From Cyclobacteriaceae bacterium (lineage in GTDB: Bacteria > Bacteroidota > Bacteroidia > Cytophagales > Cyclobacteriaceae): a stretch of DNA of 64,000 nt. The position numbers and the translations under genes were made by a program. How positions within the stretch are numbered: the first letter of the stretch is position 1; every line of letters starts with the position of its first letter. Positions 1 through 64,000 of this stretch are shown in pieces. The notes beneath the pieces were generated by a model. That model saw only the letters and a program-made list of their open reading frames with translations, ran no database searches and had not been told where the DNA came from. The DNA is taken from NCBI GenBank assembly GCA_020436085.1, contig JAGQYM010000004.1, positions 62,001 to 126,000 on the forward strand. The letters are read 5' to 3'.

Positions 1-2
1 TA

Positions 3-518
3 TCGGAATCGGTCAAAGCCATTATCACAGAATCAAATCCTCAGGTACTTCGGCACGTGTATGTTAACGGAGGAGTTCTATTCATCCCCGGCTCAATTGG
101 TTTCAAGACTATCTGGGAAAACCATGTCGCTAGAATATCCAATCACTTTAGAAATCATCCATTAAAGGACAATAACGTCTATGGCAGCAATATGGCTGGC
201 TTGGCAACCGCGATCGCGGAGTATGGAAAATTCTCCTGGCTGCCAATTGACTTTAATTATCGACCATATTCGTTTGCACTGGGACTAAGTGAATTGGAGA
301 AGATCAAAATTATCCATCTCACAAACAATCCAGCTATAGAATATGCTACATCTGTGACAGCATGGTATCAACACTATTGGGACAAATTTATCCTAAATCG
401 CCTGAATTCACTTAAAACAAAAATTGGAAATGGCGAGTACTTAAAAAGAATGGAAATCATCTCATCGGCTCAAAAAAAAATAAATGAGTTGGTGAATGAC
501 TTTGGTATTTCACTATAG
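3..518 (+). CDS. Probable glycosyltransferase, C-terminal part (cut by window edge)
   Basis: The frame is open from base 3 of the window to the stop at 516-518, so the gene begins before the window; the first possible internal start is a GTG at 57. The visible 171 codons contain VNGGVLFI and LPIDFNYRP, followed by a KIIHLT segment and a charged C-terminal tail. This pattern (Asn-x-Gly-hydrophobic strand, then Leu-Pro-x-x-Asn-Tyr) resembles nucleotide-diphospho-sugar glycosyltransferases of the GT-A/GT8 type. A sulfotransferase starts three bases after its stop, so the two are probably cotranscribed in a surface glycan locus. The family call is an inference from short motifs; substrate unknown. 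Confidence 0.45.
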   Translation, partial: SESVKAIITESNPQVLRHVYVNGGVLFIPGSIGFKTIWENHVARISNHFRNHPLKDNNVYGSNMAGLATAIAEYGKFSWLPIDFNYRPYSFALGLSELEKIKIIHLTNNPAIEYATSVTAWYQHYWDKFILNRLNSLKTKIGNGEYLKRMEIISSAQKKINELVNDFGISL

Positions 519-521
519 CAT

Positions 522-1211
522 ATGTCTTTTATTTCGTTACGTCACAAGTTGATATTCATTCATATCGCCAAAACCGGTGGAAAAAGCATGAATGTGCTTC
601 TTAAAAATCATTGTAAACCTGAGATTGTCTTTAATACAAAGTCGCTAATTCATAATACTGATCAGCTGGGAAAAAGAATCGCACTAGAAGCAATGAAGTT
701 AACTAGCAATGAGGTGTGGGATTCATGCTTTAAGTTTGCTTTTGTGCGTAATACCTGGGATCGAACCGTTTCTATGTATGAACACCTCAAAGAATCATAC
801 CGGAGCCAAATGTCAACGGGAGGCACTCCGAATGACAAAATAGAAATCGTAAACTCGATTCTGGATGTTTTGAATATAAAATTTGAGGATTTCACTTTTG
901 AAGTTTTCGTGAAATCCATCATTAGAGATCAAATGTTTAAAAACTATCATTGGGACTTGCAGCTGAATTGCATCAGTGACGGAGAAGATAGGATTGTAAT
1001 AGATTACATTGGCCGTTTTGAGTCATTGGAAAAAGATTTTGGTTTTGTTTGCAGCCATGTGGGGCTTCCTAAACTCCATTTACCACATTTTCACAAATCC
1101 AACCACTCACATTATGCAATGTACTATACCAACGAATTAGTGAAGATTGTAGGAGATTTTTACAAAAAAGACAATGATTACTTTCAATATAAATTCAATC
1201 ATTCGATCTGA
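522..1211 (+). CDS. Sulfotransferase family protein
   Basis: The 229-residue protein has the two PAPS-binding signatures of the sulfotransferase family (Sulfotransfer_2-like). The 5'-phosphosulfate loop is FIHIAKTGGKSM near residues 12-23, and the 3'-phosphate motif is FVRNTWDRTVSMYEH near 74-88. It should transfer sulfate from PAPS to a hydroxyl of a carbohydrate or similar acceptor. No signal peptide or membrane segment is seen, so it is probably cytoplasmic. It follows the glycosyltransferase fragment with a 3-base gap, suggesting sulfation of a surface glycan. It converges on the next gene with a single base between the two stop codons. Family confident, acceptor unknown. Confidence 0.8.
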   Translation: MSFISLRHKLIFIHIAKTGGKSMNVLLKNHCKPEIVFNTKSLIHNTDQLGKRIALEAMKLTSNEVWDSCFKFAFVRNTWDRTVSMYEHLKESYRSQMSTGGTPNDKIEIVNSILDVLNIKFEDFTFEVFVKSIIRDQMFKNYHWDLQLNCISDGEDRIVIDYIGRFESLEKDFGFVCSHVGLPKLHLPHFHKSNHSHYAMYYTNELVKIVGDFYKKDNDYFQYKFNHSI

Positions 1212-1212
1212 T

Positions 1213-2703
1213 TCAGAATTCACCTGGATATGCCAAGAACTCCTTTCCGACATCGACAACAGCAGTCTCGTTAATACATGCATACTCATGAACATTACAA
1301 ACATTAAGACCTATCCTTGTGGGATCATGCCCTGTCTCCCCAGCCACCTCATCAATTATAGCCAAAAACATCGGCAGCGTAGCCCAGTCAACAGAGTTGG
1401 AAAGTAAGCCAAACTCACCGCCCGACTCCCTTTGCACGATGTGTTGTTCCTCCAAAAACTGACGCGAGGGTCTTATTATATTAATTTGATTCACCTTACG
1501 TTCGGTATCCTCCTCAAGGATTTTTCGAACAGCGTTTTTGAGTATAGCATATTCTGCTGTCTGAATATTGGTGACCCCAAATCGGAGATTATAAAAGCCT
1601 GCGCAAACAAACACCGAAGTTATTGCGATTGTAAGTATTAAGGCGATCTTTTTTGAAATGAAAAGGTGATCAATTGCCTTATATAAAAAATATCCATTAA
1701 GAACCACCAGGGTTCCCAAACTTCGGTTTGAGGCATGGTTTTCTACTGCTGCCAGGCTTGGGAGATAGGCAAGCAAATAAGCAACCACGATCGCCAAAGC
1801 GTAAGTAACGGTTTTCCTATTTGCTCCATTGGTATAGAAATACAGACAGATGCAATAGAGGAATAAAAGAGCAACAGGTACACGGACAAAATTGGCATAA
1901 CTATTCCTCACAATGATCAAATTAAACTTGAGCGAATTGACGAATGCTGTCTCAACAAACCACTTGATTTTAGCAAAAACATCAAGGCTTACATGGCTCC
2001 GGCCAAGAGGTGGAAGCTCCGTATACCACAACATGGCTTTAAAAAGTATGAAATACAAACCAAACACCAACAAGTAAATACCAACACACAATACCAGCAA
2101 TCGAATGTCTCTATTCTGATCGAAAACAACGAAAATGACGAAGACAAAAAAAGTAAAGGAAGGCTGATACAACATCAGGCTTATTAAGGCGATCAAAACC
2201 GCGCTAATCAATTTCAAAATTTTCTGTGAATTCCATACTTGATCGCTAAGTGCCGTGACACACAAATATGCGCTGATGCCAGCCGCCAGCATCGCCCATC
2301 CCGCTTGAAACAGCGCAGACCAGCTCATTGCAATACAGATGAATGGTGAACTGGCAAAAAAGAGTGTAAGGGCAAGCACCGCACTCATCTTCCTGACAAG
2401 ACTCTTCAAATAATAGTAAAACATGATGATAAGCACCGTGTTTCCAAAAAATGATATAATTCTGATATACTTCAGATCATCAATGGATATCGTCCATTGA
2501 AACAACTTGGTCAGTATAAAACCAAAAATGGGTCGCCCCCCTTGAATAAATACATGGTGAAAATCCGGATTGCGTTTTGCGTTCCAAAAGAATTCATAAG
2601 CATCAGTGTGAGCGTAAGTACCCAGAATTGGATAATAAAGGACCACCAAAAACAAGATGAGTCCGGAAATTGTGTAAGCCAACCTAATTTGCATGCTACT
2701 CAT
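1213..2703 (-). CDS. Multi-pass membrane protein, probable GT-C glycosyltransferase (paralogue A)
   Basis: This 496-residue protein has about ten hydrophobic segments and a C-terminal extracytoplasmic domain of roughly 110 residues. After the first membrane segment comes TYAHTDAYEF and then FIQGGRPIFG. An Asp in the first outer loop is typical of GT-C enzymes, which use polyprenyl-phosphate sugars. It is clearly paralogous to the plus-strand protein at 4609-6075: TDxYEF, QGGRP and, near the C-terminus, EFGxLSxSxDW are shared. It lies 14 bases after a methyltransferase gene that itself overlaps a GtrB-like glycosyltransferase gene, so all three are probably one transcript. GtrII-like serotype-converting function is an inference; sequence similarity to named families was not tested. 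Confidence 0.6.
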   Translation of the reverse strand: MSSMQIRLAYTISGLILFLVVLYYPILGTYAHTDAYEFFWNAKRNPDFHHVFIQGGRPIFGFILTKLFQWTISIDDLKYIRIISFFGNTVLIIMFYYYLKSLVRKMSAVLALTLFFASSPFICIAMSWSALFQAGWAMLAAGISAYLCVTALSDQVWNSQKILKLISAVLIALISLMLYQPSFTFFVFVIFVVFDQNRDIRLLVLCVGIYLLVFGLYFILFKAMLWYTELPPLGRSHVSLDVFAKIKWFVETAFVNSLKFNLIIVRNSYANFVRVPVALLFLYCICLYFYTNGANRKTVTYALAIVVAYLLAYLPSLAAVENHASNRSLGTLVVLNGYFLYKAIDHLFISKKIALILTIAITSVFVCAGFYNLRFGVTNIQTAEYAILKNAVRKILEEDTERKVNQINIIRPSRQFLEEQHIVQRESGGEFGLLSNSVDWATLPMFLAIIDEVAGETGHDPTRIGLNVCNVHEYACINETAVVDVGKEFLAYPGEF

Positions 2704-2717
2704 ATGATTGGAGTAAA

Positions 2718-3563
2718 CTACTCTTTTTCAGCAACTACCATCATTATATCAAAGGTGTTTACAGGAATTTTCAAACCCCCTGGGATTGCTGAATGAACCA
2801 TACGGTGAAACGAATTCCCTTCTCTTTTCAGTAGAAAGAGGGAATAATAAATCTGCCGAAGGCTTCGGCTAACACTCGGATAACTTATCGAAACTATTTT
2901 AAACCCGTACCTTTTGAGGAGTAATGAAATAGTCTTCTTTGAGAAGTAATGAAGATGACTCGGTGGATGAATCATTCTCCAATTCTTGCCTTGAAAGCGC
3001 GGGACCAAAGCGGAAATATCACCCGTTGTCAAATAAAGCCTTCCTTGTGCACCAAGGTCTTGATGTATCTTTTGGACAAATAAATCCGGATGTGGCAAAT
3101 GCTCAATTACATCCCACATGAATATATCTGTTATTGGCTGATCCCTATAGTGCTGGAGGTAATCCTCGCAAACCAAATCGAGGCCGAACTGAGTTGATCC
3201 AAAGTGAACGGCCTCCTTCGTAACGTCTATACCTTTATAGTGAGCAGCTGGAAAGTGTTTCCTCAAAGCAAGCCCAAAAAAGCCGTAGGCACAGCCGATC
3301 TCAAGCACTGTGCTGAACAATCGCTCTTTGTCCTTTTTTTTAAGGAACTCTATTCTTTGATCATAGTTTTCGAGAAAAACATCTTTGTCCCGCACGTAGT
3401 TCTCGTACTCACTTCCGTTAAAGTAAGATTCATCATAGATTTTCTCAGAATCAAAATGATCCATATCGTAGTTGGCAGTGATAAACCCACACGATCCACA
3501 CTTGAGCAATAAGCCATCGTATAAATCTAAAAAATTCTCATTCCGACACGCCGGACAACTCAT
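2718..3563 (-). CDS. Class I SAM-dependent methyltransferase with N-terminal zinc ribbon
   Basis: The 281-residue protein starts with a Cys4 knuckle (C3, C6, C22, C25), then a Rossmann methyltransferase core: motif I is VLEIGCAYGFFG near residues 86-97, and the post-motif WDVIEHLPHP is near 150-160. This layout matches Methyltransf_23-type enzymes that often modify sugars or lipid-linked intermediates. The start ATG overlaps the stop of the upstream glycosyltransferase as ATGA (3560-3563), which suggests translational coupling. The gene downstream is the GT-C-like membrane protein. The substrate is probably a glycan or glycolipid of this locus, by context only. Confidence 0.75.
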   Translation of the reverse strand: MSCPACRNENFLDLYDGLLLKCGSCGFITANYDMDHFDSEKIYDESYFNGSEYENYVRDKDVFLENYDQRIEFLKKKDKERLFSTVLEIGCAYGFFGLALRKHFPAAHYKGIDVTKEAVHFGSTQFGLDLVCEDYLQHYRDQPITDIFMWDVIEHLPHPDLFVQKIHQDLGAQGRLYLTTGDISALVPRFQGKNWRMIHPPSHLHYFSKKTISLLLKRYGFKIVSISYPSVSRSLRQIYYSLFLLKREGNSFHRMVHSAIPGGLKIPVNTFDIMMVVAEKE

Positions 3564-4489
3564 ATTATCATCTCCTTGATAATGTACGCCTGACGACCTT
3601 TACTTTGGATAAAAAGCTTTCCCAGATATTCTCCGATAATACCAATCATGATCAATTGCATGCCACCAATAAAGAGTACAGCCACCAAGACCGAGGTCCA
3701 TCCCTCAACTACGCGTTCATCGTAAAACTTGGCATAGATGGCATAGATGGCGTACAGGAAAGATAATACTGAAAGAATAAGTCCAGTCAGCATAGATAGT
3801 CTCAGCGGCTTGATACTAAATGATGTGATCCCATTAATTGCGAGTCTCACCATTTTTCTAAATGTATACTTCGTCTTTCCTGAGTATCTATCACTGATGG
3901 CAAAAAAAACCGTTGATGTTGAGAATCCCATCCAGGGTAGCAAGCCTCTCAAAAAAAGAAAATTATCATTCAATGGCCTGATAAGGTCGATTACTTTTCG
4001 ATCGATAAGTCTGAAGTCAGCAGCACCCTCCTCAATTTTCACAGCCGCTAGCCATGAGATAATTTTATAAAATAAGTAGGTGAGTATGCGCTTTAGTGGT
4101 GCATAGCTGCGGTTATTCTTTCGCCTGGTATACACAATCTGACTTCCTTCCTTCCACTTCTCAATCATCTGATCGATCACCTCTGGAGGGTGTTGCAGGT
4201 CAGCATCCATGGTAATCGCAAAATCACCAGTCGCGTGATCCAGTCCAGCTTTGACCGCTGCCTGATGGCCGAAGTTTCTGGAAAGAGAGATGCATTTCAC
4301 TCGTTGATCATTAGATCTTAGCTGCTTAATTGCAGCTACACTTTCATCTTGACTTCCATCATCCACAATCAGAATTTCAAATTTTTCGTACTTTCCAAGG
4401 GTATTGACAAGTGATTGGTACAAGGGACGAATGTTTCCTTCCTCATTAAAACATGGAACTACAATGCTAAATTGAAATCCAGAGTTCAT
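3560..4489 (-). CDS. GT2 family polyprenyl-phosphate glycosyltransferase (GtrB/DPM1-like)
   Basis: The 309-residue protein has a GT2 catalytic domain (VVPCFNEEGN at residues 10-19, VDDGSQDES near 42-50, the metal-binding D95-A-D97 in MDADLQHPPE) followed by two C-terminal transmembrane helices (about 230-256 and 266-288). This is the architecture of GtrB, ArnC and DPM1-like enzymes that load a sugar onto undecaprenyl phosphate at the cytoplasmic face. A GT-C enzyme normally uses that lipid-sugar on the outer face, and two candidate GT-C genes flank this one. No GtrA-type flippase is visible in the window. It is the first gene of a three-gene minus-strand unit. Confidence 0.85.
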   Translation of the reverse strand: MNSGFQFSIVVPCFNEEGNIRPLYQSLVNTLGKYEKFEILIVDDGSQDESVAAIKQLRSNDQRVKCISLSRNFGHQAAVKAGLDHATGDFAITMDADLQHPPEVIDQMIEKWKEGSQIVYTRRKNNRSYAPLKRILTYLFYKIISWLAAVKIEEGAADFRLIDRKVIDLIRPLNDNFLFLRGLLPWMGFSTSTVFFAISDRYSGKTKYTFRKMVRLAINGITSFSIKPLRLSMLTGLILSVLSFLYAIYAIYAKFYDERVVEGWTSVLVAVLFIGGMQLIMIGIIGEYLGKLFIQSKGRQAYIIKEMII

Positions 4490-4608
4490 TGATCCTTCTT
4501 TATATTATTTTAAGGAGTGTAATTGATCTGACATCTAAAATTTAAATGTTCAAATTAGAAACTGTTTGCGAAATTCATATCCACACGGAGTAATGATAGT
4601 TTGAATAC

Positions 4609-6075
4609 ATGGCAAATATAGAGTTAAGCAAGTCCTCGGCCCACCTAATACTTATTGGATTTGTTGTACTACTGTTTCATCCAGTATTGCAAACCTATGC
4701 CTATACTGATGTTTATGAATTTCTGTATAATTCGCATAACGACAACTTCATAAACGTTTTTATTCAGGGAGGAAGGCCCATCTATGGATTGCTGAATAAG
4801 TTTTTCTTCACAAAAGTGTCCGCAGTCAGTCAACTTTTTTGGCTTCGTCTATTTGGAGTATTCGGCATACTTTCCACTGCTCTATTGTTATTTTACATCC
4901 TCAATCAACTCCTCTTAAACAGACTCCAAGCTCTACTCTGTAGTTTGTTTTTCTTGTGCTCACCATCAGCCTCAGTGATTGGGATCTGGGCTGGCACTTA
5001 TCAGGTGGGCTGGGCGCTTAGTTCTTCGCTCCTGGGAGGGTACTTACTCGTCATTGCATTGTCTCAAACTCCCGATAAGTCGAAGTGGGGTCTTGTGGCA
5101 CTCAGTTTCATCCTGACAATTGCTTCATTACTGGCATATCAGCCTGCGGCTACTGCCTTTGTGGTTCCGGGATTTATCCTATTGATGAAAACCATGGACT
5201 TGAAACGACTAAGCTATTTCCTTGCTACTTACTTCACTTCTTTCGTTGTCTACTTTGGAATCCATAAACTGATATTAGTATTTACCAACCTGAGTGCACT
5301 TTCCAGAACTAATCTAGCGCTCAATCCGATTGTCAGGCTTGAGTGGTTTTTTACTGAACCGATGGCTGACGTATTGAGTGATAATTTTATTTTTTACTCT
5401 TATGGCTGGAGGATCGTAGCCAGAGTCGTTTTTTTGATTTTTGCATTATTATCCTTCTATTTTTTGCCAAAAGGAATGCCTTTGAAGAAAGTCATAATGT
5501 TTGTGGGGCTTGTAATCGTTTTTTTTATTTCTGCTTACATGCCCAATTTGATTTCATCAGATACTTGGGTGTCCTATCGAACTTTATCGACTTTATTCAT
5601 ACTTAAGTGGACGTTAGTACTAACAGCTGTGAATAAATGGGAGCAATGGTGGAAGCCCTCTGTAATAATCCCTTACGTTGTTGGTCTCTTTCTGCTCGCA
5701 AATGCTGTATACAATATCAATAGTGGCTTTGTTTCAATACAAAGTGAGGAATACCAAAAGGTATCCGCTGAAGTGAATCGGCTTATTCCGTCTCTTCGTA
5801 ATGAGAAAAAAATGATATTCGTAATGCCAGAAATTGACATGCTCGAAAAACTGGGAACAGTGCGCAGAGTCGTGACTGATGAATTCGGCAGCCTTTCATC
5901 TTCTCGAGACTGGGTGCCCATCCCCATGGTAAAACAAATTTTAGTTGAGGCTAATGAACGTCAACTGGCCGATGAATTGGAGATAAAGATTCTCTCTCAA
6001 ACTGGCTATAACGAAGCTCATTTACCTAACTACCTCCCTGTACTTAACATTGAGGATTTCTACATACAAAAATGA
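4609..6075 (+). CDS. Multi-pass membrane protein, probable GT-C glycosyltransferase (paralogue B)
   Basis: The 488-residue protein shares length, topology and landmark motifs with the protein at 1213-2703: TYAYTDVYEF after the first membrane helix, FIQGGRPIYG, and DEFGSLSSSRDW in the C-terminal extracytoplasmic part. It is transcribed divergently from the GtrB-like gene (119-base intergenic region) and converges on rmlC. Conserved Asp and Glu in the first outer loop fit a GT-C fold that takes sugar from a polyprenyl phosphate. The pair probably arose by duplication with inversion. Whether the two proteins act on different acceptors cannot be seen from sequence. Confidence 0.6.
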   Translation: MANIELSKSSAHLILIGFVVLLFHPVLQTYAYTDVYEFLYNSHNDNFINVFIQGGRPIYGLLNKFFFTKVSAVSQLFWLRLFGVFGILSTALLLFYILNQLLLNRLQALLCSLFFLCSPSASVIGIWAGTYQVGWALSSSLLGGYLLVIALSQTPDKSKWGLVALSFILTIASLLAYQPAATAFVVPGFILLMKTMDLKRLSYFLATYFTSFVVYFGIHKLILVFTNLSALSRTNLALNPIVRLEWFFTEPMADVLSDNFIFYSYGWRIVARVVFLIFALLSFYFLPKGMPLKKVIMFVGLVIVFFISAYMPNLISSDTWVSYRTLSTLFILKWTLVLTAVNKWEQWWKPSVIIPYVVGLFLLANAVYNINSGFVSIQSEEYQKVSAEVNRLIPSLRNEKKMIFVMPEIDMLEKLGTVRRVVTDEFGSLSSSRDWVPIPMVKQILVEANERQLADELEIKILSQTGYNEAHLPNYLPVLNIEDFYIQK

Positions 6076-6090
6076 TTTCGGGTTTGCTTG

Positions 6091-6642
6091 TTAGAAAGGC
6101 TCCACGTCAGCCAGATGTGGCAGATGCAGATCTTTGTCAGAAATTATTAATTGCTCAGGCTTTAGCTTCCAATCAATTTGCAGGTGTGGATCGTTGTAAA
6201 ATAAACCTCCTTCTTTCTCCTTACAATAAAAGGCGTCACACTTATAAAACAGATCGGCACTGTCGCTCAGTACCAGGAATCCATGCGCAAAACCCTTTGG
6301 AACATATAACTGCCACATGTTGTCAGACGACAATTCCGTACAGAAGTGCTTCCCAAATGTTGGCGAGTGTAGGCGAAGATCAACAACAACATCAAGGATA
6401 ACTCCGCTTAACACGCGGACCAGTTTGCTCTGAGCGAAAGGTGGCTTTTGAAAATGTAGCCCTCTGAGGACTCCGAAAGATGAACGCGATTGATTGTCCT
6501 GTACGAAGAGATCATCGATACCCAACTCCAGCAAGGTCTTAGCATTAAAACTCTCAAAGAAATAGCCTCTTTTGTCAGGAAACACTGTGGGCTTTATCAG
6601 AATCAAGCCATCAAATCCTGTTTGCTGTGTCTCGACTCTCAT
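6091..6642 (-). CDS. rmlC: dTDP-4-dehydrorhamnose 3,5-epimerase (RmlC/RfbC)
   Basis: The 183-residue protein is full length for RmlC and has the expected cupin motifs: FPDKRGYFFESFN, GVLRGLHFQ with the catalytic His63, VDLRLHSPTFG near 88-97, FAHGFLVLSD, and S-D-K-D near 168-171, matching the Asp of the His-Asp dyad. It converts dTDP-4-keto-6-deoxyglucose to the rhamno configuration. Its ATG overlaps the stop of the WlbA-like gene (ATGA, 6639-6642), so it is the last gene of the sugar-nucleotide operon. No rmlA, rmlB or rmlD is present in the window, so its partners must lie elsewhere or it serves another deoxysugar. Confidence 0.9.
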   Translation of the reverse strand: MRVETQQTGFDGLILIKPTVFPDKRGYFFESFNAKTLLELGIDDLFVQDNQSRSSFGVLRGLHFQKPPFAQSKLVRVLSGVILDVVVDLRLHSPTFGKHFCTELSSDNMWQLYVPKGFAHGFLVLSDSADLFYKCDAFYCKEKEGGLFYNDPHLQIDWKLKPEQLIISDKDLHLPHLADVEPF

Positions 6643-7538
6643 TGATTACCTGATCTTATAAAGTTTACTACCTCTATAGAAGGCCGCGCTTGTTCAAGCA
6701 TAAATCCTTTGCCTTCCATGATGTCTTTATAGCTTAAACTATGTAAATCTCCAAACCCCTCACTAAATTCAATCTCCTCACCATCAAGTTTTAAAGCTCT
6801 AAACGTCTTCTTACCTTCCCTCCTTAGTTCATCAGGAATATCTTCAAAATTTATACTCAAGCTCCACGCTACTCTCGCATGCTTCAACGTAAGATGACCA
6901 GATGCTCTTGAGAGGTCAAGTTGATCGACTCCATTCTCCTTCACCTCTCCAAACACCCATATTAGCATATCAAAAAAATGAATGCCAATATTGGTAGCTA
7001 TGCCGCCAGATTTAGAAACATCGCCCTTCCAGCTGTGATGATACCAACTACCTCGCGAGGTTATATATGTCAATTCAACGTCATACACTTTATCATTGGG
7101 GCCATTTCTGATCTTCTCGCGCAGTGCGATAATACTGGGATGCAGCCTTAACTGGAGAATAGTGTAAATTCTCCGACCTGTTTCTTTTTCAATCTCAGCC
7201 AACGCATCAATGTTCCACGGATTAAGCACAAGTGGTTTTTCACAAATAGCATCTGCTCCATGCCGTAATGCAAACCGTATATGAGAATCATGTAGATAGT
7301 TTGGAGAGCAAATACTCACGTAATCTATTGTGACTCCCTTCCTTTTTAGTTTGTCAAGATGACGATCGAAACGTTCGAACTCGGTAAAAAAATCGCAATC
7401 CGGAAAATAAGAATCTAAAATCCCTACACTATCGTGTTTATCCAATGCCGCAACAAGATTACCTCCAACCGCTTTGATCGCCTGCATGTGTCTTGGAGCG
7501 ATGTATCCAGCTGTCCCTATTAAAGCGAAGTTTTTCAT
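6639..7538 (-). CDS. UDP-N-acetylglucosaminuronate 3-oxidase/dehydrogenase, WlbA/WbpB-like (Gfo/Idh/MocA family)
   Basis: The 299-residue protein starts with an NAD-binding motif [12 protein letters not shown] (residues 6-17) and then [21 protein letters not shown], the family lysine motif E100-K101-P102 in [14 protein letters not shown], and [13 protein letters not shown]. These match WlbA/WbpB, which oxidises C3 of UDP-GlcNAc-uronic acid so that an aminotransferase can add an amino group. Its partners (dehydrogenase, aminotransferase, acetyltransferase) are all in the same operon. The start overlaps the stop of the acetyltransferase by four bases, and its stop overlaps the rmlC start. Confidence 0.9.
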
Positions 7539-8107
7539 ATCCGGCTTACCTTTCCGTTTTCAAGTTTATACTGCTGTCCACTTTCTGGACACTTTGCAAA
7601 ACCATCGCTGAAATTTAATCTATGCCCGTACTCACTGATCCAACCAGTTTGCTTAGCTGGATTACCAACAACCAATGCATAATCCGGAACTTCTTTTGTT
7701 ACCACAGCTCCTGCGCCAACGAACGCAAAGCGGCCAATATCATGACCACAAACGATGGTTGCATTCGCACCAATTGACGCTCCCTTCTTTACCAAAGTCT
7801 TGGAGTATTGTCCTCTTCGATTAACTGCACTCCTTGGATTAACCACATTGGTAAATACCATGGATGGCCCCAGGAATACATCATCTTCACAAATCACCCC
7901 TGTATAGATGGATACGTTGTTTTGAACTTTGACGTTATCTCCCAAAATCACTTCCGGAGAAATCACCACATTCTGTCCAATGTTGCAGTTTCTGCCGATT
8001 CTGCATCCCGGCATAATGTGGCTGAAGTGCCATATCTTCGTTCCGTCTCCAATTTGACAGCCCTCATCAATAACTGCTGTTTCATGTGCAAAAAATGGAT
8101 ATCCCAT
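7535..8107 (-). CDS. UDP-2-acetamido-3-amino-2,3-dideoxyglucuronate N-acetyltransferase, WlbB/WbpD-like
   Basis: The 190-residue protein is a left-handed beta-helix hexapeptide acyltransferase. Its landmarks [44 protein letters not shown] and [20 protein letters not shown] are those of the WbpD/WlbB group, which acetylates the 3-amino group formed by the adjacent aminotransferase. The C-terminal ends with a SGQQY-type tail usual in this group. The start ATG lies two bases after the aminotransferase stop. FdtC/QdtC enzymes for dTDP-3-amino sugars are related alternatives, but the neighbouring WlbA-like oxidase favours the UDP-glucuronate pathway. Confidence 0.88.
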
Positions 8108-8109
8108 TC

Positions 8110-9228
8110 CTAATCTTCGTATTCTTTGATTTTAGTGCAAATGTAAGACAATTGCTCTTCGTCCATTTCCGTGTGTATGGGAATTGATACCACAGATTTT
8201 GACAACTCCTCACTGATCGGAAATGCTTGGCGGTCCTGTTTCTTGTATGCTTCTTGTAGATGTAAAGGCAGGGGATAATAAATCATCGTTGGAATCTTGT
8301 TCGAATCAAGATAGGCGCGAAATTTTTCACGATCAACGTCTTTCAATTTTAATGTGTATTGATGAAATACGTGCGTGGAGTTACCAGCTCGAAACGGAGT
8401 TTGGGCAAACTCAATTCCCGATAGTTCTTTGTCATAATAATCAGCGACTTTTTGTCTTGACTGTTCGTAAGATTCAACGTGCTTGATCTTAACATCTAAA
8501 ATCGCGGCTTGTATTGTGTCCAGTCGACTGTTTACTCCAACCAGCTCATGGTAATATTTTACACGTTGCCCATGGTTGGCAATGACCTTAATCTTTTCAG
8601 CCAATGCCTTGTTCCCTGTAATCAAAGCTCCTCCATCTCCATAACACCCTAAGTTTTTAGACGGGAAAAACGAAGTACATCCGATTGCGCCCATGGTACC
8701 TGCTTTCATCACACGTCCATCTGAAAACGTATACTTCGCATCAAATGCCTGAGCATAGTCTTCTATTATGTGAAGATTGCGGTCACTCGCTACTTTGAGC
8801 AATGGCTCCATATCAGCACATTGGCCAAATAAGTGAACTGGAACAATAGCAACTGTCTTGGAGGTAATCTTTGACTCTACCTGACTAACATCAATATTAA
8901 ATGTGTCTTCACAAACGTCAACAAACACTGGTTTCAGTCCGAGCAATGCAATCACCTCAGCAGTGGCCACATAGGTAAAGACAGGCAAAATCACCTCGTC
9001 ACCTGGTTTGAAGTCCAGGGCCATCATGGCAATTTGTAGCGCATCCGTACCATTACCACAGGTGACGGCAAAGGCGCCATCATGAAAATCCGACAGCGAC
9101 TTTTCAAAAACCGCTACCTGCGGGCCTTTGATAAAGGCAGTAGAATCCAAGACCGACTGGATGGCCTGATCGATTTCTGGCTTTATACGCTGGTACTGGC
9201 CCCGAAGGTCAACCATGGAAATTTTCAT
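8110..9228 (-). CDS. DegT/DnrJ/EryC1 aminotransferase, WlbC/WbpE-like
   Basis: This is a PLP-dependent sugar aminotransferase. With the ATG at 9228 it has 372 residues; the frame extends to a GTG at 9243, but the ATG gives the usual MxxxxVDL start. The PLP lysine is K191 in [14 protein letters not shown] and the cofactor Asp is D157 in EDYAQAFDA. It should transfer an amino group from glutamate to the 3-keto sugar made by the WlbA-like oxidase. An 85-base gap with a short hairpin separates it from galE upstream; the genes after it are tightly packed, so this may be an internal transcription start. Confidence 0.88.
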
Positions 9229-9274
9229 CTCTTTTTGCTTCACGACAATCTGGCTTATCTATTAATTTAATCTT

Positions 9275-9323
9275 AGCGCCAAAGCATAAAGAAAACTACC
9301 GCAAAGGCGCTGAGACGCAAGGC
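9275..9323. repeat. Intergenic hairpin and degenerate GCAAAGGC-type repeat
   Basis: Between galE and the aminotransferase gene, AGCGCC (9275-9280) pairs with GGCGCT (9306-9311). Bases 9300-9323 read as two imperfect copies of CGCAAAGGCGC / CGCAAGGC, the low-complexity kind of element that is often scattered in intergenic DNA. There is no T-run, so this is not a convincing terminator. It could be an mRNA-processing or repeat element. Confidence 0.3.
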
Positions 9324-9328
9324 ATCTT

Positions 9329-10351
9329 CTAATTCAATTTCCTTAACCGCCTCTCCCATTCCCAGGCGTGCTTCAGGGCATCCTTCGTAGAATATTCTGT
9401 GGTCCATTCGAGATCTCTTTTGGCTTTAGAGGCATCTGCATAGGTTTTGACTACATCACCAGGTCTTCTCGGACCGAACTCATAGTTCAATTTTACACCA
9501 GTCGCTTCGATAAATTCATTTACCAATTGAAGCACTGAAACTCCTTTGCCGGTTCCCAAATTGAAGTATTGATAACCTTCAAGCTTCTCTGCCAATAATT
9601 TCTCCACAGCCTTTACATGGGCCTTTGCCAAATCTACAATGTGAATGAAGTCGCGAATGCAGGTTCCATCTAGCGTATCGTAGTCATTTCCAAATATGGT
9701 CAGCTTCTCGCGAATGCCAGCTGCTGTCTGCGTAATGTAGGGCACCAGATTATTAGGTCTATCTATTGGCAATTCACCAATAAGCGCTGACGGATGTGCA
9801 CCAATTGGGTTGAAATACCGAAGCGAAGTAACATTAAGTTGTTGGTCCGCATTAACAGCATCTTCCAAAATCCTTTCTCCCATTTGTTTGGTAGCGCCAT
9901 AGGGTGATTCGGCTTTCTTAAATGGGGCCGTTTCGTTCACGGGAATTTGATCTGGCTCACCATAAACAGTGCAGCTCGAAGAAAACACAAAATTTTTTAC
10001 GCCAAAACTTGACATCACTTCCAGCAAAGACAGCAGTGAGTTGATATTGTTGTTGTAATACAGCAGGGGTTTTTCGACCGATTCTCCAACTGATTTGTAG
10101 GCCGCGAAGTGCATCACGGCTTCAATGCCTTGCTCTTTTTCAAAAACCGAGCGAAGGAATTCACGATCACAACAATTCCCCTGATAAAAGACGTTTTTAG
10201 CTTTCGTTATCTGTTCGATTCCATCAAGTAACGTTTTATCGGATTTTGAAAGATCGTCAATGATAACTGGCTGAAACCCAGATTCTAAAAGTTCGACTGC
10301 CGTATGTGCTCCGATGTAACCCGCTCCTCCTGTAACTAATATCTTTCTCAT
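9329..10351 (-). CDS. galE: UDP-glucose 4-epimerase
   Basis: The 340-residue protein is an extended short-chain dehydrogenase with GGAGYIGAH at residues 8-16, SSSCTVYG near 124-131 and the catalytic pair Y151-x3-K155 in SPYGATKQ. RYFNPIGAHPS and the C-terminal RRPGDVVKTYAD segment are typical of GalE. It interconverts UDP-glucose and UDP-galactose (or the N-acetyl forms), feeding galacto-configured sugars to the glycan locus. It lies 2 bases after the UDP-GlcNAc dehydrogenase gene in the same minus-strand operon. Substrate range (Glc versus GlcNAc) cannot be told by eye. Confidence 0.93.
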   Translation of the reverse strand: MRKILVTGGAGYIGAHTAVELLESGFQPVIIDDLSKSDKTLLDGIEQITKAKNVFYQGNCCDREFLRSVFEKEQGIEAVMHFAAYKSVGESVEKPLLYYNNNINSLLSLLEVMSSFGVKNFVFSSSCTVYGEPDQIPVNETAPFKKAESPYGATKQMGERILEDAVNADQQLNVTSLRYFNPIGAHPSALIGELPIDRPNNLVPYITQTAAGIREKLTIFGNDYDTLDGTCIRDFIHIVDLAKAHVKAVEKLLAEKLEGYQYFNLGTGKGVSVLQLVNEFIEATGVKLNYEFGPRRPGDVVKTYADASKAKRDLEWTTEYSTKDALKHAWEWERRLRKLN

Positions 10352-10353
10352 GA

Positions 10354-11607
10354 CTACAAACGAGCGTTTACAAATGATCTGTCCAGAAATCCTTTCACAT
10401 CATAAATCACTGTCTTCCCATCTCTAATTTTCTTCCAGTCCAGGCTTCTAAATTCCTCATGCCCAACTGCAAGGACAATAGCGTGATAAGTTGCTGCCAA
10501 AGCTGTAATGAGTGAGAGGCCATACTCATGTTGAACTTCGTTGGCGTCAGCATGTGGATCATAAATATCGACTTTTGCTCCATACGTTTGAAGTTCTCGC
10601 ACCACATCAGCCACCTTGCTATTGCGAATGTCGGGGCAATTCTCCTTGAAAGTTATTCCCAACACCAAAATTTTGCTCTTATTAATGGGTAAGTCACTTT
10701 TCGCCATCAACTTTACTACCGAGTTGGCGATATAAACCGGCATGTTGTCGTTGATCCTTCTACCAGAGAGGATCACTTCGGGACGATATCCAAGTCCTTC
10801 TGCCTTGTAGGTAAGGTAATAGGGATCAACCCCGATACAATGTCCACCGACCAGGCCCGGTTTGAACGGTAGAAAGTTCCACTTCGTGCCTGCAGCTTCG
10901 AGCACCTCATGCGTGTCAATTCCCACCTTCTCAAAAATCAGTGCCAGTTCATTAACGAAGGCAATATTCAAATCCCTCTGCGAATTCTCAATCACTTTAG
11001 CTGCTTCAGCCACTTTGATGGAAGATGCTTTGTGAGTCCCTGCCTTAATGATTTTTTTATACAGTTGGTCTACTTTTTCAGCCACCTCGGGAGTACTTCC
11101 GCTCGTTACTTTCTTAATCGTAGTTACGCGATGTTGTTTGTCACCCGGATTGATACGCTCAGGGGAGTAACCAGCAAAAAAATCAATATTGAACGTCAGT
11201 CCACTCTCGCTTTCAACGATCGGAATACAGGCCTCCTCGGTACAACCAGGATAAACCGTTGACTCATAAATTACGGTATCCCCTTTTTTAATAACCTTGC
11301 CAACTGTTTTGCTTGCACTTACCAGTGGACGCAGATCAGGCTTTTTAAACTCATCGACTGGAGTCGGTACAGTTACGATGAAATAGTTTACGCTTTTTAA
11401 GTCATCAAGATTTGACGAATAAGTTAGATGACTTGCCTGCTTCAACTCTTCAGGCTCCACTTCCCGTGTTCGATCGTGACCCTTCTTTAATTCATCAATA
11501 CGACCTTCGTCAATATCAAAGCCAATAACCTCAATCACCTTTCCGAATTCCACCGCCAACGGAAGTCCCACGTAACCCAATCCGATAATTCCAATTTTGT
11601 CGCTCAT
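10354..11607 (-). CDS. UDP-N-acetylglucosamine/UDP-hexose 6-dehydrogenase, WbpA/TviB-like
   Basis: The 417-residue protein has an N-terminal Rossmann domain (GIIGLGYVGLPLA at residues 6-18), the TVYPGCTEE and FAGYSPERINPGD segments, and the catalytic Cys257 in LVGGHCIGVDPYYL. The YLTYKAEGLGYRPEVI stretch and the absence of the usual UDP-glucose dehydrogenase spacing favour the TviB/WbpO/WbpA group that acts on UDP-N-acetylhexosamines. It makes the uronic acid used by the WlbA-like, aminotransferase and acetyltransferase steps encoded nearby. The substrate assignment rests mostly on that context. Confidence 0.85.
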   Translation of the reverse strand: MSDKIGIIGLGYVGLPLAVEFGKVIEVIGFDIDEGRIDELKKGHDRTREVEPEELKQASHLTYSSNLDDLKSVNYFIVTVPTPVDEFKKPDLRPLVSASKTVGKVIKKGDTVIYESTVYPGCTEEACIPIVESESGLTFNIDFFAGYSPERINPGDKQHRVTTIKKVTSGSTPEVAEKVDQLYKKIIKAGTHKASSIKVAEAAKVIENSQRDLNIAFVNELALIFEKVGIDTHEVLEAAGTKWNFLPFKPGLVGGHCIGVDPYYLTYKAEGLGYRPEVILSGRRINDNMPVYIANSVVKLMAKSDLPINKSKILVLGITFKENCPDIRNSKVADVVRELQTYGAKVDIYDPHADANEVQHEYGLSLITALAATYHAIVLAVGHEEFRSLDWKKIRDGKTVIYDVKGFLDRSFVNARL

Positions 11608-11637
11608 CTGAATTTCAAAAAGCTCTTATGATATTAA

Positions 11638-12654
11638 TTAGACCTGATAATAATCCCGATACCAATCCACAAATTTACCAATACCCTCATCAATAGAAGT
11701 GGTAGGTCGAAATCCAACTGCCTTTTCCAGGGCATCGATGTCAGCAAATGTTTCCGGTACATCCCCGGGTTGAATCGGAAGCAAATTCTTGATTGCCTTC
11801 TTACCAAGCTTTTCCTCAAGTACCTCAATAAAATGTATCAACTCAACCGGCTTGTTATTGCCAATGTTGAACACACGGTAAGGCGCGAAACTTGAAGCAG
11901 GATCAGGTTCCATTCCGTTCCAGGCTGGATCACCCTCAGGAACTGCCGGAAGCAGCCGTACAATGCCCTCCACAATGTCATCGACATAGGTAAAGTCTCT
12001 TCTCATTTTACCATGATTGTAAACATCAATGGCCTTGCCTTCCAAAATTGCCTTCGTAAAGAGGAACAAAGCCATGTCCGGTCGGCCGTAAGGACCGTAG
12101 ACCGTAAAAAACCTTAGTCCAGTTGTGGGTATCTGGTAAAGACTCGAATAGGTATGGGCCATCAACTCATTTGCTTTTTTGGTCGCAGCATATAGCGAAA
12201 TAGGATGGTCAACATTATGATGCACAGAGAAGGGCATTTTCTTGTTCGCCCCGTAGACAGAACTGGATGATGCATAGATCAAATGCTCAGTCTTATTATG
12301 TCTACAAGCTTCTAGTACATTTAAGAAACCCGCTAAGTTGCTGTCGAGATAAGCATACGGATTTTGAATCGAGTACCTGACTCCCGCCTGGGCAGCAAGG
12401 TTGACAACATAGTTAAACTTCTCCTTTTGAAATATTGCTTCAACCCCTGACTTGTCCTCAAGTCCAACCTTGTGAAAGCCGAAATTTGGAATTTGCTTGA
12501 GAATGTCAAGCCGAGCTTGTTTTAGCGTCACCTCATAATAGTCATTGAGATTATCAATCCCGATAACTTTAAAACCTGACTCAAGAAGTTTTTTGGACAA
12601 ATGAAACCCTATGAATCCGGCTGCCCCTGTTACCAATACTGATTTTTGCGGCAT
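11638..12654 (-). CDS. NAD-dependent UDP-glucuronate 4-epimerase (LspL/CapI-like)
   Basis: The 338-residue protein has GAAGFIGFH at residues 10-18 and [16 protein letters not shown] near 35-50. That stretch, just after the nucleotide-binding fold, is the hallmark of UDP-glucuronate 4-epimerases. SSSSVYG and Y155-x3-K159 form the active site, and [17 protein letters not shown] follows. It could supply UDP-galacturonic acid, or by analogy to TviC epimerise the N-acetylated uronic acid made by the next gene. It is the first gene of the minus-strand sugar-nucleotide operon, divergent from ccmB. Confidence 0.88.
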
Positions 12655-12749
12655 CTGCTAAAAGCTAAGTAGCAAAAATATGACATTGATCCTACTTTAT
12701 CATTTATGAGCGTATTTTTGGAGTATTAATCCACATAACTTGCTCCTAG

Positions 12750-13406
12750 TTGATACTAACCTTGTTTCAAAAAGAGTTCACCCTTGAGCTTAGACAAAAG
12801 TCCGTTGCTTCTGGTCTGGTAATTTATCTTTTCAGTACCGCTTTCATTTGCTATCTCACGTTTCGTCTCAGGGAAAATCTGGTTACCCCTTTGGTATGGG
12901 CTGCGTTGTTTTGGATAACCATCCTCTTTACAGTGATCAATTCAATTGCGAAAAGTTTTATTGGGGAAAGGCGTGGGCGAGAAATCTATTACTATTCCAT
13001 TGCTAATCCAGCCGATATCATCCTCTCCAAAATCGCATACAACTTTGTCTTGGCAACTGTCTTGTCGTTCTCCGGGCTTCTGCTCTTCTATGTCTTTCTC
13101 GGAATGCCCATCGAAGATGTATCAATTTTTTCACTCAGCATCCTTTTGACTTCCTTGGGGTTTGCTGCGTCTCTCACCTTGCTTTCCAGCATCAGTTCCA
13201 AGGCCAACAACAGTTCCATTCTCATGGCCGTGCTCAGTTTCCCAGTAGTAATTTCGATCTTACTGCTCGCCATTAAAGTTTCTAAAAATTGCATTGACGG
13301 GCTGGGATGGGATGCCAGTTGGGATGAGCTGCTCACGCTCGCTGCCATAAATTGTTTGGTCAGCGCCATGTCCTACCTGCTGTTCCCGTATATTTGGCGC
13401 AGTTAA
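12750..13406 (+). CDS. ccmB: Heme exporter permease CcmB
   Basis: The 218-residue, six-helix protein begins MILTLFQKEFTLELRQK, the start typical of CcmB, the permease of the CcmABC complex that supports heme loading onto CcmE. The start is a TTG immediately after an in-frame TAG at 12747-12749, so no longer start exists. No ccmA ATPase gene is adjacent: upstream lies the divergent epimerase. ccmC follows after 8 bases. In the inner membrane it should work with CcmC and an unlinked CcmA. Confidence 0.88.
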   Translation: MILTLFQKEFTLELRQKSVASGLVIYLFSTAFICYLTFRLRENLVTPLVWAALFWITILFTVINSIAKSFIGERRGREIYYYSIANPADIILSKIAYNFVLATVLSFSGLLLFYVFLGMPIEDVSIFSLSILLTSLGFAASLTLLSSISSKANNSSILMAVLSFPVVISILLLAIKVSKNCIDGLGWDASWDELLTLAAINCLVSAMSYLLFPYIWRS

Positions 13407-13414
13407 GAAGCCAC

Positions 13415-14098
13415 ATGTTTGGAGCCCGGAAATTTTGGTGGAAATTGACCGCTGTTTTACTGCTTGCCTACACCGTTATTGGCGGACTTTTGTTTCAGGT
13501 CCCGCGCCTCTCCATCGTCAATGAGACCATTCGCGCTCTCTATTTCCATGTCCCCATGTGGTTTGGAATGGTGTTCCTGTTTTCGGTTTCATTGGTCTAT
13601 TCTATCCGTTACCTCAGAAATCCACTAAAGGGTAACGACACCATTGCCGTTGAGTTTGCCAATACAGGTCTGGCTTATGGTCTCCTCGGGATTTTTACTG
13701 GAATGATCTGGGCCAACTACACTTGGGGTACCCCATGGCATGGCGATCCGAAGCAGAATGGAGCCGCAATTGCTACTTTGGTGTATCTCGCCTATTTCGT
13801 TCTACGAGGTTCGCTAAGCAACGAAGAACAAAAAGCGCGAATAAGCGCTGTCTATAACATCTTCGCCTTTGCGGCCATGATCCCACTCATTTTCATTATC
13901 CCTCGCATGACCAGTTCTATGCATCCTGGAAGCGGTGGGAATCCAGGTTTCAATATGTACGACCTCGACAGCAAGATGAGAATGGTCTTTTATCCGGCCG
14001 TGATAGGCTGGATTTTGCTGGGTGTTTGGATCGCTACTTTGAGAATTCGAATTAGAAATGTTGAAGAAAAAATTCTTGATCTTGAAGACAATGTATAA
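13415..14098 (+). CDS. ccmC: Heme exporter protein CcmC
   Basis: The preferred start is the ATG at 13415, eight bases after the ccmB stop, giving 227 residues; a start at 13352 would lie inside ccmB and add a non-homologous stretch. Six membrane helices carry YFHVPMWFGM and the tryptophan-rich periplasmic motif NYTWGTPWHGDPKQNG. This is a divergent form of the WGTWWxWD heme-handling motif, with one Trp and the WD replaced. CcmC passes heme to CcmE. Its stop overlaps the ccmD start by eight bases. Confidence 0.88.
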   Translation: MFGARKFWWKLTAVLLLAYTVIGGLLFQVPRLSIVNETIRALYFHVPMWFGMVFLFSVSLVYSIRYLRNPLKGNDTIAVEFANTGLAYGLLGIFTGMIWANYTWGTPWHGDPKQNGAAIATLVYLAYFVLRGSLSNEEQKARISAVYNIFAFAAMIPLIFIIPRMTSSMHPGSGGNPGFNMYDLDSKMRMVFYPAVIGWILLGVWIATLRIRIRNVEEKILDLEDNV

Positions 14099-14300
14099 GG
14101 CTATTTTGCTCATCATCTTATCGCTTTTTTCTCAGGTCATTTTGGCGCAGGAAGTGGAAATGGCGGACACGATGCGTTCTGAAGGAAAGATTTATGTCGT
14201 GGTAGCTATTCTTGTCCTCATTCTTGCTGGTTTGATTGGCTACCTGATAACTATAGACAAAAAAGTATCTAACCTGGAGAAACGGATACCGAAAAAATAA
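14091..14300 (+). CDS. ccmD: CcmD-like small membrane protein
   Basis: Using the ATG at 14091 (overlapping the ccmC stop), the 69-residue protein has an N-terminal signal-like segment, then EMADTMRSEGKIYVVVAIL leading into a membrane helix and a lysine-rich cytoplasmic tail with a short coiled-coil look (KKVSNLEKRI). Position between ccmC and ccmE, size and topology fit CcmD, which stabilises the CcmABC-CcmE complex. Sequence conservation in CcmD is low, so the call is mostly from context. Confidence 0.7.
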   Translation: MYKAILLIILSLFSQVILAQEVEMADTMRSEGKIYVVVAILVLILAGLIGYLITIDKKVSNLEKRIPKK

Positions 14301-14359
14301 ACAGGCTATGGCCTGATGCCGATCATAAACTGCCAGGCCCTCAATAGATATTTTTGGCG

Positions 14360-14367
14360 TACCTTTG
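14360..14367 (+). promoter_or_regulatory. Candidate -7 element (TACCTTTG) upstream of ccmE
   Basis: TACCTTTG matches the Bacteroidota TAnnTTTG element exactly and lies 26 bases before the ccmE ATG in a 92-base gap after ccmD. No TTG is seen at the -33 position. It may give ccmE-ccmF their own transcript. Confidence 0.45.
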
Positions 14368-14392
14368 TGTGTCGAAATTAAAGGGTAGAAAT

Positions 14393-14803
14393 ATGAAAAA
14401 ATCTCACATTTTCGCCATTGTCATCATTGCAATTGCCATCGGTATCATTGTTACCACCGCTGGCGATGCGAGCACGTATGTGAACTTCGATCAGGCCTAC
14501 CAAATGGCCTCAACTGGAAATTCCACCAGCATACATGTGGTGGGGCAATTGAAAAAAGATTCAAACGGAGAGATTGTAGGACTGCGAAATGCCCCCGACA
14601 ACCTGTCCTTTACCTTCGTGTTAGTGGATGAAAATGGCAAGGAGCAAAAGGTTTTCTATAACGAACCTATGCCGCCAGACTTTACGCGATCAGAAAATGT
14701 GGTAATCATTGGCAACTACCAGGGCGAGAATTTTGTCGCAAACAAAATTCTGTTGAAGTGTCCGTCCAAATACCAGGAACAAAGTGTAAATGCCGGAGTT
14801 TAG
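14393..14803 (+). CDS. ccmE: Periplasmic heme chaperone CcmE, Cys-x3-Tyr type
   Basis: Using the ATG at 14393 the protein has 136 residues: an N-terminal membrane anchor (about 5-22), an OB-fold, and the C-terminal heme-binding tail KILLKCPSKYQ. The classical CcmE uses His in HxxxY; here the position is Cys123 with Tyr127, the CxxxY variant known from some Ccm systems that work without CcmH and CcmG. It carries heme from CcmC to CcmF in the periplasm. ccmF starts 33 bases downstream. Confidence 0.92.
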   Translation: MKKSHIFAIVIIAIAIGIIVTTAGDASTYVNFDQAYQMASTGNSTSIHVVGQLKKDSNGEIVGLRNAPDNLSFTFVLVDENGKEQKVFYNEPMPPDFTRSENVVIIGNYQGENFVANKILLKCPSKYQEQSVNAGV

Positions 14804-14836
14804 AGTACTGAAGGAAGTCCGCAGAAATCACAATTC

Positions 14837-17353
14837 ATGATTCATTATTTCATCGGTGACCTGGGTCACTTTTTTATTATCCTTTCTTTCGTCACATCCC
14901 TTGTGGCCGCTTTCGCTTATTGGAAAACCAAATATTCGGTTGATGGCGCCCTGCAGGAATCGTGGAGGCAAAACGCGCGGGTTGCATTTTATGTACATAC
15001 AGTCGCTGTCATCGGAGTTTTTGTTTCACTGTTCACCATTATCTACAATCACTATTTCGAATACCACTACGCATACAGTCACTCTTCGCGGCATTTGCCT
15101 GCGCACTACATGGTCTCATGCTTTTGGGAGGGGCAAGAGGGAAGCTTTTTGCTTTGGATATTCTGGCAAGCGATTTTAGGACTCTTCGTCATTCACACAC
15201 AAAAGAATTGGGAGGCACCTGTAATGATCGTGTTCTCGCTCGTTCAAGCCTTCCTGGTGTCCATGATCCTAGGGATAGTCTTCCCGGTATTTGATTTCAA
15301 ACTAGGCAGCTCTCCGTTCATACTTTTGCGGGACGCCTTAAGCGATCCCATTTTCAAAATTCAACCTGATTTTATACCTGCAGATGGCAGCGGGCTTAAC
15401 CCGCTGCTCCAAAACTATTGGATGGTCATTCATCCCCCTACCCTCTTTTTGGGATTCGCACTTACGTTGGTCCCATTCGCTTTTTGCATTGCCGGACTCT
15501 GGGAGCGGAAGTACAAGGAATGGATTAAACCTGCGCTTCCGTGGGCCCTGCTAGGCGGAGCCATTTTAGGATTGGGCATCCTAATGGGCGGATATTGGGC
15601 CTATGAGACATTGAATTTTGGGGGATACTGGAATTGGGACCCGGTCGAAAATGCCGTGTACGTGCCTTGGTTGGTCTTAATAGCGGCCATCCACACGATG
15701 ATCGTTTACAAAAACAGCAAAACGGCCCTAAAGACGTCCGTGATCCTGGTAATCAGTGTATTTGTTTTAATTCTTTACTCCACTTTCCTTACCAGAAGTG
15801 GAATTCTCGGTGATGCCTCCGTACATTCTTTCACGGATCTAGGCCTTTCGGGGCAATTGTTGATTTACCTTTTATTCTTCACCGTGATATCGATCTTACT
15901 CGCAGCTGTGAGATGGAAAGAAATACCAAGCTCCAGCGAAGAGGTGTCGACCTACTCTCGTGAGTTCTGGATTTTTCTTGGCGCGACTACGCTTTGCCTC
16001 ATGGGCTTCCAGGTGCTGATTCCGACCTCTATACCGGTTTATAATCAAATCGTTTCCCTCTTCGGTGGAACAAGTAACCTTGCTCCTCCCGCAGACCAGA
16101 TCGCGTTTTACTCCAAATTTCAACTCTGGTTTGGAGTCGCAATTGCCATACTTTCCGGCACGGGGCAATTCTTTTGGTGGAAACGGATCGACAAAAGCAG
16201 ACTAAAAAAAGAACTCCTTGGTCCTCTTCTTATTTCGCTGGTTGTTTTTGCCATCATCATATCACTTGCACGCGTGGCAGAACCTGCGTATGTCATCCTG
16301 ACACTTGCGGGGGTCTACATTATTGTTTCCAACATCAAAGTACTCACAAGCGTATTTAAAGTGAATCCTTCTTTTTCTGGAGGGGCCCTTACTCATGTGG
16401 GGGTGGGTATGTCTTTGTTAGGGATCATGTTCTCAGCCGGATATTCAAATGTTGTGTCATTGAACAACACGGGTATGTTGATCTCTTCCGAACTAAGTAC
16501 AGAGTTCAACCGGGATAATCTTTTGCTTTTTGTAAATGAACCACGATCGATGGCCGGGTATGACATTGAATACCTTGGAGAAAGATTTGAATTCAAAAAC
16601 CAATCAGGTTATGTAAAGAAAAGTGACGTTGAACTTACAGCGGATCCTTACAAAGTAGTTGCAAAACGAGACATCATCTTCGAAGACAAGACAATCTATT
16701 CCGCCAAGGACACGTTTGAAATCTATCCTGAGAACACCTACTACGAAATCGAACTTAGGAAGGGAGATGATGTGGCGGCCATTCTCTATCCCCGAGTACA
16801 AATCAATGAGGCTATGGGTGGATTTATTGCCTCACCAGATATTAGTAGAGGGCTGGGTAGAGATCTTTATACTCACGTGTCTGCCCCGATGAATCGCGAA
16901 GCTGAAGCAGACTGGAGTGAGATGGAAGAAATTCGGATCCGCCCCGGGCAACAATTTTTTGTGAATGACTATGTAGCTACTTTAGAGGAAGTGCATCGAG
17001 TAGAAGAAATTCAGGGAGTGGAATTGCTCAATGAAGATGTGGCCGTGCAAGCGACCATTGTAGTGAACGCGGAAAGAGACCCATACTATGCTGAACCGAT
17101 TTTTCTGATCAAAGACAAAACACAGGTTGGCAGAATATCATCGGAGATTGGTGAACTTGGAATAAAAATAACTTTGCTCAACATTCATCCTGAAACCGGA
17201 GAGTTCACACTCGGGCTCAACACGCGGCAAAAAGACTGGGTGATTATTAAAGCAATGGAGAAACCATACATCAACTTGCTTTGGCTTGGCACGGGTGTGA
17301 TTATGGTTGGATTTTCGGTCGCCATGGTAAGGCGATTCCGTGAGAGAGGATAA
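14837..17353 (+). CDS. ccmF: Cytochrome c heme lyase subunit CcmF
   Basis: The 838-residue protein has about 15 membrane helices. It shows SCFWEGQEGSFLLW, MVIHPPTLFLGF and the heme-binding tryptophan motif GGYWNWDPVENA near residues 262-273, all diagnostic of CcmF. A large C-terminal extracytoplasmic domain (about 540-810) precedes the last helix, and the protein is longer than the Escherichia coli one of about 650 residues, as is usual in this phylum. It ligates heme to apocytochromes. Its stop codon abuts that of the converging moxR gene with no spacer. Confidence 0.95.
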   Translation: MIHYFIGDLGHFFIILSFVTSLVAAFAYWKTKYSVDGALQESWRQNARVAFYVHTVAVIGVFVSLFTIIYNHYFEYHYAYSHSSRHLPAHYMVSCFWEGQEGSFLLWIFWQAILGLFVIHTQKNWEAPVMIVFSLVQAFLVSMILGIVFPVFDFKLGSSPFILLRDALSDPIFKIQPDFIPADGSGLNPLLQNYWMVIHPPTLFLGFALTLVPFAFCIAGLWERKYKEWIKPALPWALLGGAILGLGILMGGYWAYETLNFGGYWNWDPVENAVYVPWLVLIAAIHTMIVYKNSKTALKTSVILVISVFVLILYSTFLTRSGILGDASVHSFTDLGLSGQLLIYLLFFTVISILLAAVRWKEIPSSSEEVSTYSREFWIFLGATTLCLMGFQVLIPTSIPVYNQIVSLFGGTSNLAPPADQIAFYSKFQLWFGVAIAILSGTGQFFWWKRIDKSRLKKELLGPLLISLVVFAIIISLARVAEPAYVILTLAGVYIIVSNIKVLTSVFKVNPSFSGGALTHVGVGMSLLGIMFSAGYSNVVSLNNTGMLISSELSTEFNRDNLLLFVNEPRSMAGYDIEYLGERFEFKNQSGYVKKSDVELTADPYKVVAKRDIIFEDKTIYSAKDTFEIYPENTYYEIELRKGDDVAAILYPRVQINEAMGGFIASPDISRGLGRDLYTHVSAPMNREAEADWSEMEEIRIRPGQQFFVNDYVATLEEVHRVEEIQGVELLNEDVAVQATIVVNAERDPYYAEPIFLIKDKTQVGRISSEIGELGIKITLLNIHPETGEFTLGLNTRQKDWVIIKAMEKPYINLLWLGTGVIMVGFSVAMVRRFRERG

Positions 17354-18325
17354 TTAATCCTTCGTCAGCCGATCGATAATTCCATCAACCGTTACGCCCT
17401 CGGCTTCTGCCTTAAAGTTTCGCACGATACGATGACGAAGCACCGGCTTGGCAATCGCCTGAACATCCTCGATGTCTGGCGAATATTTGCCCTGAAGTAA
17501 GGCATTACACTTAGCGCCCAACACAAGGAACTGCGAAGCTCTAGGTCCAGCTCCCCACTCAAGAAACTCATTGGCTGTTGTCGAACCATTGACGCCTGGT
17601 CGAGTGAGATGACTTAGCTTAACGGCATACTCGACTACATTGTCGGCAATGGGCACCCTTCTTACAAGGTGCTGGAAGGCGATGATCTCTTCAGCTGTCA
17701 AAACCTTGTCAACTTTCTGAATATCGTCTACCGTGGTGTTCTTTACAATCGACACCTCCTGATCGTAGGTCGGATAATCAAGCAACACATTAAACATAAA
17801 CCGATCCAACTGTGCCTCGGGCAGAGGATAAGTTCCTTCCTGCTCAATCGGGTTTTGCGTGGCCAGTACAAAGAACGGCTTTGGAAGTTCGTATTGTTGG
17901 CCCGCAATGGTAACAGCATATTCTTGCATGGCCTCCAGAAGTGCGGCTTGTGTTTTCGGTGGTGTCCTGTTTATCTCATCGGCCAAAACAATATTGGCAA
18001 ACACTGGCCCCTTCACAAAATGGAAATTTCTTTCTTTATCCATCGTCTCAGCTCCAACGATGTCTGAAGGCATCAGGTCGGGCGTAAACTGGACACGCTT
18101 AAACTGCAAGTCAAGTGATGTAGCAATGGTATGAACCAATAAAGTCTTGGCTAATCCCGGAACTCCAACCAAAAGACTGTGTCCCTGACAGAAAATAGAA
18201 GTCAACAGCAGCCGTACTACTTCGTCCTGTCCCACCACCACCTTGGCAATCTCCTCTTTTAGTTTTTTGTGGGCTGTCGACAGAGCATCTGCTGCCTCTA
18301 CATCATTTGAAAACTGAACCGCCAT
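17354..18325 (-). CDS. MoxR-family AAA+ ATPase
   Basis: The 323-residue protein has the MoxR signature Walker A GVPGLAKT (K60), Walker B LADEINRTPPKTQ (D116-E117), sensor 1 in LATQNPIEQEGTYPLPEAQLD, and a C-terminal lid ending in RHRIVRNFKAEAEG. MoxR proteins act as chaperone-like ATPases that activate partner proteins, usually with DUF58 or VWA-domain partners. None of those is adjacent; instead it ends a minus-strand run of three folding-factor genes, 38 bases after surA. The role may be in envelope protein maturation, by context only. Confidence 0.93.
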   Translation of the reverse strand: MAVQFSNDVEAADALSTAHKKLKEEIAKVVVGQDEVVRLLLTSIFCQGHSLLVGVPGLAKTLLVHTIATSLDLQFKRVQFTPDLMPSDIVGAETMDKERNFHFVKGPVFANIVLADEINRTPPKTQAALLEAMQEYAVTIAGQQYELPKPFFVLATQNPIEQEGTYPLPEAQLDRFMFNVLLDYPTYDQEVSIVKNTTVDDIQKVDKVLTAEEIIAFQHLVRRVPIADNVVEYAVKLSHLTRPGVNGSTTANEFLEWGAGPRASQFLVLGAKCNALLQGKYSPDIEDVQAIAKPVLRHRIVRNFKAEAEGVTVDGIIDRLTKD

Positions 18326-18363
18326 TGATTAAACTATTAACAATACGAAAATAAATCTGTTGG

Positions 18364-19728
18364 TTATTCCAACAGATGGCAAAGGTCATATTCAGGATCA
18401 ATGTTGATGAACACATCTCCTCTTGCCTTAAGGAACCACTTGTCCAACGCTCTATCTTTTTTCTCTGCAAGTGCTGCAGCTTGAATCCGATGCCAGTCAT
18501 CTTTCAAATTTGCCTGATGAGGTAACAACTTTGTTTTAAAATAGATGATACGCACTGCGTCCTTTCCATCGTCCGTTCTGTATTTGATAGGTTCACTCAC
18601 ATCACCTGCTTTCATTGCATCAATCTTGAAATACACTACCGGGTCGATCTCTTTGATTGAAATTTTTGTTCCTCCATCTGCATCTGTGAAGAATCCGCCT
18701 TGCCCTTTGGTCTGTTGATCATCTGAATACTCCTTGGCTGCTTTTTCGAAGGTGATGCTATCATTTACGATGGCAAGCCTCAAGCTGTCCATAAATTTCT
18801 CTGTGCGGCTAATGTCCTCCTCAGAAGGTGTAGACGACATCAGGATGTGCCTTGAGTTATACTCATTGCCTCTTCTCTCAATCAATTGCATGATATGAAA
18901 ACCAAATGGCGACTCGAATGGCTGCGATATCTCACCTGGCCTCAATTTAAAAGCGGTAGCCTCATAGGTCGGTACCATCGCGCCACGTCCCACGTAGCCC
19001 ATGTCACCCCCGTTGTATTGCGCGCTGGGGTCCTCAGAATATTTTCGAGCAAGTTCTTTAAAATCTTCCCCCTTGATAAGTCTGTCTCGTATGTCGCTGA
19101 GTTTTTGTCTGGTTTCGTTTTTCTGTTCCTCACTCACTTTTACTATACGCACAATTTGCGCTACTTCCACATCAGATGAATAATAAGGAAGACTATCTTG
19201 AGGTATCTTATTGAAAAATCTCCTTACCTCTGCTGGTGTCACAGCTATGTCCTTGGTTATCTCTTGAGTCATTTCATTGCCCAATAGCTGCTCACGGATC
19301 TGATCTCTCAGGTCAAGCCTTATCTCGTCCATCGTCTTTCCGTACGCGCGTTCAAGTTCTTCGGGAGAGTTGCCTGAGTTCTGAAGAATCAATTGCATCC
19401 TTCGAGTCGTGTTTTGATCAACCTCATCATCCGTTACCACCACTGAGTCGATCTCTGCTTTTGCAACCATGAGCTTATTGATGATGATGCGGTTGAGGAG
19501 CTCACATTTGGCCTCCCTTGACTGCGGGTTTCCATCCGCCAGATAATTTTGATACGCCACCTCCAGGTCAGATTTCAACACGATGTAGTTATCAACCTTG
19601 GCGATGATCTTGTCAACCACAAAGCCAGGGTTGTCCTGTGCCCCCAATTTGGGTGACAACAACACTGCAACCAGTACGATCAGGCTAGTTAAATATCTCG
19701 AAATCCTTACTTTCCGCTGCGTTTTCAT
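18364..19728 (-). CDS. surA: Periplasmic peptidyl-prolyl isomerase/chaperone SurA
   Basis: With the ATG at 19728 the protein has 454 residues and a clear signal peptide ending LLSPKLGAQ. A SurA N-terminal chaperone domain (VDKIIAKVDNYIVLKSDLE) is followed by two parvulin domains. The first is canonical (FKELARKYSEDPSAQYNGGDMGYV split around residue 225, then SPFGFHIMQL), the second more divergent (KGQGGFFTDADGG). It should help outer-membrane proteins fold. The start lies 44 bases inside the upstream lipoprotein gene, so the two are coupled. The frame runs back to 19755, but the ATG gives the better signal peptide. Confidence 0.88.
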   Translation of the reverse strand: MKTQRKVRISRYLTSLIVLVAVLLSPKLGAQDNPGFVVDKIIAKVDNYIVLKSDLEVAYQNYLADGNPQSREAKCELLNRIIINKLMVAKAEIDSVVVTDDEVDQNTTRRMQLILQNSGNSPEELERAYGKTMDEIRLDLRDQIREQLLGNEMTQEITKDIAVTPAEVRRFFNKIPQDSLPYYSSDVEVAQIVRIVKVSEEQKNETRQKLSDIRDRLIKGEDFKELARKYSEDPSAQYNGGDMGYVGRGAMVPTYEATAFKLRPGEISQPFESPFGFHIMQLIERRGNEYNSRHILMSSTPSEEDISRTEKFMDSLRLAIVNDSITFEKAAKEYSDDQQTKGQGGFFTDADGGTKISIKEIDPVVYFKIDAMKAGDVSEPIKYRTDDGKDAVRIIYFKTKLLPHQANLKDDWHRIQAAALAEKKDRALDKWFLKARGDVFINIDPEYDLCHLLE

Positions 19729-20602
19729 ACACTTCTTCTTCCAATTTGCGCGCAAGTTCTACTTTTCTTTTGTTAATAATAATATTTTTTATGTCCTCTT
19801 TAACGAATTCAAGAGGCGACACATTATCCGAAATTTTATAAGCATCTATCTTCAGGTAGTACAAGAATCCGGCATCGCTGGTTTCATAATACGGATAGCT
19901 TTTCAAAAACTGAATCTTGTTTGGGATTTCAGCCAAAGGAGAATTAACAACCAGTTTATCAAATTCAATCCAACTTGAGTCAGACAAATGATAGGCAGAT
20001 GAAAAACTAAGACAATATGACCGCAGGTCATCTCTGTCTTTCTGCTTATTAGAGAAAATCAGATCCTTGACTCTATTCACACGAGGCGCACCTTGCGGCA
20101 CTTTGATAAACGTCCCTTTAATGATGTTCTGCTTAAGAATGAAGTTGTCGATATTTTGAGTGTAATATGTTTCGATCTCCTGATCAGAGACACTGTCGGT
20201 GAGATTTTGCTGGATATATAATTTTTGAAATTGGTAGCCGATCAAACTGTATCGATAGTCGAGTATTTTTCTCTCAACTTCTGCCTCGTTAATATCTATC
20301 CTCTTCAGCGCCTCGTTGATCAACAACTGTTTTCTGATCCAACTATTTACATAGGCCGTCATACGTCCTGCGCTATCTTCCTTAGGAGTATTTGCTGTCA
20401 CTATACCCTCTAATTCATCAAGGTACAGGTAGGTGTCATTCACACGAGCTACTGCCTTTCGAGTGGCATCTTCACCAGCCTGGTCTTTTTTCATTCTGAT
20501 TAGCTCGCAGCCCGACAAGAGCAACACAATGACAGTGATTGCAACTACGGGGGAAAAAGTTTTATTTGATAATTGATTCAAATGATACTGAAATTGATTC
20601 AA
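19685..20602 (-). CDS. SurA-like folding-factor lipoprotein without a recognisable parvulin domain
   Basis: The 305-residue protein has a lipobox (LLLSGC), then a SurA N-terminal-type helical domain (VARVNDTYLYLDELEGIV; helices to about residue 150). The rest (about 155-290) occupies the place of a PPIase domain but lacks the conserved GGDLGY and FGxHI motifs of parvulins. The start is a TTG overlapping the TGA of the upstream PPIase (TTGA, 20599-20602); no ATG is available before the lipobox. It sits between two parvulin genes, suggesting an outer-membrane or periplasmic holdase that works with them. Confidence 0.75.
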   Translation of the reverse strand: MNQFQYHLNQLSNKTFSPVVAITVIVLLLSGCELIRMKKDQAGEDATRKAVARVNDTYLYLDELEGIVTANTPKEDSAGRMTAYVNSWIRKQLLINEALKRIDINEAEVERKILDYRYSLIGYQFQKLYIQQNLTDSVSDQEIETYYTQNIDNFILKQNIIKGTFIKVPQGAPRVNRVKDLIFSNKQKDRDDLRSYCLSFSSAYHLSDSSWIEFDKLVVNSPLAEIPNKIQFLKSYPYYETSDAGFLYYLKIDAYKISDNVSPLEFVKEDIKNIIINKRKVELARKLEEEVYENAAESKDFEIFN

Positions 20603-22530
20603 CCTTTCGAAGTGAGAATGGAGAGCGCCTTCTTCTTTCCCTTTTTATTCACCTTCACAGGATATTTGGCCCGCAATGCTTCAATCCATTTCTTTTCTAA
20701 CGCATCCTGGAAATCAGAAATTACACTTGCCCTTACTTCCTCAAACTTTTTAGTACCGGGCGCCACCAGGCTACTAATCTCCACAAGATAATACATTCCG
20801 TCTGCTTCAGCCTCCTGCAGTCCTATCACCCAATTGACCCGATCGATTGCCGGGTGCTCACCCTTTTCATAAGCACGTGAATTGGTGATGGATTTAAATT
20901 TCTTCAGATCTTCAGGTTTCAAAGTATCCCCTTTCGCAATAGTTTCTTTGACCTGGTCGCTGAACTCTTTGTCGTGTGTTGCAAAGATCCTGGCTTCTAC
21001 CCTGTCTCCCGCTTTATACTTATCGAGGTGCGATTGATAGTAGGCTACCTGACCAAGAGAGTCGTTCGATGCCTTATTCCAAACTTCCTGTTCCATAATT
21101 GAAAACAGCAAGATGCCCTCCCGATATTCATTCACCAGACTTTTGTATTCCGGGTTTTCTCGCTGAAGCTGGATGTCCTCTTCATTGCTCAACACGCTAT
21201 TGACATATGTTTCATACAGTCTGTTTACATATGTTGTAGGTGACTCCTTTGTAGCTGTGTGACCTTTTTGAATAAATGTTGCGAAATCTGCCAATGAATA
21301 TTTTTTTGAATTCACCTCAAACAATTCGGCACTCATGTCTAAACCATTCGCAGGCTTCCACCCTTCTTTGGTGATGGTTGAATCCATCAATTGGTTTAGT
21401 TTGTTGCGCAGCTCTTCCGATTCATGAAAATTCAATTTCTTTTTCCGCCTTTCGTCTTCCTTCGCCTTTGATATCGCCATCCGCTCATCTCTGGCAACCC
21501 TTCTTTTCAACGCAGGCTCCAATTCACTGAATGGCGGAACAGGTATTTTCTTTTCCAACTTCACTATGTGCCAACCAAAAGAGGTTTGAAAGGGAGAAGA
21601 AACGGCTCCCGGGTCTCTTAGAGAAAATGCGACCTCCTCAAATTTTGGTGCCGAAGCAAGAGCACCTTTCCCGAATGGGCGCAATCTTCCTCCATTGTCT
21701 TTGGTGCCGGGATCTTCAGAGTATTCTTTGCACACTTTTGTCCAATCTTCACCTCTCAAAATTTTCTGATAGGCCTCATCGATTCGGTTTTTGTTTTCAT
21801 TTCCACGCACCAAAATATGAGACACTTCGATCTCCCCACTAGAAGGTCTTCGATCAACTACTTTTATGATGTGATAGCCAAATCGTGTCCTCACAGGATT
21901 CGAAACTTTTCCGACTTCTGTTTTAAACGCTGCATCCTCAAAAGGATAAACCATCTGAAGTGCTGTAAAGTATCCTAGGTCCCCACTATTTGACTTCGCA
22001 GAAGGATCACTAGAAAACTCCTGCGCCAGCATTCCAAAATCCTCTCCCTTCATTACCCGCTCCCGAATCTCTATCGCCTTGTTGTAAGCCTCCAATGTGT
22101 CTTTTGGCGATGCATCTCCGTTGATAGAAATTAGAATATGAGACGCCTTGACTTCCTCATTCATCCGGTCATAAACTTCCTTCACAAGTTTATCCAGTGC
22201 ATCCCCTTCAGCTACGAACGGCTTTCTCAACTCGGCCTTATAACCATTCAGCTCTGTCTTAAAGCTTTCCGTATTCCCCATTCCTCTCGATTCCGCCTCG
22301 GTCACCTTCAATTTGAAGTTGATAAAAAGTGTAAGGTACTCTTCAATTTTCTCTTTGGTGAATTCCTCTTCTCGGCCTTGATGATTCTTTTTGTACAGAT
22401 ATACAAACTCATCCACATCAACGGGCTTGTTATCAACACTGAACAACTCAAGCGGCCTGTCTTTCTGCTGACTGAAAACATATCCAGCAGGTAGAAAAAC
22501 TGCTAACAGAAAAAAGCGAACGAATTTCAT
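20599..22530 (-). CDS. Periplasmic PpiC-type peptidyl-prolyl isomerase with two parvulin domains
   Basis: With the ATG at 22530 the protein has 643 residues and a signal peptide (MKFVRFFLLAVFLPAGYVFS). Two tandem parvulin domains follow the N-terminal helical part: ASHILISIN ... FSSDPSAKSNSGDLGYF ... TRFGYHIIKVVD near 130-225, and VSHILVRGN ... YSEDPGTKDNGG ... TSFGWHIVKLEK near 235-330. A long C-terminal helical region (about 330-620) and a basic tail end the protein. It should catalyse prolyl isomerisation and chaperone outer-membrane clients. The upstream thioredoxin-like gene ends 24 bases before its start. Confidence 0.9.
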   Translation of the reverse strand: MKFVRFFLLAVFLPAGYVFSQQKDRPLELFSVDNKPVDVDEFVYLYKKNHQGREEEFTKEKIEEYLTLFINFKLKVTEAESRGMGNTESFKTELNGYKAELRKPFVAEGDALDKLVKEVYDRMNEEVKASHILISINGDASPKDTLEAYNKAIEIRERVMKGEDFGMLAQEFSSDPSAKSNSGDLGYFTALQMVYPFEDAAFKTEVGKVSNPVRTRFGYHIIKVVDRRPSSGEIEVSHILVRGNENKNRIDEAYQKILRGEDWTKVCKEYSEDPGTKDNGGRLRPFGKGALASAPKFEEVAFSLRDPGAVSSPFQTSFGWHIVKLEKKIPVPPFSELEPALKRRVARDERMAISKAKEDERRKKKLNFHESEELRNKLNQLMDSTITKEGWKPANGLDMSAELFEVNSKKYSLADFATFIQKGHTATKESPTTYVNRLYETYVNSVLSNEEDIQLQRENPEYKSLVNEYREGILLFSIMEQEVWNKASNDSLGQVAYYQSHLDKYKAGDRVEARIFATHDKEFSDQVKETIAKGDTLKPEDLKKFKSITNSRAYEKGEHPAIDRVNWVIGLQEAEADGMYYLVEISSLVAPGTKKFEEVRASVISDFQDALEKKWIEALRAKYPVKVNKKGKKKALSILTSKG

Positions 22531-22554
22531 TCCTAACTCCGAAGACAAAGTATT

Positions 22555-23061
22555 CTAGTTCTTTGCTTTAGACATTATTTTTTCCACGGACGTGGTAGTT
22601 GAAAAATCCTCAATGGGATTAATGTCCTTATCATACAACCTCATATGAGGGAGATAGGACGCATTGAGAACCTTATAAGTGGCCACGGGACTGGCGTACA
22701 AAAATTTTACATTCCTGAAGTTGTTGAGCTCATATCGCTCAGAAAATTTTTTTACTTCAGCCATTGTTTCAGAACTGATCATCAGCACAGTCACATCCTT
22801 CAGCTTACTAATGTTGTTTCTAATCTCCACCGCTTCATCCTGACAATGCTCACAAAATGGATTGAACACCACCGCCAGGTATGAATTGCGCTTGTCGGCT
22901 ACTGTCAATGTAAACGCTGTGCTATCAAGCGTGAGTAAATTGAGACTATCCAGCTCACCCATAGGGATAGGTGTTGTGTCTTCAAAAGAACATCTGCTGG
23001 TGACCAGACCAGTCGCGATTACGATCAATGAGAGAACTATTAAACCAAAACTTCTTTTCAT
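22555..23061 (-). CDS. Exported thioredoxin-like protein (TlpA/redoxin type)
   Basis: The 168-residue protein has an N-terminal export signal (a Cys follows it at TSRC, but Arg before Cys makes lipidation doubtful). It then has a thioredoxin fold with VVFNPFCEHCQDEA, giving a C-x-x-C active site of C-E-H-C, a LMISSE strand, and a cis-Pro-like YLPHMRLYD segment. It probably handles thiol-disulfide exchange in the periplasm. It lies between the partner-switching genes and the PPIase genes, all on one strand with gaps of 18 and 24 bases, so it may share their transcript. Confidence 0.75.
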   Translation of the reverse strand: MKRSFGLIVLSLIVIATGLVTSRCSFEDTTPIPMGELDSLNLLTLDSTAFTLTVADKRNSYLAVVFNPFCEHCQDEAVEIRNNISKLKDVTVLMISSETMAEVKKFSERYELNNFRNVKFLYASPVATYKVLNASYLPHMRLYDKDINPIEDFSTTTSVEKIMSKAKN

Positions 23062-23079
23062 TTTATATAACTAGCTTTT

Positions 23080-23502
23080 TTAAGAATTAATTTGAATTGC
23101 TTTGCTCAGTACACAAACGTTTTTGCCATCGCGATTTACGTACTCCACCTTATCCATGATAGACTTCACCAATCTTATACCCAAGCCTCCCTTTCTCTTT
23201 TCATGAATCAGATTGTCCATTTGAGGTTCACTGAATTTATTGATGTCAAATACATTGCCGTCATCAATAATCTCAAAAACGAGTTCACCGCGGTTTGGCT
23301 CGTTTATTCTCAGCTCAATCGTGTGCTCCGGATTGCAGTGGTGAGCGTGTATCATCAGGTTAGAACACATTTCGTCAATGGCAAGTATGATCGCACTCAA
23401 CTCCAATTCGGGGATGCTGTGATCCTTTAGTGAAGTTCGAATGAACTCCCGAATGCCCTTTAGATTGCTGAGGCTACACCCTATGTTATACTGATAGCTC
23501 AT
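23080..23502 (-). CDS. Anti-sigma factor serine kinase, RsbW/SpoIIAB-like (HATPase_c_2)
   Basis: The 140-residue protein is a GHKL-fold ATPase with N-box A41-I-D-E44-x3-N48 in AIDEMCSNLMIHAHH, G1 box EIIDDGNVFD and G2 box KRKGGLGIRLVKSIMD. In the partner-switch family it phosphorylates the STAS antagonist and otherwise binds a sigma factor or other target. It overlaps the STAS gene by 17 bases, and the phosphatase gene is next upstream. No sigma factor gene is nearby, so the output is unknown. Confidence 0.88.
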   Translation of the reverse strand: MSYQYNIGCSLSNLKGIREFIRTSLKDHSIPELELSAIILAIDEMCSNLMIHAHHCNPEHTIELRINEPNRGELVFEIIDDGNVFDINKFSEPQMDNLIHEKRKGGLGIRLVKSIMDKVEYVNRDGKNVCVLSKAIQINS

Positions 23503-23836
23503 TGATCAATTGCTTTGCCTCTTCCTTCGTGTTTCTGATATGTAGCAAGTCTGCCAGTCCAAGAATGTTAAAATTGTTTTCTACTTTTTCGTTCAGTCCA
23601 AACATCACCATACAAATGCCTTTATCGCTAAACTCTTCGATATAGGACATAAAAACACCCAATCCAGCTGAGGAGATGTATTCAAGAGAACCACAATCCA
23701 CCAGAATTTTTTTATACCCCTCTCCGACACTTTTGGCAATCGAGAGATCCAGCTCAATGGATGAACTGGCGTCAATTTCACCGATTATCGCCAGGGTGTC
23801 TATTCCTTCTTCTTGTAGCCTTTTGATCTGAACCAT
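23486..23836 (-). CDS. STAS-domain anti-sigma factor antagonist, RsbV/SpoIIAA-like
   Basis: This is a single-domain STAS protein of 116 residues with LVDCGSLEYISSAGLGVF near 45-62; the phosphorylated serine should be S55 or S56. Its phosphorylation by the RsbW-like kinase and dephosphorylation by the SpoIIE phosphatase would set the switch. The gene order phosphatase-STAS-kinase on one strand, with a 34-base gap and then a 17-base overlap, supports a complete module. Confidence 0.9.
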   Translation of the reverse strand: MVQIKRLQEEGIDTLAIIGEIDASSSIELDLSIAKSVGEGYKKILVDCGSLEYISSAGLGVFMSYIEEFSDKGICMVMFGLNEKVENNFNILGLADLLHIRNTKEEAKQLINELSV

Positions 23837-23870
23837 TGTTATTAACGATTTTAATTTTTATTAGTTCTAA

Positions 23871-25931
23871 CTAGCCAAACTTCACAATCATGGTCGTGTA
23901 GTCGTCATTTATGTCCTTTGTTCCCGAATATTCGTACAGTTTTGTAATGAGGTGCTCCTGTATCTCTTTCGCACCCTTTTGGCGCACTTCCATTAGGGTC
24001 TGTTGCAGCCTGTCGTAGCCAAATTCTTCTCCTTTGTTATCATTGGCCTCGGTGATTCCGTCAGTGTACAGCACCATGATGTCGCCAGTTTTATACCCAA
24101 AGGAATTCACCTCAATCATCTTGCAGTAGCTCTTGTTCTTTACCATGCCAAGTGCTGCTCCTTTGTCTTTGAAGTATTCAGACGAGTCAGTGTCACCATG
24201 ATAGTAAAGCACAGGACAGTGACCAGCCCTACAATAGGTGACTGTTTTATTGGCTGTGTCAACAACGAAATAAATTGCTGAAATAAATGAGCCTCTTTCT
24301 AAACAAAAAACGAGAGCCTGATTAGCACGCACCATAAACTCGGTTGGCTCCAGCTCCTGCTGCGCCAAACTGTGAAAGATCCCCTTCATCTGCGACATGT
24401 GAAATGCAGCCGTTGTTCCTTTTCCGGACACGTCAGCTATAATCAACGCAACCTTGTTCTCGTTGATTCGGATCGTGTCGTAATAATCGCCACCTACCTC
24501 ATCTGCGGATTGTGAGAATGCAGCAATATCAAAGTCTCCATCAGATTCGAGGTTCTCCGGCAAGAGGCTCTTCTGCACCATCTTGGCAATTTTCAACTCC
24601 TCTTTGTAGCGCTCGTTTTGGAATGCCTCCTCGAGAAGTCTAAAGTTCTCAATTGAGATCCCTGCCTGGTTGGCAAAAGTGGAGACCACCCGAGTCATCT
24701 CTTTGTTGAATCCTTCCGGCAATTCTTTTAAAATCGCGAGCGTACCAATCGAATCGCCCTTCACCATGATGGGAAAAGAAAGAATCGAACGGAAACGCGC
24801 ACCCTTAAGAGATCCTAGATGCTTGGAAAGATTTTTTGTTTTATCAACACTTTGATCGAGTACACCTTTGACCTTGTTGGTGCTCAGGTGATCCTTGATC
24901 GCTCGCGCTTCTGGTTCCGAGATTCCGTAGGTGTAAAGTTTGTCTTCCTCAGAGGCACTCTTGATCTCCAGCCATGCTGCATCAGCAAATACTGAACTGA
25001 CGGAACTCTCCAACAAAATATTGTAAACGCTCTCTTCGTTTTGCTCCGTTTGAATGGACTGACTGATCCGCTGGAAGTTTACCACCTCCTCCAGTTTCTG
25101 CTCAAATACTGACGATGTAGGCAGGTTGAATAGGATTACCAGAAAAGAGAATAAGCTGTAAACGATAACAAATCCAAAAATTGAAAGACTAAAAGTGTGC
25201 GCCCTGAAATCAAGAAAGGATGTCGATTGAATACTGATAAAGTCAGAGAGACGAGTAACCGTGTACAAGAAATATCCGAGATAGAAAAACGCCAACAGAA
25301 GCAACAATAAGCTCGTCCACTTCTGCTTGAAGTTGAGATAAGCCACCCACTTCATATTTGCTGAAAGGATCAGCCCAACTACTCCAAGGGCCACCGCGAT
25401 CACAGTGCCGAGCGTTCCATTAAGCGATGTATTGATGCTGTCATACAGCAGAGCAAATAGCAGCGTGAATTCGAACACTCTCCAAATCCGAATCAGCCAC
25501 TTTGACTTTTGATAGAGTATAAGTCGCTTCCACGAAGTGTAGGCAGCAATCAAAAAGCTGATAAATAGCGCCAGATTGATTTGGTACACCACATCCACGA
25601 AGAGGACGTTAGTGGCCAGCGCAGTTTCGCCAAGCAAAAAGAGCACGAGTCGAAGTGCTAAGGAAATGACTGTGGCAACGAGACCGGTGGCAAATACTTG
25701 CCAGAGGATATCTGTGAAGTTGAGGTTCTCCTCCTTCTCAATTTTGAATTTATAGTAATAGAAGAGGCAAAGGACGTACAGGTCGAACATGACCCTCGGT
25801 AACCAAACCGGCACGTCTGGCCGAAGCCCACGGATGTCGCTGAACAAAACAGTAACATCTGAAAAGACCAATACAACCCAGGCAATAAAAGAGCCTAAAA
25901 AAGTAAGTCGTATGAGGGCCTTAGCTCGCAA
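23871..25931 (-). CDS. Membrane-bound GAF-SpoIIE (PP2C-type) serine phosphatase, RsbU-like
   Basis: The 686-residue protein has seven or eight N-terminal membrane helices (about 5-275), then a GAF domain (about 290-430), a short helical linker (EELKIAKMVQKSLLP) and a C-terminal SpoIIE phosphatase domain. The metal ligands are in DEVGGDYYD, ADVSGKGTTAA, RAGHCPVLYY, LYTDGITEAND and DDYTTMIVKF. It should sense a membrane or small-molecule signal and dephosphorylate the STAS protein encoded next. The start is a TTG at 25931; no ATG is found before the first helix. A guaB terminator hairpin lies only 17-46 bases upstream of it. Confidence 0.9.
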   Translation of the reverse strand: MRAKALIRLTFLGSFIAWVVLVFSDVTVLFSDIRGLRPDVPVWLPRVMFDLYVLCLFYYYKFKIEKEENLNFTDILWQVFATGLVATVISLALRLVLFLLGETALATNVLFVDVVYQINLALFISFLIAAYTSWKRLILYQKSKWLIRIWRVFEFTLLFALLYDSINTSLNGTLGTVIAVALGVVGLILSANMKWVAYLNFKQKWTSLLLLLLAFFYLGYFLYTVTRLSDFISIQSTSFLDFRAHTFSLSIFGFVIVYSLFSFLVILFNLPTSSVFEQKLEEVVNFQRISQSIQTEQNEESVYNILLESSVSSVFADAAWLEIKSASEEDKLYTYGISEPEARAIKDHLSTNKVKGVLDQSVDKTKNLSKHLGSLKGARFRSILSFPIMVKGDSIGTLAILKELPEGFNKEMTRVVSTFANQAGISIENFRLLEEAFQNERYKEELKIAKMVQKSLLPENLESDGDFDIAAFSQSADEVGGDYYDTIRINENKVALIIADVSGKGTTAAFHMSQMKGIFHSLAQQELEPTEFMVRANQALVFCLERGSFISAIYFVVDTANKTVTYCRAGHCPVLYYHGDTDSSEYFKDKGAALGMVKNKSYCKMIEVNSFGYKTGDIMVLYTDGITEANDNKGEEFGYDRLQQTLMEVRQKGAKEIQEHLITKLYEYSGTKDINDDYTTMIVKFG

Positions 25932-25947
25932 AATGGACGGAATTGAT

Positions 25948-25977
25948 AAAAAAATAAGCCAATCGGAAAATTGGCTT
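25948..25977 (-). terminator. Rho-independent terminator of guaB
   Basis: AAGCCAAT (25956-25963) pairs perfectly with ATTGGCTT (25970-25977) around a six-base loop. On the minus strand the hairpin is followed by a T7 run (A7 at 25948-25954 on the plus strand). It lies 68 bases after the guaB stop. Confidence 0.85.
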
Positions 25978-26044
25978 TACAATAATAGGAAAAGGAGTTT
26001 AGCTCCGGAAATGCCGTTTTACCGGCCTTATCCCCCATTAAAGA

Positions 26045-27520
26045 CTAATTTCGGCTATAGTTTGGCGCTTCCTGAGTGATGGACACATCGTGAGGATGGC
26101 TTTCATGTACTCCAGCAGCAGTAATTTTAACGAATCTGGCTCCCTTTAGCTTCTGAATGTTCTTGGCTCCACAGTAGCCCATACCCGCTCTCAGACCCCC
26201 AACAAGCTGATAAAGCACCTCTGACACATTGCCTTTGTAGGGCACCCTTCCAGAAATACCTTCCGGTACAAGCTTTTTAATATCGTCCTCGGTGTCCTGG
26301 AAGTAGCGGTCCTTCGACCCTTTGTCCATTGCTTCCATCGAGCCCATGCCACGGTAAGACTTGAACTTCCTTCCCTCGTACAAGATCATGTCACCCGGAG
26401 CTTCAACGGTTCCCGCAAGAAGCGATCCGATCATTACACTATCCGCTCCAGCGGCAATCGCTTTTGCTATATCTCCAGAAAAACGAATACCTCCATCAGC
26501 AATAACTTTCACGCCCGAGCCCTTCAATGCCTTTGCTGCTTCGTATACTGCTGAGAGTTGGGGCAACCCTACACCAGCAACAATACGAGTTGTACAGATG
26601 CTACCAGGTCCGACACCAACTTTCACCGTATCGGCACCGGCTTGGGCCAACATTTTCGCCCCATCGCCAGTTGCCACGTTGCCTACCACAAGTTCAACTT
26701 CAGGGAATTTCTTTTTCACTTTTTTGGCATTCTCGATCACAAACTTGTGATGACCGTGTGCTGTGTCAATGCTCACCACATCAACTCCTGAATTTTTCAA
26801 TGCTGTGATGCGATCGAAAATATCGGGGGTAACACCAACTGCAGCACCAACCCGCAAACGACCAAAGCTATCCTGGCAGGCATTGGGTTTGTTCTTCTTC
26901 TTTTGAATGTCTTTGAATGTGATAAGACCGGTCAGCTTCCCTTTCTTATTGACGATCGGCAGCTTCTCAATTTTATGTTTTTGAAGAATGACTTCAGCCT
27001 TTTCCAGTGTGATACCTTCCTGAGCGGTGATCAAATTCTCTTTGGTCATCAGCTCCTCCACTGGTTTGTTCATGTTTTTTTGGAAGCGAAGGTCACGATT
27101 GGTAATGATGCCCAATAGCTTTCCGTTTCCATCCACCACAGGGATCCCTCCAATCTTGAATTCACGCATAATATTTTCGGCATCGCGAAGGGTTGAATTT
27201 ACCTGAAGCGTGATCGGGTCGAGGATCATCCCGCTCTGAGATCTCTTCACCTTGCGCACCTGCTCGGCCTGCTGCTCGATAGTCATGTTCTTGTGAATGA
27301 AGCCAAGGCCACCCTCTAGTGCCATGGCAATCGCCAGGTCGGCCTCTGTGACCGTGTCCATGGCAGCCGAGATAATGGGGATGTTGAGCTTAATTTTTGC
27401 CGTCAGATTAGCCGAAATGTCAGTCTCCCGGGGAAGCACCTCGGAATACGCGGGAACCAACAGCACGTCATCGTAGGTAAGCGCCTCGTAAAGAAATTTG
27501 GAAGAATTCAGGGGGGTCAT
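26045..27520 (-). CDS. guaB: Inosine-5'-monophosphate dehydrogenase
   Basis: The protein is 491 residues from the ATG at 27520. It shows the IMPDH start [18 protein letters not shown], two CBS domains (about 95-210) inserted in the TIM barrel, the catalytic Cys309 in [15 protein letters not shown], and [10 protein letters not shown] and YRGKG-like flap regions. It oxidises IMP to XMP, the first step to GMP. An ATG seven codons upstream (27541) is possible, but the promoter predicts transcription starting at about 27547, leaving almost no leader for it; 27520 also gives the usual family length. Confidence 0.96.
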
Positions 27521-27552
27521 AGCAAATAATTTAGGAACCATTATTTGCCGGG

Positions 27553-27582
27553 CAAAGGTAGCCTAATTTGCTGATATGGCAA
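27553..27582 (-). promoter_or_regulatory. Bacteroidota-type promoter of guaB (TTG-N19-TACCTTTG)
   Basis: Read on the minus strand, TTG at 27582-27580 is followed by a 19-base spacer and TACCTTTG at 27560-27553, an exact fit to the TTG / TAnnTTTG consensus of this phylum. The predicted start of transcription is about 27547, 26 bases before the preferred guaB ATG. Confidence 0.75.
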
Positions 27583-27644
27583 TTTCCGGTCTCTGATTTA
27601 TCTGGTTAACTTTACCATCATTTTTTAAACTTAAAACATCCACC

Positions 27645-28331
27645 ATGAAAAAAGCGTGGTCAATACTGCTCGGCCTTTCCGTTTTGTCATTTTCATTAAC
27701 AGCGCAGACCCAGAGTGGAAAAGCTTCGTTTTATGCTGATAAGTTCGAAGGTCGTACGACCGCCAGTGGTGACAAGTACAAACACAACAAGCTGACAGCT
27801 GCACACAAAACCCTTCCGTTTGGAACCAAAATAAGAGTGACCAATGTAGCCAACGCCAAATCAGTAGAGGTAGTGGTGAATGATCGGGGCCCCTACGTGG
27901 ATGGAAGAGTGGTGGATTTGTCGAAATCAGCGGCAGAGGCACTGGATTTTATCAATCTGGGACTGGCTGATGTTACTGTTGAAGTTATTGACGCAGGTGA
28001 TGGAAAAGGTAAAACGCAGCCCGTTTCAATTGAACGTGTTTCAGTAGATGAAAAAGAGTTCTACGACATGTCAATCTCGCGACTGAAACCCAATGGTTTT
28101 GGAGTTCAAATTGGCACCTATCAGGAATTGGTGAACCTGATGCGACTCTCAGAGAACTTGAAAAATTCCTATAAGAAGGAGGTAACAGTTCAGGTGAAAA
28201 TTCTAAATGGTATCAAGTATTACAGCATCATTTTAGGCCAATTTTCAAAAAGAACAAAGGCTACTTCGTTCCTTACTGAATTGAAGAAAAAATTTCCAGA
28301 CGCATTCATCGTAGACTTCAGCAAACTTTGA
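27645..28331 (+). CDS. rlpA: RlpA-like septal ring lytic transglycosylase with SPOR domain
   Basis: The 228-residue protein has a signal peptide (to about residue 21). A double-psi beta-barrel RlpA domain spans 25-115 (ASFYADKFEGRTTASG, LPFGTKIRVTN, V-N-D80-R-G-P-Y and D91-L-S), and a C-terminal SPOR peptidoglycan-binding domain covers about 150-228 (FGVQIGTYQELVNLMRL). RlpA cleaves or remodels septal peptidoglycan, and SPOR binds denuded glycan strands. It is transcribed divergently from guaB. No exact promoter was found; TAACTTTA at 27607-27614 is one base off the -7 consensus. Confidence 0.9.
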   Translation: MKKAWSILLGLSVLSFSLTAQTQSGKASFYADKFEGRTTASGDKYKHNKLTAAHKTLPFGTKIRVTNVANAKSVEVVVNDRGPYVDGRVVDLSKSAAEALDFINLGLADVTVEVIDAGDGKGKTQPVSIERVSVDEKEFYDMSISRLKPNGFGVQIGTYQELVNLMRLSENLKNSYKKEVTVQVKILNGIKYYSIILGQFSKRTKATSFLTELKKKFPDAFIVDFSKL

Positions 28332-28378
28332 TCAGTGGAAATCAGCCACTCCTCTCTGGCATCGCATAAATTCTCGCA

Positions 28379-29161
28379 TTGGAACTAGTCGGCTACTTTG
28401 CAGCAGTACTAATCGGTATCACCTTGGGACTGCTTGGAGGCGGGGGATCTATCCTCACGATTCCGTTGCTTGTCTATTTATTCCACCTTGACCCAGTTCC
28501 TGCTACAGCCTATTCACTTTTTCTTGTAGGCACCACAAGTCTCGCTGCATTTGCTTCAAGTCAAAAAAGAAATCTTGTCAACTATCGAGCTGGGATTCTC
28601 TTCGGTTTGCCGGCCATGCTAGCCATTTTCGTTACGCGTCACTGGATTGTTCACGCGTTGCCGGAGCAATTCATCACTCTTGGAGATTTCACTTTGTCTA
28701 AGAGGCTGTTTCTGCTTGGCTTGTTTGCCATGATGATGATAGTGACTTCTTACTCAATGATCCGTGGTCGTGATGATGCGGAAGCTTCTGAGCCTCATTT
28801 GAGCCTCATCTCGATGGTGGCACTTGGCGCGGCCATTGGCGTGCTCACCGGGTTGGTCGGGGCAGGCGGTGGCTTCTTGATTATACCTGCACTCATTTTC
28901 CTGGCCGGTCTTTCAATGAAAGCAGCAACCGCTACTTCTCTTTTTGTGGTGGGCACCAATTCGCTCATCGGGTTTATTGGTGATGTCTTTAATATGGAAA
29001 TTGATTGGCGATTTTTGATTACGTTGACTGTTTTGGCTGTCGTAGGTATTGCTATCGGCAACTGGCTTTCAGCTAGAATAAAAGGTCAACATTTGCGCAA
29101 GGCCTTTGGTTGGGTAACGCTGGTAATGGGATTTTGGATACTGATTAAGGAACTCACCTAA
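28379..29161 (+). CDS. TauE/SafE family membrane transporter (sulfite/organosulfonate exporter type)
   Basis: The 260-residue integral membrane protein has eight hydrophobic segments arranged as two related halves, each with the family Gly-rich motif: GITLGLLGGGGSILTIPLL near residue 13 and GVLTGLVGAGGGFLIIPAL near 154. This is the TauE/SafE (DUF81) signature. Substrates in the family include sulfite, sulfonates and other small anions, so the real one is open. The only start before the first helix is the TTG at 28379, since an in-frame TAA lies at 28367. Thioredoxin follows downstream with its own probable promoter. Confidence 0.88.
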   Translation: MELVGYFAAVLIGITLGLLGGGGSILTIPLLVYLFHLDPVPATAYSLFLVGTTSLAAFASSQKRNLVNYRAGILFGLPAMLAIFVTRHWIVHALPEQFITLGDFTLSKRLFLLGLFAMMMIVTSYSMIRGRDDAEASEPHLSLISMVALGAAIGVLTGLVGAGGGFLIIPALIFLAGLSMKAATATSLFVVGTNSLIGFIGDVFNMEIDWRFLITLTVLAVVGIAIGNWLSARIKGQHLRKAFGWVTLVMGFWILIKELT

Positions 29162-29172
29162 GCGATATCAGA

Positions 29173-29186
29173 GTGACGGAAGTCAC
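29173..29186. promoter_or_regulatory. CRP/FNR-like dyad GTGAC-GGAA-GTCAC upstream of trxA
   Basis: This is a perfect 5+5 inverted repeat with a four-base spacer. Its twin (13 of 14 bases identical) is at 45262-45275. The dyad centre is 29.5 bases before a near-consensus -7 element at 29209, the class II activator position. TGAC-N4-GTCA half-sites are recognised by several CRP/FNR-superfamily regulators; the regulator itself is not in the window. Confidence 0.6.
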
Positions 29187-29208
29187 AGTTCTTTTCCACT
29201 CTTATGTC

Positions 29209-29216
29209 GATCTTTG
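29209..29216 (+). promoter_or_regulatory. Candidate -7 element (GATCTTTG) for trxA
   Basis: It differs from TAnnTTTG at the first base only. No TTG is present at -33, which fits an activator-dependent promoter. Transcription would start near 29222, downstream of the ATG at 29204 and 15 bases before the GTG at 29237. Confidence 0.5.
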
Positions 29217-29236
29217 TGTTTAAAATAGTACACAAA

Positions 29237-29542
29237 GTGGCTGAAAGGAAGACCTTCAACGATTTGATCAATGACGATAAACCTGTCCTAGTAGATTTCT
29301 ACGCAGATTGGTGTGGCCCATGTAAAATGATGGCGCCTGTTCTTCAGGAGTTTTCCAGTGAGATGACCGGAAAGGTGAAAGTTATCAAAGTAGACGTTGA
29401 CAGGAATCCAACCGCGGCCATGAACTACCAAATACAAGGGGTTCCCACACTTATTCTTTTCAAAAAAGGGCAAGTCATTTGGCGACAATCCGGAGTCGTG
29501 CCTGCTCACCAACTACGTTCGGTGGTGAGCAGTCACATCTAG
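29237..29542 (+). CDS. trxA: Thioredoxin
   Basis: The preferred start is the GTG at 29237, giving 101 residues starting MAERKTFNDLINDDKP. The thioredoxin fold carries the W-C26-G-P-C29-K active site and the cis-Pro segment GVPTLILFKKG, so it is a cytoplasmic disulfide reductant. The reading frame extends to an ATG at 29204, but that adds a non-family N-terminus (MSIFVFKIVHK) and lies upstream of the predicted transcription start. The gene converges on the terC gene. A probable CRP/FNR-type site controls it. Confidence 0.92.
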   Translation: MAERKTFNDLINDDKPVLVDFYADWCGPCKMMAPVLQEFSSEMTGKVKVIKVDVDRNPTAAMNYQIQGVPTLILFKKGQVIWRQSGVVPAHQLRSVVSSHI

Positions 29543-29558
29543 GCATTCCGTCAACCTG

Positions 29559-30500
29559 TTAATCTTTCGCTCCACTTGGCGCAAAAGTATCCTCATTGGA
29601 TTTCAAAACGATGGATGCTAACACAGCGACAGATAGTGTCATCACAATGAACGCAAGAGATATCTCTACCGGAATCTTATAGATATCTGACAAACACATT
29701 TTTATGCCCACAAAAACGAGAATCACCGAAAGGCCATACTTCAAGTAGGCGAAGTACTTCTCTATCCCCGACAAAGCAAAATACAGAGACCTCAATCCCA
29801 AAATCGCGAACACATTGGACGTGTAAACGATGAAAGTGTCGTCTGTTACTGCCAGGATTGCAGGAATAGAGTCCACTGCGAAAACCAAATCGGTCGCTTC
29901 AATTACCAGAACAACCAGAAATAGTGGTGTGCCCCAAATAAGATTATCTCTCCTTACAAAAAATGAATCGTTCTCAAAGTTGGGAGTGATTCGAAAAACA
30001 CGCCTTGCGAACCGCACCACTGGGTTTTTCTCCAGGTCTGGTTTCGAATCCTTCCCAAAAATTATTTTTATACCTGTGCCAATCAAAAAAAGACCAAATA
30101 GGTAAATCAGCCAGTGAAATCGGTGAATCAATTCTACTCCGGAGAAAATAAAAATTACTCTCATCACCAACGCACCAAGTATTCCCCAAAACAAAACTTT
30201 GTGCTGATATTGTCTGGGTACATTGAAAAATGAGAAGATCAACACCATCACGAAGATGTTATCCACGCTGAGCGATTTTTCAATGACGTAACCAGTCAAA
30301 AATTCAAACGCGCTCCGTTCACCAAAGTGATAATAAACAAACACGTTGAACAGGAAGGCCATCATCACCCAAACCCCTGTCCATGTGAGTGCTTCTTTGA
30401 CAGACACCTCGTGAGATTTTCGATGAAAGATGCCCAAATCCACGGCAAGCATGATCAGCACGAAGGTGTTGAAAGCTGCCCAAAGTAATGTCTGATTCAT
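29559..30500 (-). CDS. TerC/Alx family integral membrane protein
   Basis: The 313-residue protein has about nine membrane helices and TerC hallmarks: GYVIEKSLSVDNIFVMVLIF near residue 69, FWGILGALVMRVIFIFSG, and EATDLVFAVDSIPAILAVTDD near 203, with the conserved acidic residues inside the membrane. Alx/TerC proteins export manganese or other metals and are also linked to tellurite resistance and metalation of exported proteins. Its ATG overlaps the stop of the small upstream gene (ATGA, 30497-30500), so the two are coupled. Confidence 0.92.
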   Translation of the reverse strand: MNQTLLWAAFNTFVLIMLAVDLGIFHRKSHEVSVKEALTWTGVWVMMAFLFNVFVYYHFGERSAFEFLTGYVIEKSLSVDNIFVMVLIFSFFNVPRQYQHKVLFWGILGALVMRVIFIFSGVELIHRFHWLIYLFGLFLIGTGIKIIFGKDSKPDLEKNPVVRFARRVFRITPNFENDSFFVRRDNLIWGTPLFLVVLVIEATDLVFAVDSIPAILAVTDDTFIVYTSNVFAILGLRSLYFALSGIEKYFAYLKYGLSVILVFVGIKMCLSDIYKIPVEISLAFIVMTLSVAVLASIVLKSNEDTFAPSGAKD

Positions 30501-30703
30501 TTACTTGTTCGATTTGTATTCCATTTATTGTCTCTCACATACGCTGGCAGGATTTTATTTTTTCGGAGCCAGAATTTCAGTTCGCGTATTTCATTTTCAC
30601 TAAGCCAGTTTTTTGATTTTCTGTATTCTTTAAAAAATATTCTTCTATCAAATGACACTTTACTTAATATCAGCTTTACATATTCTAACATGGGCGTTTT
30701 CAT
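30497..30703 (-). CDS. Small basic protein coupled to TerC (unknown function)
   Basis: The 68-residue protein starts MKTPMLEYVKLILSKVSFDR and is rich in Lys, Arg and aromatic residues, with no membrane segment; it is probably helical. I recall similar short proteins with this MKTPMLEYVK start in other Bacteroidota, but could not check. It ends in a four-base overlap with terC, so it is translated with it. No function is assigned. Confidence 0.65.
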   Translation of the reverse strand: MKTPMLEYVKLILSKVSFDRRIFFKEYRKSKNWLSENEIRELKFWLRKNKILPAYVRDNKWNTNRTSK

Positions 30704-30827
30704 ACGATCATGATTTTAATCGATTGGTAATAAGAAATTATTTGATGAATCATAGCTCAATGCTTATCAACACTGCGCGTTGAGGGGTAGCCGACAAGTC
30801 CTCAGATCTGCTCCCCAGGAAATCCTA

Positions 30828-31124
30828 TCAAATGAGGAATGACCTGAAAAGAATATACCTCTGGGTAGTAGGCGCAGCAGAATCGCTGACATCAAGTAAG
30901 CTTGATCTCGTGGGTTGAATCCGGAACTGATGATTGAGGGAGTAAGCAACCTTAGGATCGTGACTAATTCGTTTTACTCTTACGTCAAGAACCCTATTTT
31001 CTTCAATGGATACCTCTTCAGCAGGGATTTCTTGCTGGACGGTAGGAATTAGTGCCGCGCAGGAATCTCCAACTCCAATTGAAAGAGCTATTAAAAGGAA
31101 GGTTGCCCGAGTCAATACCAACAT
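30828..31124 (-). CDS. Small exported protein of unknown function
   Basis: The 98-residue reading frame has an N-terminal hydrophobic export signal (LTRATFLLIALSIGVGDSCAA) followed by a charged, soluble part. No family is recognised. The ATG at 31124 is immediately preceded by a copy of the ATAGTATTACT motif that also lies at the tetR promoter, so the gene may be controlled by that regulator. The C-terminus past about residue 80 looks low in conservation-like features, and an overlapping frame at 30767-30949 exists, so a frameshifted or decaying gene is possible. The 124 bases beyond it to the small TerC partner hold nothing recognisable. Confidence 0.4.
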   Translation of the reverse strand: MLVLTRATFLLIALSIGVGDSCAALIPTVQQEIPAEEVSIEENRVLDVRVKRISHDPKVAYSLNHQFRIQPTRSSLLDVSDSAAPTTQRYILFRSFLI

Positions 31125-31125
31125 A

Positions 31126-31138
31126 ATAGTATTACTTT
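31126..31138. promoter_or_regulatory. Second copy of the probable TetR operator (ATAGTATTACTTT)
   Basis: It shares 11 consecutive bases (ATAGTATTACT) with the palindrome at 31307-31319 and lies directly upstream of the ATG of the small exported protein. A further dyad, CAATGTAAT (31146-31154) with ATTACACTG (31167-31175), one mismatch, lies in the same 219-base divergent region. Confidence 0.45.
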
Positions 31139-31306
31139 TCTAATTCAATGTAATGCTATGAACGTTATTACACTGAAATTGTTGCCCAGGATCAATTTTC
31201 GGCAGGTAAAATAGACCATTATGATGTTGTTTTTCAGAGAATTACGAGCAAAATAGTCAAAAAATAAGTCTAACTATCAAACAATATTATTCTACTAGTG
31301 TTTATG

Positions 31307-31319
31307 ATAGTATTACTAT
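31307..31319. promoter_or_regulatory. Probable TetR operator: 13-base palindrome ATAGTA-T-TACTAT
   Basis: A perfect palindrome ends one base before the -7 element at 31320-31327 of the tetR promoter, a position where a bound repressor would block RNA polymerase. It probably mediates autoregulation of the TetR-ABC-HlyD-TolC operon. Confidence 0.6.
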
Positions 31320-31327
31320 TATATTTG
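31320..31327 (+). promoter_or_regulatory. -7 element (TATATTTG) of the tetR-export operon
   Basis: This is an exact TAnnTTTG match 17 bases before the tetR ATG. No clear TTG is seen at -33. The leader would be about 11 bases. Confidence 0.55.
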
Positions 31328-31343
31328 TGGAAATATTCAGACC

Positions 31344-32018
31344 ATGGCAGTTCTAAGCTTTCAGTTGAACAACCACCTTTTTGTTAGGGATCCCCAGCAT
31401 ACGCAGTTGGGGCAAAACATTATTAGTAAGAGCGTGGAGATGATAGACCGTTTAGGTTTTGAACAATTCACTTTTAAAAAATTGGCAGAGGAAATCGAGT
31501 CTACCGAGGCGTCTGTATACCGCTATTTCGAAAACAAGCACAGATTGCTCCTATATCTGGTGGCCTGGTATTGGAGCTGGATTGAATACAGAATTGACCT
31601 GGCTACCAACGCAAGTCAGCCAGCAGAAGAGAGGCTGAAGACTGCGATTGACGTAATTGTTGAGGAAAAGAAATTCGATCCCTCCTTTGCTTTCGTTGAT
31701 GAGGTAGCACTTCATCGCATCGTTGTGTCAGAGCTAGACAAAACTTATTTGACAAAATGGGTAGACAAGGATAACCAGGAAGGGTTGTTTGGCGGATTCA
31801 AGTCTTTGTGCAAAAAAATTGCTGGCATCGTCACAGAAATCAACCCGAAATACCCTTATCCAAATTCCCTGATCAGTACCGTTCTGCTTGCCGCCAAGCA
31901 ACAAGCATTTTTTTCTGTTCATCTGCCTTCACTTACCAACGTATCCCAAGACACAAACGGAGCGGAGCAGATTCACAGTTTCATCAAACGGTTGGTGTTT
32001 GACACAATTAAATCTTAA
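31344..32018 (+). CDS. TetR/AcrR family transcriptional regulator
   Basis: The 224-residue protein has a TetR DNA-binding domain at about residues 20-66 (IISKSVEMIDRLGFEQFTFKK, split for length, then LAEEIESTEASVYRYFENKHRLL with the typical YRYF recognition helix) and a helical ligand domain. It starts an operon with ABC, HlyD-like and TolC-like genes; the ABC gene begins 6 bases after its stop. The palindrome at its promoter suggests autorepression relieved by a ligand, possibly the exported compound. Confidence 0.9.
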   Translation: MAVLSFQLNNHLFVRDPQHTQLGQNIISKSVEMIDRLGFEQFTFKKLAEEIESTEASVYRYFENKHRLLLYLVAWYWSWIEYRIDLATNASQPAEERLKTAIDVIVEEKKFDPSFAFVDEVALHRIVVSELDKTYLTKWVDKDNQEGLFGGFKSLCKKIAGIVTEINPKYPYPNSLISTVLLAAKQQAFFSVHLPSLTNVSQDTNGAEQIHSFIKRLVFDTIKS

Positions 32019-32024
32019 GTACAA

Positions 32025-34199
32025 ATGCTAAGTACGGATCAACTCCTGAGAATTCTTCAAGAAGCGGCATTGCTATTGAAACATGATATCGGTGTGGCCG
32101 AGTTGAGAGGTCGTGACTTATCCAACCGTGACTATAACGCTGATGAGCTGGATGAATTCAAGAGAGATTTAGTTGAAACCGGTAACAATGTGAGAATACT
32201 CATGCTGGAGTATTCGCTGGAAACTGCTGACTTCAAGAAATTTCTGAACGAGCTTGAGTTCCCGGTATTGATTTTCAGACATCGCAAGGAGGACAACAAA
32301 ATTCAACCTGAAATCCTTCATCGAACGAGCAACAAGATTCGAAAACTCGTAGTTGAAGAGGACAAGACGATTGAGATTAGCTACTCTCCTGACGATTTCG
32401 ATATGGAAGGAAGTGAAATCACTTTCCTTGCCATTACTGAATATGATCATCTCGTAAGTGACTCAGAGTTTAGTCAAACAATTGACAAACCTATTTCTCC
32501 AGTGCGCAGATTGCTTAAGCTATTACGCGCTGAAAAGAGAGATATCTACTTCGTATTTTTCTACGCGATCATCGTGGGATTGATCAGTTTGGTGATTCCT
32601 CTTGGTATACAAACAACAACCGAGCTGATCTCAGGAGGTGTATTCTTCAGCTCAATTTACTTGCTGATTGGTCTGATTATCGTTGGTGTTCTCTTTGGTG
32701 GTATTCTTCAAATTTTTCAGCTCAGCATTGTCGAGCACTTGCAGAGGAGGATATTTACGAAAGCAGCCTATGAATTCGCCTTCAGGCTCCCGAGGATTAA
32801 GAACGAATCACTAACCGGGAAATATGCGCCCGAGTTAGTCAATCGATTCTTCGATGTACTCACACTTCAGAAAGGACTGCCCAAGCTGCTTATTGATCTT
32901 TCAGCTGCCACTATCCAAATTTTGTTCGGCCTTTTACTGATCTCGTTGTATCACCCCTTCTTCGTGTTCTTTGGTATTTTCTTGCTTACCACACTCGTAT
33001 CCATTTTCTACTTCACAGGGCCCAAGGGGCTGCAAACTTCCATTGAAGAATCCAAATACAAATACAAGGTAGTCTACTGGCTTCAGGAATTGGGCCGGGC
33101 TTTGAATTCATTCAAGGTTACGGGCAACTCTAATCTACCTATTCGAAAAACAGACTTCAACCTCAATAAATATTTGAAGTATAGAAAGAGTCATTTTGGG
33201 GTATTGGTGCTCCAGTACTCGTATATCGTAATTTTTAAAACAGGGATAACGGCAGCCTTGCTTGTATTGGGAGCCATGCTTGTGATCGACAGACAGATTA
33301 CGCTAGGCCAATTCGTTGCTGCTGAAGTCGTGATCATCCTTATCCTGAATTCGGTAGAAAAAGTAATCACCTATATGGATGTGGTATACGATATGCTGAC
33401 GGCTGTAGATAAGATTGCAAACGTTACGGATCTTCCCCTCGAAAAAAATGGAGGTGTGGATTTTCGCAAGACTCCCGTGCGCCTTCCATTCGCAGTTGAT
33501 ATCTCGAACGTACGCTATAGATATGCAGAAGGAAACGACTATATCTTGAAAGGCGTGAGCTTCCATGTGAAACCCGGAGAACGCATTTGCATTTCTGGCC
33601 CCGGTGGTGGTGGCAAAACTACTTTAACTCAGCTCCTTTCAGGACTTCAAGGTGACTTTGAAGGATCTATCAAAATAAACCAATACTCCATTCGCGACCT
33701 GGATCTCACTAATCTCCGCGACCACCTCGCCAAAAACATTTCGATGGAGGATATTTTCGATGGTTCCGTCTTAGAAAATGTAATTGTGGGCAAACCACAC
33801 CTCACCGTGCAGGATGCCATTGAGGCGATGCAAAAAACCAGTGTATACGATTGGGCTGTGGAGCAAGCCGAAGGACTGAACACACACCTCGTAAGCGGAG
33901 GGAAAGGGCTTCCTAGATCAGTAGTTCTCAAATTGATTTTGGCGCGATGCATTGCAAAGAAGCCGAGCCTGATCGTTTTGAATGATTATTTCTCCAGCCT
34001 CTCAAGAAAGGACAAAATTCAGTTGATCAACATGCTTACTGATCATAAAAATAAGTGGACACTGATCGCTGTTTCGAATGATCCTTTGATCATGGAAGCT
34101 TGTGATCGGGTAATTGTCCTTGAAGACGGCCTGAAACGTGTAGAGGGGACTTACAACGAGTTGTTGAAAAACAATATGTTGAACGAATTCATTGCATAG
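32025..34199 (+). CDS. Type I secretion-like ABC exporter with degenerate ATPase motifs
   Basis: The 724-residue protein has three parts: an N-terminal domain (1-165) in the place of the C39-like domain of HlyB but with no cysteine, so no peptidase; a six-helix ABC exporter membrane domain (about 175-440); and a C-terminal nucleotide-binding domain. Walker A is intact (GPGGGGKTT, K531). Other motifs are changed: the Q-loop position is Met574 (ISMED), the signature is VSGGK (623-627) in place of LSGGQ, Walker B ends L-N653-D654 in place of D-E, and the H-loop is S684-N685 in place of His. It may bind ATP without normal hydrolysis, or represent a specialised family. It is in an operon with MFP and TolC genes. 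Confidence 0.85.
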   Translation: MLSTDQLLRILQEAALLLKHDIGVAELRGRDLSNRDYNADELDEFKRDLVETGNNVRILMLEYSLETADFKKFLNELEFPVLIFRHRKEDNKIQPEILHRTSNKIRKLVVEEDKTIEISYSPDDFDMEGSEITFLAITEYDHLVSDSEFSQTIDKPISPVRRLLKLLRAEKRDIYFVFFYAIIVGLISLVIPLGIQTTTELISGGVFFSSIYLLIGLIIVGVLFGGILQIFQLSIVEHLQRRIFTKAAYEFAFRLPRIKNESLTGKYAPELVNRFFDVLTLQKGLPKLLIDLSAATIQILFGLLLISLYHPFFVFFGIFLLTTLVSIFYFTGPKGLQTSIEESKYKYKVVYWLQELGRALNSFKVTGNSNLPIRKTDFNLNKYLKYRKSHFGVLVLQYSYIVIFKTGITAALLVLGAMLVIDRQITLGQFVAAEVVIILILNSVEKVITYMDVVYDMLTAVDKIANVTDLPLEKNGGVDFRKTPVRLPFAVDISNVRYRYAEGNDYILKGVSFHVKPGERICISGPGGGGKTTLTQLLSGLQGDFEGSIKINQYSIRDLDLTNLRDHLAKNISMEDIFDGSVLENVIVGKPHLTVQDAIEAMQKTSVYDWAVEQAEGLNTHLVSGGKGLPRSVVLKLILARCIAKKPSLIVLNDYFSSLSRKDKIQLINMLTDHKNKWTLIAVSNDPLIMEACDRVIVLEDGLKRVEGTYNELLKNNMLNEFIA

Positions 34200-34201
34200 A
34201 C

Positions 34202-35497
34202 ATGCTGAAAATATCAAAGGAAAGTATTGATGACAGACTGCCAAAGGACAGGCTTTACTCGCTTCGAACTTTGCAAACCCCGAGGGCTGGTAGAGTTCTT
34301 GCAAGATGGCTCTTCGCGTTGGGATTAATTTTTTTCGTGTTGCTCTTTCTGCCATGGCAACAGAACATCAGAGGCCGCGGTGAGGTAACTGCTCTGAACC
34401 CGGCTCATCGCCCGCAAACCGTGCAGACAGCGATTGCTGGCAGGATACAACAATGGCGCGTGAGGGAAGGTCAACTCGTGAGCAAAGGTGACACCATACT
34501 TTCTCTGGCTGAGATCAAAGAAAAATACTTTGATCCCCAACTGTTGTTGCGCTTGAGCCAACAGATCGATGCAAAGGAAAAGAGTATTCAATCCAAGGAT
34601 CAAAAAGCCAACTCTCTGAAAGATCAAATAAGTGCGCTGAGACTACAACAAAAGGTGAAGTATGAACAGGCACAAGCTAAACTAGAGGCACAGCGAGTAA
34701 GATTTCAAAATGCGGAAAACCAATTTCAACGCAACAAAAGCCTCTTTGAAGCTGGCAACATCCCGCTTACCAAGTTTCAAGACTTCGAGTACAAGTACCA
34801 GGGAAGTAAGGCAGATTACAACAACGCAGAAATTGAACTTGATCAGGTGAACGCTGAATACCTGGACAAAATCAACAAAGCTGAGTCTGAACTCAATAAC
34901 ACGCTTGCCGAACTTTTTGACTCACAAGGATCACTGGCCAAGCTCAAAAACGAATATGCCAACATGAGCATTCGAAACGAACAATACCAGGTCATTGCTC
35001 CGCAGGATGGAATTGTTGTTCGCGCGTTGAAAGCTGGAATTGGTGAAACGATCAAAGAAGGTGAGGCGGTATGCACGATAATGCCAGAGTCATCTGACTT
35101 GGCGGTAGCCATGTATGTAAAGGCGATGGACGTCCCTCTGATTTCAAAAGGGAGGAGAGTACGAATTCAGTTTGACGGCTGGCCCGCATTGCAGTTTTCA
35201 GGTTGGCCCAGTGTTTCGGTAGGAACATTTGGTGGCGTAGTTGAGGTCATCGACTATGTCAATTCAAAACCCGGAGAGTTTAGAATATTGGTAACGCCTG
35301 ATCAGACTGACGAAAAATGGCCTCCACAACTTCGTATGGGTTCAGGAACCAAAGGATGGGTGATGCTCAACGATGTTCCGGTGTGGTTTGAAATCTGGCG
35401 ACAACTGAATGGCTTCCCTGCGAGTGTGTATCAGGCACCGGAAGAACCGGTTGCTGATAAAAAAGGAAGTAGTGCCGGAGAAGAAGATGAGAAATAA
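34202..35497 (+). CDS. HlyD-family membrane fusion protein
   Basis: The 431-residue protein has one membrane helix (about residues 36-55), a lipoyl-type half (NPAHRPQTVQTAIAGRIQQW), a long coiled coil (about 105-250) and the second barrel/lipoyl half (VIAPQDGIVVRALKAGIGE, IQFDGWPALQFSGWP). It should span the periplasm between the ABC protein and the TolC-like channel. It starts 2 bases after the ABC stop. A short acidic/basic C-terminal tail is unusual but harmless. Its stop overlaps the start of the TolC gene by 11 bases. Confidence 0.92.
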   Translation: MLKISKESIDDRLPKDRLYSLRTLQTPRAGRVLARWLFALGLIFFVLLFLPWQQNIRGRGEVTALNPAHRPQTVQTAIAGRIQQWRVREGQLVSKGDTILSLAEIKEKYFDPQLLLRLSQQIDAKEKSIQSKDQKANSLKDQISALRLQQKVKYEQAQAKLEAQRVRFQNAENQFQRNKSLFEAGNIPLTKFQDFEYKYQGSKADYNNAEIELDQVNAEYLDKINKAESELNNTLAELFDSQGSLAKLKNEYANMSIRNEQYQVIAPQDGIVVRALKAGIGETIKEGEAVCTIMPESSDLAVAMYVKAMDVPLISKGRRVRIQFDGWPALQFSGWPSVSVGTFGGVVEVIDYVNSKPGEFRILVTPDQTDEKWPPQLRMGSGTKGWVMLNDVPVWFEIWRQLNGFPASVYQAPEEPVADKKGSSAGEEDEK

Positions 35498-36953
35498 CAA
35501 ATCGATGAAGCGTAGCCTATCTGCTTTTTCATTTGTCCTATTGCTGGTGCTATCTGCCAGGCCCATCCATGCACAAAAAAGCCTGGACGAGGTCTTCTTA
35601 TTACCGGATACCGTTTCTTCTTTCACGCTGGATGAGTTCTATGGCATCATCCTGAAATATCACCCGGTAGTAAAACAGGCCGGCCTACTCAGCACTATGG
35701 CACAGCAGCAACTGCGCCTCGCCCGGGGATCCTTTGACCCGAAATTAAATGTATCGCTTGACCGGAAAGATTTTCAGGACAAAACCTACTACGACAGATT
35801 GAATGGATATCTGGAGTTCCCAAGTTGGTTTCCGGTGAATCCCAAGATAGGATTGGAGCAAAACCGGGGAGAATTTCTTGACGCCTCCGAAACGATTCCC
35901 GGCAATCAACTTTGGTATGCAGGGGTCTCTGTGCCCATTGGCCGCGGATTGTTCACCGATGAACGAAGAGCGATGGTAAAACAAGCTCAACTGATGCAAA
36001 CCATGGCTGAAGCTGAGAAAATAAAACTGATCAACAAAGTATTGTTATCGGCTGCTAAAGACTACTGGGAGTGGTACAAAGCGTATTACAATTTCAGGCT
36101 ACTTGACAGGGCTTCTGCCATTGCGTCAGAATTGTTTTCAAGGGTAAAACTAGATCAGCAATTTGGAGAGGCAGCTGTCATTGATACCGTTCAGGCAAAA
36201 ATAACACTTCAATCACGATTAGTCGAAAGGCAGGAAGCTCTCCTTCTATTTCAAAACACAGGAGTATTTCTATCCAACTACCTTTGGAGTGAAGAAAGTA
36301 TCCCCCTCCAATTGTCGAGCGCTGTAGCACCAGTGCTTTCCTCTGATGATCTTTCGCTACTCGACCTACAAACTGCCAGCACGTTGGCGGAACAGGCGAG
36401 ACAAAACCATCCCGAGCTTATTAAGATCAGAACAAAAATTGACCAGCTTGAGGTTGACAGACGATTGGCACAGGAGTTTTTGAAACCACGGCTCGATTTG
36501 TCCTATTCGATGCTGTCGTTACCTGATCCCCTGGAGGTAAACCCGCAACGTGATTACAAATTCGGAGTTGATTTTTCTATACCCGTATTCCTAAGAAAAG
36601 AAAGATCAAAGCTTGCATTGACAAAATTGAAGGTACAAGACGCTCAATTCATGCAAAGCCAGACGGAACGTGAGATCTTCAATGAAATAAATACAACATT
36701 TAATACCCTCGTAAACTCCAACACTATCCTTTCTCAGCTCCGAGAAATGGTAAACCTGTATGACAGAATGCTAGAGGCTGAGTTACTCAATCTGGAATAT
36801 GGGGAAAGTGACTTGTTTAAGATCAACATCCAGCAGGAGAAACTCATCCAGTCGCAAACCAAGCTGGTGAAACTGATGGCCGAATATCAAAAGCAGAAAG
36901 CGACCTTATATTGGGCAGCTGGTCTGACAAATCTGAACGTTACGGTAGACTAG
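35487..36953 (+). CDS. TolC-family outer membrane efflux protein
   Basis: The chosen start is the ATG at 35487 (488 residues), overlapping the HlyD stop; an ATG at 35505 is an alternative. A signal peptide ends PIHAQ. The body is the repeated helical and beta-strand structure of TolC-like channels (LRLARGSFDPKLNVSL, then DYKFGVDFSIPVFLRKER, then QSQTKLVKLMAEYQKQKATL). It completes a tripartite exporter with the ABC and HlyD-like proteins. Its stop abuts the stop of the converging DUF4249 gene with no spacer. Confidence 0.9.
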   Translation: MRNNKSMKRSLSAFSFVLLLVLSARPIHAQKSLDEVFLLPDTVSSFTLDEFYGIILKYHPVVKQAGLLSTMAQQQLRLARGSFDPKLNVSLDRKDFQDKTYYDRLNGYLEFPSWFPVNPKIGLEQNRGEFLDASETIPGNQLWYAGVSVPIGRGLFTDERRAMVKQAQLMQTMAEAEKIKLINKVLLSAAKDYWEWYKAYYNFRLLDRASAIASELFSRVKLDQQFGEAAVIDTVQAKITLQSRLVERQEALLLFQNTGVFLSNYLWSEESIPLQLSSAVAPVLSSDDLSLLDLQTASTLAEQARQNHPELIKIRTKIDQLEVDRRLAQEFLKPRLDLSYSMLSLPDPLEVNPQRDYKFGVDFSIPVFLRKERSKLALTKLKVQDAQFMQSQTEREIFNEINTTFNTLVNSNTILSQLREMVNLYDRMLEAELLNLEYGESDLFKINIQQEKLIQSQTKLVKLMAEYQKQKATLYWAAGLTNLNVTVD

Positions 36954-38111
36954 TTATTCCCACCCTGGCGGAGGATTGCGTGATGCAGTAAATGATGACA
37001 ACTCTTCGCACGCGTGCCAGAGCGTGCAATTGTCTTCAGGCTTGATGTTATATTCAGGCACTGCAACAGGCGCGTCCTTTCCTGTCAAAAAGCTGACCTG
37101 CGCACTCACTGAAGAAGCATAAAAAATACCCATTACCGGTAGATTTGAATTTACCGAAAAAAAATTGGTAATGGTTTTTCCAACTGCTGGTTGAAACAAA
37201 CTCCCCGTTCCCTCTTTTTGGTCTTTGATCAACTTCCAAAACTTGAAGGCTTGTTCGGTCAAACTCATCTGCTCTACCTTTACCATATATTTTCCTCGAC
37301 CAAAGGTCCACTGGTCGAATGGAATAAATCCAATCTCTATATTTTGGTAGGTGCCATCAGTTGAGATGATGTCTTCATTCAAGCTAGGCCGCGTTTCGTT
37401 CATTGACACCCAACAAAGACAACAGGTACAATCTCCAAATTCCTCCAGAGTGCCTCCGGCATAAGGATTGAATCGGCTGATGAAATTATATCTCCAGCCA
37501 CTACATTCTGGTGGATCTGGTGGAGGTGGTGGCGGTCCATTAGCACAACTTGCTCCATTGAGGCGTCTGAGTTTAGGAAATGCTTCCAACATATATGAGC
37601 CAGTGAATTTCCATCTAACGAACGAATCGCTCGATCGCGAATCCATTAGTACCCGAAACCCATTCTTGGGAGGTCCATTCAACTGCTGAACTGACTCCCA
37701 TTGAAATTTTACGGCATCAATCTGACCGGTTGCCTTGAGCTCATCAGGTATTGATTCAAATATCGTCCCGTCCAGCATCTGTATACGAACTGAATATTTT
37801 CTGCCGACCTGACCGCGGATTCCATTCGGATCCGTTTCGTATACGCCCAGCTTATCAGGCTTCAATTCCTCCGATTCACCAGCATCACTGAATATTATAA
37901 CGCTTTTAGCAAGGAGGTAATTAACGCTCTTGAGGTTATCGACATTGGTTGTTGTGCGAAAGAGCTTAATCTGATATGGTCCTGGTGCATCTGTAATCTG
38001 ACCTTCGACTACAAGGGTTCCTGTCTGCTGATCAACATTATCAATTTCAAGCCGACTAACGCAAGCGTCAATCACTAGAATCAATATGACAAATATCAAG
38101 GACCACTTCAT
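36954..38111 (-). CDS. DUF4249 family lipoprotein (copy 1)
   Basis: The 385-residue protein has a lipoprotein-like signal (ILVIDACVS), then the DUF4249 start (GTLVVEGQITDAPGPYQIKL), a beta-rich domain, a poly-proline stretch (PPPPPPDPPECSGW) and a Cys cluster (DCTCCLCW), ending with a NCTLWHAC pair. DUF4249 proteins are surface lipoproteins of Bacteroidota, often next to TonB-dependent receptors; none is seen here. A close paralogue lies 40 bases upstream. The role is unknown. Confidence 0.85.
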   Translation of the reverse strand: MKWSLIFVILILVIDACVSRLEIDNVDQQTGTLVVEGQITDAPGPYQIKLFRTTTNVDNLKSVNYLLAKSVIIFSDAGESEELKPDKLGVYETDPNGIRGQVGRKYSVRIQMLDGTIFESIPDELKATGQIDAVKFQWESVQQLNGPPKNGFRVLMDSRSSDSFVRWKFTGSYMLEAFPKLRRLNGASCANGPPPPPPDPPECSGWRYNFISRFNPYAGGTLEEFGDCTCCLCWVSMNETRPSLNEDIISTDGTYQNIEIGFIPFDQWTFGRGKYMVKVEQMSLTEQAFKFWKLIKDQKEGTGSLFQPAVGKTITNFFSVNSNLPVMGIFYASSVSAQVSFLTGKDAPVAVPEYNIKPEDNCTLWHACEELSSFTASRNPPPGWE

Positions 38112-38151
38112 TTTTCAAGCTCCGATTCAATATCAAAACCAAGCAAGGTCG

Positions 38152-39312
38152 CTATTCCCACTCTGGCGGAGGATAGGCCAGTCCATTAGGGAAAGCAGCC
38201 AGTCTTTCACAGTCCGACCACAAAACACAATTTTCTTTAGGCTCGATGTCGTAAGGTGGCACTACCACTTTAGCATCATCAGCGGTTAGAAACATTACCT
38301 TGGTTCGGATCGCTGCCGCATAAAAGATTCCCATCACGGTATTATTACTATTAGTTGAATAAAGATTAGTAGTGGTTCTTCCAAAAGCTGGTTGAAACAA
38401 ACTAGAAGAACCTTCTTTCTGATCCTTAAACACCTGCCAAAAATCATAGGCCGCAGGAGATAAACTCATTTGTTCAACTTTGACCATGTATTTTTTCTTG
38501 CCAAAAGTCCATTGATCAAATGAGACATAGCCAACCTCAATATTAGCAAATGTACCATCCGTAACCACGACATCTTCACTTAGTGTAGGCTTTTTCTCTT
38601 GTTGGGTCACCCAACAGATACAACAGGTACACTCTCCAACATATTCGAGTGATCCGCCTGCAAACCGGTTTCCGGGTACAGCCAAATTGTAAACCCATCC
38701 GCTGCATGGGGGAGGATCTGGCGGTGGGGGCGTTGAACCACAGTTGGCATCATTCAGTCTTCTGAACTGCGGGAATGTTTCAAGAACATAGGTCCCGGAA
38801 AACCGCCATCTCAGATGCGCACCTGGATTGTTACCTCTTGTATTTGAAAATATACGGAACCCATACTCTGGCGGACCTTTTAATGGTTTGTATGCCTCCC
38901 ATTCATAGTAAAGAGAATCAATTGAGCCAACCGGATTCATTTCATCAAGTTGAGACTCATAGTCTGTACCATCAAGAAGTTTAATTCTTACTCCATATTT
39001 CCTTCCGGGCCGCCCTCTGATTCCATCTGGAGCTGTTTCATAGAGGCCGTCCTCCTTATAGCTGAGAACTTCTGTATTTCCCAAGTCGTCAAATATCAAG
39101 ACTTCTTTTGCAAAAACCGGCTTTGCATTGTTTAGGATCGCATCGCTAACTGAAGCACGGAAAAGACGTACTTGATATGGCCCGGGTGCATCTGTGATCA
39201 GTCCATCTACTACTAGTGTTCCCTCCTCCTGGGCAACACCATCAATGGCTAGTCGATCCACACACGCAGCGACTAGTAGCATTACCAAAAAAAGAAGCGA
39301 AGCTTTCTTCAT
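38152..39312 (-). CDS. DUF4249 family lipoprotein (copy 2)
   Basis: The 386-residue protein is a close paralogue of the downstream copy along its whole length, with a better lipobox (MLLVAACVDRL), the same DAPGPYQVRLFR start, a proline-rich CGSTPPPPDPPPCSGW region, the Cys cluster ECTCCICW, the QKEGSSSLFQPAFGRT block and the C-terminal NCVLWSDC. It is the first of the tandem pair; both are on the minus strand, 40 bases apart. It probably sits on the outer membrane. No substrate or receptor partner can be named. Confidence 0.85.
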   Translation of the reverse strand: MKKASLLFLVMLLVAACVDRLAIDGVAQEEGTLVVDGLITDAPGPYQVRLFRASVSDAILNNAKPVFAKEVLIFDDLGNTEVLSYKEDGLYETAPDGIRGRPGRKYGVRIKLLDGTDYESQLDEMNPVGSIDSLYYEWEAYKPLKGPPEYGFRIFSNTRGNNPGAHLRWRFSGTYVLETFPQFRRLNDANCGSTPPPPDPPPCSGWVYNLAVPGNRFAGGSLEYVGECTCCICWVTQQEKKPTLSEDVVVTDGTFANIEVGYVSFDQWTFGKKKYMVKVEQMSLSPAAYDFWQVFKDQKEGSSSLFQPAFGRTTTNLYSTNSNNTVMGIFYAAAIRTKVMFLTADDAKVVVPPYDIEPKENCVLWSDCERLAAFPNGLAYPPPEWE

Positions 39313-39390
39313 GAGTACGTGAAGTTACCCAAAATCAATGCCTTCAGTATCCCCCTTACTTGGGTATAGCCAGAGCTTAGAATTTTCTAA

Positions 39391-40821
39391 TTACTCGCCA
39401 GTAATAGATTTGATCACCTGTTCGGTAACACGTTCAGCAGAAGCTAATGCACCATTAATGGTACCGGCATCTCCCGAAACATCAGTGGCCTCCCCGGCAA
39501 AAAATAATTTGTCACCTACAGGCACACCTAGCGCCTCCCGATCGGAAAGACTACCAGATGCCAAGGGATAAGAGTAACCTCCTTGAATATATTCTTCTTT
39601 TCCCCAGTCTAGGATTAATGACAAAACCTGGTCAGTATTTAAATCTCTTCTTACAAACTGTGTAGCCTGACCTCCATAAATCGTATCCAGTTCCGCAAGG
39701 ATCGTATTGACCATATCGGCACCCTGTGCTGAGAGTTCAACGGCCTTGGGCCCATTAATGGTGATGGACATCGTTTGATTGAATTCACTTCTACCCACGC
39801 CTGCACTTATACATGTAGGGAATGATGATCCACCCCAAATAAATCCAGATGTCTCTCCCCAAAAATTTTTCTTAAAGTCAATAACTACTTTGATGCTATG
39901 GTCCATTCCAAGGTTTCCCATGGCCCCGCTCATTGCACTTGGCAAGCCAGGGGAAAATGAAATCAAATTTTTCTTAAGTATTGACAGTGGCACTGTCACA
40001 ATCACTTTGCTCGCCTCGATTTGTCCACCATTAGCATCCGTGATTACAATTGGGTTGCTTGTGTAGTTAATCGAAGTCACCGGTGTATTCAGTTGAATCA
40101 ACTCTCTCACCTGATCAAACCTAAAGATGAGAAAGTCCTGCATTGGATTTGTTTTCAGCGTGAAGCGTTTGCCATCGTGGGCACGTGTTTGCAACGCTTC
40201 GGCCACGCCTGCGATACCAAGATTCGCATTGGATGATCCATAAAAATTTCCAATCTGTGAATTCACAAGATTAGAAACCCTAGCCGGCAGACCCGCAGCG
40301 GCTGTCGCAGCAGTGACAGCTGGACCGGAATAGCCCATAAGGTTATCTACAAAATTCTGAGCACTTGCAAAATCTCCATCGGACTCCCATTCGTCTCTTG
40401 TTTTGGCAAGGTTGTCGAGTATGAATTGATCTGATGAAACAGATTCAAGGTCATTAGTCGCTACTCTAAAGTTTTGAATATTGGTTCCCCAAATAGAATC
40501 CGTACCATACACGACCTCAGCTCCCAACTCTACAGGAAAATCAGCAGCGGAAATATTGATCAAATCAGGTTGATTGCGCAACGATCGAATTCTTCCACCC
40601 ACCTGACTGCCGGCTTCAAGTATCTTGACATTGATTCCTTTAGCATTCAGAATATCTGCGGCATACAGTCCTGCAGCGCCAGCACCGATGATCACCACGT
40701 TTCCATCGAAAGGAATTTCTGGTCCCGGATCGTCCTTACTACACGATGTCAACAAATGTGGCATTACCCACCCTGCAGACAGGCCCAATCCCAATTGCTT
40801 TAATGCTTTTCTTCTCTTCAC
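39391..40821 (-). CDS. Exported FAD-dependent flavin monoamine oxidase family protein
   Basis: The 476-residue protein starts (GTG) with a twin-arginine-like signal M-K-R-R-K-A-L-K-Q-L-G leading to LLTSC, a lipobox. The FAD-binding GAGAAG (46-51) in VVIIGAGAAGLYAADIL, EAGSQVGGRIRSLR and the C-terminal FFAGEATDVSGDAGTINGAL are the amine oxidase signature. It probably folds with FAD in the cytoplasm and is exported by Tat, then lipidated. The substrate could be a polyamine, monoamine or amino acid. It is divergent from the NadR-like gene (128-base gap). Confidence 0.85.
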   Translation of the reverse strand: MKRRKALKQLGLGLSAGWVMPHLLTSCSKDDPGPEIPFDGNVVIIGAGAAGLYAADILNAKGINVKILEAGSQVGGRIRSLRNQPDLINISAADFPVELGAEVVYGTDSIWGTNIQNFRVATNDLESVSSDQFILDNLAKTRDEWESDGDFASAQNFVDNLMGYSGPAVTAATAAAGLPARVSNLVNSQIGNFYGSSNANLGIAGVAEALQTRAHDGKRFTLKTNPMQDFLIFRFDQVRELIQLNTPVTSINYTSNPIVITDANGGQIEASKVIVTVPLSILKKNLISFSPGLPSAMSGAMGNLGMDHSIKVVIDFKKNFWGETSGFIWGGSSFPTCISAGVGRSEFNQTMSITINGPKAVELSAQGADMVNTILAELDTIYGGQATQFVRRDLNTDQVLSLILDWGKEEYIQGGYSYPLASGSLSDREALGVPVGDKLFFAGEATDVSGDAGTINGALASAERVTEQVIKSITGE

Positions 40822-40949
40822 TCTTCTTACTTTGGCTGAAAGATAAATATATAGCAGGATTTATTGAAAATTGAGGCAGTAATGCTGTATTTGAGCTGAA
40901 ATCGAGAGCTAATCTTATACTCTGATAAAACGGCCTAAAACCCAGATGA

Positions 40950-41504
40950 ATGCGTGCGGTTGAAAGAAAATCTCATATCCACAAAGTAGCTATTGTCGGA
41001 CCCGAATGTACTGGCAAAACGGACCTATCATCATTTTTGGCAGAACACTATAGGACTGCCTGGGTGAAAGAGTACGCCAGGGCCTATCTTGACAATTTGA
41101 ATCGGCCATATGACGAAACGGATCTGCTCAAAATAGCGCATGGCCAACTACGAATGGAAGATGAATGGAGTTCTGAGGCAAATAGAGTCTTGATTTGTGA
41201 TACCAATCTTATCGTCATCAAAATCTGGAGTGAATTCAAATATGGTAGATGCGATCAAGAGATAATCGACCTTATGCAATCCAGAACTTACGACCTAACG
41301 CTGTTAACCTTTATTGACATTCCCTGGCAAGATGATCCTCAGCGTGAACATCCTGAAGAAAGACAAAAACTTTGGGACAGATACGTGGCAGAACTGCAAA
41401 ATCAAAATCTCCCGTTCGCTGAAGTGAAGGGAGAAAGGGATCAACGAAGATTAACAGCAACCGCAGCAATCGATAAGCTTTTAAGCAAAAATGTAGATGG
41501 CTGA
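40950..41504 (+). CDS. AAA/NadR-like ribosylnicotinamide kinase-type ATPase
   Basis: The 184-residue protein has Walker A GPECTGKT (residues 17-24), KEYARAYLDNL near 40-50 and a CDTNLIVIKIWSEFKYG stretch near 90, matching the C-terminal kinase domain of NadR, which phosphorylates nicotinamide riboside. The N-terminal NMN adenylyltransferase domain of full-length NadR is missing, so it is a stand-alone kinase type. The gene overlaps the MFS transporter start by 8 bases. A vitamin salvage role is plausible but the transporter beside it is not a PnuC. Confidence 0.75.
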   Translation: MRAVERKSHIHKVAIVGPECTGKTDLSSFLAEHYRTAWVKEYARAYLDNLNRPYDETDLLKIAHGQLRMEDEWSSEANRVLICDTNLIVIKIWSEFKYGRCDQEIIDLMQSRTYDLTLLTFIDIPWQDDPQREHPEERQKLWDRYVAELQNQNLPFAEVKGERDQRRLTATAAIDKLLSKNVDG

Positions 41505-42744
41505 AAAAGTTGGTCCTTACGCGGCCTTCGGCATACGTGACTTCCGTCAATTTATTCTCGCTCGCCAATGCGCAACTTTAGCAATTCACATTCAAGCAAC
41601 AATCGTTGGATGGCAGTTATATGACATCACTCATGATCCTCTTGCGCTTGGATTAATTGGTCTGACGGAGGCTGTTCCCGCTATTACAGTCTCGTTATAC
41701 GCAGGACACATCGCAGACGTAGTTCCAAGAAAGAACATTATTCTCACAACCATCAGCGTGTTATTTCTTTGTGCGTCTTCACTACTCTTCTTCACGCTGA
41801 AGCCCGGTGCTTTCATACTGGCATTTGGTGCCTTCCCGATTTACATCGTAATATTTATCAGTGGGCTGGCTCGAGGATTTTTATCTCCCGCCAACTTCTC
41901 CTTTATGCCGCAGTTGATTCCCAGACATTTGTATGCCAATGCAATTTCACTAAACACAACATTTTGGCTGATTGCCTCGATTGTAGGCCCTATGTTGGCC
42001 GGCTTCATTTATGCGTTGTTAGGAATTTCTGCTACCTATTTTGCGGATGTCATTCTGTTGGTAGGCGCACTCCTTTTCTACTTCTCTATTCCCGGCCGTC
42101 CTGTTCCGCCAGCTTCTGACGAGCAAGGTGTTCGACAAAAAATAAAATCAGGTTTGAAGTTTGTGATGAAGACGCAGGTAATCCTGGGAGCAATTAGTCT
42201 GGATATGTTTGCGGTCTTGTTTGGAGGAGCTGTGGCTTTACTTCCAATTTTTGCAGCCGAAATACTAAAGGTAGGCCCACAAGGACTTGGAATGCTTCGA
42301 TCAGCCCCTGCCATCGGAGCAGTCGTCATGGCATTCTACGTCACACACAATCCCATCAGGCGCAATGCAGGCAAGGTAATGTTGGTTTGTGTCGCAGGTT
42401 TTGGCGCAAGCATGATCGGCTTTGGGCTCTCTACCAGTTTTATCTTTTCACTACTGATGCTCATGCTAAGTGGAATGTTTGACAGCATCAGCATGATCAT
42501 TCGAAGCACCCTTATTCACACGCGCACTCCTGAAAACATGAAGGGCCGAGTATCCGCAGTCAATAGCATCTTTGTCGGCTCGTCAAATGAAATCGGAGCT
42601 TTCGAATCAGGTGCTACTGCTAAGCTGATGGGCGCAGTCGCGTCAGTTGTCTTTGGTGGTTTCATGACTTTGGTCGTTGTGGGTGTCACTGGTTGGAAAG
42701 CCAAAAAACTCAGAAATCTTGATCAGCTCGAAGGCGATCATTGA
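41497..42744 (+). CDS. MFS transporter (EntS-like)
   Basis: The 415-residue protein has 12 predicted membrane helices and the MFS loop motif GHIADVVPRKN after helix 2. FRQFILARQCATLAIHIQATIVGWQLYD and its layout resemble the EntS/MFS_3 group of exporters. Start ATG at 41497 overlaps the stop of the kinase-like gene. The substrate is unknown. Confidence 0.85.
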   Translation: MAEKVGPYAAFGIRDFRQFILARQCATLAIHIQATIVGWQLYDITHDPLALGLIGLTEAVPAITVSLYAGHIADVVPRKNIILTTISVLFLCASSLLFFTLKPGAFILAFGAFPIYIVIFISGLARGFLSPANFSFMPQLIPRHLYANAISLNTTFWLIASIVGPMLAGFIYALLGISATYFADVILLVGALLFYFSIPGRPVPPASDEQGVRQKIKSGLKFVMKTQVILGAISLDMFAVLFGGAVALLPIFAAEILKVGPQGLGMLRSAPAIGAVVMAFYVTHNPIRRNAGKVMLVCVAGFGASMIGFGLSTSFIFSLLMLMLSGMFDSISMIIRSTLIHTRTPENMKGRVSAVNSIFVGSSNEIGAFESGATAKLMGAVASVVFGGFMTLVVVGVTGWKAKKLRNLDQLEGDH

Positions 42745-42835
42745 CAGACCTCAACCCCCTTCCACTTATCACTTTCTGTTTTTATTTCCTTGTTTATAGT
42801 GGTACTTTTTGATACCGAACCTAAAATTCCAATAC

Positions 42836-45232
42836 ATGAAATCGCTGTTATTTGCCCTGGTACTCACTCCCTCCATTGTCTTTTCACAAAATACGCTCAA
42901 TGTTCCCGGACTGAAGGAAAGCGTGGAAGTGATTAGAGATAACTACGGTGTCAATCACATCTATGCAAAAAATCAACACGACCTTTTCTTCGCACAAGGA
43001 TATTGTGCCGCAAAGGATCGTCTTTTCCAGTTTGAGTTGTGGAGGAGACAGGCAACCGGTACTGTTGCCGAACTGCTAGGGTCACGGGAAATAAAGCGCG
43101 ACATCGGAACTCGACTTTTTCGTTTCAGAGGCAATTTGAAGCAAGAGATGAACCATTACCACAATGATGGTGAAGAGATTATAACAGCATATACAGAAGG
43201 GGTGAATGCGTACATCGCAGAGGCAGAAAAGAACCCAAGTCTCCTTCCTATAGAATTCAAACTACTCGATACCAAACCTCAAAAGTGGACGCCCGATGTT
43301 GTCATCTCCAGACATCAAGGCTTGGTGATGAACCTGACTGAAGAAATTCATGTGGGTCGCATGGTGGCAAAAATGGGAGCGGAAAAAGTTCGCGAGTTAG
43401 GCAACTATGGTCCTGGAGAGCCAGTTCTCGAACTCGATCCAGCCATTAACGGTGATAGACTCTCAGATGACGTAATTGGTGTTTACAATGCCTTCAGGAG
43501 GCCTGTGGTATTTGCACCAGAAGATGTTGTCGCCTCAGCAAATACAAACTTTGATGAATATCGATACCTCGTTCAATTGGATGAGGACGCACGGCAAAGT
43601 GTGCTTGATAAAGAGAGGCAAGTAATCGGAAGTAATAACTGGATTGTGAGCGGTCGCTATTCGCAAAGCGGGTACCCGATGCTGGCCAACGATCCACATC
43701 GCGCCATCTCTGCACCCTCACTTCGCTACATGGTTCATTTGAATGCACCCGGCTGGAATGTTGTTGGAGGTGGTGAACCTTCTATTCCAGGAATCTCCAT
43801 CGGTCACAACGATTACGGTGCGTGGGGTCTTACTGTTTTCGAAATCGATAGTGAAGATCTGTATGTCTACGAATTAAATCCTGCCAACAAAAATCAATAC
43901 AAGTATAAAGGTGGGTGGGAAGACATGCGTGTCGAAAAAGATGTGATCAAAGTAAAAGGTGGGCCTGACGTAGATGTTGAACATCGTTATACCAGACACG
44001 GACCGGTCACTTTCATGGATGAAAAGAATAACATCGCTTATGCTGTGAGAGCAGGATGGATGGAAATTGGGGGTTCACCTTATCTGGCTAGTTTGAGAAT
44101 GGACCAAGCCACCACGTGGGAAGAGTTCAGAGAGGCATGTTCATACAGTCACCTTCCAGGGGAAAATATGATTTGGGCTGACAAGAAAGGAAACATTGGT
44201 TGGCAAGTAGTAGGGATTGCACCGATGCGCAAGAACTGGAGTGGCATGGTACCCGTACCGGGCGATGGACGATATGAATGGGCTGGTTATCTCCCTATCA
44301 AATCGCTGCCACATATTTTCAATCCAGACAAAGGGTTTTGGGCTACGGCCAATGAGAATCTCGTACCTCAAAATTATGAACATCGTAACGCGGTCGGCTG
44401 GAGTTGGGCAGAGAGCTATCGGGCCGATCGTATCAACGAAGTATTGGCAAAGAATCAAAAGTTCTCCATCGGTGATATGATGAGATTGCAGGCCGACTAT
44501 CTTTCAATCCCCGCGCGCACGCTTATCCCTCTCCTTTCCGAACTTAAGTCCAGTGATAAGAACACAGAAACGGCCCGTCAAATGTTGACGAAATGGGATT
44601 TTATAATGGATAAAAATTCTGTAGAAGCAGCGATCTACAAGGCATGGGAAGATAGGTTAGAGCAAAACTGCAAAACACTGTTTGTGCCCGAAAATGGTAA
44701 AGACCTCGTGCGCTACATTCCTCTGAGCAACGTGATTGATTGGATACTTACGGCACGGCCTGAATTTGGTGCGAATTCTGTTGTGGGTCGTGATGAGTTT
44801 CTCATCAAATCACTGAAAGATGCTATCGGAGACTTAACTAAGAGGCTTGGATCAGACATGCGGAAGTGGCAATACGGCCAGCCTTCTTATCATCACGTGC
44901 TAATCAAGCACCCGATGAGTAATGCCGTTGATGCCGCTACAAGAAAGAAAATCGAAGTCGGTCCTCTGCCACGCGGAGGCTACGGTTCCACTCCGGGCAT
45001 GACTGGCGATGGTGATAATCAAACTCATGGTGCTACTTTCAGAATTGTAGCTGACGTAGAGGATTGGGACAAAACGATGTTTACCAATTCACCTGGTCAA
45101 AGTGGTGATCCGGAAAGCAAGTTTTATGGAAATCTATTCCCGCTTTGGGCCAACGACAAACATTTCCCGGTCTACTTCAGCCGAAACTTGGTGGAGAAAT
45201 CAGCCTACGAGAAGACTGTTCTAAAGCCTTGA
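42836..45232 (+). CDS. Penicillin acylase family protein (Ntn-hydrolase)
   Basis: With the ATG at 42836 the protein has 798 residues and a signal peptide (MKSLLFALVLTPSIVFS). The alpha part starts VEVIRDNYGVNHIYAKN, and the beta part begins at the autocatalytic nucleophile Ser266 in IGSNNWIVSG. HGPVTF and GATFRIVADVEDWD near the C-terminus are also family-typical. The proenzyme cleaves itself before Ser266; mature enzymes hydrolyse amide bonds such as those of acyl-homoserine lactones or beta-lactams. The substrate here is unknown. No signs of truncation. Confidence 0.92.
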   Translation: MKSLLFALVLTPSIVFSQNTLNVPGLKESVEVIRDNYGVNHIYAKNQHDLFFAQGYCAAKDRLFQFELWRRQATGTVAELLGSREIKRDIGTRLFRFRGNLKQEMNHYHNDGEEIITAYTEGVNAYIAEAEKNPSLLPIEFKLLDTKPQKWTPDVVISRHQGLVMNLTEEIHVGRMVAKMGAEKVRELGNYGPGEPVLELDPAINGDRLSDDVIGVYNAFRRPVVFAPEDVVASANTNFDEYRYLVQLDEDARQSVLDKERQVIGSNNWIVSGRYSQSGYPMLANDPHRAISAPSLRYMVHLNAPGWNVVGGGEPSIPGISIGHNDYGAWGLTVFEIDSEDLYVYELNPANKNQYKYKGGWEDMRVEKDVIKVKGGPDVDVEHRYTRHGPVTFMDEKNNIAYAVRAGWMEIGGSPYLASLRMDQATTWEEFREACSYSHLPGENMIWADKKGNIGWQVVGIAPMRKNWSGMVPVPGDGRYEWAGYLPIKSLPHIFNPDKGFWATANENLVPQNYEHRNAVGWSWAESYRADRINEVLAKNQKFSIGDMMRLQADYLSIPARTLIPLLSELKSSDKNTETARQMLTKWDFIMDKNSVEAAIYKAWEDRLEQNCKTLFVPENGKDLVRYIPLSNVIDWILTARPEFGANSVVGRDEFLIKSLKDAIGDLTKRLGSDMRKWQYGQPSYHHVLIKHPMSNAVDAATRKKIEVGPLPRGGYGSTPGMTGDGDNQTHGATFRIVADVEDWDKTMFTNSPGQSGDPESKFYGNLFPLWANDKHFPVYFSRNLVEKSAYEKTVLKP

Positions 45233-45261
45233 GGAAAGATTTTTAAAGATCAATCCGTAAT

Positions 45262-45275
45262 GTGACGAAAGTCAC
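45262..45275. promoter_or_regulatory. CRP/FNR-like dyad GTGAC-GAAA-GTCAC
   Basis: It is identical to the site at 29173-29186 except for one spacer base. Its centre lies 29.5 bases before the -7 element at 45298, exactly as upstream of trxA, and the first start codon follows at 45322. Confidence 0.65.
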
Positions 45276-45297
45276 TGTTTGTTTTGTGGCATTGAAA

Positions 45298-45305
45298 TAT
45301 ACTTG
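45298..45305 (+). promoter_or_regulatory. Candidate -7 element (TATACTTG)
   Basis: It is one base off TAnnTTTG, with no TTG at -33. Transcription would start near 45311, about 11 bases before the ATG of the 27-residue peptide. Confidence 0.5.
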
Positions 45306-45321
45306 TTGCAACATTGAACAG

Positions 45322-45405
45322 ATGAGTAACAAAGTCCTGAAACTGCTGGTTATTTGTGTGATCTGCATTTCGCTGGTCTATGGGCTTGTCTGGCTTTTTC
45401 AATGA
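45322..45405 (+). CDS. Predicted 27-residue single-helix membrane peptide
   Basis: ATG at 45322 and TGA at 45403 frame a peptide that begins MSNKVLKLL and ends YGLVWLFQ. The core is one hydrophobic helix with two Cys (VICVIC), so it fits a small inner-membrane peptide. It lies between the CRP/FNR-like promoter and the DUF2892 gene, 26 bases before it, on the same strand. Small size makes chance a real possibility, and no homologue is recognised; position right after the predicted transcription start supports it. Confidence 0.45.
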   Translation: MSNKVLKLLVICVICISLVYGLVWLFQ

Positions 45406-45431
45406 ATTAGTTAACTCAAAACAATATTGAT

Positions 45432-45644
45432 ATGAAAAAGAACATGGGAAATGCTGACAGAATGATCAGAATTATTCTTGCTGTTGTGTTTGCTGCATTG
45501 TATTTCACCGGCACTGTACAGGGTACGCTCGGCCTCGTGTTAGTGATTTTAGGAGGAGTATTTCTGTTAACCAGCTTTGTAAGCTTTTGTCCTCTTTACG
45601 CGATTGTAGGGCTGAACACTTGCCCCACAAAAAAGACTACTTGA
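45432..45644 (+). CDS. DUF2892 family small membrane protein (YgaP-like membrane domain)
   Basis: The 70-residue protein has MKKNMGNADRMIRIILAVVF, then two membrane helices (about 11-50) and a C-terminal CPLYAIVGLNTC pair of cysteines. This is the DUF2892 unit that also forms the membrane part of YgaP-type rhodaneses. Family members are linked to sulfur and thiol metabolism, but the stand-alone form has no proven role. A CRP/FNR-like site upstream and a terminator downstream define a short transcript with the 27-residue peptide. Confidence 0.85.
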   Translation: MKKNMGNADRMIRIILAVVFAALYFTGTVQGTLGLVLVILGGVFLLTSFVSFCPLYAIVGLNTCPTKKTT

Positions 45645-45666
45645 AGTAGTTATTTTCTTAAGGGTA

Positions 45667-45699
45667 AACCATCGCTTTGAAAAGGGCGGTGGTTTTTTT
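45667..45699 (+). terminator. Rho-independent terminator after the DUF2892 gene
   Basis: AACCATCGC (45667-45675) pairs with GCGGTGGTT (45686-45694), with one G-T pair, followed by a T7 run. It lies 22 bases after the DUF2892 stop and overlaps the end of the converging gene at 45698. Confidence 0.8.
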
Positions 45700-46291
45700 A
45701 TCCGTTAAAGTAATTGGGAAAGCTCCACACCATCCAACCGTACACTGCAAAGCGCAGTACGCGAGCAATTGAAATTAATAAAAAGGAGCGCAAAGGAAAG
45801 TTGATGGAGCCAGCCAACATGCACATAGCCGAAAAAGGAATCGGTGTAATTGCTCCTACCAAAACAAGATAACCGCCATACTTACGAAGATTGTTCTGAT
45901 ATTGCCCCAAATATTTCTCGCTCACCTTTTCAAAGAAACCGGTTTTAGAAAAATTGCGTCCCACATAGTAGCCAACTACACCTGCACCATAGGAAATGAT
46001 AGTTAAGGCTGAGAGGTCAATTACGTAATTGTGTAGCGGAATGTGATTCAGCACATACACGTACATAAAAAACTCTGGAGGTATCAGGCCAAAAATTATT
46101 TCGGACAGTGTGAATACTCCGTAAAACAAAAACAGGCTATCGTAAATCTGTTCTACCCTTGCCTGAAAATTTTCCTGGATGTACTCCTCAAGCAGGATAA
46201 ATACAGTAATGATTACCGCGAACCACATCAGCCCTCTCGCAAGATTTCTGAAAAGAAATCTTGAGCGTGTCTCTTCCTCAACCGGCTCCAT
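45698..46291 (-). CDS. VTT/DedA-like membrane protein (YqaA family)
   Basis: The 197-residue protein has five or six hydrophobic segments. The middle has SYGAGVVGYYVGRNF and the C-terminal half has GGYLVLVGAITPIPFSAMCMLAG, the Gly-Pro-rich re-entrant motif of the VTT (DedA/SNARE-associated) family. DedA-type proteins flip lipids such as undecaprenyl phosphate in some bacteria; for this branch it is unproven. It follows the GNAT-like gene with a 5-base gap. Confidence 0.8.
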   Translation of the reverse strand: MEPVEEETRSRFLFRNLARGLMWFAVIITVFILLEEYIQENFQARVEQIYDSLFLFYGVFTLSEIIFGLIPPEFFMYVYVLNHIPLHNYVIDLSALTIISYGAGVVGYYVGRNFSKTGFFEKVSEKYLGQYQNNLRKYGGYLVLVGAITPIPFSAMCMLAGSINFPLRSFLLISIARVLRFAVYGWMVWSFPNYFNG

Positions 46292-46296
46292 TACAG

Positions 46297-47466
46297 CTAA
46301 TTTAAAATAGGATGGCGTTTAAATGGCTTCTGCTCATCAAATAGTTTGCGGTAGGTGTGATGAACCTTGCAAATATGGGCTCCTACTTGCTCAACCACAA
46401 TAATCATCTTGGGATTAAAATCTCCGATCCAGTTCATTTCGTACTCATCGTATCTCTTGTATTTCACCTGAAGCACAGCGCGCGCGCTGAGTACCATCGC
46501 TCCATCGAGGCCCTTCCCTTGATGTTGTGGAACAATCCCAAACAGAATTCCAAAAGCCTTTTTGTTAGTCTTCAGCAAAGTATGCCACAAGAATTTCAGT
46601 TTACCCAACCAGTTCAGTTTACCATTGACGTACTTAAAAATCTGGTTGATCTCCGGTAGCGAAAGAAAAAATGACACAGGTTCACCTTTAAAAAATCCAA
46701 AATAAAGCAACCTGTGATCCATGATAGGTTTCATCTGCTTCACAATCAGATTCGCCTGCTGTTGCGTCAGCTCTGGTGTCTCAGCGCGATTTGCCCAGGC
46801 GTTATTATAAACAGTGCGAAGATATTCCGCCAGCTTACCAATTTCATTTTTTCGTAAGTGACGAAACTCGTAGTCTGGATCCTCGGCAAGTCGAAGCGCC
46901 TTGGCTTCAAGTTTTTCAGAGAGGGGATCCATTATCTTCCGGGCAAAGGTGAACTGTTTGAAGTACACCTGAAATCCATAGTCTTCGAAAAAGCCCTGAT
47001 AGTACGGGGGATTGTAGTTGCATTGATAATTCGGATCGCGATCAAACCCATCAACCAACAAACCCCACCACCGGTCCCTATTGCCAAAATTAATAGGTCC
47101 ATCCATCGCTTCCATGCCTCTCTCCTTCAACCAGTTTTTACATTGATCCAAGAGCATGAAGGCTGCTTCCTTATTATTAACACACTCAAAAAAACCCATG
47201 CCTCCGGTCGGCTGATCATTGCCCTTGTGCACGATCTTTTGATTTACAAAGGCTGCGACTCTGCCAATTGTTTCACCCTTGTCGTCTTTCAACAGCCAGC
47301 GGCAACATTCCCCATGACGAAATGTTTTGTTCTTGTTTTTGTCAAATACCGATTCGATGTCATTGTCCAAAGGTCGAATCCATCTGGGTTCATTTGCATA
47401 TAACCGAACCGGTAAGAGCAAAAACCCCTTAACATCATCACTCGACACTACTTCTTTAATAGTCAT
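46297..47466 (-). CDS. GNAT-like conserved protein
   Basis: With the ATG at 47466 the protein has 389 residues (the frame extends to a TTG at 47475 inside the upstream gene). The N-terminal half has PVRLYANEPRWIRPLD, GRVAAFVNQK, GFFECVNNKEAAFMLLDQ and GPINFGNRDRWWGLLVDGF, an N-acetyltransferase-like fold found in large GNAT-like proteins of Bacteroidota. The C-terminal half (from about 200) carries YRTVYNNAW-like and FGIVPQHQGKGLDGAMV segments, also GNAT-like. The acetyl-CoA loop QGKG is visible. The substrate is unknown. It starts 1 base after the end of the histidine kinase gene. Confidence 0.7.
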   Translation of the reverse strand: MTIKEVVSSDDVKGFLLLPVRLYANEPRWIRPLDNDIESVFDKNKNKTFRHGECCRWLLKDDKGETIGRVAAFVNQKIVHKGNDQPTGGMGFFECVNNKEAAFMLLDQCKNWLKERGMEAMDGPINFGNRDRWWGLLVDGFDRDPNYQCNYNPPYYQGFFEDYGFQVYFKQFTFARKIMDPLSEKLEAKALRLAEDPDYEFRHLRKNEIGKLAEYLRTVYNNAWANRAETPELTQQQANLIVKQMKPIMDHRLLYFGFFKGEPVSFFLSLPEINQIFKYVNGKLNWLGKLKFLWHTLLKTNKKAFGILFGIVPQHQGKGLDGAMVLSARAVLQVKYKRYDEYEMNWIGDFNPKMIIVVEQVGAHICKVHHTYRKLFDEQKPFKRHPILN

Positions 47467-47467
47467 C

Positions 47468-49303
47468 TCAGTCAAGTTGTTGATTGGGCAGCATTATTTT
47501 AAATGTCGTGCCTTTTTCCGGTTGGCTTTCGACCTCAATAGTTCCATTAAGTTTTTCTATTGCATTCTTTACAATATAAAGCCCAAGGCCGGAGCCCTCA
47601 GAGACTTCGCTAGCACGATAAAACATTTCGAAAATATTTGTGATTTGATCCTCACTTATGCCCACACCATTGTCCGAAAACACAACGGTGGCTTGAGCAG
47701 GAGTGACGTCAATTTTTATCCCAATCAAAGACCTACTAAGTTTTTGATTTCTGTATTTGATTGCATTCGAAATTAAATTTCGAAAAATCTCTTTTATACG
47801 CCATAGGTCGCTATTGAAGTCAACCCCGGACACGGAGATCTCCTTTGAAGTTACATCAGATCCCTTAAGATAAGTCAACTCTGAAAAGGCCTCTTCGATA
47901 ACAGAATTGAAATCAACTCTACCAATCCTAACCTGCATCTTCAGATTTTTGGAATGGCTTAACACATCCCCAATGAAATGATCAAGTTGATTAGCTTTCT
48001 TTCCGATAATTTGAAGGTAATCTTCAAGGCTGTCGTTGTTGCCTTCAAGTCCTGCCAGGTTGACCAACCCCAGAATTGAAGATAACGGAGCTCGTAAGTC
48101 ATGTGAAACTTTATACACAAAGTTGTCTAATTCTGTATTTCGAACCTTAAGTTCCTCCTCCACTCTCTTGCCTTCTGTAATGTCAACATAGGCACCAAAA
48201 ATCCCGATCGTTTCATTTTCCATCTTCACCGGCATTCCATAAATAATCACAGATAACATGCCGCGGTCTTTTGACATCCGCACCGTTTCCAGCCGAATAA
48301 CCTTTTTGGAAGAAATCAAGGAATTCAAATCACTACCTTGATCGGTCAGTTCCTTCGGCACAATAAATTGTTCCAAATTCCTGCCCTTAAGTTCATCACG
48401 GGAGTACCCAAACATCTCTTCGAAACCATGATTGACATCAGCCACGCATCCTCCTGGATCTAAAAGCACGATAGCGAGTGGAGTATTTTGAAACAACTGA
48501 GTAAATAGGGTTTCACTCTTCTTAATGGCTGCTGCGGCTTCCTTTTGTTCAGTTACATTAATAAAAATATTGAGAACCGCTGGCGCGCCTGCAAATCGTG
48601 CTGGCAATGCGCTCGAGAGAACATCGATTTCACTACCGTCTAGCCGAACGTATTTCTCCTCTATTTGCGGGGCCGGTATTCCATTTAGAACATTTTTGAT
48701 TCGTTCAAACACCATCGGTCGAATTTTCTCCGCAATAAAATCAATCACTGGCCTTCCAATTAATTCATCAGGATTCTTTGCACCAACAGTATCTGCTGCG
48801 TATCGATTAGCATAGATAATTTTTCCCCCAGTGTGTATGGCAATTCCCAGCGGGAGAAACTCGAGCAATTTTTTGTAGTCTGTCTCAAGCTGCCGTTCTC
48901 GTTCTTCAGCACGCTTGCGATGACTAATGTTCGACATGATGCCACTGCAAACAATCGAATTGTTTTCCAGCATAATTGGCGTGCCCTTGGCCTCAATCCA
49001 AATCAATTCATCCTCAGAATAAACACGTCCTTCCCAAGCAAACTCCTGAAGTGTTTTAATGCTCTGTTCTACACTCCGTTCCAGGCTTTGCCAATCATCT
49101 TCATGAATGAATTCTTTCATGGGAATTACCCCACTAAGAAGAACTTCTCTTTTCAGGCCCAGAAGCTCATCACACCGAGGGCTGAGATACGTGAAATCCC
49201 TTGAGCCGTCAGGAAAAATGGTGTACTCAAATACGACCGCAGGCAGATTGTCAATTATCTGCTGCAGTACTCCTTTTTGAGACAGTCCAAGGCTCTGATT
49301 CAT
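47468..49303 (-). CDS. Cytoplasmic PAS-PAS-PAS sensor histidine kinase
   Basis: The 611-residue protein has three PAS domains (about 15-130, 142-255 and 265-385; for example YLSPRCDELLG, ANRYAADTVGAK and VNHGFEEMFGYSRDELKGR). A HisKA domain follows with the phospho-accepting His401 in VSHDLRAPLSSILG, then HATPase motifs LISNAIKYRNQ, FSDNGVGIS and GSGLGLYIVKNAI. No membrane helix or signal peptide is seen, so it senses an internal cue. No response regulator gene is adjacent. Confidence 0.92.
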   Translation of the reverse strand: MNQSLGLSQKGVLQQIIDNLPAVVFEYTIFPDGSRDFTYLSPRCDELLGLKREVLLSGVIPMKEFIHEDDWQSLERSVEQSIKTLQEFAWEGRVYSEDELIWIEAKGTPIMLENNSIVCSGIMSNISHRKRAEERERQLETDYKKLLEFLPLGIAIHTGGKIIYANRYAADTVGAKNPDELIGRPVIDFIAEKIRPMVFERIKNVLNGIPAPQIEEKYVRLDGSEIDVLSSALPARFAGAPAVLNIFINVTEQKEAAAAIKKSETLFTQLFQNTPLAIVLLDPGGCVADVNHGFEEMFGYSRDELKGRNLEQFIVPKELTDQGSDLNSLISSKKVIRLETVRMSKDRGMLSVIIYGMPVKMENETIGIFGAYVDITEGKRVEEELKVRNTELDNFVYKVSHDLRAPLSSILGLVNLAGLEGNNDSLEDYLQIIGKKANQLDHFIGDVLSHSKNLKMQVRIGRVDFNSVIEEAFSELTYLKGSDVTSKEISVSGVDFNSDLWRIKEIFRNLISNAIKYRNQKLSRSLIGIKIDVTPAQATVVFSDNGVGISEDQITNIFEMFYRASEVSEGSGLGLYIVKNAIEKLNGTIEVESQPEKGTTFKIMLPNQQLD

Positions 49304-49393
49304 AATTCTTTATAGACCATAAAAGGCAATATAATGGATTGAGCCTAAATGAAAGCTTGCTGGTAAGGAATTGACAGAAATAGGAGAATTTAG

Positions 49394-50110
49394 CTACCGA
49401 TTCGCTTCTACATGGCTGACACCAGCTAAATTCCAGTCGATCACCAGACCCTTGGCTATGCCATCAGCCACTTCTTTACCATAGAGGTGCTCCACTAAAA
49501 ATAAAGCAGGGTCGTAAGATTTAGCTCCTCCAGCTGAGGTAATCGCCTTTCGATCATGAACAAAGCTGACTCCCTCATGAACCGCTAGCTGAGGAAACAT
49601 TTCACGGAAGCGACCAATGTCGCCAGGAAATGTTGTGCACTGATAGGTGTCTAGCAAGCCGGCATTGGCTAATACAAAAGCTCCATCACACAGCGACATA
49701 AGGTAAGACGACTCCTTGGCTGCCTTTTTTACAAATGTTGTTAACTCTTCATTTTGCAAATCTGTATCCATGCTATGTTCTGCACTTGGCACGACCAAAA
49801 TATCAATACGCGGGATTTCATCATTAAAAGCATAGTCCGGCAAGAGGCGTAGTCCTTCAAAGGTTGTGACTGTATCCTTACTTGGCGCAACAGTGAAAAC
49901 TTTAATGAAGGGCGTAGTGTGAAACTTCGTGTGATGAAGCACATCCATCGGAGCGATTAGTTCTGAGTTGTAAACACCATTCACAATCAAAAGCGCAGCA
50001 TTCAGCTCTTGTGTCGGGAGAACAGGTACAGCCTCAGTGTCTTGCGGCTTTTGATTCCCTGAACATGATATCAGACTAATGAATGTGAGAGCAAGTATTG
50101 ATGATCGCAT
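49394..50110 (-). CDS. DJ-1/PfpI (class I glutamine amidotransferase-like) lipoprotein
   Basis: The 238-residue protein has a lipoprotein signal ending LISC16SG and a DJ-1/PfpI-like domain with ALLIVNGVYNSELIAPMDVL and the nucleophile elbow S-L-C141-D-G-A-F-V-L-A-N-A-G. Such domains usually are cytoplasmic or form the N-terminus of GlxA-type AraC regulators; here the domain stands alone with an export signal and no DNA-binding part. The function is not known. Confidence 0.8.
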   Translation of the reverse strand: MRSSILALTFISLISCSGNQKPQDTEAVPVLPTQELNAALLIVNGVYNSELIAPMDVLHHTKFHTTPFIKVFTVAPSKDTVTTFEGLRLLPDYAFNDEIPRIDILVVPSAEHSMDTDLQNEELTTFVKKAAKESSYLMSLCDGAFVLANAGLLDTYQCTTFPGDIGRFREMFPQLAVHEGVSFVHDRKAITSAGGAKSYDPALFLVEHLYGKEVADGIAKGLVIDWNLAGVSHVEANR

Positions 50111-50151
50111 CTGGGTCAGGCTTTTTGAGAGAGTAATTTATAATAAAGATT

Positions 50152-50778
50152 TTAGGATGAAACCTTGAAGGATTGACAACTAATGAAACCCCCAAAGAAA
50201 TGTTTAGACTGAACCACAAAAAAACCACAGTCCTTAATTGCCGATTGCCACCCTGGTAACTTCATGGCATCAATTGCCCCAACCAGTCTGAAGAAAGAAT
50301 ACATTACTAGAAGGAGCAGGTTAAGCCACCATCTCCCGTTTACAAAGTCTGCAACCAGCCAAATCCCATTTTCTCGCATCCGTTGTTTTATTTGTGCAAT
50401 TAGATCGATCATATTGTCATCGGAAAACATGTCAAGGAAAAAGTGAGTGACGACTACATCGAATTGAACTACTGGAATGTCAAGGTGAGTGCCGTGAATG
50501 AACTCTATTTGCTGGCTATGTTTCGAGTTATTTTTTTTTGCTAAGGTCAGCATCCGAGACGAGGCTTCAATAAAACACACAGTGCACCCGGGGTTCAACT
50601 GAAACATTCTCCCCATCCATTTCCCGGAGCCGCCACCTAAAACCAACACCTTTGCGTTCGCGGGAATCTCATTCAGATGTGTTTCCTGCGCTCTTCTAAT
50701 CGCACCACAAAAAACAATACTCGCAATGAAGTCATAAACAGGTGCAATCTTATCGAATCGATTCAGATATCTTTCCAT
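50152..50778 (-). CDS. Class I SAM-dependent methyltransferase (UbiE-like)
   Basis: The ATG at 50778 overlaps the TGA of the upstream UbiA-like gene, giving 208 residues. FDKIAPVYDFIA near the start and VLVLGGGSGKWMGRMF (motif I, about 45-60) resemble UbiE/MenG-type methyltransferases; VVVTHFFLDMFSDD follows. Pairing with a prenyltransferase suggests modification of a prenylated lipid or quinone-like product, by context only. Confidence 0.75.
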   Translation of the reverse strand: MERYLNRFDKIAPVYDFIASIVFCGAIRRAQETHLNEIPANAKVLVLGGGSGKWMGRMFQLNPGCTVCFIEASSRMLTLAKKNNSKHSQQIEFIHGTHLDIPVVQFDVVVTHFFLDMFSDDNMIDLIAQIKQRMRENGIWLVADFVNGRWWLNLLLLVMYSFFRLVGAIDAMKLPGWQSAIKDCGFFVVQSKHFFGGFISCQSFKVSS

Positions 50779-51590
50779 CAAACGATCAGGTAGGCCAGCG
50801 GCAGAAAAAAAACAAAGTCACCTACCACACGATATCGCTCATCCTTTTTGTGCCACTCAGGAAAAATAAAGACAATGAGCAGCAACAAGTACATTGCAAT
50901 GAACGTAAACCACAGCCTCTGAGAAATTACGGCATAGAAACCAGTCGACAGATATAAACCAGTAATCGCATATAATACACCAAGTAGCAAGCGAGTACCC
51001 TTGCTTCCCAATTGAGTGGCCACCGTTTTGTGTTCATGCTCAGCGTCAGCATCAAGATCGAACCAGGAAAAAAGAATGAGATTAATGAGCACTAACAAAA
51101 AAAACAGAATACCTGACATGGTGAGAAAATCCCCTTCAGGACGCGTGGCAATAACTGGTATCATCACTCCAGAAAAATAAAGCACAGCGCCAAATACTTC
51201 TTTGGCAACTGAAAGTCTCTTAAGTAAGAGGAAATAAATCATTACAAAAGCTGTAAGAACGACTCCAACGATTAAAATCCCAGTTTCAATGGCAAGCAGG
51301 AGAAATGCAGCAACGGCAGCACCTGCTATTGCGAGCCACAACATTATCTTAAAATTTCTGGAATGGAATTGATGCCTTGGCGTTGTTGCTCCTCCTTTCA
51401 TTCTTTTTGCGTCAAGCAGATGATCAACAGTATAGATAAGCCATACCGCCAACCCCAGACACAAAACAGTCTGCCACGAAACAGACACACCAAACGCTGA
51501 ACAAAGAAAAAGACATGACACCATCGCGCCCAGCGCTACATCCACACTCAAAGTATTTAGGAATCGATAGCCGTTGAGGATTGCACGCAT
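50778..51590 (-). CDS. UbiA-like membrane prenyltransferase family protein
   Basis: The 270-residue protein has eight or nine membrane helices. A D-x3-D pair is seen in YTVDHLLDAKR and another in WFDLDADAEHEHKTVATQLG, the positions of the two Asp-rich prenyl-diphosphate motifs of UbiA. The Asn that usually precedes the first motif is not present, so activity is less certain. The methyltransferase gene overlaps its stop, suggesting a two-step modification. The atpG terminator lies between it and the ATP synthase operon. Confidence 0.7.
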   Translation of the reverse strand: MRAILNGYRFLNTLSVDVALGAMVSCLFLCSAFGVSVSWQTVLCLGLAVWLIYTVDHLLDAKRMKGGATTPRHQFHSRNFKIMLWLAIAGAAVAAFLLLAIETGILIVGVVLTAFVMIYFLLLKRLSVAKEVFGAVLYFSGVMIPVIATRPEGDFLTMSGILFFLLVLINLILFSWFDLDADAEHEHKTVATQLGSKGTRLLLGVLYAITGLYLSTGFYAVISQRLWFTFIAMYLLLLIVFIFPEWHKKDERYRVVGDFVFFLPLAYLIV

Positions 51591-51592
51591 GA

Positions 51593-51625
51593 GAAAAAAG
51601 AAAAAGCCCTCGATGAGAGGGCTTT
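51593..51625 (-). terminator. Rho-independent terminator of the ATP synthase operon
   Basis: AAAGCCCTC (51603-51611) pairs perfectly with GAGGGCTTT (51617-51625) around a five-base loop; on the minus strand it is followed by TTCTTTTTTC. It lies 31 bases after the atpG stop. Confidence 0.85.
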
Positions 51626-51655
51626 CAATTTATGAAAAATAAATCCGTTGGTCGA

Positions 51656-52534
51656 TTAAGATGCTTTGAGCGCCTCAGCACCGCCCACAATTTCCAAGAT
51701 CTCCTTGGTAATAGCCGCCTGACGAGTTCTGTTGTAGGTTAACTTCAACTCTTTCAACAGCTCTCCAGCATTATCTGTGGCCTTATCCATGGCAGTCATA
51801 CGGGCACCATTCTCAGCTGCATTTGAATCCAGGACTGCTTTGAACAGTTGCACCTTCAAAGACTTTGGAATCATACCTGTCACAATCTCCTCTCTATCTG
51901 GTTGGAAGATGTAATCAACATCAGTTGACTTGGTCTCATTCTCTGACGGTAAAATTGGAAGATAGTTTTCCACGCGAAGAATTTGAGTAGCAACGTTTTT
52001 AAACTCGTTGTAAATCACTTCAGCCTTATCGATTCTTCCCGCTTTGAACTCGTCCATGACATACTGAGCGGCTTGAGACACGCTCTCGAAAGAGATATCA
52101 CTCAACAATGCCCAGTACTTATCCATTACTTTATAATTCCTCTTTTTGAAGTACTCAAATCCTTTCTTACCAATTGGAAGAATCGTTACCCCACCTTGAG
52201 CATGTTGCCTTGAGTATTTCTCCTGGATCAAACGCACAGTCGCCTTAAAGACGCTTGTGTTAAACGATCCACACAATCCACGATCTGCACTCACCACCAC
52301 GATCACCACATTGTTAGGCTCACGCACTGCGCTATACCAGCTTTGCCCGTCATCACTTGCACCTGACACATTTCTCAAAACCTCTGAAAGCTTTTCAGCA
52401 AAAGGTCTCATTTGGAGAATTCTGTCCTGTGACTTCCTCAACTTCGCAGCCGCCACCATTTTCATGGCTTTAGTAATCTGCTGGGTAGAGATAATCGATG
52501 ATATCCTGCTCTTTACTTCTTTTAAGCTGGCCAT
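51656..52534 (-). CDS. atpG: F1 ATP synthase gamma subunit
   Basis: The 292-residue protein begins with MASLKEVKSRISSIISTQQITKAMKMVAAAKLRK (quoted in part), the conserved N-terminal helix of the rotor shaft, and ends with the C-terminal helix YNRTRQAAITKEILEIVGGA. SADRGLCGSFN near residue 80 is also family-typical. It is the last gene of the operon, 13 bases after atpA, and is followed by a good terminator. Confidence 0.97.
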   Translation of the reverse strand: MASLKEVKSRISSIISTQQITKAMKMVAAAKLRKSQDRILQMRPFAEKLSEVLRNVSGASDDGQSWYSAVREPNNVVIVVVSADRGLCGSFNTSVFKATVRLIQEKYSRQHAQGGVTILPIGKKGFEYFKKRNYKVMDKYWALLSDISFESVSQAAQYVMDEFKAGRIDKAEVIYNEFKNVATQILRVENYLPILPSENETKSTDVDYIFQPDREEIVTGMIPKSLKVQLFKAVLDSNAAENGARMTAMDKATDNAGELLKELKLTYNRTRQAAITKEILEIVGGAEALKAS

Positions 52535-52547
52535 TAACGTTTACGTC

Positions 52548-54122
52548 TTAGTACTTCGAAGCTAGCTCCGTAGCTGTTTTCTTTATTGTGTCAATATCTG
52601 CGTCTTCCATCTTTCCTGCTCTGAAGTTATCCAGAACAGTCTTGTGTTGCGCTTTCAATAGACCGATGAATTCCTTTTCGAATTCCTTCACCTTATCTAC
52701 TGGCACTTTATCTATGAATCCACGGGTAGAAGCAAGAATCATTGCAACCTGCTCCTCTACAGGCACTGGCGCATATTGTGGCTGCTTCAACACTTCTGTG
52801 TTGCGTCTACCTCTTTCAATTGTAAGCTTAGTCGCTGCATCAAGGTCTGATCCGAACTTGGCGAACGCTTCCAATTCGCGGAACTGCGCCTGATCCAATT
52901 TCAATGTACCGGCAACTTTCTTCATCGACTTGATCTGTGCCGAACCTCCCACACGCGATACGGAAATACCCACGTTGATGGCAGGACGGATACCTGAGTT
53001 GAACAAGTTCGTTTCGAGGAATATCTGGCCGTCAGTAATCGAGATTACGTTGGTCGGGATGTAAGCCGATACGTCATTGGCTTGCGTTTCAATCACAGGA
53101 AGAGCAGTTAAAGATCCACCACCTTTCACCTTACTTTTCAATGAAGGTGGTAGGTCGTTCATCTTCGCAGCAATCTCATCGTTGTTGATGATTTTAGCCG
53201 CACGCTCTAGCAAGCGAGAGTGAAGATAGAATACGTCTCCAGGATATGCTTCGCGTCCAGGAGGTCTTCTCAGTAGCAATGACACTTCGCGGTAAGCAAC
53301 AGCTTGTTTTGAAAGGTCATCGTAAATAACCAATGCAGGACGGCCTGTGTCGCGGAAATACTCTCCAATAGCAGCACCTGTAAACGGAGCAAAGAACTGC
53401 ATTGGTGCAGGATCGGATGCAGATGCTGACACCACTACAGTGTAAGCCATCGCTCCTGCTTTCTCCAAAGTACTCACTATGCCAGCTACTGTTGACGCCT
53501 TCTGACCAATAGCAACATAGATACAGAAAACAGGCTGTCCTTTTTCGTAAAATTCTTTTTGGTTGATGATCGTGTCGATCGCTACAGCAGTCTTACCAGT
53601 CTGGCGGTCACCAATGATCAACTCTCGCTGACCTCTTCCTATCGGAATCATGGAGTCGATCGCCTTGATACCTGTTTGCAGAGGCTCGTTTACCGGTTGA
53701 CGGAAAATCACACCAGGCGCTTTACGCTCCAGTGGCATTTCAAAAAGTTCACCTGATACGGGGCCTTTTCCATCGATCGGCTCGGCCAAAGTATCTACTA
53801 CTCTTCCCAGCAATCCGTCACCAACTTTAATTGAGGCGATCAGGCCGGTACGCTTAACAGTGTCACCTTCTTTGATGCCTTTTGACTCTCCCAACAATAC
53901 CGCACCCACGTTATCTTCCTCCAGGTTGAGTACCATGGCGCGTAAGCCATTTTCAAATTGCAGCAACTCACCGGCTTGTGCTTTGGTAAGTCCATAGATG
54001 CGGGCCACCCCGTCACCAATAGTTAGCACAGTACCTATTTCTTCCAGCTCAGCACTGGTGCGTGCATTCGAAAGTTGCTCGCGGAGGATTGCTGATATTT
54101 CTTCGGGTTTAATCTCTGCCAT
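52548..54122 (-). CDS. atpA: F1 ATP synthase alpha subunit
   Basis: The 524-residue protein has Walker A GDRQTGKT (171-178), the nucleotide-site region [46 protein letters not shown] (quoted in pieces: [14 protein letters not shown]) and [19 protein letters not shown]. All are standard for alpha. The catalytic beta subunit is not in the window, which is normal for this phylum, where atpD-atpC are elsewhere. Confidence 0.98.
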
Positions 54123-54155
54123 GATTTATGATTTCAATTACTTGTTTCTCTTTTA

Positions 54156-54716
54156 TTAATATTCTTTAACGTAAGGATTGTGACTGAATGAAAGCTTCAG
54201 CTCCTTCAGTTTGTTGCTGATGGAGGCGTCTATTTGCTTGTCACCAACATTCAGAACAAAACCACCAATCAAATCCTTCTCTACTTTCTCCTCTAGTTCA
54301 ATCAAATTCTTGTGGGACAACTCCTGAACGATCTTTTTGATTTCAGATCTCAGCGCTTCGTCCAACTCGATGGTTGTTGTGACTGTCGCCTTCTGAATTC
54401 CTTTGAAGTTGTTGTAGGCATTGTGAAACTCGCTGGCAATTTCCGGAAGTAGCGACTCCCTGTTTTTTCTAGTGACGATGTCAATGATGGCCATGGTCAG
54501 CTTGGTCACTTTACCTTCAAAAATCTTGGTAAGGATAGCGCGTTTCTTGTCATGCTTGATGATAGGACTTCTCATCAGCATCACGAGTTCGTAGTTAGTG
54601 TCGCAGGCATTAGAAATCATTTGCATGTCTTTGTGCACATCTTCCAATGCGCCCTGCTCCTGAGCCAGGCTCAGCAATGACTTTACGTACCGCGATGCAA
54701 CCTTGTAATTGGCCAT
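54156..54716 (-). CDS. atpH: F1 ATP synthase delta subunit
   Basis: The 186-residue protein has ASRYVKSLLSLAQEQGAL at the N-terminus, IIKHDKKRAILTKIF near residue 66 and DLIGGFVLNVGDKQIDASI near 146, typical of the delta/OSCP stator subunit that links F1 to the b subunits. It begins 2 bases after atpF and ends 33 bases before atpA. Confidence 0.96.
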   Translation of the reverse strand: MANYKVASRYVKSLLSLAQEQGALEDVHKDMQMISNACDTNYELVMLMRSPIIKHDKKRAILTKIFEGKVTKLTMAIIDIVTRKNRESLLPEIASEFHNAYNNFKGIQKATVTTTIELDEALRSEIKKIVQELSHKNLIELEEKVEKDLIGGFVLNVGDKQIDASISNKLKELKLSFSHNPYVKEY

Positions 54717-54718
54717 CC

Positions 54719-55213
54719 TTAGTTAATCTTTAGGTCGTTGATAAAGCGGTCAACCAAATCTTTTTGGTCTTTGTCTTTTTCGAGATTCTTCTTGATTAGT
54801 TTTTCAGCTACTTCCAATGAGAACATGGCTACTTGCGCTTTCACGTCTCTCAAAGCTGCTTGCTTTTCTGTTTGAATAACAGATTTAGCATCCTCAATCA
54901 TCTTATCAGCCGCTTTCTTCGCATCAGTTTGCGCCTGATCATGCAGACGGTTAGCGGCATCCCGGGCATCACGTAAAATCTTGTCTCTCTCCTCACGGGC
55001 TTCCTTTAACAATTTCTCGTTGTCTGCCTTTAATGCAGCCATTTCATCTTTAGCCCTCTCTGCAGAGTCGAGAGAGTTCTGGATAGATGCTTCTCGCTCT
55101 TTAAGAGAAGAAAGGATAGGCTTCCACGCCATTTTCGCCAGCAGGAAGAATAGCAGCAAAAACACCACTATTTGCCAGAAGATCAGTCCGTATCCCGGGG
55201 TTAGTAATTCCAT
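54719..55213 (-). CDS. atpF: Fo ATP synthase b subunit
   Basis: The 164-residue protein has one N-terminal membrane helix (LIFWQIVVFLLLFFLLAKMAW), then a long charged coiled coil (SLKEREASIQNSLDSAERAK onward). This is the peripheral stalk. An 85-base gap separates it from atpE upstream. Confidence 0.96.
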   Translation of the reverse strand: MELLTPGYGLIFWQIVVFLLLFFLLAKMAWKPILSSLKEREASIQNSLDSAERAKDEMAALKADNEKLLKEAREERDKILRDARDAANRLHDQAQTDAKKAADKMIEDAKSVIQTEKQAALRDVKAQVAMFSLEVAEKLIKKNLEKDKDQKDLVDRFINDLKIN

Positions 55214-55298
55214 AGTTGACCGTTGTTAATAATTAAGTTGTTGTTTGAAAAAGGAACCTGCCCAGGCCCATCGCCAAAGGCAGGTTTCTCTGTTCATC

Positions 55299-55565
<267 letters not shown>

Positions 55566-55626
55566 TTAAACAACACCGGGAATTTCCCGGATATCTTTAG
55601 CGTGTCAAACGACACGCGTAAAATCA

Positions 55627-56649
55627 TTAATGATGCTCGTGCTCTTCGGTCGCCATCCCTATGTAAAGAGATGAGAACAACGTGAACACATAAGCCTGAA
55701 TCCCCGCTACCAACAACTCAATAAGGTTAATCAACGTCACAAAGATCGAAGCTCCCACTCCCACCATATAACTGTGGAAGATGAAGCCCATACACAAAAG
55801 ACTTAGCACAACAATATGTCCTGCCGTGATCGCTGCAAACAAACGAATCATTAGCGCGAAGGGCTTTGTAAATATTCCAATAATCTCAACCGGAAGAATT
55901 ATCAACCTCAATGGGAGGGGAACGCCTGGAGTCCAGAAGATGTGGCCCCAGTAGCCTTTGTTACCACTGAAGTTCGTGATCAGAAAAGTGAATAGCGCCA
56001 GCACCGAAGTAACCGCGATGTTTCCGGTCATATTTGCTGCTCCCGGCAGAAGCCCAAGAATATTTCCAAAAAGAATGAAGAAGAACAAAGTCAACAAATA
56101 AGGTGTGTACTTGTCAGCCTTAGGACCAGCGTTGGGCTTGATCACCTCGTCCTTAACAAAAAGAATGATGGGCTCCATAAAAGATTGAATGCCCTTAGGT
56201 GCCTGACCCTGATTTCGTTTGTAGCCGTTAGCTACTGACTTCATCACCCAGAACACGAGGATGGCGGTAAGAAAGAGCATCGCAACGTTCTTGGTGATAG
56301 AAAGATCCAGAACTTCTGTCTCTCCAAGGTAGATATGACTGTGCTCCAACCGATAGCCATTATACTCTATCACATTGTGGTGTTCGTCATAGAAGTTTGA
56401 CGAAGAAAAGAACTCCAATCCCCGCTCTTGAGAATACACGATTACTGGCAAGTAAAGCGTACCATAATGACCATCAAAAAAGTGCCAAATATGGTCGTCC
56501 AAAACGTGGTGCATAATGACCTCACTCACGTTGAATTCCTCACCCTCCTCAGCAGCCTCAGACGCCTGTGAGGGCACGGCAAAACCAACAAAAAATATAA
56601 GGATTAGTAGGTATCGAAAAAGGCCGTTTTTGAGGGGAAGAGCGATCAT
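55627..56649 (-). CDS. atpB: Fo ATP synthase a subunit with extended N-terminal domain
   Basis: The 340-residue protein is longer than the usual 240-270. It has a signal-like segment and about 90 extracytoplasmic residues rich in His, Asp and Glu (MHHVLDDHIWHFFDGHYG, DEHHNVIEYNGYRLEHSH) before the membrane part. The conserved Arg of helix 5 is in LMIRLFAAITAGH, and the C-terminal LLVAGIQAYVFTLFSSLYIG is standard. It provides the proton half-channels. The stop is followed by 79 bases before atpE. Confidence 0.95.
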   Translation of the reverse strand: MIALPLKNGLFRYLLILIFFVGFAVPSQASEAAEEGEEFNVSEVIMHHVLDDHIWHFFDGHYGTLYLPVIVYSQERGLEFFSSSNFYDEHHNVIEYNGYRLEHSHIYLGETEVLDLSITKNVAMLFLTAILVFWVMKSVANGYKRNQGQAPKGIQSFMEPIILFVKDEVIKPNAGPKADKYTPYLLTLFFFILFGNILGLLPGAANMTGNIAVTSVLALFTFLITNFSGNKGYWGHIFWTPGVPLPLRLIILPVEIIGIFTKPFALMIRLFAAITAGHIVVLSLLCMGFIFHSYMVGVGASIFVTLINLIELLVAGIQAYVFTLFSSLYIGMATEEHEHH

Positions 56650-56683
56650 TTTAACTCTCTGAAAGGGGTTAAATTTTAGACCG

Positions 56684-56691
56684 CAAAGGTA
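56684..56691 (-). promoter_or_regulatory. -7 element (TACCTTTG on the minus strand) upstream of atpB
   Basis: CAAAGGTA on the plus strand is an exact TAnnTTTG match on the minus strand, giving a start near 56678 and a leader of about 29 bases to the atpB ATG. No TTG at -33 (TTT instead). It would separate atpB-E-F-H-A-G from the atpZ/I genes. Confidence 0.5.
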
Positions 56692-56751
56692 TAAATTAAA
56701 GCTCCAGAAAAAAATATTTCGATTTTTTTTTAGCCCCTGAAAACGAGGCTG

Positions 56752-57102
56752 TTAGCTGTTCACTTTTCGATACAAAAAAATGATTTCCACAGCCGTAAAA
56801 ATGAAGTAAGTCACCATAAAAAATAGAGCATTGTTGGCTGCCCCTTCCTTGTCTTCCCATACCACGAAAAACATGTAAGCTCCATAGGCGAGAATCTTGG
56901 CGAACAGTGTGGCAATATAAATCTGGACGAAGTAGTCAGGCTTCTCCTGCTTGATGTCTACCAAGTAGAAATAAATTCCGCCCGTTCCGACCAGCAGGAG
57001 CGCCAGCGATTGATAAAAGAAAGAGGGCAACGGTGCCATAGCGTAGCCAAAGACGACTGCAATCACAACCGCTGCGGCAATGAGGGTAAAGACGAACTTC
57101 AC
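56752..57102 (-). CDS. ATP-synthase-associated four-helix membrane protein (AtpI-like)
   Basis: The 116-residue protein has four hydrophobic helices (about 5-27, 29-47, 58-80 and 87-112) and starts with a GTG. The position between atpZ and atpB is that of AtpI in many operons, where it helps c-ring assembly or ion transport. The sequence itself is weakly diagnostic, so the call relies on location. Confidence 0.6.
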   Translation of the reverse strand: MKFVFTLIAAAVVIAVVFGYAMAPLPSFFYQSLALLLVGTGGIYFYLVDIKQEKPDYFVQIYIATLFAKILAYGAYMFFVVWEDKEGAANNALFFMVTYFIFTAVEIIFLYRKVNS

Positions 57103-57107
57103 TTGAA

Positions 57108-57338
57108 CTATTTGTTGAGAGAGCGATACAACTGGTAGATAACCCCAGCGAATGTTCCCATGGTAAATAATAGAATAAACAGCGGGAACTTCAATCCAAG
57201 GTACTTGTCAAGCCAGTAACCGAGCCAGCCTGCTACACCAATGGTGACTACCAGCTGTACGGCAAGGCCGCTATACTTGAGGTAGCTATTAAACTGACTT
57301 GGCTTCTTCTGGTCTGAAGGATCTGGATCCTTGTCCAT
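57108..57338 (-). CDS. atpZ: AtpZ/AtpI family protein
   Basis: With the ATG at 57338 the protein has 76 residues: a charged N-terminus (MDKDPDPSDQKKPSQFN), then two membrane helices with GLAVQLVVTIGVAGWLGYWLD and PLFILLFTMGTFAGVIYQLY, the AtpZ/AtpI pattern. The start lies 50 bases inside the bactofilin gene. The frame extends to 57389, but the longer N-terminus would be read only from inside the bactofilin gene and is not family-like. Confidence 0.8.
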   Translation of the reverse strand: MDKDPDPSDQKKPSQFNSYLKYSGLAVQLVVTIGVAGWLGYWLDKYLGLKFPLFILLFTMGTFAGVIYQLYRSLNK

Positions 57339-57723
57339 TTTCTCCCATTTTGATATCCCTAATGGAAGCCCCCATTTTACAGGTGCCATTGAACACTGCT
57401 CCAGGCTCTACCACCAGCTTGCCGGTAACGATGTCACCATTTACAACCGCTGTTGCCTTTAGGATCAACATCTCAGAAATTTCTATTTTCCCTTTCACTT
57501 CCCCTTCAAGGTCGGCATTCTGTGCAATGATGTTTCCCTGCACATTGCTGCTGTTACCAAGGGCAATTTTTGATTTGGACTTAATGTTGCCAATCACTTT
57601 GCCCTCAATACGGATATTGCCATAGGTTTCAATGTTACCTTCCAGAACGGTACCCTTACCGATCGTGTTTGTTGAGTTACTAATTTCTTCTGCCACTTTT
57701 TTTTGCTCTTTAGATGTAAACAT
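57289..57723 (-). CDS. Bactofilin family cytoskeletal protein
   Basis: The 144-residue protein has a beta-helical bactofilin domain (TIGKGTVLEGNIETYGNIRIE, split, through KIEISEMLILKATAVVNGDI to about residue 118) with short charged ends. Bactofilins polymerise without nucleotides and place cell-wall enzymes. The neighbour upstream is an M23 endopeptidase 10 bases away, a common pairing in which the bactofilin positions the peptidase. It overlaps atpZ at its 3' end. Confidence 0.92.
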   Translation of the reverse strand: MFTSKEQKKVAEEISNSTNTIGKGTVLEGNIETYGNIRIEGKVIGNIKSKSKIALGNSSNVQGNIIAQNADLEGEVKGKIEISEMLILKATAVVNGDIVTGKLVVEPGAVFNGTCKMGASIRDIKMGENGQGSRSFRPEEAKSV

Positions 57724-57733
57724 GATTCACCAT

Positions 57734-58600
57734 TTAAAAGGTTACAAACTCTTCCGGGTTAAGAGAGTTTCCGTTGTACCACAGTTCAAAATGCAAGTGC
57801 GGGCCATCGGTCATTTCTCCACTGTTGCCAACTATAGAGATAATGTCTCCGGCATTTACAAAATTACCAACTTTTTTCAAGAGTTCAGCATTGTGCTTAT
57901 ATACCGAGATCAGGTTGCTGCGATGCTGGAGGGCGATCACGTAGCCACTATCCTGAGTCCATGAGGCCATGATCACCGTGCCATCGGCAATTGCCTTTAC
58001 CGGCTCATTGGTCTTCGCCACGATGTCGATTCCATAGTGGCTTTTCTTGAGATCATACGGATCAGAAATAAAACCAGTGATCGGTGAGAAGAAAAACATT
58101 TCTTGCAACTCGCGATACTTTCCGCTAGTCAATGCTACCAATGACATCTCAGTTTGCTCGAACTCTTGTCTGAATTGAGAATCAGATGCCGCCAGTTTCA
58201 TGTCGCTGACTGACGGTATAATTCTATTTTCGTTTCCCAACGCCTCTACCGGATCAACAAATCCACTTGCAGTATCTCCGCTCAGTATGCGCTGAAAATT
58301 CATGATGAACCGATCCTTGTTGTCTACCTCAATAGCCAGCGAATCAACCTTGATCGCTAACTCATACAATTTTTTGTTCGCCTCCATCTGCGCGTACTTC
58401 GGATCAAACCATTTAGCGAGAACCGTCTTTGCCAGGAACATACTCAACGAAAACGCCACAATAAAAAAAGTGATGATGATCACAAGCAACTTGGCGTAGG
58501 TGAATCCAAAGTTGGACTTCTCCGCCAGGTTCTCCTCGTTTCGGATCACCAGTTGGTACTTGGTTGTAAGCCGCTCAGAAAGGGTCTTTTTAGGCTTCAA
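57734..58600 (-). CDS. Membrane-anchored M23 (LytM) peptidoglycan endopeptidase
   Basis: The 288-residue protein has a cytoplasmic N-terminus, one helix (about 37-58), a short coiled coil and an M23 domain with the zinc ligands H188-x3-D192 (SHYGIDIV) and H268-L-H270 (GPHLHFELW). The four catalytic positions are intact, so it should cleave peptide cross-links in the wall. The start is TTG at 58600. The bactofilin downstream probably recruits it. The promoter candidate is at 58619-58626. Confidence 0.9.
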   Translation of the reverse strand: MKPKKTLSERLTTKYQLVIRNEENLAEKSNFGFTYAKLLVIIITFFIVAFSLSMFLAKTVLAKWFDPKYAQMEANKKLYELAIKVDSLAIEVDNKDRFIMNFQRILSGDTASGFVDPVEALGNENRIIPSVSDMKLAASDSQFRQEFEQTEMSLVALTSGKYRELQEMFFFSPITGFISDPYDLKKSHYGIDIVAKTNEPVKAIADGTVIMASWTQDSGYVIALQHRSNLISVYKHNAELLKKVGNFVNAGDIISIVGNSGEMTDGPHLHFELWYNGNSLNPEEFVTF

Positions 58601-58618
58601 AAAGCGTTAAATTTTGCA

Positions 58619-58626
58619 CAAAAATA
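58619..58626 (-). promoter_or_regulatory. -7 element (TATTTTTG on the minus strand) for the M23 gene
   Basis: This is an exact TAnnTTTG match on the minus strand, 19 bases before the TTG start. No TTG at -33. The porW -7 element lies 39 bases away on the other strand. Confidence 0.45.
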
Positions 58627-58664
58627 GATATAATAGCCGATTATAATATTGATTATCTGTTTTT

Positions 58665-58672
58665 TACGTTTG
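58665..58672 (+). promoter_or_regulatory. -7 element (TACGTTTG) for porW/sprE
   Basis: This is an exact TAnnTTTG match 28 bases before the TTG start of the PorW-like gene, giving a leader of about 23 bases. Confidence 0.5.
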
Positions 58673-58700
58673 TAAACTGTAATTAACTCTTTTACCGCTT

Positions 58701-61253
58701 TTGCGCACTTTTTTACTTCTGATTGTGGCTTTAACTCTCGCGAGCTGTTCTATCGAACAGAACTCCGTGACAAGCAATTTTTATCACAATCTCACCGCGC
58801 ACTACAATGGCTACTATTATGCACGAGAAAAAGTAAATGAGGTTGAGCAACTTGTTTTAAAGAGTCTGGATGACGACCACAACCAGGTACTACGACTGTA
58901 TCCTAAGCTTGATACTACTCTTGCAAAAACCTATTCGAAGGACACTGAAGAAGCAATCAAGATGGCTTCTATTTCAATTCAACGTCACCCCAACAGCAGG
59001 TGGCTTGACGACAACTACCTGATGGTAGGACTTGCCCGAATGTATGACTGCGATTTTGTGAACGCGATCCAGACTTTCAAATTTGTCAATACGAAAAGTC
59101 GAGATATCAATACGCGTCATGAAGCTTTGATTCACCTCATCAGAACTTTCACAGAAAACGAAGAGTACGAGAAAGCAGAAGAAGCTTTTCGATTTTTAGA
59201 AAAGGAACCCTTGAATAAGGAGAATGCCAAGAAACTATATCTGGAGAAGGCCTACTACTATCAGGTGCTTGACGATTATGACAATATGGTGAGAAGCCTG
59301 ACGATGGCTGACTCACTTCTGAGTCGGGGAGATCAAAAAGGACGGATTTACTTTATTGTCGGGCAGGTCTATCAGAAGCTGGGATTTGGATCGGAAGCAT
59401 ACAACTACTATCGCAAGTGCATTGGCACCAATCCTGACTACGAAATTGATTTCTATGCGCGACTTAATATGGCGCAGGTAGCCAGACTTGATGACTCGAG
59501 GGACGTAAAAACCGTGCGAAATCAGTTTGAGAAAATGCTTACAGATGCAAAGAATCAGGAGTTTCGCGATAAGATATATTTTGAACTGGCGGAGTTTGAG
59601 CGTAAGCAGAGTAATCTGGATGAAGCCATGACAAACTATACTTATTCTGCTCACGCAGGCACCAACAAAAGAATTCAGGGTACCGCGTACTTACGACTCG
59701 GGCAAATCAATTTCGATTCGCTCCAGAAGTACAGTGTTGCAAAAAATTATTACGACTCTGCTGTCAGATCTCTTCCTCCTGATTTTGAAAATCTTGAGAA
59801 CATCAAGAAACGCCAGGAAGTATTGGGTGAATTTGCCAAATACACTGAAACAATCACCTGGCAAGATAGCCTGCTGAATATGGCTGCTCTTGATTCCATT
59901 ACACTTCGTACGCAACTTGATTCTGTGATTGCCAGTCGAAAAAAGGCCGAGGAAGGATCAAAAAAGAAAAGGCGAAGGTCAACCGGGGGAAATGCCAATC
60001 AAAGCAATCCATTCTTTCTTGAAGATTCAAACACCACTGGCGACTGGTACTTTGGGAATCTTTCGGCTGTCGCTACGGGTGAAACAGAGTTTCAAAGAAT
60101 CTGGGGCGACATCGCTTTGGAAGATGACTGGAGGCGTTCTAATAAATCAGCAATAAACAACATCAGCATTGGTGAGGAGACTGTGGCCTCCGCTGATCAG
60201 GAAGAACAACCTAATGATAATACTGCGGCTAAAGAAGTGGATGAGGCTGCCAAAATATTTGCACAACTTCCAAAGACCGAAGCAGACAAAGAAAAGGCAC
60301 TGGCAAAAATTGAAGAGGCATATTTTCATCTAGGTGACCTCTACTACCTGGAACTTCAGGAAAAGGCGAATGCTACGACTTCTTATACCACTCTTCTAAG
60401 CCGATTTCCGGAAACTGAGTATAAACCTGAAGTACTCTACAAACTTTATTTGATCGCATCCGAGCAAAAGAATGACATAGCAAGCTCCTATTATGATCAG
60501 TTGGTGCAAAATCATCCAAACTCAAATTTCACAAAGGTGCTTCTGAATCCGAACTACCTGAAGGAAACAAGCGAGGCAGCCGAGAAGCAAAAAGCGATTT
60601 ATAAAGTCGCTTATCAGGAATTTGAAGCAGGTCACTCCAAGACCTCGCAGGAAAAAATTAATGAAGCACTGGCCCTTGGTGAGACCAATTTCACGCCACA
60701 ATTGGAATTATTAAACATACTGATCACAGGAAAAACCGAAGACATCTCTCATTATCAATCAGAGTTGGAAACCTTTCTGGAGAAACATCCTGATGATCCT
60801 CTCAAACCCTATGCACAGTCTCTTCTTTCCTCCTCTAAGAGTGTGAAGGAAAAAATGGACAACGCAAGTTCTATCCGTTATTCCGACATGCTGGACGCAC
60901 CTCACTACTTTGTCGTTTCGCATCTGCAGCAAAGTCGCATTTCTGATCTGCTGGCGTTGAAGTTGGACAAGTTCATTCAACAAAATTATCGCAACAGCAA
61001 ACTGAAGACCAGCAAACTGATACTTAACGAGACATATTTCCTAACGATGGTTACCGAGTTCCCCGACCCGCAATCAGCGGTCGAATTTCTCGACAGATTC
61101 ACACGCCAAACTTCGACCGACAACGAACTTTCCAGCCATAATTTCAATACTTTTGTTATGACAAAAGAGAACTCGGACATTCTCTATAGAACTAAGGCAC
61201 TGGATGAGTACCTCACCTTCTTTGATCGAAACTATAAAGGCAAAAATCAATAA
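58701..61253 (+). CDS. porW: Type IX secretion system lipoprotein PorW/SprE (TPR protein)
   Basis: The 850-residue lipoprotein has lipobox LTLASC16 and the start NFYHNLTAHYNGYYYAREKV that marks PorW/SprE. The body is a long chain of tetratricopeptide-like helical repeats (about 80-390 and 520-700) with a charged low-complexity linker (KKAEEGSKKKRRRSTG near 413-428). PorW is an essential part of the Bacteroidota type IX secretion/gliding machine, at the outer membrane facing the periplasm. The start is TTG. The PBP1A gene overlaps its 3' end by 50 bases. Confidence 0.85.
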   Translation: MRTFLLLIVALTLASCSIEQNSVTSNFYHNLTAHYNGYYYAREKVNEVEQLVLKSLDDDHNQVLRLYPKLDTTLAKTYSKDTEEAIKMASISIQRHPNSRWLDDNYLMVGLARMYDCDFVNAIQTFKFVNTKSRDINTRHEALIHLIRTFTENEEYEKAEEAFRFLEKEPLNKENAKKLYLEKAYYYQVLDDYDNMVRSLTMADSLLSRGDQKGRIYFIVGQVYQKLGFGSEAYNYYRKCIGTNPDYEIDFYARLNMAQVARLDDSRDVKTVRNQFEKMLTDAKNQEFRDKIYFELAEFERKQSNLDEAMTNYTYSAHAGTNKRIQGTAYLRLGQINFDSLQKYSVAKNYYDSAVRSLPPDFENLENIKKRQEVLGEFAKYTETITWQDSLLNMAALDSITLRTQLDSVIASRKKAEEGSKKKRRRSTGGNANQSNPFFLEDSNTTGDWYFGNLSAVATGETEFQRIWGDIALEDDWRRSNKSAINNISIGEETVASADQEEQPNDNTAAKEVDEAAKIFAQLPKTEADKEKALAKIEEAYFHLGDLYYLELQEKANATTSYTTLLSRFPETEYKPEVLYKLYLIASEQKNDIASSYYDQLVQNHPNSNFTKVLLNPNYLKETSEAAEKQKAIYKVAYQEFEAGHSKTSQEKINEALALGETNFTPQLELLNILITGKTEDISHYQSELETFLEKHPDDPLKPYAQSLLSSSKSVKEKMDNASSIRYSDMLDAPHYFVVSHLQQSRISDLLALKLDKFIQQNYRNSKLKTSKLILNETYFLTMVTEFPDPQSAVEFLDRFTRQTSTDNELSSHNFNTFVMTKENSDILYRTKALDEYLTFFDRNYKGKNQ

Positions 61254-63534
61254 GCTTTTGCAAGTCAAAAGCCACTGGTTCCGTACTGTCACCAAGTGGG
61301 TGTGGATTGTCTTGCTTGCTTTCATTGTTGGGCTGCCACTCTACGTGTTTACAGTCAGCATTAATCTCTTTGGCCTGTATGGAGAAATGCCCAGCATTAA
61401 AGAGATCGAAAATCCTGAGAACGATCTTTCTTCCGAAATCATATCCGCTGACGGAGTATCGCTGGGCCGCTACTTCCGCTATAACAGAAGTCAGGTTCCT
61501 TACGAAGAGCTCTCAGAAGATCTCGTCAACACCCTGATCATCTCAGAAGATCATAGATTTTATAATCACTCGGGCCTCGATTTCCCCGCCTACATTCGCG
61601 TGATGATCGGCCTTCTCACTTTTAATCAACAAGGAGGAGGAAGTACTATTACGCAGCAACTTGCCAAGAACCTCTACACCATGAACCCGGATAAGAGTCT
61701 TGATGGGTCGCTCAGCAGGCTTGGCAGAATACCCAACCGGGTTATACAAAAAACCAAAGAGTGGATTATCTCTATCAACCTTGAACGCAATTTTACAAAG
61801 GAAGAGATCCTCGCCATGTATCTGAACACGGTGACGTTCAGTAGCAACTCATACGGAATCAAAGTAGCAGCAGAAACATATTTCAACAAAGCGCCTGATA
61901 GTCTTAATCTACAGGAATCGGCAGTCTTGGTAGGCATGTTGCAGGCGGCTACCTTATTCAATCCTCAGCGCAATCCTGAAAATTCTCTACGCAAGCGAAA
62001 CGAAGTTCTTTACAAAGTCTACCGGCACGGCTACAAGCTAAAAACCCGGGCGGACTATGATTCCATTGCCGCACTTCCAATCGATCTTAGTTTCAATATT
62101 CAAAACCAAAATGAGGGATTGGCAACCTACTTCAGAACCGTGATGAGCAATTACCTCATGAAGTTTTGCAAGGAAAGAGGCATTGATCTTTGGAACTCCG
62201 GGCTGAGGATTTATACCACCTTAGACAGCAAACTGCAGGCTTATGCTGAGCAGTCCATGGCCGAACATATGGCTGTGCTGCAGGAGCAATTCAATGAGGA
62301 ATGGAAGGGTCGCAGCCCGTGGATCGATGACAACGGAAGAGAAATATCAGGATTTCTAAACTCAAGAATAAAGAGAACTGATGCCTATAAATCTTTGGTA
62401 GAACGCTATGGCGAAAATTCTGATTCCCTGAAGATCGCCCTCAAGATGAAACGTCCAATGACTGTGTTTACCTGGAAGGGAGAGCGAGACACGTTGTTCA
62501 GCTACATGGACTCTCTGAATCATTATCTGAGATTTTTGCAATCTGGAATGATGTCCATGGATCCGAACACCGGCCACATCAAAGCCTGGGTCGGGGGTAT
62601 TAATCACAAATATTTCAAATATGATCACGTGAAGCAGGGCACTCGCCAGCCGGGGTCGACTTTTAAATCTTTCGTTTATGGACTGGCAATGGAGTCCGGG
62701 TATTCACCTTGTCACCCAATGAAAGACATTTCACCAAGCTTTAAAGTGCCAGGTGGTGTGTGGTGGCCACCCAATGCAGACGGCAAACGAGGAACAGGTG
62801 AACAAATGACGATACGCCAGGCGATGGCTCGTTCTGTTAACTCAATCACTGCCCAAATGATGCAGGCATTAGGTGCGGAAAACGTAGTTGAGTTTGCACA
62901 CCGTGTGGGGATTAGTAGTCAATTAGACCCGGTGCCTTCATTATGTCTGGGCACAAGTGATGTATCACTTTACGAACTGGTGGGTGCCTACAGCACATTT
63001 GTGAACAGTGGGATCTACACCGAACCTTTCTTCATCACACGAATAGAAGATAAACACGGAAACGTGATTGAGAACTTTGTACCCAAAACAAGGCAGGCAA
63101 TCAATGAGCAAACGGCTTACAAGATGATCTATATGCTTATGGGTGGAGTTGAAGAAACCGGTGGAACTTCTGGTGGTCTAAGTCGCGAGCTTAAGATTGA
63201 CAACGAAATTGGCGGCAAAACAGGAACTACAAACAATGCATCCGATGGATGGTACATGGGAGTAACGCATGATCTCGTCACTGGTGTTTGGGTAGGAGGT
63301 GATGAGCGCTCAATCCATTTCCCGTCATGGCTTTTTGGACAAGGTGGAAGAACCGCGAGACCAATATGGGATAAGTACATGATGAAAGTGTACTCAGACC
63401 CTGAAAGTGGAATTACAAAAGGTCAATTCAAGCGCCCTGCATCGGGACTAGACATTACGCTCGACTGCATGAAGGTGAGCGAAAATCCTGACTCGACTAT
63501 TGTCGAAGTTCAGCCCTGGGACATCAGCAACTAA
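61204..63534 (+). CDS. mrcA: Bifunctional penicillin-binding protein 1A (GT51 + transpeptidase)
   Basis: The 776-residue protein has one N-terminal membrane helix (about 33-55), a GT51 domain with catalytic Glu115 in ISEDHRFYNHSGLD and GGSTITQQLAKNL, and a transpeptidase domain with S485-T-F-K488, S544-V-N546 and K672-T-G-T. It polymerises and cross-links peptidoglycan at the inner membrane. All catalytic residues are present. The ATG at 61204 lies inside the porW gene. uvrC follows 3 bases after its stop. Confidence 0.95.
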   Translation: MSTSPSLIETIKAKINKLLQVKSHWFRTVTKWVWIVLLAFIVGLPLYVFTVSINLFGLYGEMPSIKEIENPENDLSSEIISADGVSLGRYFRYNRSQVPYEELSEDLVNTLIISEDHRFYNHSGLDFPAYIRVMIGLLTFNQQGGGSTITQQLAKNLYTMNPDKSLDGSLSRLGRIPNRVIQKTKEWIISINLERNFTKEEILAMYLNTVTFSSNSYGIKVAAETYFNKAPDSLNLQESAVLVGMLQAATLFNPQRNPENSLRKRNEVLYKVYRHGYKLKTRADYDSIAALPIDLSFNIQNQNEGLATYFRTVMSNYLMKFCKERGIDLWNSGLRIYTTLDSKLQAYAEQSMAEHMAVLQEQFNEEWKGRSPWIDDNGREISGFLNSRIKRTDAYKSLVERYGENSDSLKIALKMKRPMTVFTWKGERDTLFSYMDSLNHYLRFLQSGMMSMDPNTGHIKAWVGGINHKYFKYDHVKQGTRQPGSTFKSFVYGLAMESGYSPCHPMKDISPSFKVPGGVWWPPNADGKRGTGEQMTIRQAMARSVNSITAQMMQALGAENVVEFAHRVGISSQLDPVPSLCLGTSDVSLYELVGAYSTFVNSGIYTEPFFITRIEDKHGNVIENFVPKTRQAINEQTAYKMIYMLMGGVEETGGTSGGLSRELKIDNEIGGKTGTTNNASDGWYMGVTHDLVTGVWVGGDERSIHFPSWLFGQGGRTARPIWDKYMMKVYSDPESGITKGQFKRPASGLDITLDCMKVSENPDSTIVEVQPWDISN

Positions 63535-63537
63535 AAA

Positions 63538-64000
63538 ATGAAAGACGCGATCAAAGCACAGGTGGCATCTCTTCCTGACGCTCCAGGTATTTACAAATTC
63601 TTTGACAGCGACAGCACTGTCATCTATGTTGGCAAAGCCAAAAGCCTGAAGAAACGCGTAAGCAGCTATTTCAACAAGCAATCTCAATACAACAGAAAGA
63701 CCGAAAAACTTGTCTCAGAGATTCGCAACATCGAGTACACCATCACCAATTCCGAATTTGACGCGCTACTCCTTGAGAACAACTTTATCAAACAAAACCA
63801 ACCCAAGTACAACATCCTCCTCAAGGATGATAAGACCTTCCCTTACCTATGCATTCTAAACGAGAGGTTCCCTCGTATTATCTCCACGCGCAAATACCAG
63901 CAGAAAAAAGGAGAATACTTCGGCCCTTACACCAGTGTGGTGTCAATGAAAAGCGTGCTCGATTTGATCCGGCAACTGTATTCTATAAGAACTTGCAACC
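63538..64000 (+). CDS. uvrC: Excinuclease ABC subunit C, N-terminal part (cut by window edge)
   Basis: The ATG at 63538 opens a frame that runs off the window end with 154 codons. LPDAPGIYKFFD and VIYVGKAKSLKKRVSSYF form the GIY-YIG nuclease domain, and LLENNFIKQNQPKYNILLKDDK and FGPYTSV follow, as in UvrC. It makes the 3' incision in nucleotide excision repair. It is cut only by the window edge, with no sign of internal damage. Confidence 0.95.
   Translation, partial: MKDAIKAQVASLPDAPGIYKFFDSDSTVIYVGKAKSLKKRVSSYFNKQSQYNRKTEKLVSEIRNIEYTITNSEFDALLLENNFIKQNQPKYNILLKDDKTFPYLCILNERFPRIISTRKYQQKKGEYFGPYTSVVSMKSVLDLIRQLYSIRTCN

Follow-up and report, generated by a model that had tools for sequence, protein, structure and literature searches.

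Two closely matching palindromes in the window (the whole 64,000-nucleotide stretch of DNA analysed here) are very probably class II operators, with a predicted centre at -41.5, of one Crp/Fnr activator that would control a dispersed sulfide/persulfide detoxification regulon. The preliminary description of this DNA had drawn attention to the pair, and its account of their geometry holds: both GTGAC-N4-GTCAC dyads are exact, they agree at 13 of 14 bases, each is followed by an imperfect -7 element with a single mismatch to TAnnTTTG, and the 22-nt gap (29.5 from dyad centre to the first base of the element) is the same at the two loci (Table 1). The added statement that both promoters are without a -33 TTG stands for operator 1, where no TTG lies between dyad and -7 element, but is doubtful for operator 2, where a TTTG at 45278-45281 places a TTG 16 nt before the TA. 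According to published mapping of transcription starts in a relative, Flavobacterium psychrophilum, TAnnTTTG occupies -12 to -5 (PMC9723704, in part), and this rule, combined with the 22-nt gap, yields the predicted transcription starts, one base from the 29222 and 45311 given earlier, and a predicted dyad position of -41.5, as at class II promoters.

Table 1. Operators, promoter elements and neighbouring genes in the window.
Feature	Position	Strand	Remarks
Exact dyad	14856..14869	+	Within an 838-aa ORF, without a -7 at gap 22
TauE/SafE-type gene	28379..29161	+	PF01925; just 5' of operator 1
Operator 1, GTGACGGAAGTCAC	29173..29186	+	Dyad centre 29179.5
-7 element, GATCTTTG	29209..29216	+	One mismatch to TAnnTTTG, 22 nt past operator 1; predicted +1 at 29221
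Thioredoxin	29237..29542	+	PF00085 for the longer frame; TIGR01068 above cut-off from the probable GTG start
Operator 2, GTGACGAAAGTCAC	45262..45275	+	Dyad centre 45268.5
-7 element, TATACTTG	45298..45305	+	One mismatch, 22 nt past operator 2; predicted +1 at 45310
Possible 27-aa hydrophobic ORF	45322..45405	+	First in the predicted transcript
YgaP-like_TM membrane protein	45432..45644	+	PF11127, the DUF2892 of the preliminary description

The thioredoxin probably starts at the GTG, which we prefer because transcription is predicted to begin downstream of the ATG at 29204; the GTG start also resembles the starts of site-adjacent thioredoxins at loci L122 and L159. No operator was found in front of the TauE/SafE-type gene, which is tied to the system by gene content. 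Behind operator 2, the 27-aa ORF may not be a gene, and the 47-aa frame that contains it has no Pfam match. The YgaP-like_TM family that follows is a recurrent target, as its members come first downstream of 6 of the 35 gap-22 sites surveyed in other genomes (see below). The window gene at 27645, suspected as a regulator for its closeness, was rejected as a lytic-transglycolase/SPOR protein.

We next compared these occurrences with chance expectation. Exact dyads number 3 in the window, where 150 first-order Markov simulations predict 0.03 per 64 kb, and the combination of dyad, gap 22 and -7 element (up to one mismatch) occurred in none of these simulations. Dyads with up to one mismatch number 4 (one of them at 41537), against 1.12 expected from dinucleotide shuffles. 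The exact dyad at 14856 was set aside as a chance match on account of its location inside an ORF and its missing -7 element.

Across the 4.42-Mb genome, the dyad alone was rejected as a signal, since it is not enriched over a reversed control pattern (7 versus 5 exact) and is rarer than the control with up to one mismatch (75 versus 127). The signal thus consists of dyad, spacing and context together. The genome scan for the dyad at fixed spacing that had been proposed earlier gave three matches with up to one mismatch over the whole architecture and none for the control, the third copy lying on contig C112 between a Crp/Fnr gene and a gene for a persulfide dioxygenase-type (PDO-type) metallo-beta-lactamase/rhodanese fusion, which is followed by a rhodanese gene. 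Exact dyads without the architecture were excluded at L003 (in a dehydrogenase-like ORF), L023 (at a contig edge) and L001 (intergenic, overlapping motif repeats). With up to three mismatches, matches equal controls (47 versus 50), so C109, C169 and other sites with two or three mismatches were left out. Weaker sites were retained for their genes only on C146 (two sites; a DUF6132 protein and a second PDO-type gene) and C158 (TauE/SafE and YeeE-like transport).

A survey of 291 genomes of the order for exact dyad/-7 pairs, allowing 31 gaps from 8 to 38, revealed a sharply preferred spacing: the gap is exactly 22 in 35 of 47 pairs, and the reversed control pattern gave 14 matches (hand count). 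The same preference emerged from 80 named loci fetched by regulator rather than by motif, in which dyads with up to one mismatch and an exact -7 element fall 20 times at gap 22, twice at 21, once at 23 and never at the remaining 28 gaps. Strict sites are lacking at 58 of these 80 loci, and several relatives from the host's own genus have degenerate sites only. The locus of a culturable relative, Algoriphagus oliviformis (L250), is one that does show the architecture. The preliminary description had asked whether the motif is as frequent inside genes as upstream of them. Once the spacing is required, this comparison favours the motif, as none of the 35 gap-22 sites lies in a long ORF compared to 5 of the 12 sites at other gaps.

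The genes behind these sites have a strong sulfur theme. Scored against a 15-protein reference set, the first downstream gene matches at 25 of the 35 gap-22 sites (PDO 9, TauE 8, YgaP-TM 6, rhodanese 1, regulator 1) and at 1 of the 12 other-gap sites. The 10 unmatched genes include three 1-Cys peroxiredoxins, an OsmC and a TlpA-like redoxin, and five of these 10 sites (L119, L121, L167, L179 and the third site of L105) have no obvious thiol link. Target types overall comprise PDO, rhodanese, TauE/SafE, YeeE-like transport, thioredoxin, peroxiredoxin and the YgaP-like membrane protein. At least one reference gene lies near the regulator in 64 of the 80 named loci, or 59 without five loci that have thioredoxin alone. 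Operator position and gene neighbourhood thus point to control of PDO and rhodanese genes, which is characteristic of persulfide-responsive regulators.

The candidate regulator is a 207-aa protein whose gene (L002:1544-2167:-) immediately precedes the PDO-type gene on C112, and we strongly infer that it acts at these operators. It belongs to the Crp/Fnr superfamily (Pfam accessions PF00027, PF13545 and PF00325 above cut-off), scores 52.8 bits against a cut-off of 266 for the CRP equivalog NF008732, and is 71% identical to the L195 protein, a model of which (mean pLDDT 89.7) matches CRP structures. In genome sets chosen by site count, members of its clade (E <= 1e-25) are present in all 20 genomes with at least two sites and in 2 of 25 with none. 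Many genomes have a site directly after the orthologue of this regulator, often overlapping its stop codon. Sites also covary with the recognition helix: strict sites occur in 15 of 26 loci with an Arg-Glu helix and in 5 of 49 with Arg-Val (Fisher p 2e-5, uncorrected for ancestry), and perfect dyads in 6 of 26 versus 0 of 49. A strict GTGAC motif for all relatives was rejected, as GTAAC-type sites accompany Arg-Val regulators. The genome encodes a second clade member, on C44 (36% identical), so the assignment is not unique. At the sequence level, the preferred spacing, the predicted -41.5 position, a cognate regulator gene beside many sites, co-occurrence and helix/site covariation strongly support the earlier proposal that a Crp/Fnr-superfamily protein acts here as a class II activator.

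One residue of this regulator stands out. Cys74 is invariant in all 136 clade members and lies in the effector-pocket region, where the L195 model places it just before a helix (77-84) that would correspond to the phosphate-binding cassette helix of CRP. The four cysteines that ligate the O2-responsive [4Fe-4S] cluster of FNR are not present, Cys74 being the one invariant cysteine among the 136 members; the host protein has two cysteines and 72 of the 136 have a single one in the aligned core, which argues against an FNR-type cluster. A conserved dithiol was rejected because 5 of 136 members retain the second host cysteine (Cys83). Some further cysteine is found six to nine residues on (host positions 80, 81 or 83) in 47 members, and a dithiol mechanism may thus operate in part of the clade. 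Of the 136, 135 retain the serine that aligns with CRP Ser83, so the pocket could still bind some ligand. It also speaks against the proposed sensing that a single cysteine is invariant here, whereas CstR, SqrR/BigR and FisR are described as having two or three (PMC9774590, in part). Crp of Acinetobacter baumannii, a mapped persulfidation target, provides a precedent for the chemistry (PMC7315123, in part). We infer that Cys74 senses persulfide.

Other readings of these operators have to be weighed. The same regulon could respond to NO, O2 or another heme ligand, in the manner of HcpR, DNR or CooA, with control extending to sulfur genes on account of the dependence of sulfide chemistry on the availability of oxygen. 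In CooA, a cysteine from the region of the invariant cysteine serves as heme ligand, two gap-21 sites precede cytochrome bd genes, and the motif predicted for HcpR2, GTAACnnnnGTTAC, closely resembles the present one (PMC1274295, in part). In A. baumannii, however, sulfide induces cytochrome bd as well (PMC8148161, in part). Among the genes that follow the 47 sites we recognised no hcp, nor or hmp; those not in the reference set were judged by first residues, and ten proteins by Pfam. Moreover, the clade profile, which scores 123 bits against PDB 3dv8 and about 70 against CRP, reaches only 29.5 against Porphyromonas gingivalis HcpR (9day). We therefore consider a gaseous or heme-borne signal unlikely. 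The preliminary description had suggested a redox or oxygen/NO regulon; its sulfur/thiol hint was right, whereas oxygen/NO is not favoured in view of the mostly sulfide/persulfide targets, a regulator without FNR-type cluster cysteines and the distance of the clade from the NO regulator HcpR.

It is less probable still that the operators are real and served by another Crp/Fnr paralogue, such as the C44 protein, with the C112 regulator merely a neighbour. The genome has sixteen cNMP-domain matches and the C44 protein shares the invariant cysteine, but no site of this architecture was found in the 19 kb around the C44 gene, and the recurrent position of sites behind the C112-regulator orthologue speaks for the latter. 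A one-mismatch dyad at C44:38351 was rejected, as it lacks a matching -7 element and first residues gave no sign of a sulfur gene. That the window holds nothing but two matching 14-mers with fortuitous -7 elements is hardly credible: the genome-wide dyad counts would allow it, but the gap histogram, target genes and co-occurrence already refute chance for the set as a whole, though a single site could be inactive.

Persulfide-responsive control by a Crp/Fnr protein would have partial parallels in several known systems. E. coli CRP and its class II promoters share the Crp/Fnr fold, the half-site arrangement GTGA-N6-TCAC, the recognition-helix Arg and Glu and the operator centre at -41.5 (predicted here), but differ in lacking the Bacteroidota TAnnTTTG promoter, the pocket-region cysteine and the sulfur targets; by eye, most cAMP-contacting positions differ as well, with the serine kept. 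The top solved-structure match, the Crp/Fnr protein 3dv8 of Eubacterium rectale (a different phylum), has a cysteine at the aligned position and is annotated merely as a putative regulator. HcpR1 and HcpR2 are Crp/Fnr proteins whose motifs (GTAACnnnnGTTAC or TTGACnnnnGTCAA) closely resemble the present one and correlate with the same two recognition residues, but their core targets are hcp/frdX, in nitrosative stress (PMC545781, PMC1274295, both in part). HcpR of P. gingivalis is only a distant relative of the present clade; PgRsp of that species is a heme-binding Crp/Fnr protein (PMC6955866, in part).

Closer functional analogues come from other protein families. With BigR/SqrR, CstR and FisR, sulfide-derived species control PDO, rhodanese, TauE or YeeE/YedE, and FisR is likewise an activator (PMC9774590, PMC7315123, PMC5823870, all in part); these are ArsR, CsoR or sigma-54-dependent Fis proteins, whereas the present regulator is a Crp/Fnr protein with one invariant cysteine. 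A. baumannii Crp is persulfidated in cells but is a proteomic target thought to be biofilm-related, with FisR and BigR running the sulfide operons (PMC7315123, in part). The genes of the yrk/nre-sqr-pdo cluster of Bacillus licheniformis are largely the same (PDO-type YrkH, rhodanese YrkF, TauE YrkJ, thioredoxin YdfQ, SQR and PDO) but are controlled differently, with YrkD as repressor and NreBC as two-component system (PMC9918477, in part). Searches of the open-licence literature brought up neither this motif nor a Crp/Fnr protein in charge of sulfide/persulfide genes for Bacteroidetes, nor any described sulfide-response regulator for Bacteroidota, and the portions consulted of PMC7315123, PMC12170894 and PMC8148161 contain no Crp/Fnr regulator of such genes.

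In the mechanism that we propose, sulfide would be oxidised to persulfide, and persulfide or polysulfide would modify Cys74. The regulator dimer would then bind GTGACN4GTCAC, replace the -33 element and contact RNA polymerase at promoters with imperfect -7 elements. More tentatively, and with somewhat less than even odds, this may be a phylum-wide Bacteroidota sulfide/persulfide regulon, run from a fixed -41.5 position by an undescribed Crp/Fnr activator clade that senses persulfide through one invariant cysteine in a former cyclic-nucleotide pocket. If true, sulfane sulfur would have a dedicated sensor from a protein family that is missing from the list of those with this role. Bacteroidota are abundant, and the system offers candidates for both the regulator and its sensing residue, together with a list of targets and an operator whose spacing is exact. 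Its sites also look like a large group of conserved class II promoters read by the unusual RNA polymerase of Bacteroidota, which would help in studying how activators act where a -33 element is missing and in constructing sulfide reporters.

Two GTGAC-N4-GTCAC dyads, two TAnnTTTG-like -7 elements and an equal spacing between dyad and element, as reported for the window in the preliminary description, were all borne out by a check of the sequence. The accompanying claim that both promoters lack a -33 TTG is in doubt for operator 2, where TTTG follows the dyad (with TTG 16 nt before the TA of the -7 element), so that a weak -33 element is possible there. Since TAnnTTTG occupies -12 to -5 in the F. 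psychrophilum promoters described in PMC9723704, the dyad centre would fall at a predicted -41.5, the classical class II position. If the promoter assignment is right, transcript 1 starts at about 29221, and the automatic ATG start of the thioredoxin gene, lying upstream of that point, is not usable. Translation from the GTG codon gives a normal thioredoxin, with an N-terminus like those of the thioredoxins beside such sites in loci L122 and L159, and the GTG is the likelier start. Behind operator 2, the possible 27-aa ORF is strongly hydrophobic and begins 12 bases past the predicted start of transcript 2; the 47-aa frame containing it has no match in Pfam.

Positions of operators, genes and related loci (window positions unless a locus is named)
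Feature	Position	Strand	Remarks
Operator 1	29173-29186		-7 element at 29209
Thioredoxin gene	GTG start 29237; automatic ATG start 29204		downstream of operator 1
Operator 2	45262-45275		-7 element at 45298
Possible 27-aa ORF	45322-45405		downstream of operator 2
YgaP-like_TM protein			PF11127; downstream of operator 2, after the possible ORF
Crp/Fnr regulator gene, 207 aa	L002:1544-2167	-	contig C112
Genes downstream of C112 operator			metallo-beta-lactamase/double-rhodanese protein, 468 aa, then single-domain rhodanese
Second clade member of the same genome	L043:6500-7132		contig C44; 36% identical
Operator overlapping regulator stop codon	L195, L215, L235, L264, L045, L049, L050, L051, L053, L056, L057, L058, L061, L062, L067

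The whole genome (4.42 Mb in 191 contigs) contains seven exact dyads. Exactly three of these are followed, 22 nt on, by a -7 element with no more than one mismatch: the window's two, and one on contig C112 that begins 30 bases past the final base of a Crp/Fnr gene's stop codon. The first protein behind the C112 operator is labelled persulfide dioxygenase-type (PDO) from its domains, and its match to the NCBIfam Blh equivalog model is far under the cut-off (45.7 vs 625 bits). Candidate sites with two or three mismatches lie on C146, before a second PDO-type gene and a gene for a DUF6132 protein, and on C158, where a TauE/SafE gene comes first and two YeeE-like genes come after it. With up to three mismatches, sites and controls are equally numerous in this genome (47 vs 50), so these candidates rest on their genes. 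Overlapping intergenic repeats of GTGACAAAAGTCAC/AAAAGTCAC at L001:1501-1523 are without a good -7 element at gap 22.

Across 291 genomes of the order, the architecture with one mismatch allowed overall was found in 94, and its reversed control in 19 (hand count of the table). Exact dyads with an exact -7 element at gaps of 8-38 nt form 47 pairs in 34 of these genomes (reversed control, 14 by hand count); the gap is 22 in 35 pairs, 21 in four and 23 in three, with five other gaps once each. Eighty named loci, the best-ranked of at least 548 and 875,080 bases in total, were chosen through the regulator rather than the motif. With at most one dyad mismatch and an exact -7 element, these loci hold 20 sites at gap 22, two at 21, one at 23 and none at the remaining 28 gaps; allowing one -7 mismatch as well gives 32, three and two, with 13 at other gaps together. 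Among 95 distinct gap-22 sites, G at the second spacer position (54%) is the sole strong base preference, so distance is kept more than sequence.

We surveyed the genes behind all 47 exact pairs by matching ORFs, each taken from its first ATG and lying within 600 nt, to 15 reference proteins. The first gene belongs to this set at 25 of the 35 gap-22 sites (PDO 9, TauE 8, YgaP-TM 6, rhodanese 1, regulator 1). Of the remaining ten sites, three precede 1-Cys peroxiredoxins (L164 by Pfam, L165 and L166 by first residues) and one each an OsmC protein, a TlpA-like redoxin, a DUF983 gene, a TonB-plug protein and a transcript with a DoxX gene; at one L105 site the next gene is without an assigned family. 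The tenth site, L121:6136, with a perfect operator and -7 element, has no gene downstream within 600 nt. This site adjoins a Cas6b gene, with a regulator gene on that gene's far side. A PDO-type gene lies behind one of the 12 sites at gaps other than 22, a gap-23 site. At two gap-21 sites, L165:6898 and L185:3985, from two genomes of a single genus, a small ORF comes first and cytochrome bd second (CydA; Pfam for L165), a possible extension of the regulon to a sulfide-tolerant oxidase. Behind one further gap-21 site lies a SoxA/TsdA-type cytochrome c gene, and an SQR-like gene runs divergently from it. The refuting condition set in the preliminary description, a motif equally common within genes and upstream of them, is not borne out once the 22-nt gap is required: long ORFs contain 0 of the 35 gap-22 sites, vs 5 of 12 at other gaps; two of the 35 overlap opposite-strand frames of 126 and 55 aa.

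Pairing of the operator with the clade formed by relatives of the C112 regulator was weighed on neighbourhood, co-occurrence, covariation and the overlap of operator and stop codon. Among the 80 named loci chosen through the regulator, 64 carry one or more reference genes in its neighbourhood (59 without five thioredoxin-only loci) and 22 have a strict site. Named records containing neighbours of this regulator suggest a host among Bacteroidota of the Cytophagales type. The clade (E at most 1e-25) occurs in 20 of 20 genomes chosen for two or more sites and in 2 of 25 chosen for none, the independent number being below 25 because 15 of the latter are one genus. The 19 kb surrounding the second clade member, on C44, contain no site of this architecture.

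The recognition helix has two specificity positions, and a strict site is present in 15 of 26 loci whose regulator carries Arg-Glu there, vs 5 of 49 with Arg-Val; shared ancestry among the rows makes the p-value of 2e-5 over-optimistic. The filter gave no regulator ORF for five of the 80 loci, including two that have a site, and these five are dropped. Perfect dyads occur in 6 of 26 Arg-Glu loci vs 0 of 49 Arg-Val loci. All five Arg-Val loci with a strict site have one GTAAC half, as do some Arg-Glu loci, and four Arg-Val loci (L207, L224, L243 and L273) carry GTAAC-N4-GTAAC, GTAGC or GTTGC at the same gap. In a set of relatives, strict sites accompany nine of 20 regulators with Arg-Glu, none of four with Arg-Val and three of six unclassed by pattern. 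This covariation agrees with the rule formulated by Rodionov and colleagues, in which the half-site tracks residues 180 and 181 (as given in PMC1274295). At 15 examined loci the operator begins one base ahead of the regulator's stop codon, which (TGA, or TAA with a GTAAC half-site) is thus part of the next gene's operator.

Cys74 (own-protein numbering) is kept in 136 of 136 clade members (132 loci, 79 named; two weak matches and identical cores left out). Its equivalent is present in just two of the genome's 16 cNMP-domain matches, the regulator and the C44 member; 11 of the 14 negative proteins are informative, because L012, L015 and L020 are cut long frames that align poorly. In the AlphaFold model of the L195 protein (71% identical, mean pLDDT 89.7) the cysteine stands just before helix 77-84, by alignment the helix of CRP's phosphate-binding cassette. 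Most of CRP's cAMP contacts were judged by eye to be absent from the clade, and the Ser aligned with CRP Ser83 is kept in 135 of 136 members; cAMP seems an unlikely ligand and a different one is possible. FNR-type Fe-S sensing is ruled out by the number of cysteines: besides Cys74, the aligned core has none in 72 of 136 members. In 47 members one or two more lie nearby. Heme is a less likely sensing group. Lying at the start of a helix in the effector pocket, the Cys74 thiol could plausibly be modified by persulfide or polysulfide, and this modification could serve in sensing. A Crp protein of A. baumannii is described as persulfidated (PMC7315123). Section 6 of PMC9774590 names thioredoxin and peroxiredoxin among the systems removing persulfide-type modification, and both would be members of the proposed regulon.

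The gene set predicted for the regulon is that of known sulfide/persulfide systems. Much the same genes are described in Bacillus licheniformis, where a repressor and a two-component system control them (PMC9918477); in A. baumannii such genes are described as controlled by FisR and BigR, and cytochrome bd is induced too (PMC7315123, PMC8148161). The sensors named in section 6 of PMC9774590 are CstR, SqrR/BigR, PigS, FisR, OxyR, LasR and OhrR, with no Crp/Fnr protein among them, and topical searches of an open-licence library yielded no Crp/Fnr regulator of such genes. We therefore class the system as a putative Crp/Fnr regulon, a type already known, in which the regulator clade, its operator and its function would be new.
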